NCBI RefSeq assembly: GCF_020386635.1 | Contig: NZ_CP081942.1 | Location: 3,720,001 to 3,784,000, forward strand | From: Pseudomonas sp. MM211 | GTDB taxonomy: Bacteria; Pseudomonadota; Gammaproteobacteria; Pseudomonadales; Pseudomonadaceae | Direction of reading: 5' to 3' | DNA: 64,000 nucleotides | Shown here: piece after piece, positions 1 to 64,000 of the stretch | Position numbering within the stretch: position 1 is the stretch's first letter | How the letters are laid out: each line of letters opens with the position of its first letter | Notes under the pieces: model-generated | Database searches by the model: none | Seen by the model: only the letters and a program-made list of their open reading frames with translations | What the model was told of the DNA's origin: nothing | Program-made: the position numbers and the translations under genes

Positions 1-1119
1 ATCTACACGAGGTTCCAACGGCACGTTGCGGTTGGCCAGCAGGACCAGGCCGATCTCTTCATCGGGGATGAAAGCGACATAACCGCCAAAACCATTGGTC
101 GAGCCGGTCTTGCTGAACAGTACGCCATGCTCGGAGGTGTCTCTGGCGCTCAAGCGGCTGGCCGGCTGGCTTTCCAGGGCCAGGGCCGGGGCGTTGCCGG
201 CTAACAGCTCCGCACGGGAAACCGGCCAGGGATAGCGCTCCCAGATCATCGCCTGGGTGAATGCGGATGTTCGAGTAACGCCTTGATGCGTTGTCTGTAT
301 GGCGGTGGAAAGCTGTTCGGGCACGGCGATGGCACCCAGGTTGATATCGACGAAGCGCAGCATGTCGTCGATATCCGACTTCAAGCCGTAGGCTTCGGCA
401 TCGAGCATGCCTGGATTGACCCGGATCGCTGCGTTGTTGTCACGCGCGTACCCATAGGCATAGTGCTTCACCTGCGCAGCAGGCACTTCGACGTAAGTAT
501 GCTGAAGCGCCAGAGGCTGCAGTACGTTGTCGTGGAGCGCCTGGGCATAGGGCTGCCCGAATGCCTGAGCCGAGATCCGCCCAAGCATGCCGATACTGAC
601 GTTGGAGTAAGAGCGCTCATGGCCACTGCCGGCCACCGGCTGCCATTGTTTCAACCAGGCCATCAAGCTGGCGTCGTCTTTGGCCACATCCGGCGGCTGC
701 AATGGCAGGCCGCTGCTCTGGTGGGTGGCCAGATCCATCAGGCTCAGGGCGCCGAACGGGCGCTTGTCCATCTCGGGGATGTGCTTCGCCGCCGGGTCAT
801 CGAGCGACAACAGCGAACGCTGCTGCGCAAGTGCCGCCAGGGTAACGTTGAAGGTCTTGCTCAGCGACCCCAGCTCGAACAGTGTGGCGGAGTCGACCGG
901 AATGGCTGCTGCCCGATCTGCCATACCCTGGGTGTACACATAATGCCTGCCCTTCCAGGTCACGCCGACAGCCAGACCGGGAACGTCGTACTTTGCCATC
1001 AGTGGCTTGAACACTTCAGCGGCGCGCCCCTGAAACGCCTGCTCGGACATGGCAACGGCAGGAAGCGACAGAGCCAGGCTGGCGGTGAACAGGCCCATGG
1101 CGATATATCCCTGATTCAT
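1..1119 (-). CDS. ampC: Class C beta-lactamase AmpC (3' end outside window)
   Basis: This is a periplasmic serine beta-lactamase that hydrolyses penicillins and cephalosporins. 373 codons are visible and the reading frame runs off the left edge, so the last few residues are missing; family members are about 380-400 residues. The class C motifs are all present: SLSK at residues 85-88 (nucleophile Ser85), YSN at 171-173 and KTG at 337-339 followed by STNGFGGY. The N-terminus (MNQGYIAMGLF...) is a signal peptide ending near residue 24. It is transcribed away from alaC. No ampR-like regulator lies upstream, so classical AmpR induction is not supported by this locus. Frame and motifs are clear; the exact enzyme subfamily is not. 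Confidence 0.95.
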   Translation of the reverse strand, partial: MNQGYIAMGLFTASLALSLPAVAMSEQAFQGRAAEVFKPLMAKYDVPGLAVGVTWKGRHYVYTQGMADRAAAIPVDSATLFELGSLSKTFNVTLAALAQQRSLLSLDDPAAKHIPEMDKRPFGALSLMDLATHQSSGLPLQPPDVAKDDASLMAWLKQWQPVAGSGHERSYSNVSIGMLGRISAQAFGQPYAQALHDNVLQPLALQHTYVEVPAAQVKHYAYGYARDNNAAIRVNPGMLDAEAYGLKSDIDDMLRFVDINLGAIAVPEQLSTAIQTTHQGVTRTSAFTQAMIWERYPWPVSRAELLAGNAPALALESQPASRLSARDTSEHGVLFSKTGSTNGFGGYVAFIPDEEIGLVLLANRNVPLEPRVD

Positions 1120-1366
1120 CTCGATGACGGCTCTCTGTTTGTTGTGATGCGACGCCGATTCGCTCTGCCCGGCGGTGAGCATCGGTGTTCGAGTCGTGGC
1201 CAAGGATATCGTTTCATGCCGGCCACCGGCGACTGGTGCAACGCGCGCGATTGTTTGTGCAGAGCCTCTCGACAAAGCCTGCGGCTGAGATTATTGTCCG
1301 CCCAGGCCACCGCAGTGGCCTACGTCGCTCGGACGGTTCCGGGCGCTTACGTTCTCTGAGGAAAGC

Positions 1367-2611
1367 ATGGCTGACCAAGCTCCGCGCCGCTTTGCGCGCA
1401 TCGATCGTCTCCCCCCTTACGTTTTCAATATCACCGCTGAACTGAAGATGGCCGCTCGCCGCCGTGGCGAGGACATCATCGACCTGAGCATGGGCAACCC
1501 CGATGGCGCGACGCCGCCGCATATCGTGGAAAAGCTAGTACAGGTCGCTCAGCGTGAAGACACCCATGGCTACTCCACCTCCCGCGGTATCCCGCGCCTG
1601 CGCCGGGCGATCTCGCGTTGGTACCAGGATCGCTATCAGGTCGACATCGACCCGGAAAGCGAAGCCATCGTCACTATCGGTTCCAAGGAAGGCCTGGCGC
1701 ATCTGATGCTGGCCACCCTGGATCATGGCGATACCGTGCTGGTGCCCAACCCCAGCTACCCGATTCATATCTACGGTGCAGTGATCGCCGGGGCCCAGGT
1801 GCGCTCGGTGCCGCTGGTGCCTGGCGTGGACTTTTTCATCGAGCTGGAACGGGCGATCCGCGAGAGCATCCCCAAGCCGAAGATGATGATCCTGGGCTTC
1901 CCCTCCAACCCCACCGCGCAGTGCGTGGAGCTGGACTTCTTCGAGCGCGTGGTGGCCCTGGCCAAGCAGTACAACGTACTGGTGATCCACGACCTGGCGT
2001 ATGCCGACATCGTCTATGACGGCTGGAAAGCCCCGTCGATCATGCAAGTACCAGGCGCCAAGGACATCGCCGTGGAGTTCTTCACGCTGTCCAAGAGCTA
2101 CAACATGGCCGGCTGGCGAATTGGCTTCATGGTCGGCAACCCGGAGCTGGTCAACGCCCTGGGGCGGATCAAGAGCTACCACGACTACGGCACCTTCACG
2201 CCACTGCAAGTCGCCGCCATTGCTGCACTCGAAGGCGACCAGCAGTGCGTGCGCGACATCGCCGAACAGTATCGCCAGCGCCGCAACGTGCTGGTCAAGG
2301 GCCTGCACGAGCTGGGCTGGATGGTCGAAAACCCCAAGGCCTCGATGTACGTGTGGGCGAAGATTCCCAAGGCTTACGCCCCTCTTGGCTCCCTGGAGTT
2401 CGCCAAGAAACTGCTGGCCGAAGCCAAGGTCTGCGTGTCGCCGGGCATCGGCTTCGGTGATTACGGCGACGACCATGTACGCTTCGCACTGATCGAGAAC
2501 CAGGATCGTATTCGCCAGGCCGTGCGTGGCATCAAGTCGATGTTCCGGGCCGATGGCTTGATCGAAACCACTGCCACCAAAGCCCCGCGCAAGGCCGCAG
2601 ACGCCTCCTAA
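1367..2611 (+). CDS. alaC: Alanine transaminase AlaC (class I/II aminotransferase)
   Basis: This is a PLP-dependent aminotransferase of 414 residues, the usual length for AlaC, which makes alanine from pyruvate with glutamate as amino donor in the cytoplasm. The N-terminal [14 protein letters not shown] segment is typical of AlaC. The Schiff-base lysine is K243 in [15 protein letters not shown], and the cofactor-binding NPSYP and GFPSNPTAQ segments precede it. The C-terminal 15-20 residues ([11 protein letters not shown]) are a low-complexity tail. It stands alone, with 247 bp separating it from divergent ampC and 85 bp before hbcR. Substrate choice among closely related class I enzymes is inferred from sequence style. 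Confidence 0.9.
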
Positions 2612-2696
2612 GTGAAAAGCGTGGCGCGCCCTGCGTGCCACGCCTGCCCGCCCCCGCGACCATCTGGTTTATGATCCGCGCTCTGCATCTGCCACG

Positions 2697-4106
2697 ATGA
2701 GCGCCATGAACGACCTCGGCAATTACCCCTACGTCCGCCAACTGGCCATTCACTCGCTGTTCGAGATCTTCGAGCAGTCCAGCGAAGGCACCATCATCGT
2801 CGACCGTGATGCGCGCATCGTGTGGATCAACGAGCGTTACGCCCAACGCTTCGGCCTCGGGCATGCCAGCGAAGCCATCGGCAGACCCTGCGAAAGCGTG
2901 ATTCCCGGCAGCCTGCTGCGCGATGTGGTGAAAAGCGGCCGGCCGATCCTGCTGGATATGATGGACACCCCGCGCGAACCGCTGGTGGTCATGCGCCTGC
3001 CCATTCATGACGATGCCGGCGAGGTGATCGGCGCCATCGGCTTCGCGCTGTTCGACGAGCTGCAATCGCTGTCGCCGCTACTGGCCCGCTACCAGGCGAT
3101 GCAGCAGGAACTGGCCTCCACGCGCTCGCAACTCAAGTCCCGCCAGGCCAAGTACAGCTTCGCCCATTTCATCGGCACCAGCGCCCGCAGCCTGGAGGTC
3201 AAGCGCTTGGCCCGGCGCAGCGCGACCAGCGATTCGGCGGTATTGCTGCTGGGCGAAACCGGCACCGGTAAGGAGCTGCTCGCCCACGCCATTCACAATG
3301 CCTCGCCTCGGGCCAGCAAACCCTTCGTCAGCCTGAACACCGCGGCGATTCCGGAAACCCTGCTCGAAGCGGAATTCTTCGGTACCGCACCTGGCGCCTT
3401 CACCGGCGCCGATCGCAAAGGCCGTGCTGGCAAGCTGCAGATCGCCCACGGCGGCACGCTGTTTCTCGACGAAATCGGCGACATGCCGCTGACACTGCAG
3501 AGCAAGCTGCTGCGTGTGCTGCAGGAGAAGGAGTTCGAGCCAGTGGGCTCCAACGAGGTGCTGCGCAGCGATGTAAGGCTGATCGCCGCCACGTCCATCG
3601 ACCTGGAGGCCGCGGTACGCAAAGGCACCTTCCGGGCCGACCTGTACTACCGCCTCAACGTGCTGACCATCGCCGTGCCGCCGTTGCGCGAACGCCTGGA
3701 AGACCTGCCGGCGCTCTGCGAAGCGATCTTCGACGCGCTGCAGGGACGCCACGAACTGCACCCCGAAGCCATGGCTCTGCTGGCTCGGCATGCCTGGCCC
3801 GGCAACGTCCGTGAACTGCACAACGTGCTGGAGCGCGCTTGCCTGCTCAGCGATGAAACGCTGCTCGACCGCGCGGCGGTGGCAGCAGCAATCGGTACGC
3901 TGCATGCGGTGCCCGAAGCAAACAACCTGATTGCGGATGACGCTCAGATCGACGACTTCCACCAGGCCCGCGCCGACTTCGAGCGCGAACTGATCCGCAA
4001 GGCCCTGGCCGCCACTGCTGGAGATGTGCCGCAAGCTGCGCAGCGACTGGGCCTGGGCCGCTCCACCCTGTATCGCAAGATGCTGGAGCTCGGCCTGTCG
4101 TCCTGA
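2697..4106 (+). CDS. hbcR: Sigma-54-dependent activator of 3-hydroxybutyrate use (HbcR-like)
   Basis: This 469-residue enhancer-binding protein has an N-terminal PAS-like sensor (about 20-125), an AAA+ domain (about 157-385) and a C-terminal Fis-type helix-turn-helix (about 430-469). Walker A is GETGTGKE at 186-193 and the sigma-54 contact loop GAFTGA is at 233-238, both intact. It lies directly upstream of, and in line with, a GntP permease, a 3-hydroxybutyrate dehydrogenase and an acetoacetyl-CoA synthetase. This matches the known Pseudomonas arrangement in which an RpoN-dependent activator (PA2005/HbcR in P. aeruginosa) drives (R)-3-hydroxybutyrate catabolism. The gap downstream holds a sigma-54 promoter and two dyads that are probably its binding sites. 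Start could also be the ATG at 2706. Confidence 0.85.
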   Translation: MSAMNDLGNYPYVRQLAIHSLFEIFEQSSEGTIIVDRDARIVWINERYAQRFGLGHASEAIGRPCESVIPGSLLRDVVKSGRPILLDMMDTPREPLVVMRLPIHDDAGEVIGAIGFALFDELQSLSPLLARYQAMQQELASTRSQLKSRQAKYSFAHFIGTSARSLEVKRLARRSATSDSAVLLLGETGTGKELLAHAIHNASPRASKPFVSLNTAAIPETLLEAEFFGTAPGAFTGADRKGRAGKLQIAHGGTLFLDEIGDMPLTLQSKLLRVLQEKEFEPVGSNEVLRSDVRLIAATSIDLEAAVRKGTFRADLYYRLNVLTIAVPPLRERLEDLPALCEAIFDALQGRHELHPEAMALLARHAWPGNVRELHNVLERACLLSDETLLDRAAVAAAIGTLHAVPEANNLIADDAQIDDFHQARADFERELIRKALAATAGDVPQAAQRLGLGRSTLYRKMLELGLSS

Positions 4107-4114
4107 ATGCGGGA

Positions 4115-4136
4115 CTAATCCCACCTTCGGGACAAA
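4115..4136. promoter_or_regulatory. Putative HbcR upstream activating site 1
   Basis: The sequence is CTAATCCC-N6-GGGACAAA, a dyad with core TCCC-N6-GGGA. It has the same core and spacer as the second site at 4173-4194. Its centre is about 142 bp upstream of the -12 element of the sigma-54 promoter. Inferred operator; no binding data. Confidence 0.6.
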
Positions 4137-4172
4137 CGCGCACACCAAGTCAATACGGCATAACGCCTGATT

Positions 4173-4194
4173 TTCGTCCCAGAAACGGGACGAA
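4173..4194. promoter_or_regulatory. Putative HbcR upstream activating site 2 (perfect dyad)
   Basis: TTCGTCCC-N6-GGGACGAA is a perfect 8-bp inverted repeat, centred about 84 bp upstream of the -12 element and 58 bp downstream of the centre of site 1. Distance and symmetry fit an enhancer-binding-protein site. Confidence 0.65.
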
Positions 4195-4253
4195 TAGCAG
4201 GCGGCGCCGCTTAGCTAAAAATAAAGTCATTCAAATTCAACAACTTATAAAAC

Positions 4254-4269
4254 TGGCATAGAACTCGCT
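4254..4269 (+). promoter_or_regulatory. Sigma-54 promoter of the 3-hydroxybutyrate operon
   Basis: TGGCATA-N4-TCGCT matches the -24/-12 consensus TGGCAYR-N4-TTGCW with one mismatch and exact GG-N10-GC spacing. The predicted start is near 4280, giving a leader of about 116 nt before the permease ATG at 4396. Confidence 0.75.
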
Positions 4270-4395
4270 ACAAGCCAGTCGCGGGCCCACCCGCCGCCGA
4301 CAACAAAAACAAAAGCGCCCACAGCGCCTGTGCGAGTTACTCGAAGGCTACGGCAGCCTCTCGATTCGCCGTGCTGCAGGGTCAGGAGATAGACG

Positions 4396-5787
4396 ATGAG
4401 TGTCATCATCGCCCTCGCTGCACTGGCTCTACTGATGCTGGCCGCCTACCGTGGCTACAGCGTCATCCTCTTCGCTCCCATCGCCGCGCTCGGTGCCGTG
4501 CTGCTCACCGACCCCAGCGCCGTGGCGCCCGCCTTCACCGGGGTGTTCATGGAGAAGATGGTTGGCTTCATCAAGCTCTATTTTCCGGTGTTCCTGCTCG
4601 GTGCCGTGTTCGGCAAACTGATCGAGCTGTCCGGGTTCTCGCGCTCCATCGTGGCGGCCGCCATCCGTCTGTTCGGCACCGGCCAGGCGATGCTGGTGAT
4701 CGTACTGGTCTGCGCCCTGCTGACCTACGGTGGCGTGTCGCTGTTCGTGGTGGTATTCGCGGTCTACCCGTTCGCTGCCGAGATGTTCCGCCAGAGCAAC
4801 ATTCCCAAGCGACTGATTCCTGCGACCATCGCCCTCGGCGCATTCAGCTTCACCATGGACGCCCTGCCCGGCACACCGCAGATCCAGAACATCATCCCCA
4901 CCACCTTCTTCAACACCACTGCCTGGGCCGCGCCCTGGCTGGGACTGATCGGCAGCCTGTTCGTACTGGGCGTCGGCATGCTCTATCTGCGTCGGCAACT
5001 GGGCAAGGCCTTGCGGGCTGGCGAGGGCTACGGCACCGACCTGCGCAACGAGCCGGAAACCCCGGACGACATCAAGCTGCCCAGCCCATGGCTGGCCATC
5101 GCGCCGCTGATCCTGGTGGGCGTGGCCAACCTGCTGTTCACCCACTGGATTCCCGAGTTCTACGGCAAGACCCACAGCCTGCAACTGGCCGGCATGGCGG
5201 CTCCACTGCAAACCGATGTCAGCAAGCTGACCGCCATCTGGGCGGTGCAGGCGGCGCTGCTGCTGGGCATCCTGATGGTGCTGGTCAGCGCCTTCGGGGT
5301 GATTCGCGAGAAGCTCGCCGAAGGCACCAAGAGCGCGGTGGGTGGCTCGCTGCTGGCGGCGATGAACACTGCATCGGAGTATGGCTTCGGCGCGGTGATC
5401 GCATCGCTACCGGGCTTCCTGATCCTCGCCGACGCGCTCAAGGGCATCCCTGATCCGCTGGTCAACGAAGCGGTAACCGTCACCCTGCTGGCCGGTATCA
5501 CCGGGTCGGCGTCGGGCGGCATGAGCATCGCCCTGGCGGCCATGTCCGACAGCTTCATAGCCGCCGCCAACGCCGCCAACATTCCGCTGGAAGTCATGCA
5601 CCGCGTCGCCTCCATGGCCAGCGGCGGCATGGACACCCTGCCCCACAACGGCGCGGTGATCACCCTGCTGGCGGTCACCGGGCTGACCCACCGCGAAGCC
5701 TACAAGGACATTTTCGGCATAACGATCATCAAGACGCTCGCCGTGTTCTTCGTAATCGGCGTGTTCTACAGCACCGGCATCGTTTAA
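4396..5787 (+). CDS. GntP-family permease, probable 3-hydroxybutyrate importer
   Basis: This inner-membrane carrier of 463 residues has about 12 hydrophobic segments spread over its length (for example residues 3-45, 90-130 and 420-455). Features of the GntP/citrate-transporter fold include PFAAEMFRQSNIPKRLIPATIALGAF and a C-terminal GGMDTLPHNGAVITLL segment. An AGGAG box lies 8 nt before the ATG. It is the first gene of the operon with 3-hydroxybutyrate dehydrogenase and acetoacetyl-CoA synthetase, so its substrate is most likely (R)-3-hydroxybutyrate or acetoacetate rather than gluconate. The substrate is inferred from context only. Confidence 0.88.
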   Translation: MSVIIALAALALLMLAAYRGYSVILFAPIAALGAVLLTDPSAVAPAFTGVFMEKMVGFIKLYFPVFLLGAVFGKLIELSGFSRSIVAAAIRLFGTGQAMLVIVLVCALLTYGGVSLFVVVFAVYPFAAEMFRQSNIPKRLIPATIALGAFSFTMDALPGTPQIQNIIPTTFFNTTAWAAPWLGLIGSLFVLGVGMLYLRRQLGKALRAGEGYGTDLRNEPETPDDIKLPSPWLAIAPLILVGVANLLFTHWIPEFYGKTHSLQLAGMAAPLQTDVSKLTAIWAVQAALLLGILMVLVSAFGVIREKLAEGTKSAVGGSLLAAMNTASEYGFGAVIASLPGFLILADALKGIPDPLVNEAVTVTLLAGITGSASGGMSIALAAMSDSFIAAANAANIPLEVMHRVASMASGGMDTLPHNGAVITLLAVTGLTHREAYKDIFGITIIKTLAVFFVIGVFYSTGIV

Positions 5788-5839
5788 TTTTTGTGAAGCG
5801 CGCGGCTCTGATCAGGGGCCGCATGCATGAGGAGTTCGT

Positions 5840-6610
5840 ATGAATCTCAAAGGCAAGACCGCACTGGTCACCGGCTCCACCAGCGGCATCGGCCTGGGCA
5901 TCGCGCTGGTGCTGGCCGAAGCCGGTGCTGATCTGGTACTCAATGGTTTCGGCGACGCCCAGGCGGCCATCGACTCCGTGGCGGCGTTCGGCGGCAAGGT
6001 CGGCCATCACCCGGCAGATGTCTCCGATCCACAGCAGATCGAGGCGATGATCGCCTACACCGAGCAGGCGTTCGGTGCCGTCGACATCCTGGTCAACAAC
6101 GCGGGCATCCAGCACGTGTCACCCGTGGAAACCTTCGCCCCGGAGCGCTGGGACGCGATCATCGCGATCAATCTCTCCTCGGCCTTCCACACCACCCGGC
6201 TGACGCTGCCCGGTATGCGCCAACGCAACTGGGGGCGCATCATCAATATCGCCTCTGCCCACGGGCTGGCGGCATCACCCGGCAAGAGTGCCTACGTGGC
6301 GGCCAAGCACGGGCTGATCGGCCTGAGCAAATCCGTGGCGCTGGAAACCGCCACCACCGGCATCACCTGCAACGCCATCTGCCCGGGCTGGGTACTGACG
6401 CCTCTGGTGCAGGCGCAGATCGATGCCCGCGCGGCCGAAAGCGGCGACAGCGAAGCCGAACGGCGTAACCTGCTGGCTGAAAAACAGCCGTCGCTGGAGT
6501 TCGTGACGCCCAGACAGCTCGGCGAGTTGGCATTGTTTCTGTGCAGCGATGCCGCTGCCCAGGTTCGCGGCGCGGCCTGGAACATGGATGGCGGCTGGCT
6601 GGCACAATAG
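5840..6610 (+). CDS. bdhA: 3-hydroxybutyrate dehydrogenase (SDR family)
   Basis: This 256-residue enzyme oxidises (R)-3-hydroxybutyrate to acetoacetate with NAD+. It is a classical short-chain dehydrogenase: the dinucleotide motif TGSTSGIG is at 11-18, NNAG at 86-89, and the catalytic Ser139, Tyr152 and Lys156 are in IASAHG and SAYVAAK. The C-terminus DGGWLAQ resembles known bacterial 3-hydroxybutyrate dehydrogenases. A GAGGAG ribosome site precedes the ATG. It sits 52 bp after the permease and 60 bp before acetoacetyl-CoA synthetase, the next pathway step. Confidence is high because family, length and context agree. Confidence 0.93.
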   Translation: MNLKGKTALVTGSTSGIGLGIALVLAEAGADLVLNGFGDAQAAIDSVAAFGGKVGHHPADVSDPQQIEAMIAYTEQAFGAVDILVNNAGIQHVSPVETFAPERWDAIIAINLSSAFHTTRLTLPGMRQRNWGRIINIASAHGLAASPGKSAYVAAKHGLIGLSKSVALETATTGITCNAICPGWVLTPLVQAQIDARAAESGDSEAERRNLLAEKQPSLEFVTPRQLGELALFLCSDAAAQVRGAAWNMDGGWLAQ

Positions 6611-6670
6611 ATGGAAACCGGCAGGGCTGAATGGCCCTGCCCACGAATAAAAAAGTAGTGAGGTAACCCA

Positions 6671-8626
<1,956 letters not shown>

Positions 8627-8634
8627 AGGCAGCG

Positions 8635-8661
8635 ATCTTCCGGCCCTGAGGGCCGGGAGAT
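8635..8661 (+). terminator. Stem-loop after the 3-hydroxybutyrate operon
   Basis: Arms ATCTTCCGGCCC and GGGCCGGGAGAT pair over 12 bp with one G-T wobble around a TGA loop, 9 nt after the stop codon. No T-run follows, so it could act as an RNA-stabilising 3' end rather than an intrinsic terminator. Confidence 0.55.
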
Positions 8662-8803
8662 CCCCAGAACCCATCGTAGATCAGGTAAGAGATGAGTTGA
8701 CCAAGGCAGCTACGCAGCCTGGTCGAACGCTCCATCAATCCCCCGGAAATGTTCACGGATATCCATCCAAACAGCTTCTATACTCGCGACATCCCCCCAA
8801 GGA

Positions 8804-9529
8804 ATGCTCGTGTTGCGCCTGATCGCCTGCCTGTTGCCACTGCTGCTGCCCTGCTCGTTAGCTGCCGAGCAGCGCGATATCCAGCTTTATATGCCGGACG
8901 CGGCACCATTGGCCCTGCATAGTGACAACGGCAATGGCATCACCGGTGACGCTGCCATCATGGCACTGCAGCGGGCTGGCTATAACCCCGTGATCGAGAA
9001 TGTCCCGTGGCCGCGGGCACAGAAACGCACGCAGGAATCACGTGACGTGATGATCGTGCCACTCTCGCGCACTCCAGCACGGGAGGAACACTTCACCTGG
9101 GTAGCCAATATCCAGCCCCTCTACCGCGCCTTTTTTACCCTCGACAACCCGGTCGCCAGCCTGGAGGAAGCACGCCAGCGTTACCGGCTGGTTGCCGTCG
9201 GCCTGGGCTCCGCGCAGGAAGAACTGCTCAGACGCAACGGTTTCACCGGCGACCAGCTCTATGTACTCAAACTCGGCGACAGACCGATCCAGCTGGTAAG
9301 GCGAGGACGTGTCGACGCCTGGTTCACCACCGAGCTGGAAGGCCGACACCAGTGGGATAGCGGCCCCGAGCTGGCGATGAGCGCACAGCTGGCACCGCTG
9401 GACATGTACATCGCCTGCTCGCTGCAATGCGACCAGCAACTGGTCAGATCCGTCCATGATGCCCTCGAGAGCATGCGCAGTGATGGCAGCCTGCAGCGCA
9501 TCACCGAGCGCTACGCGCCCAATCGCTAG
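8804..9529 (+). CDS. Periplasmic solute-binding protein (SBP_bac_3-like)
   Basis: This is a 241-residue secreted protein with a signal peptide (hydrophobic residues 2-20, cleavage after SLAA). It has the compact two-lobe pattern of family-3 binding proteins, with VPLSRTPAREEHFTWV and DAWFTTELEG motifs in the usual positions. No ABC permease or ATPase gene is adjacent, so it may be an orphan sensor-like or scavenging protein; its ligand cannot be read from sequence. The AAGGA box touches the ATG at 8804, so the GTG at 8810, six bases after the box, is an equally likely start. Confidence 0.75.
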   Translation: MLVLRLIACLLPLLLPCSLAAEQRDIQLYMPDAAPLALHSDNGNGITGDAAIMALQRAGYNPVIENVPWPRAQKRTQESRDVMIVPLSRTPAREEHFTWVANIQPLYRAFFTLDNPVASLEEARQRYRLVAVGLGSAQEELLRRNGFTGDQLYVLKLGDRPIQLVRRGRVDAWFTTELEGRHQWDSGPELAMSAQLAPLDMYIACSLQCDQQLVRSVHDALESMRSDGSLQRITERYAPNR

Positions 9530-9598
9530 CGCGATCAGCGATTGCCGCCCCCAGGATTTTCTGCTGGACTGCGCTGCCACCCTGCACGAGAACTCAGC

Positions 9599-10117
9599 AT
9601 GACTTCCTACCAGGCGCTGTTCGCCATCGGCGAGGGTTTCGATGCCTTCGTCAGCCACGGCATGCCCGCCGAAATTGCCGCCGTGCAACGCGCACAAGAG
9701 CAGCTGGATGGCGAAAACGCATTGAGCGCGGAAACACGCCAGCGGCTGGAGGCCGTGGAAGGCCGCTATTACCTGCTGGCCGCCGGCGAGATGTGGTGCC
9801 CGGACTGCCAGCTCAATCTCACGGCCATGGATCACCTGCAGCGTCTGCAGCCACGCGTGGCACTGGCGATAGTCTCCAAGGGCCGTGCCGAGCACGGGCT
9901 AAAAGAGCGCCTTAACCTGGAGCGCATACCAATTCCGTTGGTGGTGGTGCTGGACGAAGGCTTCGAGCCGATCGGCCGCTTCGTCGAACAGCCCCAGGCG
10001 GTTATCGACGGCGGCGAAGCGAGCAAGGCGGACTACCGTGCCGGCCGCTACCTCGACAGCACAATGGAAGACCTGCTGACGATCATCGAAGGCCACGAGA
10101 AGCGTAAGCGGCCCTGA
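9599..10117 (+). CDS. Thioredoxin-family protein
   Basis: This cytoplasmic protein of about 172 residues has a WCPDC active-site motif at residues 66-70. The CPDC dipeptide spacing and the following HLQRLQPRVALAIVSKG segment fit a thioredoxin-fold oxidoreductase. The start MTSYQALF was chosen because an upstream in-frame ATG at 9542 would add a basic, proline-rich stretch with no family likeness. It is convergent with the PilU-like gene. Redox partner unknown. Confidence 0.8.
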   Translation: MTSYQALFAIGEGFDAFVSHGMPAEIAAVQRAQEQLDGENALSAETRQRLEAVEGRYYLLAAGEMWCPDCQLNLTAMDHLQRLQPRVALAIVSKGRAEHGLKERLNLERIPIPLVVVLDEGFEPIGRFVEQPQAVIDGGEASKADYRAGRYLDSTMEDLLTIIEGHEKRKRP

Positions 10118-10126
10118 TTGGCCACT

Positions 10127-10164
10127 AGGCGGCAGCCAGAGGCTGATTACAGCCAGCGCCGCCT
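10127..10164. terminator. Bidirectional stem-loop between convergent genes
   Basis: Outer arms AGGCGGC (10127-10133) and GCCGCCT (10158-10164) enclose an inner AGCC-AGA-GGCT hairpin. It lies in the 55-bp gap between the converging thioredoxin and PilU-like genes. There is no clear T-run. Confidence 0.45.
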
Positions 10165-10172
10165 TGGCAGGT

Positions 10173-11387
10173 TCAGATGCCGCGGCGGCCCGGATCTTCG
10201 GGTGGCGTTTCCACTTCGATGTCTTCGAGTTTCAGTTCCAGCCCCCAGTCTGTGGCTTCGGCAACCTTCGGTGGGCTTACCTCCGCTGTCGGTGCGGCCT
10301 GCGCCACGGGCGTTGGCACAGCTGGATTCTCGCGATAGAGCTTGAGTTTGAGGCGCACGTTGTTCGCCGAATCGGCGTTCTTGACCGCCTCCTCCTCGTC
10401 GATGGCCCCTTCGTTCACCAGGTCGATCAGCGCTTGGTCGAAGGTCTGCATGCCGAGGTTCTTGGATTTCTCCATGATTTCCTTGATCTCGGCAAACTCG
10501 TTGCGCTTGATCAGGTCGCGGATGGTCGGCGTACCGAGCAGCACTTCGACGGCTGCCCGGCGCTTGCCGTCAGTAGTTTTGACCAGGCGCTGAGAGACAA
10601 AGGCCTTGAGGTTGTTGCCCAGATCGTTGAGCAGCTGCGGCCGGCGATCCTCGGGGAAGAAATTGATGATCCGATCCAGCGCCTGGTTGGCGTTGTTGGC
10701 ATGCAGGGTAGAAATCGCCAAGTGCCCGGTATCAGCAAAGGCCAGGGCGTGCTCCATGGTTTCGCGGTCACGGATTTCGCCGATCAGGATCACGTCCGGC
10801 GCCTGACGCAGGGTATTTTTCAGCGCCGCGTGGAAACTGCGCGTGTCCACACCCACCTCCCGCTGGTTGATTATCGACTTCTTGTGCCGGTGCACGTACT
10901 CCACCGGATCCTCGATAGTAATGATGTGTCCGCCGCTGTTGCGATTGCGATAGTCAATCAGGGCCGCCAGCGAAGTCGACTTACCCGAGCCGGTGCCACC
11001 CACGAACAGCACCAGTCCGCGCTTTTCCATCACGGTCTTGAGCAGTACCTCAGGCAGCTTCAAATCCTCGAAACGCGGGATGTCGAGCTTGATGTTACGG
11101 GCGACAATGGACACTTCATTGCGCTGTTTGAAGATGTTGATGCGAAAACGCCCGACGCCGTTGATGGAGATCGCCAGGTTCATTTCCAGCTCGCGCTCGA
11201 ACTCCTCCTTCTGCGCGCTATCCATGATGGCATCGGCGATATCGGCCACGGCCCCAGCCTTCAGTGGCTCCCCACTCAACGCCTTGAGCACGCCATTGAA
11301 CTTGGCGCACGGCGGCGCGCCGGTCGACAGATACAGGTCGGAGCCGTCCTGGCTGGAGAGAATTTTCAGCATTGCTTGAAGGTCCAT
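10173..11387 (-). CDS. PilT/PilU-family type IV pilus ATPase
   Basis: This hexameric retraction-type ATPase of 404 residues has an N-terminal PAS-like domain (about 1-100), Walker A GGTGSGKST at about 130-138, the Asp box ITIEDPVEY, Walker B LIGEIRDRET and the His box STLHANNA. The sequence is closer to PilU than PilT (NNANQALDRIINFFPEDRR, and a long C-terminal extension past 345 residues). It is not next to a pilT partner here, so it may be a second PilU-like paralogue. The C-terminal 60 residues are Pro/Ala/Glu-rich (VPTPVAQAAPTAEVSPPKV). Start at MDLQ has a GGAAT box; an ATG three codons earlier lacks spacing. Confidence 0.88.
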   Translation of the reverse strand: MDLQAMLKILSSQDGSDLYLSTGAPPCAKFNGVLKALSGEPLKAGAVADIADAIMDSAQKEEFERELEMNLAISINGVGRFRINIFKQRNEVSIVARNIKLDIPRFEDLKLPEVLLKTVMEKRGLVLFVGGTGSGKSTSLAALIDYRNRNSGGHIITIEDPVEYVHRHKKSIINQREVGVDTRSFHAALKNTLRQAPDVILIGEIRDRETMEHALAFADTGHLAISTLHANNANQALDRIINFFPEDRRPQLLNDLGNNLKAFVSQRLVKTTDGKRRAAVEVLLGTPTIRDLIKRNEFAEIKEIMEKSKNLGMQTFDQALIDLVNEGAIDEEEAVKNADSANNVRLKLKLYRENPAVPTPVAQAAPTAEVSPPKVAEATDWGLELKLEDIEVETPPEDPGRRGI

Positions 11388-11535
11388 TAGCTGCATTCCG
11401 ACTGGAGTTAGAGTCTGTTGACCTTAGGCCAAGGTTTGTTGAGAGACCGGCCAGATTAAGCCGGAAAAACGACGCCATTCTGATGGCGCATCAAATACTG
11501 GCACAATATGCGCCCGAAAAAATGAGGAATCCGTC

Positions 11536-11814
11536 ATGGCAAAGGCAATGGCCCGCCACATTCTGGTCAAGACCGAGGCGGAAGCGGCGGCTCTTAAAAA
11601 ACGCATCGCGGCGGGCGAAGCCTTCGACGTGCTGGCCCGCAAACATTCAACCTGCCCCTCCGGCAAACGCGGTGGTGACTTGGGCGAAGTGAAACCTGGG
11701 CAGATGGTGCGCGCCATCGACCAGGTGATTTTTAAAAAACCGCTGCGCGAGATCCACGGCCCGATCAAGAGCCAGTTCGGCTATCACTTGGTACAAGTGT
11801 TCTTCCGCGACTGA
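11536..11814 (+). CDS. ppiC: Parvulin-type peptidyl-prolyl isomerase PpiC
   Basis: This is a small single-domain cytoplasmic parvulin of 92 residues that catalyses cis-trans isomerisation at X-Pro bonds. The parvulin hallmarks are ARHILVKTE at the start, FDVLARKHSTCPSGKRGGDLG in the middle and the closing GPIKSQFGYHLVQV. There is no signal peptide or chaperone domain, which matches PpiC length exactly. It is divergent from the PilU-like gene and upstream of sseA by about 120 bp. Confidence 0.95.
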   Translation: MAKAMARHILVKTEAEAAALKKRIAAGEAFDVLARKHSTCPSGKRGGDLGEVKPGQMVRAIDQVIFKKPLREIHGPIKSQFGYHLVQVFFRD

Positions 11815-11934
11815 CCTGCGCATCCTATGCATAGGTGAAAACGGTCTAGTGGAAACCATCGCCATGGGATGCCACCTGCCAGCCAAGCTGGCAGGATGAA
11901 AAGTAAACCGCCCCAGACGAAAGGAGATGGAAGG

Positions 11935-12786
11935 ATGAGTTTTGCTCCCCTGGTTACCAGTGAATGGCTCGCCCGCGAGGGCAATGCCGCGGACGTGGTG
12001 CTGTTCGATGCCAGCACCTACCTGCCCAATGAAGCGAAGAACGGCCACGAGGAATACCTCAAGGGGCATATCCCCGGCGCACGCTTCTTCGATATCGACG
12101 CCTTTTCCGACCCTGATACACCGCTGCCCCATACCGTGCCATCCCAGGGCCGTTTCGCCCGTCTGATCGGCGCACAGGGCGTCGACAACAGCAGCCGCGT
12201 GGTGGTTTACGATCAGAAGGGACTGTTCTCCGCCGCCCGCGCCTGGTGGCTGTTTCGCTATTTCGGTCACGAGCACGTCGCCGTGCTCGATGGCGGGCTG
12301 CCCAAATGGCTGGCCGAAGGCCGTCCCAGCGAAACAGGCGAACCTGCTGCCGTTCCCCAGCGAACCTTCGAAACCAACGTGCATACACGCAGGCTCAAGG
12401 GCTTGGGCGACGTACTCGAAGCCATCGATCAACACGACACCCTGATCCTCGATGCCCGCGCCGCCAACCGCTTCGATGGCAGTACCGCAGAAGCACGCTC
12501 GGGCGTTGCCTCGGGGCATATTCCAGGCAGCCACAACCTGCCCTACAGCCGACTACTGCGCGCTGATCACACCCTGCAGCCCGCAGACTCGCTGCGTGCA
12601 CTGTTCGCCGAGGCCGGCGTCGACGGCAAAAAATCAGTGATCACCAGCTGCGGTAGCGGCGTAACGGCTGCCGTACTGCTGCTAGGCCTGGAAGTGGCCG
12701 GTCTTCCAGAAGCTGCACTGTATGACGGCTCATGGACAGAATGGGGCAGCCGCCAAGACACACCCAAAGCGACCGGACTGGTTTGA
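11935..12786 (+). CDS. sseA: 3-mercaptopyruvate sulfurtransferase
   Basis: This 283-residue two-domain rhodanese-like enzyme transfers sulfur from 3-mercaptopyruvate to thiol acceptors. The C-terminal active-site loop is CGSGVTA with the catalytic Cys239; the mercaptopyruvate-type Ser/Gly loop separates it from thiosulfate sulfurtransferases (CRKGVT). Rhodanese signatures GHIPGARFFDID and GHIPGSHNLPYS mark the two domains. Start is at 11935 because AAAGGAGATGG lies just before it; an in-frame ATG at 11869 is less likely. It borders the sulfonate region but shows no sigma-54 element of its own. Confidence 0.92.
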   Translation: MSFAPLVTSEWLAREGNAADVVLFDASTYLPNEAKNGHEEYLKGHIPGARFFDIDAFSDPDTPLPHTVPSQGRFARLIGAQGVDNSSRVVVYDQKGLFSAARAWWLFRYFGHEHVAVLDGGLPKWLAEGRPSETGEPAAVPQRTFETNVHTRRLKGLGDVLEAIDQHDTLILDARAANRFDGSTAEARSGVASGHIPGSHNLPYSRLLRADHTLQPADSLRALFAEAGVDGKKSVITSCGSGVTAAVLLLGLEVAGLPEAALYDGSWTEWGSRQDTPKATGLV

Positions 12787-13395
12787 TAGGCCGACGTGCA
12801 TCCCTACCGGGGATGCACGCCATCCCTCAAGAAAACCAGGCGCACCACATTCCAGTCTGGGGCGTTTTTGGCACCAATAAAGGTGATAATTTATTTAAAT
12901 ATCAATCTTACTTTATTGATAAATAAGGATTTACTAGATTGTTTCTCCTGTAAAAGCGCAGCCTACAGGTGTGATGACGTCGTCACTGCTAACAAGGCAT
13001 GCAGAGCGCAGCACTGTTGCACGATGGACACTTGGGTGCCAAAACCACCGAACAGGTCGGCAGATGGCGATAAAATCGGTAAAAAGCAGTTTAGCTGGAC
13101 AGGTCACAAGCAGTTTGGCGATCAGCGAATCTTCTGCCTGCTTAGCATAAGGCAGGAAAACAATCGATAAATAACATCACATATAATTCATAAGTTTATG
13201 ATTTTTATATATTTTATAAAATAAATCTAGAAACAGGATTAGCAGCAAAAATTCAAAAACAGCTATAACGATATCCTTTCAAATTCTTTTGAAGAATAAG
13301 TCGTTGCTCGTATAACCCTGATGAACAGGACACGAAACGAGCACGCCATGCCCTGCACCCTCCAACCCTTTTCTGCATCCGCGCTGTACGCCCAA
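12787..13395. other. Intergenic spacer, AT-rich in its middle
   Basis: Apart from the stem-loop at 12795-12819, I see no gene here. The part around 12880-13270 is far more AT-rich than the rest of the window and contains short runs such as TTATTTAAAT. Small open frames on both strands lack ribosome sites, codon bias or a recognisable fold. It may be a regulatory or long-leader region, or a remnant of transferred DNA. Confidence 0.6.
12795..12819 (+). terminator. Stem-loop downstream of sseA
   Basis: Perfect 10-bp arms CGTGCATCCC and GGGATGCACG with a five-base loop, starting 8 nt after the sseA stop. No strong T-run follows. Confidence 0.6.
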
Positions 13396-13419
13396 CAACT
13401 GTTTGCTAGGCAACAGTTG
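13396..13419. promoter_or_regulatory. Putative SfnR activating site upstream of msuD
   Basis: This is a near-perfect palindrome, CAACTGTT-N8-AACAGTTG. Its inner 18 bases CTGTTTGCTAGGCAACAG (13399-13416) match sites before three other operons in the window. The centre is 105 bp upstream of the -12 GC of the msuD sigma-54 promoter. Assignment to SfnR is inference from location and co-occurrence. Confidence 0.65.
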
Positions 13420-13498
13420 CGCAACACTACGCCCGGCAGAGCAACACCTCCTCCTTCATCAGCTGCCTCAAGGCCACATAATCCGTGGTCAATGCTGC

Positions 13499-13514
13499 TG
13501 GTACAGCTCTTGCT
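13499..13514 (+). promoter_or_regulatory. Sigma-54 promoter of msuDC-sfnR
   Basis: TGGTACA-N4-TTGCT has a perfect -12 element, exact GG-N10-GC spacing and two changes in the -24 element. The predicted start near 13525 leaves a leader of about 139 nt before msuD. Confidence 0.65.
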
Positions 13515-13663
13515 GTCTGCCTGTACCGCCCTGTTCACGGGGCTCAGTCACAGGACGCGTACATGATTGCTCACCGCACCAAATCTACGACCCACCGCAG
13601 GCCGTCAGCGCTCTCGATCCATGCTGGCCGGCAACAGGCCCGCAATGAGCGGGAGGCGTCTCG

Positions 13664-14821
13664 ATGAATGTTTTCTGGTTTCTACCGACCCATGGCGACG
13701 GCCACTTTCTCGGTACCAGTCAGGGCGCCCGCCCGGTAACCCTCAACTACCTCAAGCAGATCGCCCAGGCAGCCGACGGGCTGGGCTATTACGGCGTACT
13801 GATTCCAACCGGCCGTTCCTGCGAAGACTCGTGGGTAGTCGCCTCGGCCCTGGCGCCCATGACCGAGCGCCTGCGTTATCTGGTCGCCATCCGCCCCGGA
13901 ATCATTTCGCCAACCGTCTCGGCGCGCATGACCGCAACCCTGGATCGCCTGTCAGGCGGGCGCCTGCTGATCAATGTCGTTACCGGCGGCGACCCCGACG
14001 AGAATCGCGGCGACGGCATTCACCTGAGCCATGCCGAGCGCTACGAAGTCACCGACGAGTTCCTGCGTATCTGGCGTCGCGTGCTACAAGGGGAAGCCGT
14101 GGATTTCGACGGCAAACACCTCAAGGTCGATAACGCCAAAGCTCTCTATCCACCGCTGCAGCGCCCTTACCCGCCGCTGTACTTCGGCGGATCATCGGAG
14201 GCCGCCCACGAGCTTGCCGCCGAGCAGCTCGACGTCTACCTGACATGGGGCGAACCGCCAGCCGCAGTGGCCGAGAAAATCGCCGATGTTCGCGCCCGCG
14301 CCGCCAAACATGGGCGCACCCTGAAGTTCGGTATTCGCCTGCACGTAATCGTCCGGGAGACGGCGGAAGAAGCCTGGGCGGCTGCAGATCGCTTGATCGA
14401 GCACATCTCGGACGACACCATCGAGGCGGCGCAGAAGTCCTTCTCGCGCTTCGACTCCGAAGGCCAGCGACGCATGGCGGCCCTGCATGGTGGACGCCGC
14501 GACAGCCTGGAAATCGCCCCCAACCTCTGGGCTGGCGTCGGCCTGGTGCGTGGCGGTGCTGGCACTGCGTTGGTCGGTGACCCGCAGCAGGTGGCGGATC
14601 GCATCAAGGAGTACGCCGACCTGGGCATCGACAGCTTCATTTTCTCGGGCTACCCCCACCTCGAGGAAGCTTATCGCTTCGCCGAGCTGGTTTTCCCGCT
14701 TCTGCCCGAGCCCTATGCCAGCCTGGCCGGGCGTGGCATCACCAATCTCACGGGCCCATTCGGCGAAATGATCGCCAACGACGTGCTGCCCAGTACCCAG
14801 ACAGCGAGGACTTCCGCGTGA
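13664..14821 (+). CDS. msuD: FMNH2-dependent alkane/methanesulfonate monooxygenase
   Basis: This 385-residue LLM-class (luciferase-fold) enzyme cleaves the C-S bond of sulfonates with FMNH2 and O2, giving sulfite and an aldehyde. The SsuD/MsuD signature is full length: [17 protein letters not shown] at the start, [16 protein letters not shown] near 105-120, [14 protein letters not shown] near 175 and [20 protein letters not shown] near the end. I favour MsuD because the next genes are msuC and sfnR, the known methanesulfonate arrangement. It overlaps msuC by 4 nt. There is only one Cys. The partner reductase MsuE/SsuE is not encoded nearby. A GGGAGG ribosome site lies 8 nt upstream. Confidence 0.88.
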
Positions 14822-16005
14822 GCGCCCATCATAAAACTGCAGTTCTCAGCCCACTGCAAACCGCGCGAAAGCTGGCTGCCGGCTTTGCCGAAACCGCTGT
14901 CGAGCGCGATGAAGCAGGCGGAACGCCAAAGGCCGAGCGCGACGCCATTCGCCAGAGCGGCCTGCTCGCACTCAGCATCCCGACACAGTTCGGTGGCGTG
15001 GGCGCTAGCTGGGCCGAGACCCTGGGGGTGGTGCGTGAATTCGCCAAGGTCGACAGCTCCATCGCCCACGTATTCGGTTTCCAACACCTGATGCTGGCGA
15101 CCGTGCGGCTGTTCTCCCGGCCAGAACAGTGGCAGCCCTGGTACGAGCAGACCGCACGCAAGAACTGGTTCTGGGGCAACGCCCTGAACCCGCTGGACAC
15201 CCGAACCATCGTCAAGAAATTCGATGGCTGGCGCGAGTTCTCCGGCAAGAAGAGCTTCTGCTCGGGCGCCACCGACTCGGAGATGCTGATCGCCTCGGCC
15301 GTTGACGAAAGTGCCGGGGGCAAGCTGCTGATTGCCGCAATCCCCAGCGGTCGTACTGGAATCACCCTGCATGATGACTGGAACAACATGGGCCAGCGAC
15401 AGACCGACAGCGGCAGCGCGACCTTCGAGCGGGTGCGTGTCGAGGAAGAAGAGCTGCTGCTCGATCCGGGACCGCTGAGTACGCCGTTTGCCTGCCTCAG
15501 GCCGCTGATCGCGCAGTTGCACTTCTCCCACATCTTTCTCGGCATCGCCGAAGGCGCCCTGGAAGACGCACGTCACTACACGCTCAAGGAGGGCCGACCC
15601 TGGTTCAAATCCAAGGCCCAGCACACCAGTGAAGATCCCTACATCCTGCGCCACTACGGCGAGTTCTGGGTCGGCCTGGAAGGCGTGCGCCTGCTGGTCG
15701 AGCGCGCCGCCGCGCAGCTCGATGAGGCCTGGAGCAAGGAACATGCGCTAAGCGCAGAAGAGCGTGCACAACTGGCCATCTCCATCTCCACCGCCAAGGT
15801 GGCAGCCAGCCGTACCGGCCTGGATATCTGCAATCGGCTTTTCGAGGTCACGGGTGCTCGCGCGACTCATGCCTCACTACGTCTTGATCGGCACTGGCGC
15901 AACCTGCGCACGCAAACCCTGCACGACCCCGTGGACTACAAGATCCAGGAACTGGGCGACTGGGCTCTCAACCAGACGCGCCCCACCCCAACCTTCTACT
16001 CATAG
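14818..16005 (+). CDS. msuC: Methanesulfinate monooxygenase-like flavoenzyme (acyl-CoA dehydrogenase fold)
   Basis: This 395-residue protein of the acyl-CoA dehydrogenase superfamily belongs to the sulfur-acquisition branch (MsuC, SfnB, DszC). In that branch the enzyme acts as an FMNH2-dependent monooxygenase rather than a dehydrogenase. In this context it would convert methanesulfinate to methanesulfonate for MsuD. Family markers include [50 protein letters not shown] and the C-terminal [21 protein letters not shown]. The catalytic glutamate of true acyl-CoA dehydrogenases is not apparent. It is coupled to msuD by a 4-nt overlap and is followed 8 nt later by sfnR. Confidence 0.85.
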
Positions 16006-16013
16006 GGATACCC

Positions 16014-17114
<1,101 letters not shown>

Positions 17115-17244
17115 CAGCTGATGACCATGCGACCTCAGCATCGTGGATGAGCTGGCGCCCTGCCCCTCTGCTGTAACGCGCATGAGCTCTAACCTCATGC
17201 AAAAGACAGGACTAGCAGGGCGGCGAATTACGCAGCCCTACTTC

Positions 17245-18873
17245 TCACAGTTGAAAATGCCTGAGTTTGACGCTCAGGCCCGTAGCCAGCTCGGCAAGCG
17301 CACGACTGGCACTGCCCGTTTGATCGGCACGAACCGCGGACTGGGCGGAGAGGTCGCGGATGCGCACGAGGTTGCTATCGACCTCCCGGGCGACCTGTGC
17401 CTGCTCTTCACATGCGCTGGCGATAACTGTATTGCGATCGTCGATCACCGTCACGGAGCTGGCGATCAGGCTCAATGCATCCTTGGCCGACTGAGCCTGG
17501 CCCTTGGTTCGTTGAGCCTGCTCGCTGCTCACTGCCAACGCAGAGACAGTACTGCGAGTGCCCTGCTGGATATGGCCGATCATGGTTTCGATTTCACGGG
17601 TCGATTCACTGGTGCGGTGGGCCAGCGCACGCACCTCGTCGGCAACCACCGCAAAGCCGCGCCCGGCATCGCCGGCGCGAGCTGCTTCGATCGCGGCGTT
17701 CAGCGCCAGCAGGTTGGTTTGCTCGGAGACCGAGCGAATGACTTCCAGCACCTTGGTGATTTCCAGCGTTCGAGAAGCCAGAAGCTGAGCCTGCTCGGAG
17801 GCGCTGGAGACGTTTTCGGTCAACTCGATGATGGATCGAACCGTCCGCTCGAGCTCCTCCTCGCCCTGCTTGGCCGTGCGCGATGAAGCCTTGGACTCTT
17901 CTGAGGTCGAGACCGCATTACGGGTGACCTCGTCGACAGCCTGACTCATTTCCGTCACGGCGGTCGCGGCCATCTCGATCTCGCTGTTCTGAGTCAGCAG
18001 ATCCGCGTTGTTGCTCAGCATCAGCGCGCTCATCTCCTCGGTGGCCGAGGACAACTGGCTCGCCGCATCGCCGACATGCGTGAGGGTCGAGCGCAGGTTT
18101 TCGCGCATGCGCTCCATGGATTGCAGCAACAGGGCCGCTTCGTCGATGCCCGAAGTGTCAGCGCTGGTTGGCCGCAGGTCGCCCGCCGCCACCGTCTCGG
18201 AAGCAGCCAACGCCTGCCCGATGGGCCCGGAAAGACTTTTCGTCAGACGCCACGCCAGTATCACCGTCGCCACCACGGCGATGAACATCGTAATGAGCGT
18301 GATCAGCTTGGCCTTATCGTACTCGGCAGTGGCCTTGGCACTCGATGCCTGCTCGGACGCATCGTTGATCTGCTCGAGCTTGTCCAGCTCACCGACCATC
18401 GTTTTCGCGACATTGGCCATCTGCGTCCACGCCAGCTCTCGGCCTGCCTCGACCTGCCCGGCCCCGACCAGCTCATGTACCTGCTCTGCCTGGCCGCTAT
18501 AGCCCTGAAAGATGCGATCTATGTTGTCGAGCAACGCGCGCTCGTCCGTAGAGGTTATCAATGGCCGATAAGCTGTCATGGCCTCCACGAACTCCGCTTT
18601 GCGCAGCTCCAGTTCTTCGTAGGCCTCTTTGAGCTGAGCAGCATCGCGGGTGGACAGCATCTTCATGACATCGAAACGCGTATTGGCGAACGCCAGGGCT
18701 ATGTCATCGCCAATGGCGATACCCGGCAGGGCATCGTTTTCGATCTCCAGCCCTTCGCCCCGAATGCTCGCCAGTTGCAGCAGGCTGAAACCACCGAGCC
18801 CTAGCACCAGCACGACCATAAGCGCGAAACACAACAGCGTTCGTTTGGCTATTTTCAAGCGTCTCAACAACAT
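17245..18873 (-). CDS. Methyl-accepting chemotaxis protein
   Basis: This 542-residue transmembrane chemoreceptor has a first membrane helix at about 12-35, a periplasmic four-helix-bundle sensor to about 188, a second helix at about 190-210, HAMP to about 265 and a cytoplasmic signalling coiled coil. The conserved hairpin tip is [42 protein letters not shown]. The C-terminus (SVKLRHFQL) lacks a CheR/CheB-binding pentapeptide. It is convergent with sfnR and lies between two sulfonate operons, so an organosulfur ligand is possible but unproven. Confidence 0.92.
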
Positions 18874-18998
18874 GTACCCACCCCCGGCCAGTCAGAAATG
18901 AAGCATCGCGTATGCCTTTCCATTTCTATCGGCAAAGGGGAATAAATATGAAGCCTTTGGCCATCACATCTGCAAGCGATCAGATCGGCTCTGCGGCT

Positions 18999-19019
18999 GG
19001 GCTGCCGGCAAGCCAGCCC
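18999..19019 (-). terminator. Weak stem-loop after ssuB
   Basis: Arms GGGCTG and CAGCCC with a 9-base loop lie 47 bp past the ssuB stop on the minus strand. There is no T-run. Confidence 0.35.
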
Positions 19020-19065
19020 TATTCAAAACACAGCTGCCGACGCGCCGCAGACTTCGAACGGGCTC

Positions 19066-19785
19066 TTAGATCGCATGGGCCAGGTGCAGCTCGGTCAGCG
19101 CTTCGGCTTTCAGCCGTGACAGCTCGCCATCGCGGCGGTCACGGGGGCGCGGCAGGTTGACGATAAGCTCCTGGCGAATGCCGCTGGGGCGGTTGCCCAT
19201 CACCAGCACCCGGTCACTGAGATACAGCGCCTCGTCTACGTCGTGGGTCACCACCAACAAGGCGATGGCATGGTGCTCGGCCAGCTCGAGCAGCAGATCC
19301 TGCAGTTTCATGCGGGTGAAGGCATCCACTGCGCTGAAGGGCTCGTCGAGCAGCAGCACCCGTGGCCGTGAGTAGAGTCCGCGCGCCAGGGCCACGCGCT
19401 GCGCCATGCCGCCGGAGAGCTCCTTGGGCAGCGCGCTGGCGAAGCCATCGAGGCCCACTTCGGCAATCAATTGCGCCACTCGCTCACGGTCGTAGTTACG
19501 GTCGTCGGCAAAGCCGATGTTCTGCTCCACCGTGAGCCAAGGCATCAGCCGCGGCTCCTGGAACACGAAAGAGACGTCGCCGCCCTGTTCACCGAGCTGC
19601 ACGCGGCCACTGAACTCACGCTCCAGCCCTGCGACGATGCGCAGCAAGGTGCTCTTGCCGCAGCCACTGGGGCCCAGCAGGCTGACGATTTCCCGCTCGC
19701 CCAGGGACAGGCCGACGTTCTGCAGCACGGTCACGCCCGCGAAGCTCTTGCGCTCCACGCGGATATCCAGCAATGGCGCTGCCAT
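19066..19785 (-). CDS. ssuB: Sulfonate-type ABC transporter ATP-binding protein
   Basis: This 239-residue ATPase energises the adjacent SsuC-like permease at the inner membrane. It has Walker A GPSGCGKST, signature LSGGMAQRVALARGL, Walker B VLLLDEP and the H-loop VTHDVDEA, in the nitrate/sulfonate/taurine importer style. The start ATG at 19785 was chosen because AAGGAGG precedes it; the open frame upstream belongs to the permease region. It follows the permease stop by 1 bp, so the two are translationally linked. Exact substrate is inferred from neighbourhood. Confidence 0.85.
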   Translation of the reverse strand: MAAPLLDIRVERKSFAGVTVLQNVGLSLGEREIVSLLGPSGCGKSTLLRIVAGLEREFSGRVQLGEQGGDVSFVFQEPRLMPWLTVEQNIGFADDRNYDRERVAQLIAEVGLDGFASALPKELSGGMAQRVALARGLYSRPRVLLLDEPFSAVDAFTRMKLQDLLLELAEHHAIALLVVTHDVDEALYLSDRVLVMGNRPSGIRQELIVNLPRPRDRRDGELSRLKAEALTELHLAHAI

Positions 19786-19786
19786 C

Positions 19787-20620
19787 TCAAACCTCCTTGC
19801 CAGTGAATGCGTCTCGCCAGCCCAGCAGGCGCTGCTCCAGCTTGGCCAGCAGGCCGTCGCTAAGCTTGCCGAGCAACGCCAGGACGATAATCGAGGCCAG
19901 GACGATATCCGGCCGCGAGGTTTCCCGGCCATCGGTGAGCAGGTAACCGAGCCCCTTGGTCGCTGCGATCAGTTCGGCAGCGACCAGGAACATCCAGGCC
20001 AGGCTGAGGCCACTGCGCAAGCCGGTCATCAGCCCAGGCAACGCCGCTGGCAAAAGAATACGCGCGACCAGACGACGCGAGCTGAAACCATACATCTGCC
20101 CCACCTCGACCAGCTTGCGATCGATGTTGCGGATGGCCGCGACACCGTTGACGTAAACCGGGAAGAACGCGCCGATGGCGATCAGAACCACTTTGGAGGT
20201 CTCGTCGATGCCCAGCCAGAGCAACAGCAGCGGTACCCAGGCCAGACTGGGAATCGCCCGCAGCCCGGCGAAGGTGGGCTCCAGATAGGCTTCCGCCTCA
20301 CGGCTCAGGCCCACCCAGGCGGCCACCAGCAGGGCCAGCCCGGCGCCGATGGCGAAACCGGCGAATACCCGCGCCAGGCTGGCGCCGATATGCCCCCACA
20401 GCGGCCCTTCGGCCAGCTCGTGCAGGGTCAGCACGATCTCGCTGGGGGCCGGCATCTGATAGGACGGAATCCAGCCGATGCGCACCACGATTTCCAGAAA
20501 CACGATCAGCAGCAGCGGGATGACCAATCCCTTGGCGCGCCGACGCCAGGCACTGGCATCGAACCCCGGTTTCCATGGGGAACTGCGCAAAGCCGGCAGC
20601 GACTTGCTCTTGATTGTCAT
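19787..20620 (-). CDS. ssuC: Sulfonate-type ABC transporter permease
   Basis: This inner-membrane permease of about 277 residues has roughly six hydrophobic segments and the BPD_transp_1 EAA loop (MYGFSSRRLVARILLPAALPGLMTGLRSGLSLAWM). SsuC-type ends include TKGLGYLLTDGRETSRPDIVLASII. The start at 20620 (MTIKSKSL) has a GGAG box; an earlier ATG at 20692 would run into the intercistronic hairpin. It pairs with the ATPase and binding protein on either side. Confidence 0.85.
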   Translation of the reverse strand: MTIKSKSLPALRSSPWKPGFDASAWRRRAKGLVIPLLLIVFLEIVVRIGWIPSYQMPAPSEIVLTLHELAEGPLWGHIGASLARVFAGFAIGAGLALLVAAWVGLSREAEAYLEPTFAGLRAIPSLAWVPLLLLWLGIDETSKVVLIAIGAFFPVYVNGVAAIRNIDRKLVEVGQMYGFSSRRLVARILLPAALPGLMTGLRSGLSLAWMFLVAAELIAATKGLGYLLTDGRETSRPDIVLASIIVLALLGKLSDGLLAKLEQRLLGWRDAFTGKEV

Positions 20621-20651
20621 GAAAGACTCCGATTGTTGAAGCGACATGAAC

Positions 20652-20686
20652 ACAGCGCTGCCGCAGCGAACGGCGGCAAGCGCTGT
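20652..20686 (-). other. Intercistronic stem-loop between ssuA and ssuC
   Basis: A 13-bp stem (ACAGCGCTGCCGC against GCGGCA plus GCGCTGT, one bulged A) lies in the 75-bp gap. Such stems often protect the binding-protein part of ABC operon transcripts, giving more binding protein than permease. Function inferred. Confidence 0.5.
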
Positions 20687-20695
20687 ACGCACGCC

Positions 20696-21685
20696 TTATT
20701 TGGCGGCGATGGCCTGCTTGCCGAACGCCGGCTCGATGAGTGCGTCCACCACGGCATTCACGTCAGTGCCACGGCGCACCAGTTGCTCTTCGAGCAGGAT
20801 GGGTGCGGCAGCCTTCAGCGCTGCGACATGCTCAGGGCCGGGCTGGGCGTTGCTGAAATCGGTGCGCTGCAGTTGCAGCTTGGCCACTTCCAGCGGCAGC
20901 TTGGCTTCTTCGGAAAGAATCTTGGCGAGCTCCTCAGGGTTGGCGCGGGCCCACTCACGGGCCTTTTCGTAGGCGGCCAGCACCTTGTCGATCGCCTCCG
21001 GGTGCTCCTTGGCGAATTTCTCGGTGACGCTCACCACGCCGTAGCTGTTGAAGTCGAGATTGCGATAGAGAATGCGCGAGCCAGCCTGCAACTGGCTGGC
21101 GGCGAGCAGTGGGTCGAGGCCGGCCCAGGCATCGACGTCACCCTTCTCCAGGGCAGTGCGACCGTCCGGGTGCTGCAGATGCACCAGCTCCACGTCGTTC
21201 TTGTCGAGGCCGACGGTGGCCAGGCTGCGCAGGGTGAACAGGAACGGATCGGTGCCTTTGGTGGCAGCGATCTTCTTGCCTTTCAGATCCTCCAGGGTCT
21301 TGATCGGCGAGCCCTTGCCGACCACCAGCGCGGTCCATTCCGGGCGACTGGCGACGTAAACGGTCTTGATCGGGCTGCCATTGGCACGGCTCAGCACTGC
21401 GGCCAATCCTGCGGTGGAACCAAAATCCACACCGCCGCTGTTCAGGTATTCCAGGGAACGGTTGCTACCCTGGCTGAACACCCAGCTCACCTTGGTATCC
21501 GCGCCTACACTCTCCTCCAGCCAGCCAAAGCGCTTGAGCACCAGGCTGGTCGGTGAGTAATAGGCGTAGTCGAGCTTCAACTCCTTGGGCAGCTCGGCCG
21601 CCTGCAGCGAGGCAGACAGAGTCAAGGCGGTAGCAGCTAGGGTCAGCAGCCGTACGAACGAATTGGCGACACGGGATTGGTGCAT
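20696..21685 (-). CDS. ssuA: Aliphatic sulfonate-type periplasmic binding protein
   Basis: This 329-residue secreted protein of the SsuA/NMT1-like family binds sulfonates for the adjoining permease and ATPase. It has a signal peptide at 1-27 (cleavage after LQAA) and motifs YAYYSPTSLVLKRFGWLEE, GKKIAATKGTDPFLFTLRSL and DVDAWAGLDPLLAA typical of SsuA. Read through, it has no Cys and no Met after the initiator, an extreme sulfur-free composition that fits production under sulfur starvation. The start at 21685 has a CAGGAG box. First gene of the ssuACB-like operon. Confidence 0.88.
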   Translation of the reverse strand: MHQSRVANSFVRLLTLAATALTLSASLQAAELPKELKLDYAYYSPTSLVLKRFGWLEESVGADTKVSWVFSQGSNRSLEYLNSGGVDFGSTAGLAAVLSRANGSPIKTVYVASRPEWTALVVGKGSPIKTLEDLKGKKIAATKGTDPFLFTLRSLATVGLDKNDVELVHLQHPDGRTALEKGDVDAWAGLDPLLAASQLQAGSRILYRNLDFNSYGVVSVTEKFAKEHPEAIDKVLAAYEKAREWARANPEELAKILSEEAKLPLEVAKLQLQRTDFSNAQPGPEHVAALKAAAPILLEEQLVRRGTDVNAVVDALIEPAFGKQAIAAK

Positions 21686-21765
21686 GGAATGCTCCTGACA
21701 GGGAATGACGCGGCGTTGTCGATCTGGCATGACACCCAGATCGACTCCGCGATTACCTGTGGCTT

Positions 21766-21781
21766 TGCAGCACTCATGCCA
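21766..21781 (-). promoter_or_regulatory. Sigma-54 promoter of the ssuACB-like operon
   Basis: On the minus strand it reads TGGCATG-N4-CTGCA: a -24 element matching TGGCAYG, one mismatch in the -12 element, and exact spacing. The predicted start is near 21755, giving a leader of about 70 nt. Confidence 0.65.
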
Positions 21782-21848
21782 GCACCCAGAGCCCGATTCA
21801 CGGGGGCTTTAGCGCGATCACCTGCCACCCCACAGGCAAACTGCACAT

Positions 21849-21872
21849 CCGCTGTTGCTGGGCAAACAGTTG
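21849..21872. promoter_or_regulatory. Putative SfnR activating site upstream of ssuA
   Basis: The minus strand reads CTGTTTGCCCAGCAACAG over 21852-21869, 15 of 18 identical to the msuD site. Its centre is 93 bp upstream of the -12 GC. It lies in the divergent region shared with the hypothetical gene at 21980. Confidence 0.65.
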
Positions 21873-21979
21873 AAGATTGAAATTGCCACGACGCCCGGTT
21901 CAGGCGACAGGGCGATGGCATTTGGCAGTTGTCAGAATGCTCGACTAGAGTCAGACGACATCACCGAGGAACCAACGGA

Positions 21980-22420
21980 ATGGCAAGCAAGAGTGATTTG
22001 GTCATCGCCCTGAAGATCTACCGAGAAAGAACCGACGACGCCATCGCCGAGCGGAACAGGCAAATCGACGTGGCCAGGGAGCAGCTTGCCGAGCTGTTCA
22101 GGATGATCAATGTCGATATTTCCGGCGTTGGCGGCCTCGATCTGATCCGAACCGAAGAGGCGCACGCATTCGACGGTGCAACCGTCGAGCTCGAGTCGCT
22201 CAAGATCGTCCTCGCAGGCAACACCGTTGATATCAAACCCGACATCGTCGACTCGTCCCTGCGGGTGATCGTCAGCGACCTGTCTCCCGAGCATCCATCG
22301 CTGATCATTCGAAAAGAGCACGGGCAATGGATTGTCTTTTCGTCGGCCGAGACCTTCCTGTCACAGTTCAGCAATGACTTTCTCTTGAACCACCTCGTCG
22401 ATCTGGTGAATCGCTCCTAG
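21980..22420 (+). CDS. Hypothetical protein
   Basis: I do not recognise this 146-residue protein. It has no signal peptide or membrane segment. The first 40 residues (VIALKIYRERTDDAIAERNRQIDVAREQLAELFRM) are charged and probably helical or coiled-coil. The rest looks like a small alpha/beta domain ending in FLLNHLVDLVNRS. Start ATG at 21980 has GAGGAA ten bases upstream. It is divergent from ssuA. No sigma-54 element was found in its direction. Confidence 0.65.
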   Translation: MASKSDLVIALKIYRERTDDAIAERNRQIDVAREQLAELFRMINVDISGVGGLDLIRTEEAHAFDGATVELESLKIVLAGNTVDIKPDIVDSSLRVIVSDLSPEHPSLIIRKEHGQWIVFSSAETFLSQFSNDFLLNHLVDLVNRS

Positions 22421-22444
22421 GTCAGCGGTTAACGAAAGCGCAGG

Positions 22445-22939
22445 TCATTCGGCTGCGCCGTTAGATGCACTGCGGTGCAGGATGACGGTATCGATCCCCT
22501 CTTCCACCGAAGGCACTTCCAGCATTGCAAAAACGCTGCGCAGCGCATGCTCCGGCACCATCGTGTCCGCGGTCCTCGCGGCGTTGCGTGATAGTGCCTC
22601 ATCCAGGCTTGCCTGCACGAACACCGCCGTTACCGGTACGTCATGAGCTCGGGCCAGTGTCAGCAGGCGTTCGCGATGACGGCGTGCCGGCAGCGCCGCG
22701 TCGAAGATCACTGCGTGCTCCTGCAGGCCAGCGGCATGGCGGGCGATCCAGCTCGACTTGCCTGCACCTTGCACGCCCATGACCAGATAGAGCCTGCTCG
22801 CCTGCGCTAGCAGCACGTCCACAGCGGCATAGGCTTGCTCCCATGCCTGGTGACTGCGCTCGGCGGTGAATACCCGACCGGCTGGCGTTTCCAGGTAGTC
22901 GTCAGGATTGACGATGCGCCCCGCCAGCACCGACTGCAT
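22445..22939 (-). CDS. P-loop kinase-like ATP-binding protein
   Basis: This 164-residue protein has a Walker A motif GVQGAGKSS near 54-62 and a zeta-toxin/AAA_33-like layout (VIFDAALPARRHRERLLTLA then VTAVFVQASLDEAL). Small P-loop proteins of this kind phosphorylate small molecules or nucleotides; the substrate is unknown. It overlaps the aldo/keto reductase stop by one base and is the last gene of the operon starting at 26821. A lone zeta toxin is unlikely because no antitoxin gene is adjacent. Confidence 0.75.
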   Translation of the reverse strand: MQSVLAGRIVNPDDYLETPAGRVFTAERSHQAWEQAYAAVDVLLAQASRLYLVMGVQGAGKSSWIARHAAGLQEHAVIFDAALPARRHRERLLTLARAHDVPVTAVFVQASLDEALSRNAARTADTMVPEHALRSVFAMLEVPSVEEGIDTVILHRSASNGAAE

Positions 22940-23949
22940 CAGCTCAGCCGGCCGGAAACGAAGTGCGTCGGATCGTTATAGCCGGGGGTCGATGCGTGGC
23001 CAGGCGTGACCAGTGAATCGACGAACGCTTCGTCCTCGGCAGTGATTGTCACCTCCAGCGCCTTGGTATAGGTGGCCCAATGAGCCTCGGTTCGCGGGCC
23101 AACGATGGCCGAGGAGACTGCCGCGTTGTTGAGCACCCAGGCGATGGCGAACTCCACCACGCCAACGCCGCGCTGCTCGGCATAAGCCTTGATCTGCTGG
23201 GCTATATGCAGCGACTCGTCACGCCACTCCGTCTCGAGAATACGCTTGTCCTGGCGCCCTGCGCGGCTGTCGCCAAGCGGCGCGACGCCAGGCTGGTACT
23301 TACCGCTGAGCACGCCACGGGCCAGTGGGCTGTAGGGCACCACGCCAATGCCATGGAAGGCAGCTGCGGTAATCTGCTCCACTTCGACCTGCCGATTGAC
23401 CAGGTTGTACAACGGCTGGCTGACCACTGGCTTGGCCACGCCCAGGCGCTCGGCAACGTTGGCGATCTCGGCGATACGCCAGCCACGGTAGTTGGAAACA
23501 CCCCAGTAACGGATTTTGCCCTGGCGCAGCAGGTCGCCGATGGCTGAAACGGTCTCCTCTAGCGGAGTGAGAGGGTCTTCACGATGCAGGTAGTAGATAT
23601 CCAGGTAATCGGTACCCAGCCGACGCAGGCTACCCTCGATGGCGCGCAGTACGTTCTTGCGACTCAGCCCGCGACGGTTGACCACGCCATCCGCGGCGCC
23701 CATGCCGACCTTGGAGGCCACGACCCAATCATCACGTCGTGCGGCAATGGCCTGGCCGACGATTTCTTCGGAACGCCCGTCGTTGTAGACGTCAGCCGTA
23801 TCGATGAAATTGACGCCCTGATCGAAGGCGGTGTCGATGATGCGCTGCGACACGCTGGCATCGGTCTGCCCACCGAACATCATGCTGCCCAGAGTTAGCG
23901 GTGAAACCTGCAGGCCGGAACGGCCAAGGCGACGATATTCAAGACTCAT
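22939..23949 (-). CDS. Aldo/keto reductase
   Basis: This 336-residue TIM-barrel NADPH-dependent oxidoreductase has the catalytic tetrad visible: Asp and Tyr in FIDTADVYNDGRSEE, Lys in VVASKVG, His in YYLHREDPLTPLEE. The cofactor-binding end GPRTEAHW is present. It overlaps the NUDIX gene by 11 nt and touches the kinase gene, placing it firmly in the five-gene operon. The substrate is unknown; a second, unrelated aldo/keto reductase is in module B. Confidence 0.88.
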   Translation of the reverse strand: MSLEYRRLGRSGLQVSPLTLGSMMFGGQTDASVSQRIIDTAFDQGVNFIDTADVYNDGRSEEIVGQAIAARRDDWVVASKVGMGAADGVVNRRGLSRKNVLRAIEGSLRRLGTDYLDIYYLHREDPLTPLEETVSAIGDLLRQGKIRYWGVSNYRGWRIAEIANVAERLGVAKPVVSQPLYNLVNRQVEVEQITAAAFHGIGVVPYSPLARGVLSGKYQPGVAPLGDSRAGRQDKRILETEWRDESLHIAQQIKAYAEQRGVGVVEFAIAWVLNNAAVSSAIVGPRTEAHWATYTKALEVTITAEDEAFVDSLVTPGHASTPGYNDPTHFVSGRLS

Positions 23950-24418
23950 CTGATTCTCCTGTCGGCCCAGGCCGACTCAATACAGCCTCACGAACACGCT
24001 CGATCACTGGCTCGAACGACTCGTGGAAGCCTACGGCTGGCAACTCGAGCGGCTGCCAGAAACATTCGAAACATAAGCCATCCTCGGCTTCGCTGCCCGA
24101 GGCGTCATGCGTCCACGCGGGCGGTAAACCCGACACTGGCAACAGAAACAGGTGCCAGCGCTGGATCTGCACGTCCCCGGGCGCACCGTGGCGCTCTTGC
24201 TTGAGTACCGCGAGAGCCTGCACGTCACCGCTAAAGACGACACCGGTTTCCTCGAACAACTCGCGAACGACTGCCTGCTCGGGAAGTTCGCCCGGCTCCA
24301 CCGTGCCCTTGGGTACCTGATTACCGGCCAACGGATGCCGGAAACACAGCAGGCTGCCTTCCTGGATGACACACGCGACCGCCTTCAAGACTTCACGCAT
24401 CACTACGTATCCCATCAA
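23939..24418 (-). CDS. NUDIX hydrolase
   Basis: This 159-residue protein has a canonical NUDIX box, GTVEPGELPEQAVVRELFEETGV (G-x5-E-x7-REL-x2-EE-x-G), near residues 38-60. Such enzymes hydrolyse nucleoside diphosphates linked to another moiety; the substrate cannot be read from the motif. The start codon at 24418 overlaps the stop of the ABC exporter gene by 4 nt. Confidence 0.88.
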   Translation of the reverse strand: MMGYVVMREVLKAVACVIQEGSLLCFRHPLAGNQVPKGTVEPGELPEQAVVRELFEETGVVFSGDVQALAVLKQERHGAPGDVQIQRWHLFLLPVSGLPPAWTHDASGSEAEDGLCFECFWQPLELPAVGFHESFEPVIERVREAVLSRPGPTGESDES

Positions 24419-26247
24419 ACTGCTTGCACAGCATCCTCATGGGTCATCCCGTCGGATTGCCGACTCCACAATCGGTAGTAATAACCACGTTTCTTGAGCA
24501 GCTCCTGATGGCTGCCATCCTCGACGATGCGCCCCTTGTCGAAGACCACGATGCGATCAAGGTGAGCAACGGTGGACAGCCGGTGGGCCACCACGATCAC
24601 CGTCTTGCCATCCATGATCTCGTCCAGCTTGTTCTGAATGAAGTGCTCGGTGATCGAATCCAGGCTCGAGGTGGCCTCGTCCATCACCAGTATCGGCGCG
24701 TTCTTCAGCACGACACGGGCAATGGCGATGCGCTGGCGCTGCCCGCCGGACAGTTTGACGCCGCGCTCACCGACCAGCGAGTCGTAGCCCTTGTCCATCG
24801 ACTCGATAAAGGCACTCGCCCCGGCTCGATGAATGGCTGCCGCCAGCTCCTCCTGGGACGCATCGAGCCGCCCGTAATGGATATTTTCGCGAATGCTGCG
24901 GTGAAAGAGCCCCGGTTCCTGGGGAATCAGCCCGATCTGCTGATGCAGTGACTGTTGGGTGACCTCACGCACATCCACGCCATCGATCGTCACCTGGCCA
25001 CCATTGACGTCGTAAAGACGCAGCAACAGGTTGAGCAAGGTCGATTTTCCCGAGCCGGAGGAGCCGACCAAGCCAACGCGCTGTCCGGCGGGAATGACCA
25101 GATCGAGGTGCTCGAAGATCGGTTTGTCTGGCGAATAGCCGAAGGCGACATCACGAAACGCCACCTCTCCCCGGCTGACCTGCAAGCTGCTGGCATCTGG
25201 CCTGTCCACCACTTCATGGGGACGGATCAGCGTGCGAACGCCATTGGCGATGTTGCCCGACGCCTCGAAGAACTCGAGGAATCGCCGGGATAGGCTGGCC
25301 ACATCATTGATGATCAACAATGAAAGGCTGGTGGCCATGACGAACGTGGCGATGCTGATCTGCCCGCTGCGCCACAGGTAAAGCGACAACACCAGCACAC
25401 TGATCTTCAGCAGCATTCCCGATATCGACTGGAACCAGCGAATCTTTTCCATGTAGCCAAACGAGCGGTAGGCAGCACCCACTTCACGCTCCAGGTAGTC
25501 ACCCAGATAGTCGTGTTCGAAGGAGTGGCGAGCGAACAGACGGATGTTGGTCAGGTTACTCACGGCATCGACCACCTTTCCGTTACTGGTGCTGCGCGCT
25601 GCTGAATATTGTTGAGCCAACGGATGGCTACGTTTGGCCAGGTGATAGCAAACAGCGATGAACAGCACCGACCAGCCGAACATCAGCAAGGCCAGCAGCG
25701 ACGACGCCGTCCATAGCAGAGCGGTGGCCAGAATCAGGGTGACGGCCAGGGGAATCAGATCGAACAGGAGAATGCTCAGCGTCTGGTTGACGCCCAGGGC
25801 CACTTCGGAAACCCGATGCGCAAGAGCGCCGGCGAACTCACTGCTGACGAAGCGATGAGAATGCTGCTGCAGGTAGGCGAATACGGTATGCGTCACGGTA
25901 CGGCGCTGCTGCGGCAGCACGCGGATATGACAGCCGGTCGCACTGCGGGTGAACAGCACCTCGAGCAGTATCAGGCCTGCGAACGCCAGTACCGGCCATT
26001 GCAGGATCACCCTAGCGTTCTCCACGCTGAGCCCCTCACTGACCAGCCGCGTGATCTGCCCCAGCCCCCAGGGCACGAGGACGGTACATATCACCGCAGC
26101 GACCTGCAGCAGCAGGATGGCCAGATACCAGGGTTTGTAGTGCCTGACGAAGAACAGCACGAACTGCAGCGGGGTATCCGGCAGGCTGCGGATCTTCCAG
26201 TCGAGCGGGTCGCTCGGGGCGCGCGGGGTCAATCTGAAAACGCTCAT
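24415..26247 (-). CDS. ABC exporter with fused permease and ATPase
   Basis: This 610-residue half-transporter has six membrane helices within about 35-310 and a C-terminal nucleotide-binding domain: Walker A GSSGSGKST, signature [13 protein letters not shown], Walker B ILVMDEATSSLDS, H-loop VAHRLSTV. The layout is that of type IV exporters (MsbA/lipid/drug families) and would work as a homodimer. Start at 26247 (MSVFRLTPR) has an AAGGA box. Lying between a GNAT and a NUDIX/reductase set, it may export a modified small molecule; cargo unknown. Confidence 0.88.
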   Translation of the reverse strand: MSVFRLTPRAPSDPLDWKIRSLPDTPLQFVLFFVRHYKPWYLAILLLQVAAVICTVLVPWGLGQITRLVSEGLSVENARVILQWPVLAFAGLILLEVLFTRSATGCHIRVLPQQRRTVTHTVFAYLQQHSHRFVSSEFAGALAHRVSEVALGVNQTLSILLFDLIPLAVTLILATALLWTASSLLALLMFGWSVLFIAVCYHLAKRSHPLAQQYSAARSTSNGKVVDAVSNLTNIRLFARHSFEHDYLGDYLEREVGAAYRSFGYMEKIRWFQSISGMLLKISVLVLSLYLWRSGQISIATFVMATSLSLLIINDVASLSRRFLEFFEASGNIANGVRTLIRPHEVVDRPDASSLQVSRGEVAFRDVAFGYSPDKPIFEHLDLVIPAGQRVGLVGSSGSGKSTLLNLLLRLYDVNGGQVTIDGVDVREVTQQSLHQQIGLIPQEPGLFHRSIRENIHYGRLDASQEELAAAIHRAGASAFIESMDKGYDSLVGERGVKLSGGQRQRIAIARVVLKNAPILVMDEATSSLDSITEHFIQNKLDEIMDGKTVIVVAHRLSTVAHLDRIVVFDKGRIVEDGSHQELLKKRGYYYRLWSRQSDGMTHEDAVQAV

Positions 26248-26275
26248 GGCGTACGAATCCTTGCGGCAGGTAGGG

Positions 26276-26821
26276 TTACGCCGGAGTGGCAAGTTGCAGA
26301 TTGAAGCGGGTAAGCGGCAGTGGTTCGCCGTTCTCCTCGAAGGTGCGGTGGCTGGCGGTATCGGCGATGAAGCCGGCGCTACGGTAGAAGCCGGCACCAC
26401 GCTGGTTGCCGTCCAGTACCCAGGCGGTAACGGCACGGTAGCCGGCGTCTTGCATTGCCTGCCGGGCCGCCACCCAGAGGTGTGAGCCGATGCCCTGCCC
26501 CCAGGCCTCAGGCAGCAGGTAGATGGCCATCAGCTCGCCGGTCGCAGGGGCGGCGCCCTCATCACGGCTGTCGCCAAACGAGCACCAGCCCAGTACACGC
26601 CCCTCGGCTTCGGCGACTCGGATCACCGGCTCCCCTGCGGCGATGGCCTTGTCGAACCAGGCCACACGACGCTCCAGGCTATCGTTCAATGCGGCAAGAT
26701 AAGCAGCTGACAGCAGGTCACGGTAGGTCACTTGCCAACTGCGGATATGCAGTTGCGCGATAGCCCGTGCATCTTCAGCCTGCGGTGGACGAATCAGCAC
26801 ACTGGCTGCAATCCAGGTCAT
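26276..26821 (-). CDS. GNAT-family N-acetyltransferase
   Basis: This 181-residue protein has the GNAT acetyl-CoA-binding pattern: IYLLPEAWGQGIGSHLW (V/I-x-x-x-x-Q/R-x-x-G-x-G/A) followed by AWVLDGNQRGAGFYRSAGF. It probably acetylates a small amine. GGGAGG lies 10 nt upstream of the ATG. It is the first gene of the GNAT-exporter-NUDIX-reductase-kinase operon and has a strong sigma-54 promoter 61 bp upstream. Substrate unknown. Confidence 0.85.
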   Translation of the reverse strand: MTWIAASVLIRPPQAEDARAIAQLHIRSWQVTYRDLLSAAYLAALNDSLERRVAWFDKAIAAGEPVIRVAEAEGRVLGWCSFGDSRDEGAAPATGELMAIYLLPEAWGQGIGSHLWVAARQAMQDAGYRAVTAWVLDGNQRGAGFYRSAGFIADTASHRTFEENGEPLPLTRFNLQLATPA

Positions 26822-26881
26822 TTTTCACAGGCCTCCCGCCCAGTCTTCACGCTCGCCGCACAATTGCCGGCATAACCATGG

Positions 26882-26897
26882 AGCACAGCCCGTGCCA
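26882..26897 (-). promoter_or_regulatory. Sigma-54 promoter of the GNAT-exporter operon
   Basis: On the minus strand, TGGCACG-N4-GTGCT has a perfect -24 element and one mismatch in the -12 element. The predicted start is near 26871. Confidence 0.7.
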
Positions 26898-26981
26898 ACG
26901 GCACAATTCTCATAAATTCATGTGGTTAGGAGTAGACAGCGACAGTTGGAGAATGCCCCTTGGGGCAAACTGCTGGAACGC

Positions 26982-26999
26982 TGTCTGCCCGGTAACAGC
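26982..26999. promoter_or_regulatory. Putative SfnR activating site before the GNAT operon
   Basis: CTGTCTGCCCGGTAACAG on the plus strand matches the msuD site at 14 of 18 positions and keeps both CTGT and AACAG arms. Its centre is 107 bp upstream of the -12 GC. It sits immediately behind the MFS stop codon. Confidence 0.6.
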
Positions 27000-27005
27000 A
27001 GCCGC

Positions 27006-28391
27006 TCAACCAGTGACCGAGCTGCCTGCCTTTTGTGCCAGGCGACGAAACAGCAACCAGGATGACGCACATAGCAATCCGCACAGCAACATGGTCAGGC
27101 TCAGGTCGGAAGCGTGAATCTCGGAATGGCCGCGAAGATTCATGATCGCGCTCAGTACGACCGCTGCCAGCCCTATCGCCAGGCTCATGCTCAGTTGCAT
27201 GGACATCGCCGACAGACTGCTGGCGCGACTTGCCAGCTCCACGGGCACGTCGGAAAAGGTCAATGCCCCCAGGGTACTGAACTGCAGCGAACGAATGACG
27301 CCGCCAACGAACAGCAAGACCACGATCAACCAGTACGGCGTCTGCGCATCGAAGACCGCACACAGCGCGATGGAGCCCCCCGCCAACAAGGAGTTGCCCA
27401 GCAAGGTGCGGCGAAAGCCGAAGCGTTTGACGATGCGCACCGAAAGAAACTTGATGGTCAGCGCGCCGGCGCCACCGGCCAGTGTCAGCAGGCCGGCTAC
27501 CAGTGGGCTGAGGCCAAAGCCGACCTGGAAAAGCAGCACCAGCAGAAACGGCTGTGAAGCACTGCCGAGACGAAACAGGTTGCCGGCCCAGATGGCCGTA
27601 GCGAACGTCGGCACCTGCAACAGCCGCAGATCGATCAATGGCTGCGGTGCATGCCGCGCATGGCGCACATAGAGGGTCGCACTGCTCACCCCCAGCAACA
27701 GCAATGCAATGACCCAGGGCGTAGGCAGCAAGCCGTGGCCAATGGCTTCGAAGGTGAATACCAGGCTGGCTAGGCCGAGGCCACTGAGCACGAAACCCAG
27801 TCCATCGAGCTTCGCCTGCGGCTGCGCCGGGTATTCCGGCACATGGCGGCGGATCATCAGGATACCCAGCACGCCGATGGGCACATTGATCAGAAAGATC
27901 CATTGCCACGACAACAGGGTAACCAGCAGCCCACCCAGCGGCGGGCCAAGCACCGGGCCGAGCAATGCCGGGATGGAAAGAAAGGCCATGGCTTGCAGCA
28001 AATGCTCGCGGCGCGCCCAGCGCAGCAGGATCACCTGCCCGACCGGAACCATCATCGCCCCGCTGGCCCCCTGCAACAGCCGCGACAGAGACAGCTGCAG
28101 CAATGAACCGGAGGCCGCGCAGGCCAGCGAACTGAGCATGAACAGCAGGATGGCCGCGATGAACACCCGCCGCGGCCCGAAACGATCCGCCGCCCAACCG
28201 CTAACCGGCACGAACAGCGCCACGGCAAGCAGATACAGCGACACCACCAGGTTCATGCGCACCGTTGGCTCGCCGAAGTCTGCCGCCATCTGTGGTAGCG
28301 CCGTCAGCACCGCCGTCGCGTCGAGCAGCTCCATGAACAGTGCGCAGCCGATGATGATCGGTACCGTGCGGGAAAACGACTCACTCGCCAT
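27006..28391 (-). CDS. MFS transporter, DHA2 (EmrB/QacA) type
   Basis: This inner-membrane drug/proton antiporter-like protein has 461 residues and about 13-14 hydrophobic segments. Motif A variant (GWAADRFGPRRVFIAA) follows the second helix and motif C-like (LGPVLGPPLGGLLV) lies in the fifth, which marks export-type MFS. The ATG at 28391 shares its base with the preceding GNAT stop, so the two are coupled. Cargo unknown. Confidence 0.9.
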   Translation of the reverse strand: MASESFSRTVPIIIGCALFMELLDATAVLTALPQMAADFGEPTVRMNLVVSLYLLAVALFVPVSGWAADRFGPRRVFIAAILLFMLSSLACAASGSLLQLSLSRLLQGASGAMMVPVGQVILLRWARREHLLQAMAFLSIPALLGPVLGPPLGGLLVTLLSWQWIFLINVPIGVLGILMIRRHVPEYPAQPQAKLDGLGFVLSGLGLASLVFTFEAIGHGLLPTPWVIALLLLGVSSATLYVRHARHAPQPLIDLRLLQVPTFATAIWAGNLFRLGSASQPFLLVLLFQVGFGLSPLVAGLLTLAGGAGALTIKFLSVRIVKRFGFRRTLLGNSLLAGGSIALCAVFDAQTPYWLIVVLLFVGGVIRSLQFSTLGALTFSDVPVELASRASSLSAMSMQLSMSLAIGLAAVVLSAIMNLRGHSEIHASDLSLTMLLCGLLCASSWLLFRRLAQKAGSSVTG

Positions 28392-28921
28392 CAGGTAAGC
28401 GCCGTGCCGGACAGATCCTTGTGCAACAGATGCACGCTGGGTTCATCCTCCCGCGGCCCCAGATCCTGCCAGCCGTGTCGCTGGTAGAAACGCCATTCGG
28501 GCCGGTTCGTCGGATGAGCGCTGAGACGCACCGCCGAGCACCCCAGGCCGGCGAAAAACTGCATGGCGTAGGCCTGCAGTTCATCACCGAGCCGGTTGCC
28601 ACGCCACTGCGGCAGCAGGTAGAACAGGCTCACGTACCCCAGCGCTGGCGGGTGTTGCGACAGGATGCTCATCTGGATCTGCCCGACTATTCGGCCATCC
28701 AGCCAGGCATGCATCGCTGAACCTGGCAGGCTCTCCTGGCGCTGTCTCAATCGCGCCAGGTAGCGCGTAGCGCCTTGGCCATCAGCCCCATGGAAGCTAT
28801 CGGTGGAGCCGAAGCTGCCCTGTATGGCGTCCTCACAAAAGCGCACGCAGATATCGGCATGGCGCTCGAGGTCGATCGAACACAAGGTCAACTGGGGGCG
28901 ATCAGAACGCATTTCACTCAT
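28391..28921 (-). CDS. GNAT-family N-acetyltransferase
   Basis: This acetyltransferase of about 176 residues has the acetyl-CoA-binding loop in FYLLPQWRGNRLGDELQ and the C-terminal NRPEWRFYQRHGWQ typical of GNAT enzymes. Start at 28921 (MSEMRSD) overlaps the end of the HIT gene by 8 nt; an ATG at 28912 is also possible. It probably forms a small operon with HIT and MFS. It is not closely similar to the other GNAT protein at 26.3 kb. Confidence 0.82.
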   Translation of the reverse strand: MSEMRSDRPQLTLCSIDLERHADICVRFCEDAIQGSFGSTDSFHGADGQGATRYLARLRQRQESLPGSAMHAWLDGRIVGQIQMSILSQHPPALGYVSLFYLLPQWRGNRLGDELQAYAMQFFAGLGCSAVRLSAHPTNRPEWRFYQRHGWQDLGPREDEPSVHLLHKDLSGTALT

Positions 28922-29393
28922 ACTTTGTCTGATAGGCCAGATCGATATCCCGTGCGAGTGCCACGTATTCGGAATCCTGCAGGCGCACATCGGGCATTTC
29001 TGTGCGGCGGCTCATCCAGATGGGGTGTCCCCAGCGCGGGTCATTTTTGTACCGTGGAACGATATGAAAATGCAGATGAGGAACGCTGTTGCCCAGACTT
29101 TCTAGGTTCATGTGATCAGGACTGACCACTTGCCTGACGGCCGCTTCGGCCCGGCGCAGATCATCGGCGAAGAGCCGCCACTGGTCACTGTCGAGCTGCC
29201 CTGGGTGTACCGCATGCCCGAGGTCGTAGATCAGTGCACAGGTGCCTCGATAAGCCTGATTGGCGCTGAGGTAAAGCGACGATACGGACAGCGTCGTGAC
29301 AAAGTGCAGGAGCTGCGTGTACTTCGCCCTTGGCGCGCAGAGTGGGCAGCCTTTGCCATGCAGCAATTCATCCCAGGCTGGTAGCTCAGTCAC
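28914..29393 (-). CDS. HIT-family nucleotide hydrolase/transferase
   Basis: This 159-residue histidine-triad protein has the motif HLHFHIVP (H-x-H-x-H) near residue 104. HIT proteins hydrolyse or transfer nucleotidyl groups. A CPLC pair near residues 16-19 may bind zinc. It follows the module A ABC genes after 93 bp and is coupled to the GNAT gene. Confidence 0.88.
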   Translation of the reverse strand: MTELPAWDELLHGKGCPLCAPRAKYTQLLHFVTTLSVSSLYLSANQAYRGTCALIYDLGHAVHPGQLDSDQWRLFADDLRRAEAAVRQVVSPDHMNLESLGNSVPHLHFHIVPRYKNDPRWGHPIWMSRRTEMPDVRLQDSEYVALARDIDLAYQTKYE

Positions 29394-29486
29394 ACGCCCT
29401 CCCTGAAACGATTAGAGGGACGAATGCACGAGCCGCGCGCTTGCGGCCTCGCACGAATGCAAGCAAGCACGCGTCGTCCATGCCAT

Positions 29487-31191
29487 TCATACGGCAATTC
29501 GCCACAGCCGCGCCTCGTCGAACAGCAGTGCCGGGCTTTCCGGCTCTGCGGACGGAACGATCAGGTCGACGCCCGCACCCGGCAACCGCGGCACGGCACC
29601 CAACAGGCGCTGGGTATAGGCTTGCTGCGGGGCAAGAAACACCGATTCGACCGGGCCATGTTCGATGGCGCGCCCCTGGTGCATGACCAGTACTTCATCG
29701 CTGACGTGGCGGATCACCCCGAGGTCATGGGAGATGAACAGGTACGCCAGGCCCAGTTCAGCCTGCAGATCCGCCAGCAGATCGAGCACCTGGGCCTGCA
29801 CCGAGACATCCAGCGCCGAGACCGGCTCATCACAGATGATCAGCTGCGGCTCGCTGGCGATGGCTCGCGCGATGGCCACCCGCTGGCGTTGCCCACCTGA
29901 CAACAGCAGCGGCCGGCGAGCGGCGATATCGGCCGGCAAACGCACCTTGTCCAGCAGCTCACTGACGCGTTCCTGGCGATCCGCTGCCGGAACACCCGCT
30001 ACCTCCAGTGCGTCAGCCAGAATCTGCCCGACGCTCCAGCGCGGATCGAACGAGCTGAGTGGGTCCTGATAGATCACGCTGATCGCACGGCGGTATGGGC
30101 GCCGGGACTTCTCCTCGACGCCGACGCCGTTCCAGAGCTGGCCGAGAAAACGAACCTCACCCTGATCGGCGGGCAGCAAGCCTAGCGCCATGCGCGCCAC
30201 GGTGGTTTTCCCCGAACCGGATTCACCGACGATGCCCAGCGTCTGTCCCGCACGCAGCTCGAAGGACACCTCGTCGACGACCTGACGGCTCTGCCCGTCC
30301 GGCCCCTGATAACGCTTGCCGAGGCCATGTGCCGCCAGCAACACCGGCGTATCCGAGTTTGCACGGAGAACAGGGACCGGCCTTGCCACGCCCTGGCGAT
30401 AGTCTCGTACCGCGTGGATGCTCGGTCGGTACGGCATCGAGCAGCGAGCGGGTATACGGATGCTGCGGGTTCTGCAGCACTTGCTGCATGGCCCCCTGCT
30501 CCACCACTTCACCCTGCCTGAGCACCACGACTTCATCAGCGAGCTGCGCCACGACCGCGAGGTCGTGACTGATGATCAGCAGGGAATCACCCCGTGCCTT
30601 GATCTCCTGCAACACGCCAAGGATCTGCGCCTGCACGGTGGCATCCAGCGCGGTGGTCGGCTCATCGGCGATGATCAGCCCTGGCGTCAGCGCCAGTGCG
30701 CTGGCGATCAATGCGCGTTGACGCAACCCGCCGGAGAGCTGATCCGGGCGCTGCCGGGCACGCAACTCGGGCTCGGGCACGCCGACCGTGTCCAGCAGTT
30801 CCAGTACCCGCGCGGAACGCTCATGGCGCGTGCCCCAACCGTGGGTTTGCAGCACTTCGAGAATTTCCTTGCCCACAGGCCGGAGCGGATCCAGTGACAC
30901 CAGGGCATCCTGCAACACGAAGCCGATCTCCTTGCCGCGCAATCGGCGCCATTGCCGCTCGGACAGGGTCAACAGATCATGCCCCGCGTAGCTCAGACGA
31001 CGGGCGCTGACCTGCGCGCCACTGCCGGCAAGGCCCACCAGGCTGCGCGCAGTGACGCTCTTGCCGGAACCGGACTCGCCCACCAGGGCGATGGCCTTGC
31101 CCGGCTCAAGGGTGAACGAAAGGTCGCGGATCACCTGGCGATCCGCGAAGGTGATGGACAATCCTTCGACGATCAGACTGCGCTCACTCAT
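29487..31191 (-). pseudogene. Fused DppDF-type peptide ABC ATPase, frameshifted (module A)
   Basis: Two overlapping frames encode what is one 550-residue, two-ATPase protein in the paralogue at 40234-41892. The first frame (31191 to 30223) carries Walker [10 protein letters not shown], signature [15 protein letters not shown] and reads correctly to about PTEHPRG; beyond about 30400 it turns into unrelated sequence. The second frame (open from 30536, with an ATG at 30437) carries GESGSGKTT and [13 protein letters not shown] to the stop at 29487. The needed shift is one surplus base between roughly 30360 and 30420. No ribosome site precedes the second frame. It is either a sequencing error or a broken gene. 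Confidence 0.8.
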
Positions 31192-32054
31192 GACAGGCGT
31201 CCCTCTAGTCGCTGCTGCAGATAACGCCCGACGACGGTGGTGGACAGCGTGGTCAGGACGATGAAAGCCCCCGGAAAGAAGGTCAGCCACCAGGCGTTGG
31301 CGATGAAGTCCCGGCCCATGGACAGCATGGTGCCCCACTCGGGCGCAGGCGGTGGCGCGCCCATGCCCAGAAAGCTGAGTGCCGACGCCCAGACGATCGC
31401 CTGACCAATGCCCATGGTCACGGTGACCAGCAACGGGCGCATGGCATTGGGCAGCAGTTGCCGCAGGATGATGCGCCGCGGCGAGTGGCCCAGCGCCCGC
31501 GCGGCCTCGATATAACCCGAGCCTTTGACGGCGAGCACCTGGCCGCGAACCATCCGCGCATAGCCGGGTGCCGCGCCGAGCCCAGTGGCCACGATCAGCG
31601 GAATCAGCCCGGTGCCGAAAATGGCCACGAACAGCAGTGCCAGCACCAGCGAAGGGAACGCGAAGAGGATCTCCAGCAGCCAGCCCACTGCGCGATCCGT
31701 GCGCCCGCCGGCGAGCCCGCCCAGCAAACCAAGGTAGATGGCGATGGACATGGCCAGAAAGGTCGCGGCCAGGCCAATGGTCAGTGACTGTCCGGCGCCA
31801 TGAATCACCCGCGAGTAGATGTCCCGCCCGGATTGATCGGTGCCGAACCAGTGCGCCCAGCCTGGCGCCTGGAATGCGTCGCGCGGCGCGATGCTCAGCG
31901 GATCGGTATGGCTGAACAGTTGAGGCAGCAGTGCCGCGATGATCAACAGCAGCAGAAACATTGCGGCCAGCAACGCCGCCCAGGGCAGTTTGTGGCGGCG
32001 TAGTCGCACAGGCGTTGGAAGCAGCACTTGGGTATTGAGCATCAACTCACTCAT
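31188..32054 (-). CDS. Peptide-type ABC permease DppC (module A)
   Basis: This inner-membrane permease of 288 residues has five to six helices and the family motif ARALGHSPRRIILRQLLPNAMRPLLVT (EAA loop). The N-terminal OppC_N segment is seen in LPWAALLAAMFLLLLIIAAL. ATGA overlaps join it to DppB upstream and the ATPase downstream. Similar to the DppC copy in module B. Confidence 0.9.
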   Translation of the reverse strand: MSELMLNTQVLLPTPVRLRRHKLPWAALLAAMFLLLLIIAALLPQLFSHTDPLSIAPRDAFQAPGWAHWFGTDQSGRDIYSRVIHGAGQSLTIGLAATFLAMSIAIYLGLLGGLAGGRTDRAVGWLLEILFAFPSLVLALLFVAIFGTGLIPLIVATGLGAAPGYARMVRGQVLAVKGSGYIEAARALGHSPRRIILRQLLPNAMRPLLVTVTMGIGQAIVWASALSFLGMGAPPPAPEWGTMLSMGRDFIANAWWLTFFPGAFIVLTTLSTTVVGRYLQQRLEGRLS

Positions 32055-33037
32055 ACGGTCGCCTCCTGGCGTGGGTCGACCCACTGATAGAGCGCATCGA
32101 CCACCACGTTGATCAATACGTAGCCGGCAGCGACCACCAGGCTGATGCCGATGGCCAGCGGCAGATCCTGGGCCTGCACCGCCTGGTACAACTGACGCCC
32201 CAGGCCGCGCCGGGAGAAAATCACCTCCACCACCACCGCCCCGCTGATCAGCGAACCAATGGCCCAGCCGGAGAGGGAAATACCCGGCAGCAAGGCATGC
32301 CGAAGCGCATGGCGAAAGCGCACGGCGATATCACTCAAACCTCTCGTACGGGCAGTCAGCACAAAAGGCTGCTCGAGCGTCAGTTCCAGGGACTCACGGG
32401 TGACCTGGGCGATGAAACCGGCCAGGGGAATGGCCAGTGCCAGGGATGGCAGGATCAGCGTGCGCCAGCCGTCGCTGCCAGCCGGTGGAAACCAGCGCAG
32501 GCCAAAGGCGAACACCGCCAGCAGCAGAATCGCCAGCCAGAAGTGGGGAATCGAAGCGGCCAGGGTCTCGAGCATGGAAGCCAGGCCGCCCACCCAGTGC
32601 CTGCGCCCGGCGGTCAGCACCGTAAGCAGCAGCACCAGCAGCCAGGCCAGCAATAGCGAGAACAGCGTCAGCTCCAGGGTTGGCCAGAACTGCTCGGCCA
32701 GCACTCGGGTAACCGGCAGGTGCTGCGAGTAGGACGAGCCCAGATCGCCCTGTACCAGCTTCCCCAGGTACAGCCCGTATTGCACTGGCAATGGCTTGTC
32801 GAGGCCGTACTCGCGGGTGGCCTCGGCGATGGTCTCGGGGGTCGGATTGCCGCTCGGCCCACCGAGGATCGCCAGCACGGGATCGCCTGGCATCAAGCGC
32901 ATCACGAAGAAGATCAACGTGGCAATCGCCCAGAGAACGAACGCGCCGCCCAACAGCCGATGAAAAAATCGCCTGGCCAAGGCGACCCGACGCTGACGAC
33001 GAGGATCGGGCGTGAATGCTGCAACGGAATCGCTCAT
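32051..33037 (-). CDS. Peptide-type ABC permease DppB (module A)
   Basis: This 328-residue permease has six predicted membrane helices and DppB hallmarks: FVMRLMPGDPVLAILGG near the start, EYGLDKPLPVQYGLYLGKL, and the EAA loop RTRGLSDIAVRFRHALRHALLPG. Start at 33037 overlaps the binding-protein stop by 4 nt (ATGA); a start four codons earlier is possible. It is a clear relative of the module B permease at 46616. Confidence 0.9.
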   Translation of the reverse strand: MSDSVAAFTPDPRRQRRVALARRFFHRLLGGAFVLWAIATLIFFVMRLMPGDPVLAILGGPSGNPTPETIAEATREYGLDKPLPVQYGLYLGKLVQGDLGSSYSQHLPVTRVLAEQFWPTLELTLFSLLLAWLLVLLLTVLTAGRRHWVGGLASMLETLAASIPHFWLAILLLAVFAFGLRWFPPAGSDGWRTLILPSLALAIPLAGFIAQVTRESLELTLEQPFVLTARTRGLSDIAVRFRHALRHALLPGISLSGWAIGSLISGAVVVEVIFSRRGLGRQLYQAVQAQDLPLAIGISLVVAAGYVLINVVVDALYQWVDPRQEATV

Positions 33038-34719
33038 TTGTTCACCCATGCGTCGTACAGATATGGAACGGCCAGCGATGGCTCCAGGTGCACGCCCTGA
33101 GTGGTCTTGTAGATGCCCAGCCGCGTGCTTTGCGGGTAAGTGGTCAGCTGCAGGTACTGGCGCGAGATGATTTCCTGGGCCTGGTAATAGAGGCGCGCAC
33201 GGACGTCGGCGTCCTGAGTCGCCAGCGCGGCTTTCATTACCGAGTCAAAGTCCGGGTCGGCGAAGCCAGCGGTGTTCTGGTGATAGCCACCAACCCCTGC
33301 GGGCTGGACGAACTCGGAGCCGAACACGATGCGCAGCACGTCAGCCGTGTTGGTGTTCCAATAGCCAATGCGAATGTCGTACTCCCAGTCCGCCTGGCGC
33401 TTGGTCGCCTGCACGTCGCTCATCTGTTCTAGCTGCACATCGATTCCCACCTGCCGGGCAGTCGCCTGCACCTGCTCCCAGAGGGTCAGCTCCGACGGCG
33501 CCGTACGGCTACCGATCACCACGTTGACATGCAAGCGCTTGCCATCCCGGGTTCGGTAGCCCTGCTCGTCACGCTGCATCCAGCCAGCTTCGTCGAGCAG
33601 TTCGGCGGCGCGCTTCGGGTCGTACGCCTGGGCGGCTTCGAAATCGCCGCTGTAGAACCGGGTCGCCGAGCTGAGCGGCCCGCCCGAACGCGGAAACTCG
33701 CCGAAGTACACGCTTTTCAGCGCACCCTCGACGTCGGCACTGCGCACGAAGGCTTCGCGCACGCGCACGTCGTCGAACGGCGCACGAGTGATGTTCAAGG
33801 TGCCATTGGTGGGGTTGCCCGGGCGCTGGGCGATGATCAGTTGCAGATCGGGGTTGCGCCGTGCCGCTTCGTGGGATTCCGGCGGTAGCGTCTCGATGAC
33901 GTCGACCTCACCCGCCTGCAGCGACGCGAAACGAACCGAGGGCTCCTGAATGAATTTCCACTGAATGCGTTCCAGGTAGGCCGGCCCCTGATGCCATGCG
34001 GTAGGTGGCGCCGAGTTATAGCCGCTGTTGCGCTCGAGCAGAACCTGGTTCTGCCGCTCCCAGCGCACCACCTTGAAAGGCCCGCTGCCCACCGGGCTCT
34101 GGCAATTTTCATCGCGGCTGCGTCGCAGCGCCGCCGGCGACTGAATGCCCAGGAAGCCCTGGGCCAGCACCTCGAGGAATGCCGCATAGGGCGCATTCAA
34201 ACGTACTGCCGCGGTGTACTCGTCAATGATGTCGGTAGCCACATATTGGCGAATGTAGCCACCGGCCGTGCTCGACTGGGTCTTGGGGTTGACGATGTGT
34301 TCGAGGTTGGCCTTGAGTGCCTGCGCGTTGAATGGCGTGCCATCGGTGAAGCGCACATCGTCGCGCAAATGGAAGGTGTAGGTTTTGCCGTCCTCCGACA
34401 CGTCCCAGGACTTGGCCAGCCAGGGGCCGATCTCGCCTTTCTCGTTCATCGACACCAGCGAATCGAGAAACTGCCTGGCGACGAACAGTTGCGGCATATC
34501 TCCAGCCACATGCGGATCGAGACACGTCGGCTCGCGATCAGTGGCGTAGATCAAGGTGCCGCCGCTCACGGGCTTGTCACTGCGCGCCTGGGTCGCCACC
34601 TCTGCCCCGCAGCCGGCAAGAAGAATGGCACACAGCGCAGTGGCGCCGAGCGAACGAACCGGTCGGCCGCCTGGGAGGCTTTGCCGGGCGAATGGCTTGA
34701 AATGGGTATAGATAGGCAT
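33034..34719 (-). CDS. Family-5 solute-binding lipoprotein (module A)
   Basis: This 561-residue DppA/OppA-type periplasmic binding protein has lipobox LAGC at about residue 37, so it is likely anchored to the inner membrane. The SBP_bac_5 pattern is complete: YATDREPTCLDPHVAGD, PWLAKSWDVSEDGKTYTFHLRDDVRFTDGTPFNAQ, and the C-terminal IRIGYWNTNTADVLRIVFGSEF. The family binds peptides, opines or other large solutes. In this context an organosulfur ligand is likely but not shown. It is the head of the module A operon with its own sigma-54 promoter. Confidence 0.9.
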   Translation of the reverse strand: MPIYTHFKPFARQSLPGGRPVRSLGATALCAILLAGCGAEVATQARSDKPVSGGTLIYATDREPTCLDPHVAGDMPQLFVARQFLDSLVSMNEKGEIGPWLAKSWDVSEDGKTYTFHLRDDVRFTDGTPFNAQALKANLEHIVNPKTQSSTAGGYIRQYVATDIIDEYTAAVRLNAPYAAFLEVLAQGFLGIQSPAALRRSRDENCQSPVGSGPFKVVRWERQNQVLLERNSGYNSAPPTAWHQGPAYLERIQWKFIQEPSVRFASLQAGEVDVIETLPPESHEAARRNPDLQLIIAQRPGNPTNGTLNITRAPFDDVRVREAFVRSADVEGALKSVYFGEFPRSGGPLSSATRFYSGDFEAAQAYDPKRAAELLDEAGWMQRDEQGYRTRDGKRLHVNVVIGSRTAPSELTLWEQVQATARQVGIDVQLEQMSDVQATKRQADWEYDIRIGYWNTNTADVLRIVFGSEFVQPAGVGGYHQNTAGFADPDFDSVMKAALATQDADVRARLYYQAQEIISRQYLQLTTYPQSTRLGIYKTTQGVHLEPSLAVPYLYDAWVNK

Positions 34720-34751
34720 GTCATGCTCATTGCGAATGTCGAAGCGTCTGT

Positions 34752-34767
34752 TGCACCCTGCGTGCCA
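34752..34767 (-). promoter_or_regulatory. Sigma-54 promoter of module A importer
   Basis: The minus strand reads TGGCACG-N4-GTGCA: perfect -24, one mismatch at -12. The predicted start near 34742 gives a short leader of about 22 nt. Confidence 0.72.
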
Positions 34768-34838
34768 GGCCAGAAACCCAGTGAAACCGGGCTTCGGGCG
34801 AGCGAACTGAGGTCATCAGGAAACAAACTGTGCAGGTG

Positions 34839-34856
34839 CTGTTGGCAGGCAGACAG
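34839..34856. promoter_or_regulatory. Putative SfnR activating site before module A
   Basis: The minus strand reads CTGTCTGCCTGCCAACAG, 15 of 18 identical to the site before the GNAT operon. Its centre is 94 bp upstream of the -12 GC, nearly the same spacing as at ssuA. It lies between the TonB receptor stop and the importer. Confidence 0.62.
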
Positions 34857-34888
34857 CTGGCGCCTGAAACGCTAGCTGCCGCCCCTCA

Positions 34889-37086
34889 TCACCAGAAGCT
34901 GTACTGGACGCCCGCATAGGCGCCAAAGCCGTCACCTGGGATGATCGAGCGCACATCGACACCGCGCGCATCATGGGTCGGGCTGATGGAGGCGGCGTAC
35001 TTCTCGTCGGTGATGTTGCGCAGATCGAGGTAGACGGACCACTCCTTCTTCGGCGAATCCCAGCCCAGTACCGCGCCCCACAGGTTGTAGGAACCTGCGT
35101 ACTGGCTATTGGCGAAGTCGATCGGCGCCTTGGAGGCGTAGTAGGTGTTCACGCCGACGTACACACCATTGTTGAAGTCGTAACGCAGCTCTGCCTGGTA
35201 GTTGTGCTTGGGCACGCCCGGCAAGTCATTGCCGCCGAACTGATCGTCGTCCCGGTAGAAGAAATCGCTGTAGGTGTAGGACTGGCGCAGGCTCAAGGCA
35301 TTGCCGGCATTCTCGTAAAGCACCGACTGCAGGCCGAACTCGATGCCCTGGTGGATGGTGTCGCTGGCGTTGTATTCGGCGGTGAGCGCATCGGCGGTCG
35401 AGGTCGCCTCGCGGATCACCACCGACAGCAGTTCATCCTGCACATGGGAGCGGTAGAAGGTCAGATCCCATGCATGGCGGCCGTACTCGCCTCGCGTACC
35501 GAACTCCAGCGTGTCGGCGATCTGCGGTTCTAGCTGCTGACCACCGGAATTGAGCCCGGTCGCAGGGCCGGACGTGAAGGCCTGGGTCCTGAAACGAACG
35601 CCCACGACTGCTGAGCCTCAACGGTGCGGCTGAGGTTACCGAACAGCTGCCAGTTGGGGCTCAGCTGATAGCGGGCACCGATACGCGGGACGAACTCCCA
35701 ATCGTTCTTCTCGATCGGGTTGTTGGGATTGTCGGCCTGACCGCCCACCGGGTACGACACTTCGGCACGGCGGCGAAACTCGACGGCAGACAGGCCTACA
35801 TCCAACCAGAAACGCTCGTCCACCCATTCCATTTCATTGCTCAGGCTGAACACCGTATCGGAGCCGTCGTATTCAGTTTTGCGTACCTGGGTGCCAACCG
35901 GCAAACCGGCGGTATTGCCCCCGGGAACACGCACGCTGATCTTCGAGTAACCGTTGGCGTGCTGGGTACGCAGCGCGCTGAAACGCGTGGTGCTGTTCTT
36001 GCCCCACAGCGAATCGAGGCGGTCATATTTCAGGCTGGCGGAGTAGTCGGTAAAGCCCCAGTAGTTGCGGTTCACGCCCTGTTTGGCGTCGATGGGATAG
36101 TCGTGATAAACCAGCCCCAGTTCCAGGTTCGAGCCATCGTCAAAGGCGTATTCGGTCTTGTTGGCAAGCCAGGTGGAACCCGGCTGCTTGCGGTGTGCGC
36201 CGACGTTGACGCTGGTCGGGTTGGCCTGCTTGGGGTCGTCCTGCAACTGCGCCTTGGTGATGTAGCCGGGGGTCTCGTTGTCCGTGGTGCGGTAGCGGTA
36301 ATAGAAGCGCGTCTTCAACTGCGGAGAAAACTGATAGCCGATATTGGACGCGACACCAGCGCTCTTGCCGCGGGTCTGGTCCTGAAAACCGTCTGCAGCG
36401 GAATCCGTCAGGCTGACGTAATAATCGAGCGGGCCGAACACCTGGCCCGAACTGATCTGGCGCTTCTGGTAGCCGTAACTGCCCGCCTCGTAACGGACCT
36501 GCAAAGGCGCGGCGTTGTGGCCCGTCTTGGTCACGTAGTTGATGGCGCCGCCCAGGTAGAGCGAGCCGACATCGAACGCATTGGCACCACGTAGCACTTC
36601 GGTATGGCTCAGGCCCAACGGCTCGAACAGCTCATAGGGTGTGCCGCCCGGCCCGGAAACCGGCAGCCCGTCGAAGAGAAAGAAGATCCCCGCACGGAAA
36701 TAGCCAACGCCCTTGTTGATGCCTGAACCGCGGATGGAAATGCGGATGCCGTCATTGTTACCACCGCCCTGGGTGGCCAGGACTCCCGGCTGCAGGGCGA
36801 ACACATCGGTGCTGGTGGATACCCGGCCCTTCTCGACCCGCGCCGAGTCGACAAAATTCACACCACCGGCCACTTCCTTGAGAGTGCTTTCGGCAAGCTC
36901 GGTGGCGTCCAGTGATTCGCCCTGAACGACCACCGTGCCCAGCCGACTGTCTTGCTCCGCTGCTTGCCTGCCCGTGTCCGCCTGCACCACCTGTAATCCA
37001 CCGATGAAAAGCACCGTGGCACTCACACCCCAAGAAGGTGAAAACACTGCCCGCATTGCATTTCTAGTTCGTTTACGCGTTTTCAT
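34889..37086 (-). pseudogene. TonB-dependent receptor 1, frameshifted
   Basis: This outer-membrane receptor would be about 730 residues. The N-terminal frame (37086 to 35530, 518 codons) has a signal peptide, TonB box LGTVVV, plug motif GVNFVDS...DVFALQPGV and RGANAFD, then most of the barrel. The C-terminal frame (readable from about 35605 to 34889) continues with QQLEPQIADTLEFGTRG and ends in the usual aromatic residue (YSFW). The break is near 35590-35600, where one base appears to be missing. With the shift restored, both halves align throughout with receptors 2 and 3. Sequencing error and true inactivation are both possible. Confidence 0.82.
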
Positions 37087-37156
37087 CTTAATTACGCCCC
37101 AGCGTTATCAAAGCCCACACAAACAACAATCAAGTTTGCTGACACCGATCACAGGG

Positions 37157-37172
37157 AGCATTTACCGTGCCA
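37157..37172 (-). promoter_or_regulatory. Sigma-54 promoter of TonB receptor 1
   Basis: The minus strand reads TGGCACG-N4-ATGCT: a perfect -24 and one mismatch at -12. The predicted leader is about 60 nt. I found no good copy of the SfnR dyad at the expected distance. Confidence 0.7.
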
Positions 37173-37508
37173 GATAAAAACATCGAAAAGGCATGTTTTT
37201 CATTAAGAAAACTCAACGCACTGAATATTTCCAGACACTTGATGATTAATCAGTGACCCGCCAAGAACACTTATTCTCAAGACACAAAAAGCTGCTCAAG
37301 GACAGCAATCTGCAAATTACGAAGTGAACGTAAAGTTATTACCGAGCGCAAAATAAAAACAGAAAAATGGAATAAGCAGCCGTATGAAACAGCAGGCGCC
37401 ATTTGAATGCACACACTCATCGGGCAAGTTATAAACAACGAAGGGAGTAATTAACGCGAGGTGCTACGCGGGAGAGACTTGGCAGGACGTTACAGTCAAT
37501 CGCTAATA
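37173..37508. other. AT-rich intergenic region upstream of TonB receptor 1
   Basis: No gene is seen. The sequence is AT-rich and, besides the adjoining promoter and the terminator at 37509-37542, holds only minor symmetries such as GATTAATC. It separates the end of the module B operon from receptor 1. Confidence 0.6.
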
Positions 37509-37542
37509 GCCTGGTGCTGGCTGTTATCCATCAGCACCAGGC
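37509..37542 (-). terminator. Stem-loop ending the module B operon
   Basis: Perfect 11-bp arms GCCTGGTGCTG and CAGCACCAGGC with a 12-base loop, 25 bp past the stop of the last flavoenzyme gene. Confidence 0.6.
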
Positions 37543-37566
37543 AACGCCGAGTAATCGAACGATCAC

Positions 37567-38769
37567 TCAGAACAGCCCTGACGTCGGCGGTTCGATTCCC
37601 TTGAGTCGCCATGCACCCACGGCTGCAGCCTTCCAGTGACGTGGGTTGTGGTTCGCTACCGTGCGGGCGTTGCGCCAATGGCGATCCAGATTGTGGCTGC
37701 GCCCCGTGGTGGATGCGCCACCCACATCGAACACCAGTTCGGCAGCTTTCAGCGCAGCTTCGATTGCAAGGTACTGCGCCTGCGCCACATCGACCGAGGC
37801 ACGGGTAATCGCCTCCTGATTGAGGCCCGCGGCCCAGGCGGCATCGATGCTTTGCGCTGCGCGAAGTACCAGCGCCTCGGCAGCAAAGGCCCGTGCGGAA
37901 ATCTCGCCGACCGAAAACTCCACGTAGGGATCGTCAACCGAGCGGCTGGCGCTGCTGTGCTTGATCGGCCGCGCATGCTCGCGGGCGAAATGCACCGCAT
38001 CGTGCAGCGCGTTGCGCGCGATACCGGCCTCCACCGCCGCCAGGAACAGCTGCAGGAAAGGCGTGACGATGGAGCGCTGCCCGTCACTGCCCGGGCGCGT
38101 ACGAATCTCATCGGGGTGAACGATGACGTTGTTCAGAAGCGTGGTACCGCTGGCCGTCAGACGCTGCCCCATGGCATCGAAATCGTCATGCAGCTCCAGG
38201 CCCTCGCGGTCACGGGGAAGGATGAACGACACGGGCTGCTCGTTCTCATCCAGCGCCACGGCGCTCACCCAGTCGGCGTACAGCGATCCGGTGCTGTAAT
38301 ACTTGCTGCCATTGGCCCGGTAGTGCTCGCCCTCGCGAACGATACGGGCACTTATCGCACCATTGGCCCCGCCCACTTCCCAGCCGGCATTACCAACCAC
38401 TTCACCGGCCAGATAACGCGCGAACCAGCGCTCACGCTCTTGCTCACCGTCGCGCAGCAACAGGCCTTCGATGAAGGAAAAACTCGGCCGCAGCGCCTGG
38501 GCGATGTTGGAGTCGGCTGCCGCGAGATCGACGATGAATTCGATCACCTCGCGTACGCTCGCCCCACTGCCGCCATAGGCTTTGGGAATACGCCAGGTCA
38601 ACAAACGATCGCCTGCCAAGGCGCGAATCTGCTCGGTCGGCAGCTTGCGCTGGCGCTCCCGCTCGGAGGCGCCCTCGGCAATGCTCGCCAGGCGTGTACG
38701 AGCCAGTTGCCTGAGTTCGGCAACGCTCAGGGAGTCAGTAGGGTTGGTGTTGACGGCCTGCAAAGTCAT
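37567..38769 (-). CDS. SfnB/DszC-like flavin monooxygenase (acyl-CoA dehydrogenase fold)
   Basis: This 400-residue flavoenzyme is related to SfnB, DszC and MsuC, which use reduced flavin to oxidise organosulfur compounds. Landmarks are WRIPKAYGGSGASVREVIEFI, ANGSKYYSTGSLYADWVSAVA, ELHDDFDAMGQRLTASGTT and the C-terminal LDRHWRNARTVANHNPRHWK. It has no Cys and only two Met including the first, a strong sulfur-saving bias. Last gene of module B; a 71-bp gap with a large hairpin separates it from the LLM gene before it. Actual substrate unknown. Confidence 0.85.
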   Translation of the reverse strand: MTLQAVNTNPTDSLSVAELRQLARTRLASIAEGASERERQRKLPTEQIRALAGDRLLTWRIPKAYGGSGASVREVIEFIVDLAAADSNIAQALRPSFSFIEGLLLRDGEQERERWFARYLAGEVVGNAGWEVGGANGAISARIVREGEHYRANGSKYYSTGSLYADWVSAVALDENEQPVSFILPRDREGLELHDDFDAMGQRLTASGTTLLNNVIVHPDEIRTRPGSDGQRSIVTPFLQLFLAAVEAGIARNALHDAVHFAREHARPIKHSSASRSVDDPYVEFSVGEISARAFAAEALVLRAAQSIDAAWAAGLNQEAITRASVDVAQAQYLAIEAALKAAELVFDVGGASTTGRSHNLDRHWRNARTVANHNPRHWKAAAVGAWRLKGIEPPTSGLF

Positions 38770-38787
38770 AAGGTGGTCTCGATGCTG

Positions 38788-38821
38788 GCGGGCATTGGCG
38801 CAACCTTGTGCGCCTGCCCGC
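38788..38821 (-). other. Intercistronic stem-loop inside module B
   Basis: GCGGGCA and GGCGCA on one side pair with TGCGCC and TGCCCGC on the other (13 bp, two-base bulge, six-base loop) between the LLM and SfnB-like genes. No T-run follows, so RNA processing or stabilisation is more likely than termination. Confidence 0.45.
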
Positions 38822-38840
38822 GGGTGAATGTGTCGGCGGG

Positions 38841-40256
38841 TCAGGCGTGGGTAGCTGCCTGCGGGAACCGCAGTGGCTGGCTGGGAACGGATAGCGCCGC
38901 AGGGTCGCGATAACGGGCACCGTGGTGATCCGCCGGAAGCCGCGAGTGCCCGGCGCCAAACAGGCGCTCGCGCAGTGTTTCACCGGGTTCGTAGCGCTCG
39001 CGGAAACGGCCTCGTTTGCGCAGTTCGGGAACCACCAGCTCGATGAAGTCACGGGCGGTCTCGAACGACAGGTACTGACGCAGGTTGATGCCGTCGATGC
39101 CGTCCTCGTCGAGCCATTTCTCGATTTCGTCGGCCACCGTTCGCGGCGTCCCGGCCACGAAGAAACGGCCCTCATTGAAGCCGTTGATGCGCGACAGGGC
39201 ATCCGCCACGGTGGCGTTCGAGTCGTTCTGGCGCAGCAACCCCCAGGCTGCAGCGCCTTCGGGCAACACATCGACCAGGCGCGCCTGTGGCGGGAACGCA
39301 GTCAGGTCGATGGGCGCCTGCATGTGTGCCAGAGCGCCTTCGACGCTGTGCAGGCGGCGGTAGCTTTGCAGTTTCTCCTGCACCTCCAGGTCGGTGCGTC
39401 CGACGATCACCCCAGCCTGGACGATGAACTTGATGCCCAGGGGATCGCGGCCGTTGGCGCGCGCCTTCTCGCGCATGCGCTCGATGTTGCGGCGCACTTC
39501 CTGTGGGGTAGCCCCGCCGGTGAATACCACCTCGGCATGGCGGCCAGCGAACTCCATACCGGCTGCCGAGCCGGTGGCCTGGAAGAGCACCGGTGTGCGT
39601 TGGCGTGACGGCTGGCAAAGGTGCGGGCCGGCGACCTTGAAATGTTCACCGACATGGTTGATGTAGCGCACTTTGCTGGGGTCGGTGTAGACGCGTCGGG
39701 CACGATCGACCAACACCGCATCGTCGTCCCAGGAGCCTTCCCACAGCTTGTAGAGCACATCGAGATACTCGTCGGCGATCTCGTAGCGATGGTCATGGGG
39801 CACCTCGCCCTCCAGGCCGAAGTTACGTGCTGCATTGGGCAGGTAGGATGTCACCACGTTCCAGCCTACCCGTCCCTTGGTCAGGTGATCGAGGGTGCTC
39901 ATGCGCCGAGCGAAGGCGAATGGCGGTTCATAGGTGGTGGAAAAGGTCGCGCCGAAACCCAGGTTCTGCGTCACCGCTGCCATGGCCGGGATGACCAGCA
40001 TGGGGTCGTTGCTGGGGATCTGCACGCCTTCGCGCAGCGCGGTCTCGGGGCCGCCACGAAACTGGTCGTAGGCGCCCACGACATCGGCCAGAAACACGCC
40101 GTCGAAGGTGCCGAACTCCAGCAATTGCGCCAGCTCCGTCCAGTATTCGATGTCATTGAAGCGGTGACGGTTGTTTTCCGGGTGCACCCACAGGCCATGC
40201 ACGATATGGCTGACGCAGTTCATCTCGAACAGATTAATGAGCAATTGCTTCGACAC
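38841..40256 (-). CDS. LLM-class FMNH2-dependent monooxygenase (NtaA/DszA type)
   Basis: This luciferase-fold monooxygenase of about 471 residues belongs to the nitrilotriacetate/DszA/SnaA group, larger than SsuD. Markers: MNCVSHIVHGLWVHPENNRHRF near the start, GFGATFSTTYEPPFAFARRMSTLDHLTKGRVGWNVVTSYLPNAARNFG, and PVLFQATGSAAGMEFAGRHAEVVFTGG. The enzyme needs reduced FMN from a separate reductase, which is not encoded here. I take the GTG at 40256 as start because GAGGAG lies before it; the ATG at 40274 is an alternative. It overlaps the fused ATPase gene by 23 nt. Confidence 0.87.
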   Translation of the reverse strand: MSKQLLINLFEMNCVSHIVHGLWVHPENNRHRFNDIEYWTELAQLLEFGTFDGVFLADVVGAYDQFRGGPETALREGVQIPSNDPMLVIPAMAAVTQNLGFGATFSTTYEPPFAFARRMSTLDHLTKGRVGWNVVTSYLPNAARNFGLEGEVPHDHRYEIADEYLDVLYKLWEGSWDDDAVLVDRARRVYTDPSKVRYINHVGEHFKVAGPHLCQPSRQRTPVLFQATGSAAGMEFAGRHAEVVFTGGATPQEVRRNIERMREKARANGRDPLGIKFIVQAGVIVGRTDLEVQEKLQSYRRLHSVEGALAHMQAPIDLTAFPPQARLVDVLPEGAAAWGLLRQNDSNATVADALSRINGFNEGRFFVAGTPRTVADEIEKWLDEDGIDGINLRQYLSFETARDFIELVVPELRKRGRFRERYEPGETLRERLFGAGHSRLPADHHGARYRDPAALSVPSQPLRFPQAATHA

Positions 40257-41892
40257 GGACGCCACGCTCCTCATGGATGTACAGAAAGGGAATCGCTGCC
40301 AGCAGCGTTCGGGTATAGGCGTGCTGAGGTCGGGCGAACACCTCGCGTACCGAGCCATGCTCCACGACCACGCCATCCTTCATGACCAGCACGCGGTCGC
40401 TCACCTGCTGCACCACACCCAGGTCGTGGGAAATGAACAGGCAGGCCAGCCCCAGGCGCTGCTTGAGATCTGCCAATAACTGAAGGATCTGCGCCTGCAC
40501 CGACACGTCCAGCGCCGACACGGGCTCGTCGCAGACCAATACATCCGGCTCTGCAGCCAACGCGCGGGCAATGGCGATGCGTTGCCGCTGACCACCGGAT
40601 AGCTCGATGGGGCGACGCGTCAGCAGCGCCGGGTCGAGCTGCACCAGGCGCAACAGTTCGAGGGCTCGCTGGCGTCGCGGCTCCCCCGAGGGGACACCTG
40701 CCACGGCGAGGGCTTCGTCGAGCACCCGGACGACCGTGTAGCGAGGGTCGAAGGAACTCAGGGGGTCTTGAAACACCACCTGAATGCGCTTGCGCTCCTG
40801 ACGCTGCTGGGCCGCGGACAATTCGCCCCAGGGTCGGCCGCGCAGCACGACCTGCCCGCCGTCCGGTTTTTCCAGGGCCAGCAGCATGCGCGTCAGGGTG
40901 GTTTTCCCCGAGCCGGATTCACCGACGATGCCAAGGGTTTCACCGGCCCGCAGCGAGAACGACGTCGGGCTCACCACCGTGCGCACCTCACCGTCAGGCC
41001 CGCTGAAGTGCTTGCTGAGCCCCTGCGCCTCCACCACGGTAGGGCTTTCGGCGAACCGGTCCGTGCCCTCGCTGGATAGCGACGGGTCGCGCCGCACATG
41101 AACGGCAGCCGCCGCGCGCAACAGCGATTTGGTGTAGGCCTCACGCGGTGCATACAGCACCTGCTCGACCGGCCCCTGCTCGACGATCTCACCGTTACGC
41201 ATCACCGCGACACGGTCAGCGAGGCGCGAGACCACCGCCATGTCATGGCTGACTACCAGCATCGCGCGATCCTGGCTGCGCAGCGACGCCAGCAAATCCA
41301 TCACCTGCGCCTGTACCGTGGCATCCAGTGCCGTGGTTGGCTCATCGGCGATCAGCAGATCCGGATCACAGGCAATTGCCGAGGCGATCAACGCGCGCTG
41401 ACGCAGGCCACCGGAGAGCTGATGCGGGTACTGCCGGGCGCGCATCTCGGGCTGGGGCACACCCACCGAACGCAGTAGCTCGATAACCCGTTCCTGGCGC
41501 TGCTCCCGGTTCAATTGAGTGTGCAGGCGCAGCGCCTCTTCGATCTCGAGGCCTACGGGGCGCAACGGATCAAGGGAGCCGAGCGCGTCCTGCATGACAA
41601 AGCCGATGCGCCCGCCACGCACGCCCTGCCAGTCACGCGGGCGATAGGTCAGCAGATCCTGGCCGTCGAACTGCAGCCGCCCTGCCCGAATCTGCGCGCC
41701 CTGGCCAGTGAGGCCGACCAGGGTGCGCGAAGTCACGCTCTTGCCCGAGCCGGACTCGCCAACCAGGGCCAGGCACTCGCCGCGGTAGAGCTGGAACGAA
41801 ACACCCTTGACCACAGCAGCGTCGTGGGCGAAGCCAACGTGCAGGTCGTTCACGTCGATCAATGGATGGCTGGGTGCGCTCAAGAGGGTCAT
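40234..41892 (-). CDS. Fused DppDF-type peptide ABC ATPase (module B)
   Basis: This 552-residue protein carries two complete ATPase domains in tandem. Domain 1 has [24 protein letters not shown] and [11 protein letters not shown]; domain 2 begins near residue 290 with [24 protein letters not shown] and [11 protein letters not shown]. One polypeptide thus supplies both nucleotide-binding sites of a DppBCDF importer. It is the intact counterpart of the frameshifted gene in module A. ATGA overlap with DppC upstream, then the LLM gene downstream. Confidence 0.92.
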
Positions 41893-42773
41893 AGCGCCTT
41901 GCCCTCGCTGTGACGCAGCAATGCACGGCCCAGTGCGGTGATGGCAACCACCGTTAGGGTCACGGCGACGCCCGGAGCGGCAACCAGCCACCAGGCATTG
42001 CCCAGGAAGTTGCGGCCCACCGACAGCATCGCGCCCCACTCGGGAGCCGGTGGCGGCGCGCCAAAGCCGAGGAAACTCAGCGAGGCACCCGCGGCGATAT
42101 TGCCGCCGATGCTGATGGTGGCGAGGATCAGAATCGGCTTGATCGCGTTGGGCAGTACGTGGCGAAGAATCACCACCACCGGCGGCAAGCCCAGCGTCAA
42201 CGCCGCCTCGACATAGGCGGCACGCCGAACCAGCAGCGCCTGCGCACGCACCATGCGGGCGAAACGCGGGATACCGGCGATGCCGATAGCCACCACCGCA
42301 TTGAGCATGCCCTGCCCCCAGAAGGTGATGATCAGCAACGCCAGCAGCAGATCCGGAAAGGCCAGCAGCACATCGATGAAGCGCATGATCGCCGCATCCA
42401 GCCAGCGATGACCGAGCCCCGCAGCGAGCCCCAGGACCACGCCACCAAGCAACGCGATGATGGTGGCCGCAACCCCCATCAACAGCGAAGCGCGAACGCC
42501 ATGCACCAGGCGCGCGAACACATCGCGGCCATTTTCATCGGTGCCCAGCCAATGAGCGACGCCCGGTGCCTGGAAGGCATCCCGGGCGCTGGCCAGCAGC
42601 GGATCACCACGCACCAGCCAGCTCGGCTCGATACCGGCCAGCACCAGCAGCGCGACAAACAAACCCGCCAGCAGCAGGCCTGGGCGGCGCAGCAAAACCG
42701 GCGACCAGGCAGGCAGACGCAATCCTGGTCTGCTGCGCTGGCCAATGAATACTTCAGGAGTGGTCATGCTCAT
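41889..42773 (-). CDS. Peptide-type ABC permease DppC (module B)
   Basis: This 294-residue inner-membrane permease has about six helices, EAA loop ALTLGLPPVVVILRHVLPNAIKPILIL, and the DppC start with LAGLFVALLVLAGI. It is separated from its DppB partner by three enzyme genes, an unusual order. A GGAGTC box lies before the ATG. Clear paralogue of the 31188-32054 gene. Confidence 0.9.
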   Translation of the reverse strand: MSMTTPEVFIGQRSRPGLRLPAWSPVLLRRPGLLLAGLFVALLVLAGIEPSWLVRGDPLLASARDAFQAPGVAHWLGTDENGRDVFARLVHGVRASLLMGVAATIIALLGGVVLGLAAGLGHRWLDAAIMRFIDVLLAFPDLLLALLIITFWGQGMLNAVVAIGIAGIPRFARMVRAQALLVRRAAYVEAALTLGLPPVVVILRHVLPNAIKPILILATISIGGNIAAGASLSFLGFGAPPPAPEWGAMLSVGRNFLGNAWWLVAAPGVAVTLTVVAITALGRALLRHSEGKAL

Positions 42774-42791
42774 CGAAGAAGACTCCGCGAC

Positions 42792-43847
42792 TCAGGGCGC
42801 CGGGTTGGGCAAGCGCGAATGGATGGCATTGAGTTCGCCGAGCAGTTGGTCATCCAGCTGCACGTCGAGGCTGCCAAGGTTTTCATCGAGCTGAGCCAGG
42901 CTGGTGGCACCAGTCAACGCGCTGGTTACGAATGGGCGACCGACGACGAATGCCAGCGCCAGCTGCGCGGGCGTCAGCCCTCTGCTACGCGCCAATTCGA
43001 CATAGGCACGCACGGCACTGGCCGCCTCTGTGCTGGCGTAGCGCGCGAAGCGGCCATAGGGCGAGCCGGCTGAAAGGCGCGCGCCCTCGGGCTGCGCGCC
43101 ATCCAGATACTTGCCACTTAGCACCCCGAACGCGAGTGGCGAATAGGCCAGCAGGCCCACCCCTTCCCGGTGGCTGAACTCGGCCAACCCGGTTTCATAC
43201 AGGCGGTTGAGCAGGCTGTAGGGGTTCTGGATGCTGACGATGCGCGGCAAGCCAAGACGCTCGGAGGCCTTGAGAAACTGCGCCACGCCCCAGGGGGTTT
43301 CGTTGGACACACCGATATGGCGGATCAGGCCTTCCTTGACCAGGTCGGCGAGCGCCGACAGCGTCTCCTCGATCGACACGCTCTCCTGATCCTCGGCCCA
43401 TGGGTACTCGCGCAGCCCGAAGAAATTGGTGCTGCGATCCGGCCAGTGCAACTGATAGAGGTCGAGGTAGTCGGTCTGCAGACGATCGAGGCTGCCGTGC
43501 AGGGCTGCGCGCAGGTTCTTCGCATCGTGATGGGACTTGCCACCACGGATGTGATTCTGCGATGGCGTACGTGCCGGCCCCACGGCCTTGCTGGCTAGAA
43601 CGATATCCTGGCGGCGCCCGGTTTTCGCCAGCCAGGTACCGATGAAGCGCTCGGTGATGCCCCAGGTCTCGGCACGCGTTGGCGTCGGGTACATCTCTGC
43701 GGCGTCCACCAGATTGACGCCCCGGGAAAGCGCGTGATCGAGATGTTGGTGGGCGTCGGTTTCGCTGTTCTGGTGGCCCCACGTCATGGTGCCGAGGCCG
43801 ATGCTGCTGACCTGAATATCGCTGTTGCCAAGTGGGCGGTAATTCAT
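42792..43847 (-). CDS. Aldo/keto reductase (Tas/YghZ-like)
   Basis: This 351-residue NADP-dependent TIM-barrel reductase starts MNYRPLGNSDIQVSSIGLGTMTWG. The catalytic Asp/Tyr are in VNLVDAAEMYPTP, Lys in VLASKAVG and His in LYQLHWPDRSTNFFG, which is the longer substrate loop of the Tas branch. Its place between an LLM monooxygenase and DppC suggests it reduces the aldehyde or ketone left after C-S bond cleavage; this is inference. Gaps to the neighbours are 25 and 18 nt. Confidence 0.88.
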   Translation of the reverse strand: MNYRPLGNSDIQVSSIGLGTMTWGHQNSETDAHQHLDHALSRGVNLVDAAEMYPTPTRAETWGITERFIGTWLAKTGRRQDIVLASKAVGPARTPSQNHIRGGKSHHDAKNLRAALHGSLDRLQTDYLDLYQLHWPDRSTNFFGLREYPWAEDQESVSIEETLSALADLVKEGLIRHIGVSNETPWGVAQFLKASERLGLPRIVSIQNPYSLLNRLYETGLAEFSHREGVGLLAYSPLAFGVLSGKYLDGAQPEGARLSAGSPYGRFARYASTEAASAVRAYVELARSRGLTPAQLALAFVVGRPFVTSALTGATSLAQLDENLGSLDVQLDDQLLGELNAIHSRLPNPAP

Positions 43848-43872
43848 TGCTCTGCTCTCGAATGGATGACGT

Positions 43873-45222
43873 TCAAGCCGATGCGGCCCGCTGGGGCTGT
43901 TCGTACTGGCTACGGGGATAGGGCAAGCCAAGGTGGTCACGCAGCGTGCTACCGCTGTACTCGTGGCGAAACACACCGCGCTTGCGCAGCAACGGCACCA
44001 CTTCGTCGACGAAACTCTCGACGCCTGAAGGGAAGCTGTCCGGCATGATGTTGAAGCCATCGCCAGCGCCAGCGAGGAACCAGTGCTCCAGGGTGTCGGC
44101 AACCTGCTCGGGGGTGCCGACGATCAGCCGGTGCCCCACCAGGATGCGTCGCGATAGTTCGCGCACGGTGAGCTTTTCACGGCGTGCCAGATTGATCTGC
44201 GCCTCGAGAAAGCCATGGGAGCCCCTTTCGAATTCATTGATCGGGCCGATGCGGTGCCAGGGCAGTTCGGCGTCCAGATCCAGTTCGTGCGCCGCGATGC
44301 CGATACGTTGCGCCACCTGGCTGATCAACCCGCCCTCACCGATGTAGGCATTGAGGCGGTCGAAACGCTCGCGAGCCTCCGCTTCGGTGCTGCCAATCAC
44401 CGTGGACAGGCCAGGCATGATTTTCAGATGGTCAGGATTGCGGCCCCAGGCGCGGGCGCGATTTTTCATCTCCTGATAGAACGCCTGGCCGTCCGCCAGG
44501 GTCGTTTGGGTGGTGAAAATGGCATCGGCCCAGCGGGAACCGAGTGCCTTGCCGCCTTCGGAGGAGCCAGCCTGTACCAGCACCGGCCGCCCTTGAGGCG
44601 AGCGCGGCACGTTCAACGGCCCCTTCACGGAGAAGTGCTCGCCGACGTAATCGATGTTGTGCACCTTCGCCAGGTCGGCGAATACGCCGCGCTGGGCATC
44701 GCCGATGATGGCGCCCTCTTCCCAGCTGTCCCACAGCTTGGTGGCGATATCGAGAAACTCGTCGGCGCGGGCGTAGCGGTCGACATGCAGTGGCGCCCCG
44801 GCCAGCCCGAAATTCTGCGCAGCCGCGTCACCGGCGTTGGTCACCACGTTCCAGGCGACACGCCCGCCGCTGATGTGATCGATGGACGCGAATCGGCGCG
44901 CCAGGTTGTACGGGTCGTTGTAGGTGCTCGAGCAGGTGGCGATCACCCCGATGTGCTGGGTCGCCAGCGCCACGGCGGTAAGCAGCACCGTAGGCTCCAG
45001 TCGCCCGGCCGGGCTCTTGGCAACGTCGCCCTGCAGCGCCGGGCCATCGGCCAGAAAGATGGCGTCCAGCGTGCCGCGTTCGGAGATCCTGGCGATATTG
45101 CGGTAGTAGTCGACATCGAGATAAGCCGAGGGATGCGCTTCACCCGTGCGCCAGGCCGCAGCGTGCGCGCCAAAGCCGAGGATGTTCATGCCGATGCTCA
45201 TCTGCCGCTTCGCGTCACTCAT
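43873..45222 (-). CDS. LLM-class FMNH2-dependent monooxygenase (NtaA/DmoA type)
   Basis: This 449-residue luciferase-fold flavin monooxygenase starts MSDAKRQMSIGMNILGFGAH. Family markers are FLADGPALQGD, IATCSSTYNDPYNLARRFASIDHISGGRVAWNVVTNAGDAAAQNFG and PVLVQAGSSEGGKALGSRWADAIFT. It is distinct from the second LLM enzyme of the operon, so two different C-S (or C-N) bond cleavages may be made. One Cys only. The start overlaps the stop of the preceding flavoenzyme by 4 nt. Confidence 0.88.
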   Translation of the reverse strand: MSDAKRQMSIGMNILGFGAHAAAWRTGEAHPSAYLDVDYYRNIARISERGTLDAIFLADGPALQGDVAKSPAGRLEPTVLLTAVALATQHIGVIATCSSTYNDPYNLARRFASIDHISGGRVAWNVVTNAGDAAAQNFGLAGAPLHVDRYARADEFLDIATKLWDSWEEGAIIGDAQRGVFADLAKVHNIDYVGEHFSVKGPLNVPRSPQGRPVLVQAGSSEGGKALGSRWADAIFTTQTTLADGQAFYQEMKNRARAWGRNPDHLKIMPGLSTVIGSTEAEARERFDRLNAYIGEGGLISQVAQRIGIAAHELDLDAELPWHRIGPINEFERGSHGFLEAQINLARREKLTVRELSRRILVGHRLIVGTPEQVADTLEHWFLAGAGDGFNIMPDSFPSGVESFVDEVVPLLRKRGVFRHEYSGSTLRDHLGLPYPRSQYEQPQRAASA

Positions 45223-46619
45223 GCCAGATCCCCTTCATTGGCTGCCGGCTGTTCTTTCTCCCGGCCCTTGGCGGCGGCGAAGCGCTCCGTCCAGGCCTCG
45301 CTGGGCACGGTGCCGTTGAGGTAGTAATCGCCCAGGTAGGCCTCACGCAGGATCGCCGGATTGTGCGAAGCCAAGGTGCGTGCGTTGCGCCAATGACGAT
45401 CCAGGCGCCGCGCGCTGCTCGACGCCGAGGCGCCGCCCACTTCGAACAGCAAGGTGGTGGTTTCCAGTACCTGCTCGATCACGATCTGCTGAGCCTGGAA
45501 GGTATGGATATCCGCCTCGGCGTACTGCTCGGCCGTGGCCTTGCCAGCCTGATGCGCCAGCCAGAGCTGATCCAGCGTCCGCGCGACCTTCTCCACCAGG
45601 GCTTCGCTGGAGAAGGTCAGGCTGGACAGCCGGCCGACCACCCGCTGTACCAACGGATCGTTGCGCGGGCTGGATTGCCCCGGTACACCGAAGGTGCGGG
45701 TACGTGCCTGCACGAATGCGACGGCATCGCGCTGAACGGCTCTTGCGATGCCGGCCAGGGTCGCCAGGTGCACCTGCTGATAGAACGCACTGATGTAGGA
45801 ATCGCTCTTGCGCTCGCCCGGTGTGAAGCGCCTGATGATCTGCTCGTCGGCAATCTCGACCTGTTCGAAGCGAGTGGTGCCACTGGCCGTGAGGCGCTGG
45901 CCAAAGCCGTCCCAGTCGTCCAGGCGCGTGACACCGGCCGCTGTAGTGGAGACGGCGACGGCCACATGCTCGTCGTCCTGATTGGCCGAAACGGCAATCC
46001 AGTCCGCATACAGGGTGCCGGTGCAATAGTACTTCTCGCCATCGAGCAGCAAGCGCTCGCCATCGCGGCTCAGCTGGACGCTGTTGGTGGTGCTCTCGGT
46101 ACGCTCGGCCATCGCCGCACCAAACAGCTCTCCGGCAACCACGCGCGCGAACCAGCGCTGGCGGCTTTGCTCATCGTCATCATTGAGACGGCCCTCGACG
46201 AAACCGAAGTGCGCACGAAAGATCTGCGGCAGGTTGGAGTCTGCTTCCGCCAGGCGGCTGATCAGCCGGAACAGTTGCTCAAGGCTGGCACCGAAACCGC
46301 CGTGACGCTGGGGCACGCGCAGCCTGCCAAGGCCCGCATCGCGCAGCCAGGCAACCGGCTCATGCGCCAGCTCACGGCCCTGCTCACGGGCGATGGCGCC
46401 TTCGGCAATGCGCGCGAACAGCGGTTCGAAAATGGCCAGCAACTGTGCATCGCTGGGCGCTACCGGCAGTTCGGCGGAGGTCGCGGGTGAGGTTTGCTGT
46501 TCGCTGAATATCATGGGGGAATCCTTGGCAGTAGCGGAAAACTGGAGTGACGGCGGCGTGTCGTTCTCGTCGAACAGCGCGCGCAGGCGGATCAGGGCAT
46601 TGAGGCTGCTCATGCTCAT
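45219..46619 (-). CDS. SfnB/DszC-like flavin monooxygenase (acyl-CoA dehydrogenase fold)
   Basis: This flavoenzyme of up to 466 residues is related to the one at 37567. Landmarks: LRVPQRHGGFGASLEQLFRLI, LDGEKYYCTGTLYADWIAVSA, LDDWDGFGQRLTASGTT and LDRHWRNARTLASHNPAILREAYLGDYYL. It has one Cys and few Met. The ATG at 46619 overlaps the DppB stop (ATGA) and supports coupled translation; an internal ATG at 46514 has an AAGGA box and would remove 35 residues that do not look like family sequence. Confidence 0.85.
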   Translation of the reverse strand: MSMSSLNALIRLRALFDENDTPPSLQFSATAKDSPMIFSEQQTSPATSAELPVAPSDAQLLAIFEPLFARIAEGAIAREQGRELAHEPVAWLRDAGLGRLRVPQRHGGFGASLEQLFRLISRLAEADSNLPQIFRAHFGFVEGRLNDDDEQSRQRWFARVVAGELFGAAMAERTESTTNSVQLSRDGERLLLDGEKYYCTGTLYADWIAVSANQDDEHVAVAVSTTAAGVTRLDDWDGFGQRLTASGTTRFEQVEIADEQIIRRFTPGERKSDSYISAFYQQVHLATLAGIARAVQRDAVAFVQARTRTFGVPGQSSPRNDPLVQRVVGRLSSLTFSSEALVEKVARTLDQLWLAHQAGKATAEQYAEADIHTFQAQQIVIEQVLETTTLLFEVGGASASSSARRLDRHWRNARTLASHNPAILREAYLGDYYLNGTVPSEAWTERFAAAKGREKEQPAANEGDLA

Positions 46620-47554
46620 CGCGCGGTCACCCGCGGATCGATCAGCGGCAGGAGCAGATCCACGATCAGGTTGACGACCACGTAGATCAGCGCGGCCAGC
46701 AGGGTGATGCCGAGCACCATGGGCACATCCTTGGTGTTGGCGGCATCGAGCATCAAACGGCCGACACCCTGCCTGGCGAACAGCGTCTCGGTGATCACGG
46801 CACCGCCAAGCAGGCTGGCGAGAATGAAGCCGGACAGCGTCACCAGCGGAATCAGCGCATGGCGCAGCGCATGGCCGAGGCGCACCCCGGCTTCGGAAAG
46901 GCCGCGGGCGCGGGCCATGGTGATGAACGGCTGTTCGAGGATGTCTTCCAGTTCCTGACGCAGCACCTGGGCCAGTACCGCGGCTACCGGCAGCGCGAGT
47001 GTCAGGATCGGCAGCACCATGGTTTTCCAGCCGCTGGAACCGCTCGGAGGAAACAGCCGCAACTGGAAGGAAAACACCAGCAACAGAAGGATGCCGAGCA
47101 CGAACGACGGCATGGAAGACAACACCAGCTCGATTCCCGAGGACAGCGAGCCGACCCAGGGACGGCGGCGTGCGGTCAGCACGGCCACCGCGATGGCCAG
47201 CAACACGGCCACCAGCGCCGCCCAGATCGCCAGTTGCAGGGTGGCTCCGAGGTGATCGCCGATCGCCTGAGCCACCGGGATACGCAGGCGATAGGATTCA
47301 CCGAGATCCCCCTGGGCCAGACGACCGAGATACTGGCCATACTGGACGATCAGCGGCTGGTCGAGCCCGTATTCCCGGCGCACCTGCGCCAGCGCTTCAG
47401 CCGTCGGCACGGCCTCCGGGCCTCCGAGGATGGCCAGGGCGGGATCGCCACCGGTGACGTTCAAGCCGACGAACGTCAGGGTCGCCGCCCCCCACAGCAC
47501 CAGCACGCCGGCCAGCAGCCGCCAGATGATCCGTCGCAATGGGCTCATGCTCAC
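46616..47554 (-). CDS. Peptide-type ABC permease DppB (module B)
   Basis: This 312-residue permease has six helices, the GDPALAILGGPEAVPT segment, EYGLDQPLIVQYGQYLGRLAQGDLG and the EAA loop ARARGLSEAGVRLGHALRHALIPL. It starts by ATGA overlap on the binding-protein stop and ends by ATGA overlap with an enzyme gene rather than with DppC. Homologous to the module A permease at 32051. Confidence 0.9.
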   Translation of the reverse strand: MSMSPLRRIIWRLLAGVLVLWGAATLTFVGLNVTGGDPALAILGGPEAVPTAEALAQVRREYGLDQPLIVQYGQYLGRLAQGDLGESYRLRIPVAQAIGDHLGATLQLAIWAALVAVLLAIAVAVLTARRRPWVGSLSSGIELVLSSMPSFVLGILLLLVFSFQLRLFPPSGSSGWKTMVLPILTLALPVAAVLAQVLRQELEDILEQPFITMARARGLSEAGVRLGHALRHALIPLVTLSGFILASLLGGAVITETLFARQGVGRLMLDAANTKDVPMVLGITLLAALIYVVVNLIVDLLLPLIDPRVTAR

Positions 47555-49302
47555 TCCTTGTCCAGCCAGACGCTGGTGAAGAACGGGGTGTTGTGAGACG
47601 TGTCGAAAACCACGCCCTTGACGTAGGCCTGGTGCGCGGTGATGTGATGGCTTTCGTAGGAAGGCGCAGCAGGAACCAGCTCGGTCAGGCGCCGCTGGGC
47701 CTGGCTGTAAAGCGCCCGTTGCTCGGCCACATCGTTGCTGCGCCGCGCACGCTCGAGCACGTCGTCCAGCTCCGCGTCACGCAGCCGTGAGGAGTTCTGG
47801 CCGATCAGCCGGTCGGTGGTGATCGACGCGCTGTGGTAGAGGATGAACAGGCCGTCCGGCGTATTGGTGTGCCAGTAGCCGCCGCCCAGAATCTGGTAGT
47901 CACCGCTGTAGCGGCGGTCGGTCGCCTGGGCCGTGGGCAGCACTTCGATCTCGACCTGCAGGCCGATCTTGCGCGCGTCGGACTGAATGGCAACGGCCAC
48001 GCTGCTCGGGAACGCCGGGTTCTCGCTGATCAGCAGCTGGGCTGCCAGACGCTTGCCATCCTTGGTGCGGTAGCCTTCGCTGTCACGCTGCTGCCAGCCG
48101 GCCTCGTCGAGCAGTCGGTCAGCCGCCTGCGGGTCGAACTTCAATGCCTCGCTGAAGGACGGATCGTAGAACCGCGAGTTGGCCGCCAGGTAATCACTTT
48201 TCGTCTGGAACTCGCCAAAGCCGGTGATCCACGCCAGACCTTCACGGTCGACGGCCTGGGTAACGGCTTTGCGCACGCGCACGTCATCGAAGGGAAAGCG
48301 TTCGACGTTGAACGTGAGGCTGCGAAATGGATTGCCCTTGCGGATACGGCTGTTGAGCACCAGTTCGGGGTTGGAGCGGATCGACTTGGCGTTTTGCGTC
48401 GGGGCATCGAGGGTGAAATCGTGCTGGCCGGACAACAGCGAGTTGTAGCGGATCATCGCCTCCGGGATGAACGTCAGTTCGATACGCTGCAGATACGCCG
48501 GGCCCTGGTGGCGCACGACCGGCGGCGCCCAGTTGTAGTCATCGCGCCTGACGAAGGTCGCCCCCTGCTCGCGCGTGTAGCTTTCAACCACGAAGGGCCC
48601 GGAACCGATGGGTTTTTCCGCGATGGATTTCGGGTCTTCGAGAATCTGTCGTGGCGAGATCATGCTCAGCCAAGACTGCGCCAGCACGTCGAGAAACGGC
48701 GAGTAAGGTTCGCGCAGGGTCGCTTCGAAGGTGTACTCGTCGAGCACCCGGCCCTGGGCATACGGCGCGATATAGGCGGCGGCCAGTGGCGACTTGGTGG
48801 CTGGATCGCGCATGTGCTCGAGGTTGACGCGAACGGCCTCGGCATTGAACTTGGTGCCATCGCTGAAGGTGACATCGTCACGCAGGTGGAAGGTGTAGAC
48901 GGTGCCGTCCTCGGAAACCTCCCAGGACTTTGCCAACCAGGGTGAAATTCCGCCCTGCTCGTCCTGATACACCAGGCCGTCGTAGATGATCCGGCCCAGC
49001 CACTGGACGTTGCCGTGGGAGATGGAGTGAACGTCGAACGTGCCGGTATCCAGCGCCACCGAAGCGCGCAGGGTGCCACCCGACTTGCCCTTGGCCTGCT
49101 CGTGATAGTCGGAAGCGGGATAGCTGAGCAAACCATCGACCACTTGCCCGCTTGCCTTCATCCCATTACCGGTTGCCGACGCTGGAGGCTCGTCGCTGGG
49201 CGAGCAGCCGGAAAGGGTCAATAGAGCCCCGGCAACGGCGCCGAGCCACCGGCCTGCGCTGACCCACCTGATTTGCCTGGCTGCGCTTTGATTTCGTTGC
49301 AT
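47551..49302 (-). CDS. Family-5 solute-binding lipoprotein (module B)
   Basis: This 583-residue DppA-type binding protein has lipobox LSGC in the N-terminal hydrophobic segment (LLTLSGCSPSDEP). The SBP_bac_5 architecture is complete: GTFDVHSISHGNVQWLGRIIYDGLVYQDEQG, WEVSEDGTVYTFHLRDDVTFSDGTKFNAE and GGYWHTNTPDGLFILYHSASI. The lipobox Cys is its only Cys and there are about five Met. It follows TonB receptor 2 by 60 bp that include a GC stem-loop. Confidence 0.9.
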   Translation of the reverse strand: MQRNQSAARQIRWVSAGRWLGAVAGALLTLSGCSPSDEPPASATGNGMKASGQVVDGLLSYPASDYHEQAKGKSGGTLRASVALDTGTFDVHSISHGNVQWLGRIIYDGLVYQDEQGGISPWLAKSWEVSEDGTVYTFHLRDDVTFSDGTKFNAEAVRVNLEHMRDPATKSPLAAAYIAPYAQGRVLDEYTFEATLREPYSPFLDVLAQSWLSMISPRQILEDPKSIAEKPIGSGPFVVESYTREQGATFVRRDDYNWAPPVVRHQGPAYLQRIELTFIPEAMIRYNSLLSGQHDFTLDAPTQNAKSIRSNPELVLNSRIRKGNPFRSLTFNVERFPFDDVRVRKAVTQAVDREGLAWITGFGEFQTKSDYLAANSRFYDPSFSEALKFDPQAADRLLDEAGWQQRDSEGYRTKDGKRLAAQLLISENPAFPSSVAVAIQSDARKIGLQVEIEVLPTAQATDRRYSGDYQILGGGYWHTNTPDGLFILYHSASITTDRLIGQNSSRLRDAELDDVLERARRSNDVAEQRALYSQAQRRLTELVPAAPSYESHHITAHQAYVKGVVFDTSHNTPFFTSVWLDKE

Positions 49303-49331
49303 GACGCGTTTTCCTAGAGATGCCGGTGAAC

Positions 49332-49356
49332 GGCGACAGCGCTGGGCGCCGTCGCC
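49332..49356 (-). other. Stem-loop between TonB receptor 2 and its binding protein gene
   Basis: Arms GGCGAC and GTCGCC with a 13-base loop lie in the 60-bp gap. No T-run is present, so it may lower but should not stop read-through. Confidence 0.35.
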
Positions 49357-49362
49357 AGAGGG

Positions 49363-51513
49363 TCAGAAACGGAAGGCCACGCCGGTGAAGGCGCCAAAGC
49401 CATCGCCGACGTAAAGCGCTGCCGCATCGTTGCCACGGGCGTTGTAGATCGGGCTGATCGCGGTGGCGTAGCTCTCGTCGGTGAGGTTTCTGAGGTCGAG
49501 GAAAACCTGCCAGCGGTCGCTCGGGTCTTCGTAGCCGAACTTGGCGCCCCACACGGTGTAGGACGGGGCGTAGAACGAGTTGGCGTAGTCCACTGCCGTG
49601 CTCGATGCGCTACGCACGTCGATGCCACCGTAGAAGCCACTCGGGTGTTGATACTTCAACTCCGCCTGGTAGATGTGCTTGGGCAGGCCGGGCAGTTCGT
49701 TGGCGTTGAACTCCTGGTCATCCCGGTAGTAGAAGTCGTTGAGCGTGTAGGACTGGCGCAGCAGCAGGTTGTCGCCGCGTGTGCCCTGCCAGAGGTCGAT
49801 GTCCAGGCCGGCTTCGACGCCCTGGTGGATGGTCGCGCTGGCATTGGAGGTGCGCGTCAACGCCGGCGTCAGGCCGCTGGCCGGAACTACTTCGACGTTG
49901 AGCAGCTCGTTGTGAATCCACGAGCGGTACAGCGCCAGGCTGCCCGAGACGATGCCCTGGGAACCGCGGATGCCGACTTCGAAGGTGTTGGCCTTCTGCT
50001 CCACCAGCGGCATGGTGTAATTGTTGGTCGGGCCAGACGGCGAGATCGACCAGGCGCTGGGCGGATCAATAGAGCGGCTGACGTTGGTGAACAGTTGCAG
50101 ATCCGGGGTCAGGTAGTAACGCAGGCCCAGGCGCGGCGCGAGGCTCCAGTTGTCGTACTTGTAGTCATCCGGGAAAGGCGTGGCGTTGGGCCGATCGGAG
50201 AACTTCACGTCCACGTCGCGAACGATGTTGACCAGCGACAGACCGCTGGACAGCCACAGGCGCTCGGTCAGTTCCAGGTCGTTGCCGACCGAGAACACGG
50301 TGTCGAAGGAGCCGCTGTAGTTGGTGTCCTTGACCAGTTGCTGGGTGCTGCCGCTGTAGGTGCTGACCTCGGCGCGGTCATGCAGGGTGTTGCTGAAGGC
50401 GATCGTGGTGTTGCTCTGGTGGCCGAAAATTTCGTCACTTCGCAGGTAGCGCAGTGAGGTGTTGAGGTCGCGCCATTGCCAGTGGTTGGGGGTGACCGGG
50501 CTCTTCTCGCCGAGGATCTGCCGGTAATTGTGGTAGACCAGCCCCAGTTCGACCCGGGAGTCATCGTCGAAGCTGTAGGTGGTCTTGCTGCCAACCCATA
50601 TCGACCCGTTCTTGGTCGAGTCGCCACGTTGCGCTACGGTGGTCAGGTTCGGCTGGGAAGAGTCATCCTCCAACTGCGCACGGGTCAGGGTGCCGGAGTT
50701 CTCGTGGTACTGCTCGCGGTAGCGGATGATCAGCCGCGTATCGAGCTTGGAGTTGAAGCGGTAACCGAAGTTGGATACCACGCCCTTGGCCTTGGTGAAG
50801 GTGTAGTCCTGGTAACCGTCGCGCTCGGAGTTGTGCAGGCTGACGTAATAGTCGGCGTTGCCTTCCACGCCGCCGGTGCTCAACTGCTGCTTGCGCCAGC
50901 CGAAACTACCGGCCTCGAAGCGGGCGTAGTTGCCCGGCGAGGTGTAGCCGCTGTGGGTAATCATGTTGATCGCGCCACCCAGCGACAGTGCCGTGTAGTC
51001 GAACGCATTGGCGCCGCGCAGCACTTCGGTGTGGCTGACTCCAGAGGTTTCCAGCAATTCATAAGGCGTACCACCTGGCCCGGTCAGCGCCAGGCCATCG
51101 AACAGGAACTTGACCCCCTCGCGGAAGTAACCGGGCGAGGCATTGGCGCCGGAACCGCGGATCGAGATCTTGATCGCATCGTTGCCACCAGCAGCTTGCG
51201 CTATTACCCCTGGCTGGAAGGCGAGTACATCTTCCAGGGTTGCCGCGCGGCCACGCTCGACCTCCTTGTTATCCACGACACTTACCGAGCCGGGTATTTC
51301 CTTAAGCTTGTCCTCTGCCTGTTGCGACTCGGTCTTCTTGGCCCCGCTCACGACGACAGTTCCCAGCCGGGCATCTGCCACCGGTTGAGGCTCGTTGGCC
51401 AGGGCAATCTGACTTGCACACATAACCAACCCACCCAAACTCACCGCACTGCACAGCGGCCTGAGACGGCTGGGAAAATTGGAGTTGCTCCCCTCAAAAG
51501 TTGACCAACGCAC
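49363..51513 (-). CDS. TonB-dependent outer-membrane receptor 2
   Basis: This intact receptor of about 716 residues has a signal peptide (cleaved near SQIALA), TonB box LGTVVVSG, plug with SVSVVDNKEVERG, DVLAFQPGVIAQ, RGSGANASPGYFREG and LRGANAFDYTALSLGGAINMITHSG, then a 22-strand barrel ending in the C-terminal Phe of GVAFRF. Mature protein has no Cys and about two Met. The GTG at 51513 has AGGAG eight bases upstream and is preferred over GTG 51522. First gene of the long module B operon. Confidence 0.92.
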   Translation of the reverse strand: MRWSTFEGSNSNFPSRLRPLCSAVSLGGLVMCASQIALANEPQPVADARLGTVVVSGAKKTESQQAEDKLKEIPGSVSVVDNKEVERGRAATLEDVLAFQPGVIAQAAGGNDAIKISIRGSGANASPGYFREGVKFLFDGLALTGPGGTPYELLETSGVSHTEVLRGANAFDYTALSLGGAINMITHSGYTSPGNYARFEAGSFGWRKQQLSTGGVEGNADYYVSLHNSERDGYQDYTFTKAKGVVSNFGYRFNSKLDTRLIIRYREQYHENSGTLTRAQLEDDSSQPNLTTVAQRGDSTKNGSIWVGSKTTYSFDDDSRVELGLVYHNYRQILGEKSPVTPNHWQWRDLNTSLRYLRSDEIFGHQSNTTIAFSNTLHDRAEVSTYSGSTQQLVKDTNYSGSFDTVFSVGNDLELTERLWLSSGLSLVNIVRDVDVKFSDRPNATPFPDDYKYDNWSLAPRLGLRYYLTPDLQLFTNVSRSIDPPSAWSISPSGPTNNYTMPLVEQKANTFEVGIRGSQGIVSGSLALYRSWIHNELLNVEVVPASGLTPALTRTSNASATIHQGVEAGLDIDLWQGTRGDNLLLRQSYTLNDFYYRDDQEFNANELPGLPKHIYQAELKYQHPSGFYGGIDVRSASSTAVDYANSFYAPSYTVWGAKFGYEDPSDRWQVFLDLRNLTDESYATAISPIYNARGNDAAALYVGDGFGAFTGVAFRF

Positions 51514-51587
51514 CGATACCACTCCTATGTCTGATTGAATTCCTCGGCGCTTTATTTATTGTAATTTCCGCACCTCGACACTCTCTT

Positions 51588-51603
51588 AGCAAAGGCCGTT
51601 CCA
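51588..51603 (-). promoter_or_regulatory. Sigma-54 promoter of the module B operon
   Basis: The minus strand reads TGGAACG-N4-TTGCT: a perfect -12, one mismatch at -24, correct spacing. The predicted leader is about 64 nt, similar to TonB receptor 1. Confidence 0.68.
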
Positions 51604-51882
51604 GAAAATAAAAGCCAATTAATTCAGTAGATTAGCAATAGCTAAAAACAACCCCATGTATCAGTTAATGTTTTCTGCTGATCTACTGTTTCGCCACATA
51701 CAGCGAATAATGAACTATGGATAAGCCTTAAAAACATAAGCAACAACAGGCGCCGGAATATGGTTATAACTGCAGCTCATAGTTGAAGAATTAACAGTGC
51801 TTAGAACATTCTCGAACCCATGCACTGATCCACCGTGGCGAATAAGTCCGGCAACAAACACATCGACTGGAAATGCTCATGC
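51604..51882. other. AT-rich intergenic region between TonB receptors 2 and 3
   Basis: No gene is seen between the module B promoter and the receptor 3 terminator. The stretch is AT-rich and holds the weak dyad at 51683-51706. Confidence 0.6.
51683..51706. promoter_or_regulatory. Weak SfnR-like dyad before module B
   Basis: The core CTGTTTCGCCACATACAG (51686-51703) keeps the CTGT and ACAG arms and the 18-base span but matches the msuD site at only about 10 of 18 positions. Its centre is 105 bp upstream of the -12 GC, the same as at msuD. Confidence 0.4.
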
Positions 51883-51907
51883 AAAACGGCGTCTGATAAG
51901 ACGCCGT
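51883..51907 (-). terminator. Intrinsic terminator of TonB receptor 3
   Basis: On the minus strand a perfect 8-bp stem (ACGGCGTC / GACGCCGT) with a six-base loop is followed by TTTT, 29 bp after the receptor stop. It makes receptor 3 a separate transcription unit from receptor 2. Confidence 0.8.
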
Positions 51908-51936
51908 GCAATGGTCACGCGCGGGATGGAGGCGGG

Positions 51937-54050
51937 CTAAAAACGGAACGCCACCCCGGTAGTCACGCCAAAGCCATCTCCCGGATAGAAGTTGGCTGAG
52001 TCATTACCATTGAGGTTATAAGCGGTATTCGTCGTCGTGGCGTACTTCTCGTCAGTGAGGTTGCGGGCATCGAGAAACACGCTCCACTTCTCGCTAGGCG
52101 CTTCATAGCCGACTTTCGCACCCCACAAGGTGTAGGAAGGCGCCTTCAGGGTGTTCGCATAATCCACGTAGTAATTGGAAGCCGAACGCACATTCAGCTG
52201 AGCGTAAAAGCCGCTGGTGTGTTGATACTGCAACTCGCCCTGGTAGACATGCATGGGCAAGCTCGGCAACTGGTTGTCGCCAAACACATCGTCGTCTTTG
52301 TAGAAGAAATCATTGAAGGTATACGCCTGACGCAAGCTGAGCGTATTGCCCGAACTGCCCTCCCAAAGCACAGTGTTCAACCCGGCTTCGATACCCTGGT
52401 GAATGGTCTTGCTGGCGTTGGCGTTGGCAACGACGGCATCCGCAGTACTGGTGGCTGGGATGACAACCACCGACAGCAGCTCCTTGTCGATCCAGCTGCG
52501 ATACAGCGTCAGGCTGCCATCGAAGATGCCGGCGCTACCGCGCACGCCGAATTCGAGCGTGGTGCCCTCTTGCGGCTGCAGCGGGCGCACGTAGGCATTG
52601 CCGGTGCTGCCGTAGTACCAGGTCACGGGCGGATCGATGGAACGGCTGACGTTACCGAACAGCTGTACGTCGGGGTGCACCTGATAACGGAACCCGAGCC
52701 GTGGCGCTACATCCCAGTCCTGATAGCTGACACTGCTTGGAAATTCGGTTGTGTTGGTCAGCGTGGTGTATTCGATGCTGACGTCACGGTCGATTTCGAT
52801 GAAGGAAATGCCGCTGGACAACCAGAAGCGCTCATCGAGTTGCAGCTCGTTGCCGATGGCGAAAACGGTATCCCGCGAGCCGCTGTACTCGGTGTACTGA
52901 CGCAACGAGTTATCGCTGCGATTGTAGGCTTTCACATCGCCATTCAGACGGGTGTGGCTGAAGCTCAGGGTGGTGTCGCTCGGCTTGCCGAACAGCACAT
53001 CTCCCTGGCGTAGATAACGCAAGCTCACACTGGTATCGGTGGAGCGCCAATCCTGCGGCGTGGCGGAATAGCGCCAGCCGTTGTGCAAGGGGTAGTCGTT
53101 GTAACCCAACCCGACCTCCAGCAGCGAATCGTCATCGAAGCGGTAGTTGGTCTTGCTGATCAGAAGGGTCGTGCCGTCCTTCTTGCGCCCGGCCGGCACG
53201 TTGTTCTGCTTGGGGTTGTCCAGCAACTGCGCCTTGGTCAGGGTGCCACCGTTGATCAGGTCCTCTTCGCGATAACGGGCAATCAACCGGGTATCGAGCT
53301 TGTCGTTGAATCGGTGTCCAAAATTGCCGATGAAATCCTTGCCTTCGTTGGGCGTATTGTCCTGGAAGCCGTCCCGTTCGTTGTGCAGGATACCGAGACG
53401 TAGTAATCACTGTCCCCCACCACGCCGCCGGTGCTTAGTTGCTGCTTGCGATAGCCGAAGCTGCCCACTTCGAAACGCGCGTAGTTACCCGGCGACGAAT
53501 AACCGCTGTGGGTCACGAAGTTGATCGCGCCGCCCAAGGCCAGCGCCGTATAGGAAAAGGCATTGGCGCCGTACAGCACTTCGGTGTAGTTCACCGCAGC
53601 CATGTTCAGCAGATCTTCCTGGGTACCGCCGGGGCCGGTGATGGGCATGCCGTCATACAGGTATTTGATCCCCAGGGAATAGCCTTGATAGAAAGTATTC
53701 AAGCCCGAACCACGGATGGAGATCTTGTTGGCGGAGGTGCCGCTGGTTGCCTGAGCAAAGATCCCGGGCTGCAGCGCGAGTACATCCTCGGCATTGGAGG
53801 CACGCCCGCGCTCGACCTGCTTGTTATCGATGACGGTCGCCGCACCGGCCACTTCCTCGATACGCTCCTGGGCCTGCTGTGCTTCGGTTTTCCTCTCGCC
53901 ACTGACCACCACGGTATCGAGGCGCTGAGCAGCGGCATCACCCGACGGTGACTGGGCATGCGCCATGGAGGCCGTACCCAGGCAGGCAGCCAGCGCCCCT
54001 GCTCCAGCTGCACCCATCAGTGATCTGCGGTTATCTCCTTTTGCCGGCAT
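51937..54050 (-). pseudogene. TonB-dependent receptor 3, frameshifted by an apparent 5-base insertion
   Basis: This receptor of about 700 residues would be exported to the outer membrane. The N-terminal frame (54050 to about 53400) has a signal peptide ending AHAQ, TonB box DTVVVSGERKTEAQQAQER and plug motifs, and breaks after DSDYYVS. The barrel frame (stop 51937) is readable from about 53390 with LHNERDGFQD. Removing five bases (GTATC) at about 53385-53395 restores DYYVSLHNERDG, matching receptor 2 (DYYVSLHNSERDG); adding one base would also restore the frame. A signal and terminator of its own suggest it was a functional gene. Start at 54050 has AGGAG ten bases upstream. Confidence 0.82.
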
Positions 54051-54080
54051 CTTGCTTGCACTCCTGTCATGAATCGTCGT

Positions 54081-54098
54081 GGTATCGATAGCGATACC
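54081..54098. other. Inverted repeat at the predicted start of TonB receptor 3 mRNA
   Basis: GGTATCG-ATAG-CGATACC is a perfect 7-bp dyad overlapping the predicted sigma-54 transcription start (near 54097). It could be an operator or a 5' hairpin. Confidence 0.5.
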
Positions 54099-54107
54099 AA
54101 CGTCCAT

Positions 54108-54123
54108 AGCAGCGTCTGTGCCA
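54108..54123 (-). promoter_or_regulatory. Sigma-54 promoter of TonB receptor 3
   Basis: The minus strand reads TGGCACA-N4-CTGCT, two mismatches to consensus with exact GG-N10-GC spacing. It lies 58 bp upstream of the start codon, as for the other receptors. Only a half-site (GTTTGCT near 54193) of the SfnR dyad lies upstream. Confidence 0.58.
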
Positions 54124-54303
54124 GCTATTATTTTCTTTTAAAACAGGTAGTTAAGATAATCGACCAACAACTGGATAAACACTGGGCGGCCAGTTTGCTG
54201 AACCGCTGTCCGGTCAAGTACATTCCAGCGCCTCGAATTGCCACCGCAAAGTCGGCACTCGGGCAGGCTTTCCATCCACCCGCGCTGCCCGCTGCGCCTT
54301 ACA

Positions 54304-55926
54304 TCAGAACCCTACCGCCTGCCCATCCCGGCGACTGTCGCTGGCAGCCACATAGCCGTGGTTCGGGTCATCCGAGAGCCGCCAGATGAACTGCCCGGAA
54401 CCGAAGTCCATGTAGGGGTCCTCGACCGACTTCAACGGGTTACCCAGGGCCGCGAGACCGCGCACGGCGTCGGCGTTCATGCTCGCTTCCAGGTCCACCG
54501 AGAAGTCCCGGTTGACCTTCCAGCGTGGCGCATCGCAGGCAGCCTGGGGTTGCTGGCCGTAGTCGAGCATGCGCACCAGGGTCTGTACGTGGCCTTGGGG
54601 CTGCATGTCGCCGCCCATCACCCCGAAGCTCATCTGCGCCACACCGTCGCGGGTCAGGAACGCCGGAATGATGGTGTGGAACGGTCGCTTGCCGGGGGCC
54701 ACCACGTTGGCCGAGGCCGGGTCGCTGGAGAAACCGGCACCGCGGTTCTGCAGGCTGACGCCATAGTCTGGCACCACTACGCCCGAGCCGAAGCCCATGT
54801 AGTTGGACTGGATGAAGGACACCATCATGCCGTTCTCGTCGGCAACGCTGAGGTAGACGGTACCGCCCGACTTGGGCAGACCGAAACCGGGATTGCTCGC
54901 CTTGCCAGGATCGATGGCCTTGGCGCGTTGCGCGAGGTACGCAGGATCGAGCATCTGCTCAGGGGTGACCTCCATGCTGCGCGGGTCGGCCACGTAGCGA
55001 TAGACGTCGGCGAAGGCCAGCTTCATGGCTTCGATCTGCAGGTGCTGCGAAGCAGCCGAGTCGACCGCCAGAGCCGCCAGGTCGAAGTGCTCGAGAATGC
55101 CCAGGGCGATGAGGGCCGCGATGCCCTGGCCGTTGGGCGGTATCTCGTGCACGTCGTAACCGCGATAACGCTGGGAAATGGGCGTCACCCATTCCGGTCG
55201 GTAGTCGCGCAGGTCAGCTGCGCTCAAGTTGCCACCGGTGGCGCGTGCATGGGCGATGATGGCCTCGCCAATCTCACCCTCGTAGAACGCCCGTGCGCCC
55301 TGCTCGCCCAGTAGCCGCAAGGTGCGCGCAGCGTCGGCGAAGACGAATTTCTCGCCAGTTCGCGGTGCCCGGCCGCCAGGCATGAAGGCCTCGGCGAAGC
55401 CGGGCTGATCACGCAGATCGGGCACCGCCGCCGCCCATTTGTGGGCAACGATCGGGGCGATGGTGATACCCCGATCGGCCACCTCGGCAGCCGGCGCCAG
55501 CACATCGGCGAACGGCCGCTTGCCGAAGCGTTCGTGCAGCGCGGCCCAGCCGGCCACCGCGCCAGGTACCGTTATCGAATCCCATCCGCGCACCGGGCGC
55601 TTCGCGTGGCCCTTGCCATCCTCGCCATGGCGCTGGCGGAAATACTCCGGCGTCCAGGCGGCGGGTGCCGTGCCAGAGGCATTCAGGCCATGCAGCGACT
55701 GGCCGTCCCAGACCATGGCGAAGGCGTCGCTACCCAGGCCGCAGGACACCGGCTCGACCACGGTGAGCATCGCCGCCGCGGCGATTGCCGCGTCCACCGC
55801 ATTACCGCCGGCCAGCAGCAGGCGCAAACCGGCCTGGGCCGCGAGAGGATGCGAAGTCGACACCACGTTGCGGGCGAACAGCGGAATGCGGATCGACGGA
55901 TAAGGGTTGTGCCAGTCAAAGGACAT
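54304..55926 (-). CDS. Gamma-glutamyltransferase-family Ntn-hydrolase
   Basis: This 540-residue protein has the GGT fold: NVVSTSHPLAAQAGLRLLLAGGNAVDAAIAAA at the N-terminus and an autoprocessing threonine in GGTVYLSVADENG near residue 355, followed by GFGSGVVVPDYGVSLQNRG. It has no signal peptide, so unlike periplasmic Ggt it should act in the cytoplasm; related cytoplasmic enzymes include amidohydrolases such as HpxW. It ends a long operon with an ABC importer, hydrolase and AMP-ligase. Start at 55926 has GGAG six bases upstream; an ATG at 55938 overlaps the permease stop. Confidence 0.87.
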   Translation of the reverse strand: MSFDWHNPYPSIRIPLFARNVVSTSHPLAAQAGLRLLLAGGNAVDAAIAAAAMLTVVEPVSCGLGSDAFAMVWDGQSLHGLNASGTAPAAWTPEYFRQRHGEDGKGHAKRPVRGWDSITVPGAVAGWAALHERFGKRPFADVLAPAAEVADRGITIAPIVAHKWAAAVPDLRDQPGFAEAFMPGGRAPRTGEKFVFADAARTLRLLGEQGARAFYEGEIGEAIIAHARATGGNLSAADLRDYRPEWVTPISQRYRGYDVHEIPPNGQGIAALIALGILEHFDLAALAVDSAASQHLQIEAMKLAFADVYRYVADPRSMEVTPEQMLDPAYLAQRAKAIDPGKASNPGFGLPKSGGTVYLSVADENGMMVSFIQSNYMGFGSGVVVPDYGVSLQNRGAGFSSDPASANVVAPGKRPFHTIIPAFLTRDGVAQMSFGVMGGDMQPQGHVQTLVRMLDYGQQPQAACDAPRWKVNRDFSVDLEASMNADAVRGLAALGNPLKSVEDPYMDFGSGQFIWRLSDDPNHGYVAASDSRRDGQAVGF

Positions 55927-55937
55927 CGGGTTCTCCA

Positions 55938-56714
55938 TCAGTGTTTACGGGGTCGGACAGCGCCCGGCTCCCAAAAGATCACACGGCGTTGCAGCCAGCG
56001 CACGGTTTGCGCACCGCACAGGCCGATCAGCGCCAGCAGGATGACACCGGCAAACATGGTCGACAGGCTCATGCTCACCGAACTGGACGCGATCAGATAA
56101 CCCAGCCCGCGCTGGGCGGAAAGGAATTCGCCGACCACCGCACCGATCAGCGCCAGCGACACGCCGATCTGCAAACCGGCGAACACCTCGCCCGCCGCGG
56201 CAGGAAACTTCACGTGGATCAGCAGGTAGAGCCGCGATGCGGAAAACGAACGGCAGGCATCGAGCAGTTCGGGGTCGGTGCGCCGAATGCCGTTCACCGT
56301 GTTGACGAACAGCGGGAAGAAGCACACCAGCGCCACCAGCACGATCTTCGAGGCCATGCCGAAGCCGAACCAGACCAGAATGATCGGCCCCAGCGCGACC
56401 TTGGGCGTTGCCTGCAGGCCGATCAGCAAGGGATAGACGAAGCGCTCGAAGGTTTCCGACTCGGCCAGCAAGGCCCCGAGGACGATCGCCAGCAGGCAGC
56501 CGATCACGTAACCGCTGAGGGTTTCACCCAGGGTGACGCCGATATGCGGCCACAGGCTGCCATCGGCAAAACCGCCCGCCAGCGCCTGATAGACCGTCAG
56601 CGGCGCGGGCAGCAGATAGTCGGGAATCTCGAGCAGGCGCACGGACAGATCCCAGATCAGGATCAGCACCGCCAGGCTGGTCAGTGGATAGAGCACGGGA
56701 AGCAATCTACGCAT
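55938..56714 (-). CDS. ABC permease (SsuC/TauC/ThiX type)
   Basis: This 258-residue inner-membrane permease has about six helices and an EAA-like loop (DACRSFSASRLYLLIHVKFPAAAGEVFAGLQIGVSLALIGAVVGEF). It pairs with the ATPase overlapping it by 8 nt and the binding protein at 58765. The ligand of this importer is unknown; family members carry sulfonates, nitrate, pyrimidines and aromatic acids. Confidence 0.88.
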   Translation of the reverse strand: MRRLLPVLYPLTSLAVLILIWDLSVRLLEIPDYLLPAPLTVYQALAGGFADGSLWPHIGVTLGETLSGYVIGCLLAIVLGALLAESETFERFVYPLLIGLQATPKVALGPIILVWFGFGMASKIVLVALVCFFPLFVNTVNGIRRTDPELLDACRSFSASRLYLLIHVKFPAAAGEVFAGLQIGVSLALIGAVVGEFLSAQRGLGYLIASSSVSMSLSTMFAGVILLALIGLCGAQTVRWLQRRVIFWEPGAVRPRKH

Positions 56715-57465
56715 GGGTGAAGTGCCTTCGCAGTTGTTGGCAGAGCGCGATGAACGCCGGTTCGGCCAGGGTTTCCAGGGTGCGCGGGCGCGGCAGCGTG
56801 ATCGCCACCTCGTCGATGATGCGCCCGGGGCGCGGCGACATGACCAGCACCCGGTCCGCGAGAAACACCGCCTCCTGAATGCTGTGGGTGATGAACAGCA
56901 CCGATTTGCGCTGCTGGCTCCAGATGTGTTGCAGCTCCAGGGTCAGTGCCTCGCGTGACAGGGCATCGAGGGCGGCGAACGGCTCGTCCATCAGCAGCAG
57001 TTGCGGATCGTGCAACAGCATGCGGGCGATGCCGACACGCTGCTGCATGCCCCCGGAGAGTTCGAACGGGTAGTCGTTGGCGAACGGGCCGAGGCCGACC
57101 AGTTCGAGCAGTGCTGTCGCCCGCTGGCGGGCCTCGTCGATGGGCAGCCCAAGTGTGCGTGCCGGCAGCAGCACGTTGTTCAGCACGGTTTTCCAGGGCA
57201 GCAGATTGGGCTTCTGGAACACCACGCCGGTATGCCGGCCAGGGCCCTCTATCGCCTGCCCGGCGACCGCCACTCGCCCTTCGCTGGCGTCGAGCAAGCC
57301 TGCCGCCAGCTTGAGAATGGTGGACTTTCCGCAGCCGGACGGGCCGAGCACCGCGACGAACTCCCCCTCGGCGATGCTCATGCTCACGTCGGCCAGGGCC
57401 TGAATCTCTCCGCGGCGGGTCTGGTACGTCAGCCCCACCGCCTGCAGGGTCAGGGCGGCGCTCAT
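56707..57465 (-). CDS. ABC ATP-binding protein (SsuB/TauB/ThiZ type)
   Basis: This 252-residue ATPase has Walker A GPSGCGKST, signature LSGGMQQRVGIARML, Walker B LLLMDEP and the H-loop ITHSIQEA. It works with the next permease. ATGA overlap with the hydrolase gene upstream. Homologous to but clearly different from the ATPase at 19066. Confidence 0.9.
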   Translation of the reverse strand: MSAALTLQAVGLTYQTRRGEIQALADVSMSIAEGEFVAVLGPSGCGKSTILKLAAGLLDASEGRVAVAGQAIEGPGRHTGVVFQKPNLLPWKTVLNNVLLPARTLGLPIDEARQRATALLELVGLGPFANDYPFELSGGMQQRVGIARMLLHDPQLLLMDEPFAALDALSREALTLELQHIWSQQRKSVLFITHSIQEAVFLADRVLVMSPRPGRIIDEVAITLPRPRTLETLAEPAFIALCQQLRRHFTHA

Positions 57466-58768
57466 GGCTGCGCCTCCCGTGCGTGCAGCGCATCAGCCAG
57501 GAACGTCAGCACGGCCTGCCAGCTCTCGCGGTTGGCACGGGCATTGGCTGCCGGCGTGCCGCCGCCACTGATCAGCACGCCGGCGACCGGATGAATTTTG
57601 GCGATCTGCGTGGTGGGCACGAAGGGAAAGCCGATGGCGTGGCCTGCCCCTTCGTTACGCACATGGGTGACCGGCCAGGCGTGCCCGGCCGCCTGCAATT
57701 CGGCTTGAATGCGCTCGCTGTAAGCGCTGGACGGCCAGAAACCATCATCAGTGCCCGAGATGAGCAGGATCGGCCCGTTGATGCGCTCCACCATAATGCG
57801 TGCCGCCGCGACGCTGGTTGCGTGCGCTTCCACCGCCACGAAGGCCGGCGCCTGGCGAATCGCCGCCCCGGTTTCGGGTGGCTGGTCGAAGGCGCGCCAG
57901 TCGGCTGCGGGGTTGTCCCTCCAGACATTACGCAGCGGCTGGCCACGCCATGTCCATGCGTCGGCGTCACGTGGCTGCTCCGGGCGCCCTGCCCGCAACG
58001 TGCCGTGGATTACCGCGCTCGGCACGTAGCCGATCACCGCGGAGACCAACTCGGGAAAGGTCGCCCCCAGCAGCAATGCCAGCTCCCCGCCACGAGACAG
58101 CCCGGCGACGGCGATGAAACCATGCTGCGGTTGCAGCTCGCGCTGCGCCCAGAGCAGTGCCTGCTCGAAATACTCCAGCGGCGTGTCGGAAATATGCTCG
58201 GGCCGCCCCGGCGCCTTGAAAAAGGCCAAAGCCAGTGCCGCATAGCCATGGGCGGAATACAGCGCCGCACGTTGCTCCGGCGTACCGCCCCCCGATCCAT
58301 TGAGCACGATCACCAGCGGGTGTATCCATCGCCAGCAGGACTGAACAAGGTTGCGGAGAGCCCCTCGTCGCGTATTTCACGGCGGCTCACGCCGGGGGCG
58401 AGAAAGCGCTGGGTGAGCGTGGCCGCGGCCCTGCCGCCCGCTGCATCGCGTATCTGCAATCGAATCGACAGGGCATCCAGCCCCTCACTGGCTTGCGGCC
58501 TGCGGGGAGCGCTCAGCTGGCGCAACGCCCACACCGGCGCCAGTGCTTCCAACTCGCTCCAGTCGCCAGCAAGCGGCACTTGTGCATCGATATCCAGCGC
58601 GCCGTGGGCAGCGACTTCGAAGCTGGCTTCGCTCTGCCAGAGGCTGCCATCGGGATGTTCCAGGGTCGTCGTCAGGTGCGCCACACCCGGGCTCAGCCCC
58701 AGCACCCGAATGCGCCGAGGCTGGTCGATCAGCCCATCGGCAATGTCGATTTCGAACGCTGGGGTCAT
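57462..58768 (-). pseudogene. BAAT/acyl-CoA thioester hydrolase-like protein, split by a frameshift
   Basis: An N-terminal Bile_Hydr_Trans-like domain (frame 58768 to 58310, 152 residues, ends FSPAGDGYTRW) and a C-terminal alpha/beta-hydrolase (frame from GTG 58313 to 57462, 283 residues, nucleophile in AGLSRGGELALL) meet at a GTGA overlap. Adding one C to a run of three near 58318 joins them as GDGYTPLVIVLNGSGGG, giving a 435-residue two-domain protein as in the family. The second frame lacks the first strand of the hydrolase when read alone. A translationally coupled pair cannot be excluded. Such enzymes cleave acyl-CoA or related esters. Confidence 0.72.
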
Positions 58769-59829
58769 TTCGCCGCCTCCGCCCGCTTGCGCAGCGCGTC
58801 ACGGTCGAAATCGTTGAAGGCGGGCACGAACTCGTTGGAGAACACCTGCTCCACCGGCACCTCGGCACTGGGGAACTCGCCCGCCTCGGCCATGGCCTTC
58901 ACCGCAGCGCGAATCGCCTCCAGGTCATATTGCCCCGGTACGCGCGGGCTGCCATCCGGGAAATACAGGGTGCGCTGCAAACGGCGAGCAAGCAGAGTCT
59001 TGGCGTCTTCGAGGCCCTTGCCCTGGGCATCGGCAGGCTTGCTTTCAGGGTGCTGACGCCAGAATGCCTGCACGCAGAACGCCGGGTTCACCTCGCAAAC
59101 GAACTGCGCCTCGGTATAGGCGCGGCCGAAGCGGCGGATCAGGTCAGGGTTGTCCTTGAAAGTGTCCTGGTGAGCGATGAAGCCGTTGCCGGGATTGTCC
59201 TGAAACACCTCGGGATACTGGATGCGCCGGATCGGCGTACCGGCAAGCTCCAGCATGTCACCCCAACTGTTATTGAAGTTGAGTGCATCCACCTGGCCGC
59301 TGCGCAGCGCCTGAAAGCCCGCGCCGAGCGCGCCGACGGCGACGAATTCGACGTTCTTGCCGGGCTCCAGGCCGGCGACGCGCAGGGCTGCGCGGCTGTT
59401 CGGCAAGGTGCCCCAGGTCAAAGCGCCGACCCCGATCTTCTTGCCCTCGAGATCGGCCAGGGTCTTGATCGGCGAATCGGCGAGCACCTGGTACTCCAGG
59501 GTCTGGCTGGGAACGCCATTGTAAAAATAACGCAGCGGCAACGGGTTCTTGTTGAAGTGACTGGAGAGTACCGGCTCAGCGACCGGGAAGCCGAAGGTCA
59601 CCCGTTTGCTGGCGACCTGCGGCAGCAAGGCGCCAGCCCCCTGGAAGACCACGGTCTCGACGCTCAGCCCCTGCTCCTTGAACAGCCCCAGTTCCTGGGC
59701 TGCGGCGTAAGGCGCGCCGTCATGCACAGCGGCGGGGATGGCAAGGGCGACGGTGACCTCGTCGAGGGCATGGGCGTGGCTGGCGCAAACCAGCGTGAGG
59801 GGCAGCAATGAGCGAATGGCGAAGCGCAT
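58765..59829 (-). CDS. ABC substrate-binding protein (SsuA/THI5/NMT1-like)
   Basis: This 354-residue secreted protein has a signal peptide (cleavage near HAHA) and an NMT1/THI5-like fold: VALAIPAAVHDGAPYAAAQELGLFKEQGL, IKTLADLEGKKIGVGALTWGTLPNS and SGQVDALNFNNSWGDMLE. Partner of the permease and ATPase downstream. It contains several Cys, unlike the sulfur-free SsuA-like protein, so a sulfur-starvation role is less certain. Overlaps the hydrolase start by 4 nt. Confidence 0.88.
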   Translation of the reverse strand: MRFAIRSLLPLTLVCASHAHALDEVTVALAIPAAVHDGAPYAAAQELGLFKEQGLSVETVVFQGAGALLPQVASKRVTFGFPVAEPVLSSHFNKNPLPLRYFYNGVPSQTLEYQVLADSPIKTLADLEGKKIGVGALTWGTLPNSRAALRVAGLEPGKNVEFVAVGALGAGFQALRSGQVDALNFNNSWGDMLELAGTPIRRIQYPEVFQDNPGNGFIAHQDTFKDNPDLIRRFGRAYTEAQFVCEVNPAFCVQAFWRQHPESKPADAQGKGLEDAKTLLARRLQRTLYFPDGSPRVPGQYDLEAIRAAVKAMAEAGEFPSAEVPVEQVFSNEFVPAFNDFDRDALRKRAEAAK

Positions 59830-59865
59830 GGAGGCAGATCCTAGGTAGGTTGAACGTCAGACGGT

Positions 59866-61395
59866 CTAGCGGTCCCTAGGCGCTCCGGTGGTCCGGCCAC
59901 TGTCCTGGAGGTGTTGCCGAGCCTTGTCGAGCAAGGCCTTGCGGTCGATCTTGTGGGTGGAAGCAAGCGGCAGGGTGTCGATGAACCACACCCGGCGCGG
60001 ATGCTGATAGGCCGGCGCGTGCTCAAGGGTGAAGGCCTTGATCTCGGCCTCACTGACCTGGCTGCCTTGGCGCCGAACGACGAAGGCCATGGGTTTGAAC
60101 CCTTTGATCTCGTCCTCGACCGGCACTACGCAGGCCTGCTGCACCGCGGGATGACGTTCGAGCAGCTTTTCCACCTCGCCGGGATAGATGTTCTCGCCGC
60201 CGCTAACGAACATGTCGTCACGGCGCCCCACGAAGGTGTGGAAACCATGGGTATCGCGGCGAAACACGTCGCCCGTCACGTAGAAGCCATCGGCCGTGAA
60301 GGGTGCGGCCAGATCAGGACGGTTGTGGTAACCGGACATCAGCCCGGGGCTCTTGAGCTCCAACACGCCCTCATCCGCCAGCTCGCCCGCTTCATCGCGC
60401 AAGCGCAGTTGCACATCCGGGTGGGCATACCCCACCGATAGCACCGGGCTGCTCAGCCCCTGCGGGTGGGCGCCGAAGACCACCGGCCCACCTTCGGTAG
60501 TGCCGTAGGCATTGATGATCCGTGCATTCGGCAGCAGGCGGTGGATCTGCTCCAGCAGGCTCGCACTCACCGGCGCCGAGCCCATGCGCACCACCCGCAC
60601 GGACGACAGGTCGGCGCGTTCCAGCAGCGCCTGCTCGCGCAGCATCATGGCGATCATCGGCGGCACGGCGGTCAGCCAGGTACAGCGGTAACGCTGGATC
60701 GCCTCGATATAGGTGGCGGCACTGAACTGCGGCAGCAGTATCGCGGTGGCACCGCTGGCCAGGACGAGCAGCGCCAGCGCCAGCGCATTCATGTGGTACA
60801 GCGGCGCCGCGATCAACGCACGCTCATCAATCAGCGGGGTGGCCTGCAAACGGGTGCGCACGATCCATAGATGGGCTCGGTGGCTGAGCACCACGCCCTT
60901 GGGCTTACCGGTGGAGCCAGAGGTGTAGAGCATCATCGCCGGCTCGTCACCCAGCGGCTGGAAGGCTTGCAAAGGCCCTGGCTGGGCGAAGGCCGCCAGG
61001 TCATCCGCCTCCAGCGATACGCGCGGCATGTTGGGGGCCGCGTCTCGATGCGGCGCGTCGCAGAACAGCAGGCGCGCACCACTGTCGGTGATCACATAGT
61101 CGGTCAGCGCCTTGGGGAATCGATGATTGACCGGCACGGCGACCAGCCCGGCGCGCATGATGCCGAGTACGGCCGCGATGGAAGCCACCGAGTTGAAGGC
61201 CAGCAAGGCAATGCGCTCCCCTACAGCGAAGCCGCGGGCACGCAGAGCACGGGCAATGCCATTGGCCAACTCGTCCAGTTCGCCGTAAGTGCAGCGCGAC
61301 TCGTTCAACTGGCTGTCGAGGCCGATGAAGGCCAGTCGCTCGCCCGGGCTGTCGGGGCCGATCACGCTGCCCAGATTGGCGATCTGCGCATTCAT
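59866..61395 (-). CDS. AMP-dependent acyl-CoA synthetase/ligase
   Basis: This 509-residue ANL-superfamily enzyme has the AMP loop LYTSGSTGKPKGVV near 165, NAYGTTEG near 325, YVTGDVFRRD near 405, GRRDDMFVSGGENIYPGEVE and the catalytic lysine in STHKIDRKALL near 490. It would activate a carboxylic acid to an acyl-CoA. Start at 61395 overlaps the VOC gene stop by 4 nt. Acid substrate unknown; the neighbouring thioesterase, hydrolase and oxidoreductase suggest a short degradation path. Confidence 0.9.
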   Translation of the reverse strand: MNAQIANLGSVIGPDSPGERLAFIGLDSQLNESRCTYGELDELANGIARALRARGFAVGERIALLAFNSVASIAAVLGIMRAGLVAVPVNHRFPKALTDYVITDSGARLLFCDAPHRDAAPNMPRVSLEADDLAAFAQPGPLQAFQPLGDEPAMMLYTSGSTGKPKGVVLSHRAHLWIVRTRLQATPLIDERALIAAPLYHMNALALALLVLASGATAILLPQFSAATYIEAIQRYRCTWLTAVPPMIAMMLREQALLERADLSSVRVVRMGSAPVSASLLEQIHRLLPNARIINAYGTTEGGPVVFGAHPQGLSSPVLSVGYAHPDVQLRLRDEAGELADEGVLELKSPGLMSGYHNRPDLAAPFTADGFYVTGDVFRRDTHGFHTFVGRRDDMFVSGGENIYPGEVEKLLERHPAVQQACVVPVEDEIKGFKPMAFVVRRQGSQVSEAEIKAFTLEHAPAYQHPRRVWFIDTLPLASTHKIDRKALLDKARQHLQDSGRTTGAPRDR

Positions 61396-62180
61396 GCCAG
61401 GCACTCCAGCACGGTGTCGAAGCCTGGGATGACGATGGTGACCCGATCGGCCTCCTGCCGATGGGGCAAACCGAGACTCGCGGCGCGGCGTGCCAGATCC
61501 GCCGGGGCGCCACCACGCAGGCCGATCGACACGAAGCGTTCGGGACGCCCGGGCTCTTCCTCTCCAACCTGCACACCCCTGATACGCCACGCCGCCTTAT
61601 CGATAACCTCGACGCTGAATCGTCCGTCGAAGCGCCCCAAACGCTCGAACGCCTGGCGTGTCTGTTCGGGGTGCTCGCTGAGCACCGTCAGCCGCTCGAT
61701 GCTGTGGATGCCGTTGGCGTGGCCCAGCCACTCGGGCCGCCAGACCAGCTCCGGTGTTTGGTGATGGCAGAAATACACCCGGCCAGCGGCGAACTGCCCA
61801 GGCACCAGCCGGACGGTGCCGAAGCGTGCTTCCAGCGAGGCACCATCGACCTCCACCGGCCTGGAGAAATGCTGCACCGGCTGAACCAGAAAGCCGGCCT
61901 GCACCAACGCCGCATGGGTGGCGCGGGGGTCGTCACTGGCCAGCACCAGGCCGTCGATACCAGGTGGGCTGTCGAGGATTTCCTGACGCAGACGCTCGCC
62001 CCCAACCGGCAGCCCGATCAACTCCAGGTAGCCCTCATCGAACATGATCAGGTTGTTGATCGAGCCGAGTGAGTGATGGCCACGGGGCGTGAGCGTAAAG
62101 CCCAGGCCCGCGAAGATGCCCGCCGCCGCATCGAGATCGAAGCGCGTGTTGATGACCAGGTGGTCCAGTGCCGCACTCAT
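61392..62180 (-). CDS. VOC-superfamily (glyoxalase-like) protein
   Basis: This 262-residue protein has two glyoxalase-like halves. The N-terminus LDHLVINTRFDLDAAAGIFAGLGFTLTPRGHHSLGSINNLIMFDEGYLELIG is typical of the Glyoxalase-like (PF13468-type) group. Metal-ligand candidates are the His of LDHLV and the Glu of YLELIG. Such proteins are lyases, isomerases or dioxygenases; the reaction here is unknown. It lies 4 nt after the PaaI gene and overlaps the ligase gene. Confidence 0.82.
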   Translation of the reverse strand: MSAALDHLVINTRFDLDAAAGIFAGLGFTLTPRGHHSLGSINNLIMFDEGYLELIGLPVGGERLRQEILDSPPGIDGLVLASDDPRATHAALVQAGFLVQPVQHFSRPVEVDGASLEARFGTVRLVPGQFAAGRVYFCHHQTPELVWRPEWLGHANGIHSIERLTVLSEHPEQTRQAFERLGRFDGRFSVEVIDKAAWRIRGVQVGEEEPGRPERFVSIGLRGGAPADLARRAASLGLPHRQEADRVTIVIPGFDTVLECLA

Positions 62181-62184
62181 GGGA

Positions 62185-62607
62185 TCACACCTTCGGGGCG
62201 GGCGTGGAATAGACGCCACGGCCGCTGGCGACCAGATTGCCTTCACCATCGAAGACCTGTGCTTCAGCCACCGAGAACTGCTTGCCGAACTTGATCACGG
62301 TGCCCGTGGCGCGCAGATCGCCTTTGGCTGGCCGGTGGTAGTCGACACGCAGATCGATGGTCGGCACGCCTTTGCCAGTCTTGGACACCAGCGCCCAGTC
62401 AGCGGTCAGGTCGACCAGCGCCGCGAGTATGCCGCCGTGGGTGTAGCCACCCTCGACATTCACCACCCATTCTTCGCGCCATTTTGCGCTGAGCTCGATG
62501 CTGCCCTCGCCCACAGCCAGAACCTGCAGGCCCAGCCATTGGTGATAAGGGCCCTTGAGCAGTTTGGCCTGGATATCGGCAGCGCTCGGAAGTGTCGTTT
62601 CGATCAT
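62185..62607 (-). CDS. PaaI-family hotdog thioesterase
   Basis: This 140-residue hotdog-fold acyl-CoA thioesterase has the helix motif GYTHGGILAALVDLTADWAL near residues 53-72, in which the Gly-Gly and acidic residue are typical of PaaI-type enzymes. It would release free acids from acyl-CoA, perhaps balancing the AMP-ligase. A perfect 14-bp stem-loop lies upstream of its start. Confidence 0.88.
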   Translation of the reverse strand: MIETTLPSAADIQAKLLKGPYHQWLGLQVLAVGEGSIELSAKWREEWVVNVEGGYTHGGILAALVDLTADWALVSKTGKGVPTIDLRVDYHRPAKGDLRATGTVIKFGKQFSVAEAQVFDGEGNLVASGRGVYSTPAPKV

Positions 62608-62637
62608 GAGATCAATCCTGTTGAGTGTTCAGAAGGT

Positions 62638-62669
62638 CGTGCAGTCGCCCGCAAACGGGCGACTGCACG
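62638..62669. terminator. Perfect 14-bp stem-loop between oxidoreductase and thioesterase genes
   Basis: Arms CGTGCAGTCGCCCG and CGGGCGACTGCACG flank a CAAA loop in the 83-bp gap. There is no T-run. It may end one transcript or mark a processing point within the cluster. Confidence 0.55.
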
Positions 62670-62690
62670 GTGCTGGTTGATGCAAGCGGA

Positions 62691-63707
62691 TCAAGGCGTG
62701 ACGACCACCTTGCCCAGCACTTCGCGATCACGGATCAGCGCCAGGCCTTCAGCGGCCTGTTCAAGGGGCAGTACGCGGTCGATGATCGGGTCGATCCGGC
62801 CTTCGGCGATCAGGTCGAGGAGCCCGACCAGGTTGTCTTCGTAAAAGCTGTTCGAGCCTTTGATGTTGAGCTCGAAGCTCCAGACGTAGCGCAGGTCTTC
62901 CTTGGGGTCGTGGCCGGCGGTAGCGCCACACACCAGCAGCGTGCCGCCGCGCTTGATGCACTTGAGCGATGGCAGCCAGGTGTCGCCGCCGGTGAAGTTG
63001 ATCACCACGTCCACGCCGCCTTCGTAGTTGCGGCGCTGCGGCTTGCCGTACTGGCCGATGGCCCACTTGGAGAAGTCGGTGTCGCGGTAGTTGATGACGT
63101 GGTCGGCGCCCAGCGCCTTGAGGCGCTCGCCCTTCTCGTCACTGCCCGCACAGGCGATCACCTCGGCACCCAGCAGTTTGGCGAGAATCACGCAGGCGGT
63201 TCCCACGCCACCGCTGGCACCGAGGATCAGCACGCGGTCACCTGCCTTCACGGTGTTGTGGGTAATCAGCATGCGGTGGGCGGTGCCATAGGCCACTGGC
63301 AAGGCCGCTGCCTGTTCGAAACTCACGGCATCGGGCAGACGAATCAGTTGCCGCGCATCGACCAGGGCGTACTCGGCCATGCCGCCGTCGACCATCTCGC
63401 CCATCAGGCCAACGTCGGGTTTCAGCGGGTTGATCAGCACGCGGTCACCGACCTTCCAGCCTTCGACACCTTCACCCAGCTCGCTGATGGTGCCGGCCAG
63501 ATCGAGGCCGATGACCACCGGCAGCGGCACCTTGATGCCGGGCATGCCCTTCACCGTGAAGACGTCGTGGTAATTGAAGGACGATGCGCCAACGCGAATT
63601 ACCACGTGTCCGCTGCCCACTGCCGGTATCGGCTTGTCGGTGACGACGCGCAACTGGTCGAGGTCGCCGTGTTCGTCGAGTACCAGGGCTTTCATGGTCT
63701 TGCTCAC
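62691..63707 (-). CDS. MDR-superfamily NAD(P)H oxidoreductase (quinone reductase-like)
   Basis: This 338-residue medium-chain dehydrogenase/reductase has the nucleotide-binding motif ILGASGGVGTACVILAKLLGAEVIACAGSDEK near residues 170-200. The catalytic-zinc cysteine and the four-Cys structural zinc lobe are missing (GEMVDGGMAEYA in their place), so it is a zinc-free enoyl/quinone reductase-like enzyme rather than an alcohol dehydrogenase. GTG at 63707 has a GGAGAC box; the ATG at 63695 is an alternative. It lies 17 bp after a binding-protein gene. Confidence 0.87.
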   Translation of the reverse strand: MSKTMKALVLDEHGDLDQLRVVTDKPIPAVGSGHVVIRVGASSFNYHDVFTVKGMPGIKVPLPVVIGLDLAGTISELGEGVEGWKVGDRVLINPLKPDVGLMGEMVDGGMAEYALVDARQLIRLPDAVSFEQAAALPVAYGTAHRMLITHNTVKAGDRVLILGASGGVGTACVILAKLLGAEVIACAGSDEKGERLKALGADHVINYRDTDFSKWAIGQYGKPQRRNYEGGVDVVINFTGGDTWLPSLKCIKRGGTLLVCGATAGHDPKEDLRYVWSFELNIKGSNSFYEDNLVGLLDLIAEGRIDPIIDRVLPLEQAAEGLALIRDREVLGKVVVTP

Positions 63708-63724
63708 AGTCGTTGTCTCCGTGA

Positions 63725-64000
63725 TTACTTGATGTGTTTGGCTTGGTTGTAGGGTTCGGTGGCGAACAGGTCGTCCTTGAGTTCGCCCTTGATCAGGCCG
63801 CCGTCGACGAACACCTGGTGCTGACGACGCAGGGTCTCGATGTCCGCTGGCTCGAAGGCGATGCGGTTCATCGCATCCCACTGGCCGACGTACACGCGGG
63901 CATCCTTCTCCGGCAGGTTGGCGCTCTTCTGCAGAATGCGGACGACTTCATCCGGGTTCGCCTTGCCCCAGGCGAGTGTGTCGCGCAGGCCAGCGATGAC
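63725..64000 (-). CDS. ABC substrate-binding protein, C-terminal part (runs off right edge)
   Basis: The last 91 residues are visible, from VIAGLRDTLAWGKANPDEVVRILQK to the stop at 63725. The pattern (ANPDEVVRILQKSANLPEKDA, FVDGGLIKGEL...DDLFATEPYNQA) is the C-terminal lobe of SsuA/NMT1-type binding proteins. It would be the second binding protein of the 54-64 kb cluster. The start and signal peptide are outside the window. Confidence 0.75.
   Translation of the reverse strand, partial: VIAGLRDTLAWGKANPDEVVRILQKSANLPEKDARVYVGQWDAMNRIAFEPADIETLRRQHQVFVDGGLIKGELKDDLFATEPYNQAKHIK

What the first reader, a model, noticed from the sequence alone, without database searches (positions are those of the whole stretch)
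13396..34856. Shared 18-bp dyad before four sigma-54 promoters: a candidate SfnR regulon with a readable binding site
Seen: msuD CTGTTTGCTAGGCAACAG (13399-13416), ssuA CTGTTTGCCCAGCAACAG (minus, 21852-21869), GNAT operon CTGTCTGCCCGGTAACAG (26982-26999), module A binding protein CTGTCTGCCTGCCAACAG (minus, 34839-34856). The consensus is CTGTYTGC-N5-AACAG. Each lies 93-107 bp upstream of a GG-N10-GC promoter element. Known: SfnR is a sigma-54 activator of organosulfur genes in Pseudomonas and is encoded at 16014-17114. Inference: this dyad is the SfnR site, and it links sulfonate oxidation, sulfonate import, peptide-type import and an unassigned exporter operon into one circuit with positive feedback on sfnR.
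Basis: partly seen in the sequence, partly recalled or inferred. Interest (0 to 1): 0.9.

Follow-up and report, generated by a model that had tools for sequence, protein, structure and literature searches.

The report
SfnR enhancer sites in organosulfur island
Four clear copies (and a weaker fifth) of one short DNA switch sit in front of sulfur-scavenging gene sets in this Pseudomonas, and the same switch sits in front of matching genes in many relatives, so it is very probably where the known sulfur-starvation activator SfnR binds.

Summary
Observation confirmed with small corrections. Four 18-bp dyads lie upstream of GG-N10-GC sigma-54 elements (site 3 is 26981-26998). Dyad plus sigma-54 occurs 4 times in the 5.28-Mb genome, all in the window; reversed control 0. 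A stricter pattern hits 60 of 149 genus genomes, control 0, and tracks SfnR: 58 of 60 with it have SfnR, 38 of 89 without. In relatives it precedes msuE, ssuA, sfnFG, sfnG and sfnB-type genes. 25 of 26 module-A binding-protein loci carry it. A fifth, weaker site (51686-51703) precedes a TonB-receptor operon. That SfnR binds it is inferred: no footprint was run, and the four papers most likely to show the site were not held. Best reading: a known activator, a readable two-part operator, and a larger regulon that includes paired DszC-like and DmoA/CmoJ-like desulfurisation modules with their transporters. New members of a known kind.

The parts
13399..13416 (+). Operator site 1, CTGTTTGCTAGGCAACAG, 82 bp before sigma-54
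   Evidence: orthologous sites before msuE/msuD in named relatives
13499..13514 (+). Sigma-54 element TGGTACAGCTCTTGCT of the msuDC-sfnR operon
13664..14821 (+). msuD, FMNH2-dependent alkanesulfonate monooxygenase
   Evidence: NCBIfam TIGR03565, 647 bits, cut-off 518
14818..16005 (+). msuC-like flavin monooxygenase (DszC/SfnB-related, below the equivalog cut-offs)
   Evidence: name msuC recalled from the operon order
16014..17114 (+). sfnR, sigma-54 activator, 366 aa, AAA+ domain at 24-187, no N-terminal sensor domain found, C-terminal helix-turn-helix-like segment
   Evidence: Pfam PF00158; 98% to P. flavescens LMG 18387 and 81-87% to most other Pseudomonas loci; HTH alignment; Pfam HTH_8 not reported at E 1e-3
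21852..21869 (-). Operator site 2, CTGTTTGCCCAGCAACAG, 70 bp before sigma-54
   Evidence: sites before ssuA in 8 other genomes
21766..21781 (-). Sigma-54 element TGGCATGAGTGCTGCA of ssuA
19066..21730 (-). ssuA-ssuC-ssuB sulfonate ABC importer
   Evidence: TIGR01728 SsuA family above cut-off; SsuC- and SsuB-like by best matches
26981..26998 (-). Operator site 3, CTGTTACCGGGCAGACAG in promoter orientation, 83 bp before sigma-54
   Evidence: one-mismatch counterpart before the same gene in genome G054, L218
26882..26897 (-). Sigma-54 element TGGCACGGGCTGTGCT of the GNAT-exporter operon
22445..26821 (-). GNAT acetyltransferase, ABC exporter-type protein, aldo-keto reductase, small kinase-like protein; 465 bp separate exporter and reductase, so one or two transcripts
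34839..34856 (-). Operator site 4, CTGTCTGCCTGCCAACAG, 71 bp before sigma-54
   Evidence: conserved in 25 of 26 binding-protein loci, own included
34752..34767 (-). Sigma-54 element TGGCACGCAGGGTGCA of module A
29487..34719 (-). Module A: SBP_bac_5 binding protein, two permeases, two ATPases
27006..28990 (-). Second GNAT protein and an MFS transporter, 496 bp after module A; membership in its transcript not shown
51686..51703 (-). Operator site 5 (weaker), CTGTATGTGGCGAAACAG, one mismatch, 82 bp before sigma-54
   Evidence: exact-dyad counterpart CTGTTCGCCGAAAAACAG, gap 84, before the 79%-identical receptor in G054 (L218)
51588..51603 (-). Sigma-54 element TGGAACGGCCTTTGCT of the TonB-receptor operon
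37567..51522 (-). Module B: TonB receptor, binding protein, permease, SfnB-like flavoprotein, CmoJ/DszA-like monooxygenase, aldo-keto reductase, permease, ATPase, DmoA/LadA-like monooxygenase, SfnB-like flavoprotein; overlapping or at most 71 bp apart (start of the reductase assumed)
54206..54223 (-). Weak sixth candidate, ATGTACTTGACCGGACAG, two mismatches, gap 82 to sigma-54 at 54108-54123
   Evidence: at two mismatches 0.67 hits per window are expected by chance

Best explanation
Each site is an upstream activator (enhancer) sequence for SfnR, the bacterial enhancer-binding protein encoded in the same cluster. SfnR binds the CTGTT-N8-AACAG dyad through its C-terminal helix-turn-helix; a second, degenerate half-site 8 bp further on probably takes a further dimer, as expected of an activator that works as an AAA+ hexamer. 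From there it loops to sigma-54 RNA polymerase at GG-N10-GC about 70 or 83 bp downstream and opens the promoter during sulfate starvation. Because sfnR is the third gene behind site 1, it feeds back on itself. The regulon here covers sulfonate oxidation (msuDC), sulfonate import (ssuACB), an outer-membrane receptor with two Opp-type importers, two pairs of SfnB/DszC-like and DmoA/CmoJ/DszA-like flavin monooxygenases, and an export/acetylation set. Shown: sequence, position, conservation, co-occurrence with SfnR. Inferred: binding, starvation control, loop, feedback, substrates.
For: Joint pattern 4 against 0 in own genome. Strict pattern in 60 of 149 genus genomes, reversed control 0 in each of the 149 rows; 58 of the 60 have an SfnR match, 38 of the other 89 do (Fisher p 8e-13, uncorrected for relatedness). 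In 80 SfnR loci, dyad (up to 1 mismatch) plus sigma-54: 166 hits against 3 on reversed sequence (overlapping dyads counted more than once); with exact dyads 45 of 60 hits fall at 82-86 bp within a 20-199 bp search range. Operon site upstream of sfnR in 45 of 69 Pseudomonas-type loci, control 0. Sites before sfnFG with divergent sfnA-type genes in L042, L060, L064, L066, L075, L086 and L089, not all on both sides at the thresholds used. Module A: 25 of 26 loci, control 0 of 26. Of 20 other strict sites that I chose, 15 precede ssuA (8), sfnG (3), sfnB-like (2), TonB-SBP_B (1) or msuD-like (1) genes. HTH segment nearly invariant in the 12 Pseudomonas SfnR rows aligned, different in the own-genome paralogue.
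Against: No binding or expression data for this genome. The genome has other sigma-54 activators (19 rows, two of them adjacent pieces), including a 52% SfnR-like paralogue, so SfnR is inferred. 38 of 96 SfnR genomes lack the strict pattern. 24 of 69 Pseudomonas-type loci lack the operon site; 3 of these have near forms and 21 showed no sigma-54 element by my regular expression either. 0 of 11 SfnR-like loci outside that group pass. In G035 the strict pattern occurs without SfnR and was not examined; in G058 the sfnR gene is broken (L224). 5 of the 20 chosen remote sites precede genes not obviously of sulfur metabolism. Site 5 is one mismatch, and TonB receptors in several relatives (second receptor in L210; L207, L208, L222) show no site of their own.
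Confidence: 0.87

Rival explanations
1. The dyad is read by another sigma-54 activator, for example an SfnR paralogue of the 52-63% class, alone or as well as SfnR.
For: A 52% paralogue exists 41 kb left of the window, and several genus genomes carry 59-63% relatives.
Against: The paralogue's own neighbourhood shows no such site, its helix-turn-helix differs, and the operator tracks genomes with SfnR and sits upstream of sfnR operons. Many genomes with the operator list only the 80% or better SfnR at E 1e-90.
Confidence: 0.08
2. The dyad is the binding site of a different class of regulator, such as a repressor of these sulfur promoters, that happens to lie upstream of sigma-54 elements.
For: Palindromes of this size suit many dimeric regulators; Pseudomonas sulfur genes are also under CysB (recalled; title of Endoh 2003 and Kouzuma 2008 seen in reference lists).
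Against: The fixed spacing to sigma-54, far upstream, in two classes of about one helical turn, is that of an enhancer. Loci without the site mostly lack the sigma-54 element too.
Confidence: 0.04
3. Chance similarity or descent from duplicated promoters without present function.
For: The dyad alone is only weakly enriched in the genome: 27 rows at one mismatch against 10 for the control.
Against: Joint pattern 4 against 0; conserved at orthologous genes of 74-79% protein identity with otherwise diverged upstream DNA.
Confidence: 0.01

Closest known systems
SfnR of Pseudomonas putida DS1 and its sfnFG/sfnAB targets (Endoh 2003, 2005; Habe 2007; Kouzuma 2008; titles seen in reference lists only, the papers were not held)
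   Same: Sigma-54 activator in the msu/sfn cluster; target sfnFG carries the same operator in named relatives.
   Different: Whether the published site equals this operator could not be read; the module A, module B and exporter genes as targets come from this work and I saw no statement of them in the passages read.
SfnR1/SfnR2 of P. aeruginosa with msuEDC and sfnG (Lundgren 2019, not held; PMC12581299 passage)
   Same: Sulfur-starved PAO1 raises SfnG, SfnR1, MsuCDE and SsuBDE proteins (passage of PMC12581299).
   Different: The window has msuD-msuC-sfnR without msuE in front, and a much larger set of flanking sites.
NtrC-type enhancers for sigma-54 promoters in general
   Same: Dyad about 70-90 bp upstream of GG-N10-GC, paired sites (recalled general knowledge).
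   Different: Own consensus and regulon.
S-alkyl-cysteine salvage by CmoO/CmoJ (PMC10863075, abstract and passages) and the DszC/DszA sulfone route
   Same: A sulfoxidising flavoenzyme paired with an NtaA/DmoA-family C-S cleaving one, beside an acetyltransferase; LLM2 is close to YtnJ, LLM1 to DmoA and LadA, SfnBa to DszC.
   Different: The deacetylase step was not sought, substrates are unknown, and YtnJ equals CmoJ by recall only.

Membership tests
SfnR | AAA+ sigma-54 activation domain | tested here: met
   PF00158, E 2e-70, residues 24-187; GAFTGA present in the translation (the motif's meaning is recalled)
SfnR | Close sequence relation to SfnR of other Pseudomonas | tested here: met
   79-98% over about the full length to most Pseudomonas loci, 83% to P. 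putida NBRC 14671; the DS1 protein itself was not compared
SfnR | Gene linked to msu/sfn genes | tested here: met
   msuD-msuC-sfnR
SfnR | C-terminal Fis-type helix-turn-helix | tested here: inconclusive
   Aligned segment looks like one and is conserved, but Pfam HTH_8 was not reported
SfnR regulon | Sigma-54 element and fixed-distance operator before each member | tested here: met
   4 exact, 1 with one mismatch
SfnR regulon | Same operator before published targets | tested here: met
   sfnFG and sfnG in named relatives; target status from titles only
SfnR regulon | SfnR binding in vitro | not testable with these tools
   needs footprint or gel shift
SfnR regulon | Loss of expression without sfnR or rpoN | not testable with these tools
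   needs mutants
S-alkyl-cysteine salvage (CmoO/CmoJ) | CmoJ-type monooxygenase with acetyltransferase nearby | tested here: inconclusive
   LLM2 to YtnJ E 4.5e-95 but nitrilotriacetate monooxygenase 3sdo scores as well; GNAT1 matches phosphinothricin-type acetyltransferases

The most novel reading that the evidence does not exclude
One two-part operator grammar (dyad, half-site 8 bp on, sigma-54 at 70 or 83 bp) lets the whole organosulfur economy of a Pseudomonas be read from sequence, and it places a so far unassigned thioether or S-conjugate scavenging island (TonB receptor, two Opp-type importers, two DszC-like plus DmoA/CmoJ-like enzyme pairs, acetyltransferases, an exporter) under one self-amplifying SfnR switch; in some genomes even sugar-type ABC importers carry it, hinting at sulfonated sugars as sulfur sources.
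Probability: 0.45. Interest if true: 0.65.

Novelty: new member of a known kind. Interest (0 to 1): 0.52.

Why it matters
An operator that can be read turns gene lists of unknown transporters and monooxygenases into testable sulfur-scavenging sets. It predicts which genes rise with SfnR in soil and plant Pseudomonas, and it points to substrates (thioethers, S-conjugates, perhaps sulfonated sugars) that nobody would guess from 'peptide transporter' labels.

Tried and rejected
Rejected as a site: the fifth exact 18-mer of the genome. Rejected: reading module A as a peptide importer on family name alone; it matches nickel, glutathione and dipeptide binding proteins about equally.

Led nowhere: a first loose genus scan hit 128 of 149 genomes, but many listed matches look like coding sequence and several control columns are not zero, so I did not count on it and used the stricter pattern. 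That pattern misses site 3 by construction. Sigma-54 element at 37157-37172 before a split TonB receptor has no dyad. The eLife HT-SELEX and ChIP papers (PMC8041468, PMC13086498) hold no mention of PA2354, PA2359 or sulfur in the main text. Literature on the operator: searches, 72 of an open-licence library; I saw passages, not whole papers. No claim is made that the site is unpublished.

Biases: the 20 regions were chosen partly because sfnR, module A and exporter lay near each other; the 20 were chosen from the listed matches, leaving out most msu-operon sites; family names rest on 10 representatives of 95 downstream ORFs, 8 with a hit. SfnR presence means E at most 1e-90 and so counts some fragments and some 60% relatives. 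The Fisher test ignores shared descent.
Full report
1. The observation. The four dyads are there and each has a GG-N10-GC element downstream in the right orientation. Site 3 is 26981-26998. Distances are 89-102 bp from first dyad base to GG, in two classes that differ by about one helical turn (dyad end to element 70 and 71, or 82 and 83). The dyad alone is weakly specific (27 rows at one mismatch against 10 for the reversed control); the dyad with sigma-54 is specific (4 against 0 in 5.28 Mb; mean 0 in 60 simulated windows).

2. Aligning three promoter groups from relatives (45 msu-operon, 24 module-A and 16 other sfn-type sites) gives CTGTT-N8-AACAG, and then, 8 bp after the dyad, a conserved ACA, usually as CAACAA or ACAnnTTG. 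The window sites have RCA at that place (ACA in sites 1 and 4, GCA in sites 2, 3 and 5). A fifth site, CTGTATGTGGCGAAACAG at 51686-51703 (minus), stands 82 bp before TGGAACGGCCTTTGCT and heads a run of ten genes, TonB receptor to SfnB-like flavoprotein. Its counterpart in genome G054 has an exact dyad, gap 84 (L218). A sixth candidate (54206-54223) has two mismatches and may be chance.

3. Who reads it. sfnR (16014-17114) is a sigma-54 activator, 98% to a P. flavescens protein and 79% or more to most Pseudomonas loci found (the list is the best 80 of 591). Around those 80 loci the dyad plus sigma-54 occurs 166 times against 3 on reversed sequence (up to one dyad mismatch, overlapping dyads included). 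With exact dyads, 45 of 60 hits fall at 82-86 bp although 20-199 bp were searched. Ten representatives of 95 downstream ORFs were named: MsuE (2), SfnB family (3, one below its cut-off), SfnG (2), SsuA (1), two without a family at E 1e-70. In L042, L060, L064, L066, L075, L086 and L089 an sfnF-like and sfnG pair lies divergent to an sfnA-type gene with operators between them; sfnFG is a published SfnR target by title, and sfnA one of a sigma-54 activator by title.

4. Genus test. The strict pattern is in 60 of 149 genomes, reversed control 0. SfnR at E 1e-90 is in 96 of 149. Both 58, pattern only 2, SfnR only 38, neither 51. Of the two exceptions, G058 has a broken sfnR (L224) and G035 was not examined. 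The 38 genomes with SfnR but without the strict pattern are against a simple rule; the strict pattern misses variants (it misses site 3 here), and 21 of 69 Pseudomonas-type SfnR loci have neither site nor sigma-54 element upstream of sfnR by my search. Outside that group 0 of 11 loci pass.

5. New members. Module A: in 25 of 26 loci (own included) from 298 genus genomes the binding-protein gene has the dyad (10 exact, 15 with one mismatch) and a sigma-54 element (up to 3 mismatches) at gap 69-72, once 81; reversed control 0 of 26; G277 has none. Exporter: 27 loci, of which only the window and G054 (one mismatch) show a site of their own; in 7 of 20 fetched regions it lies downstream of module A in the same direction (L207, L208, L209, L216, L217, L222, L223), in two upstream (L211, L220). 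sfnR lies in the same region as module A in 10 of 16 regions with module A, but these were partly chosen for that. TonB receptors: sites before receptors in L210 (first one), L212, L214, L217, L218, L221 and L238; none of their own before those in L207, L208, L222 and the second in L210. Of 20 remote strict sites that I picked, 15 precede ssuA, sfnG, sfnB-like, TonB-SBP_B or msuD-like genes; the others precede three sugar-type binding proteins, one AMP-binding enzyme and one ABC permease.

6. How it works. Most likely SfnR, made at a basal level under CysB (recalled), binds the two-part operator, touches sigma-54 polymerase by looping and opens five promoters during sulfate starvation; its own operon is one of them. 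The island then takes up organosulfur compounds and cleaves C-S bonds. Modules A and B pair SfnB/DszC-like with DmoA/LadA-like or CmoJ/DszA-like enzymes, which resembles sulfoxidation followed by C-S cleavage as in the CmoO/CmoJ salvage route (PMC10863075, abstract and passages). Substrates are inference.

7. Verdict. The regulator and part of its regulon are known; the operator may be too, in papers I could not open. The readable operator, the spacing rule and the extended, conserved regulon are the gain. Sulfur-starved P. aeruginosa raises SfnG, SfnR1, MsuCDE and SsuBDE (passage of PMC12581299), which fits.

Noticed in passing
window 34889-37086 and 51937-54107 (minus): Two TonB-receptor genes are each split into two overlapping ORFs (plug plus part of barrel, then the rest); broken genes or assembly errors. 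Only described.
   Followed up: no
L153 (own genome 3,670,000-3,688,000): A 52% SfnR-like activator lies between four luciferase-type monooxygenase genes in a row and an NMT1/ABC importer set; no dyad with sigma-54 seen there. Probably a second sulfur cluster.
   Followed up: partly
window 54304-62249 (minus): Gamma-glutamyltranspeptidase, ABC permease, BAAT/thioesterase-like protein, NMT1-type binding protein, AMP-binding ligase and glyoxalase-like protein follow the island; perhaps conjugate processing.
   Followed up: no
   Followed up: partly
window 13141-13330: Strikingly AT-rich stretch just upstream of site 1; a place where a CysB/sigma-70 promoter could lie. Not scanned.
   Followed up: no
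L031 (P. flavescens LMG 18387): 98% sfnR, same msuD-msuC-sfnR and ssu order, but no exporter hit between the kinase-like and GNAT genes in the stretch held.
   Followed up: partly
L224 (genome G058): msu promoter with exact dyad kept while sfnR is in two pieces; a recent loss of the activator.
   Followed up: partly
window 37157-37172 (minus): Good sigma-54 element before a split TonB receptor without any dyad; another activator may serve it.
   Followed up: no
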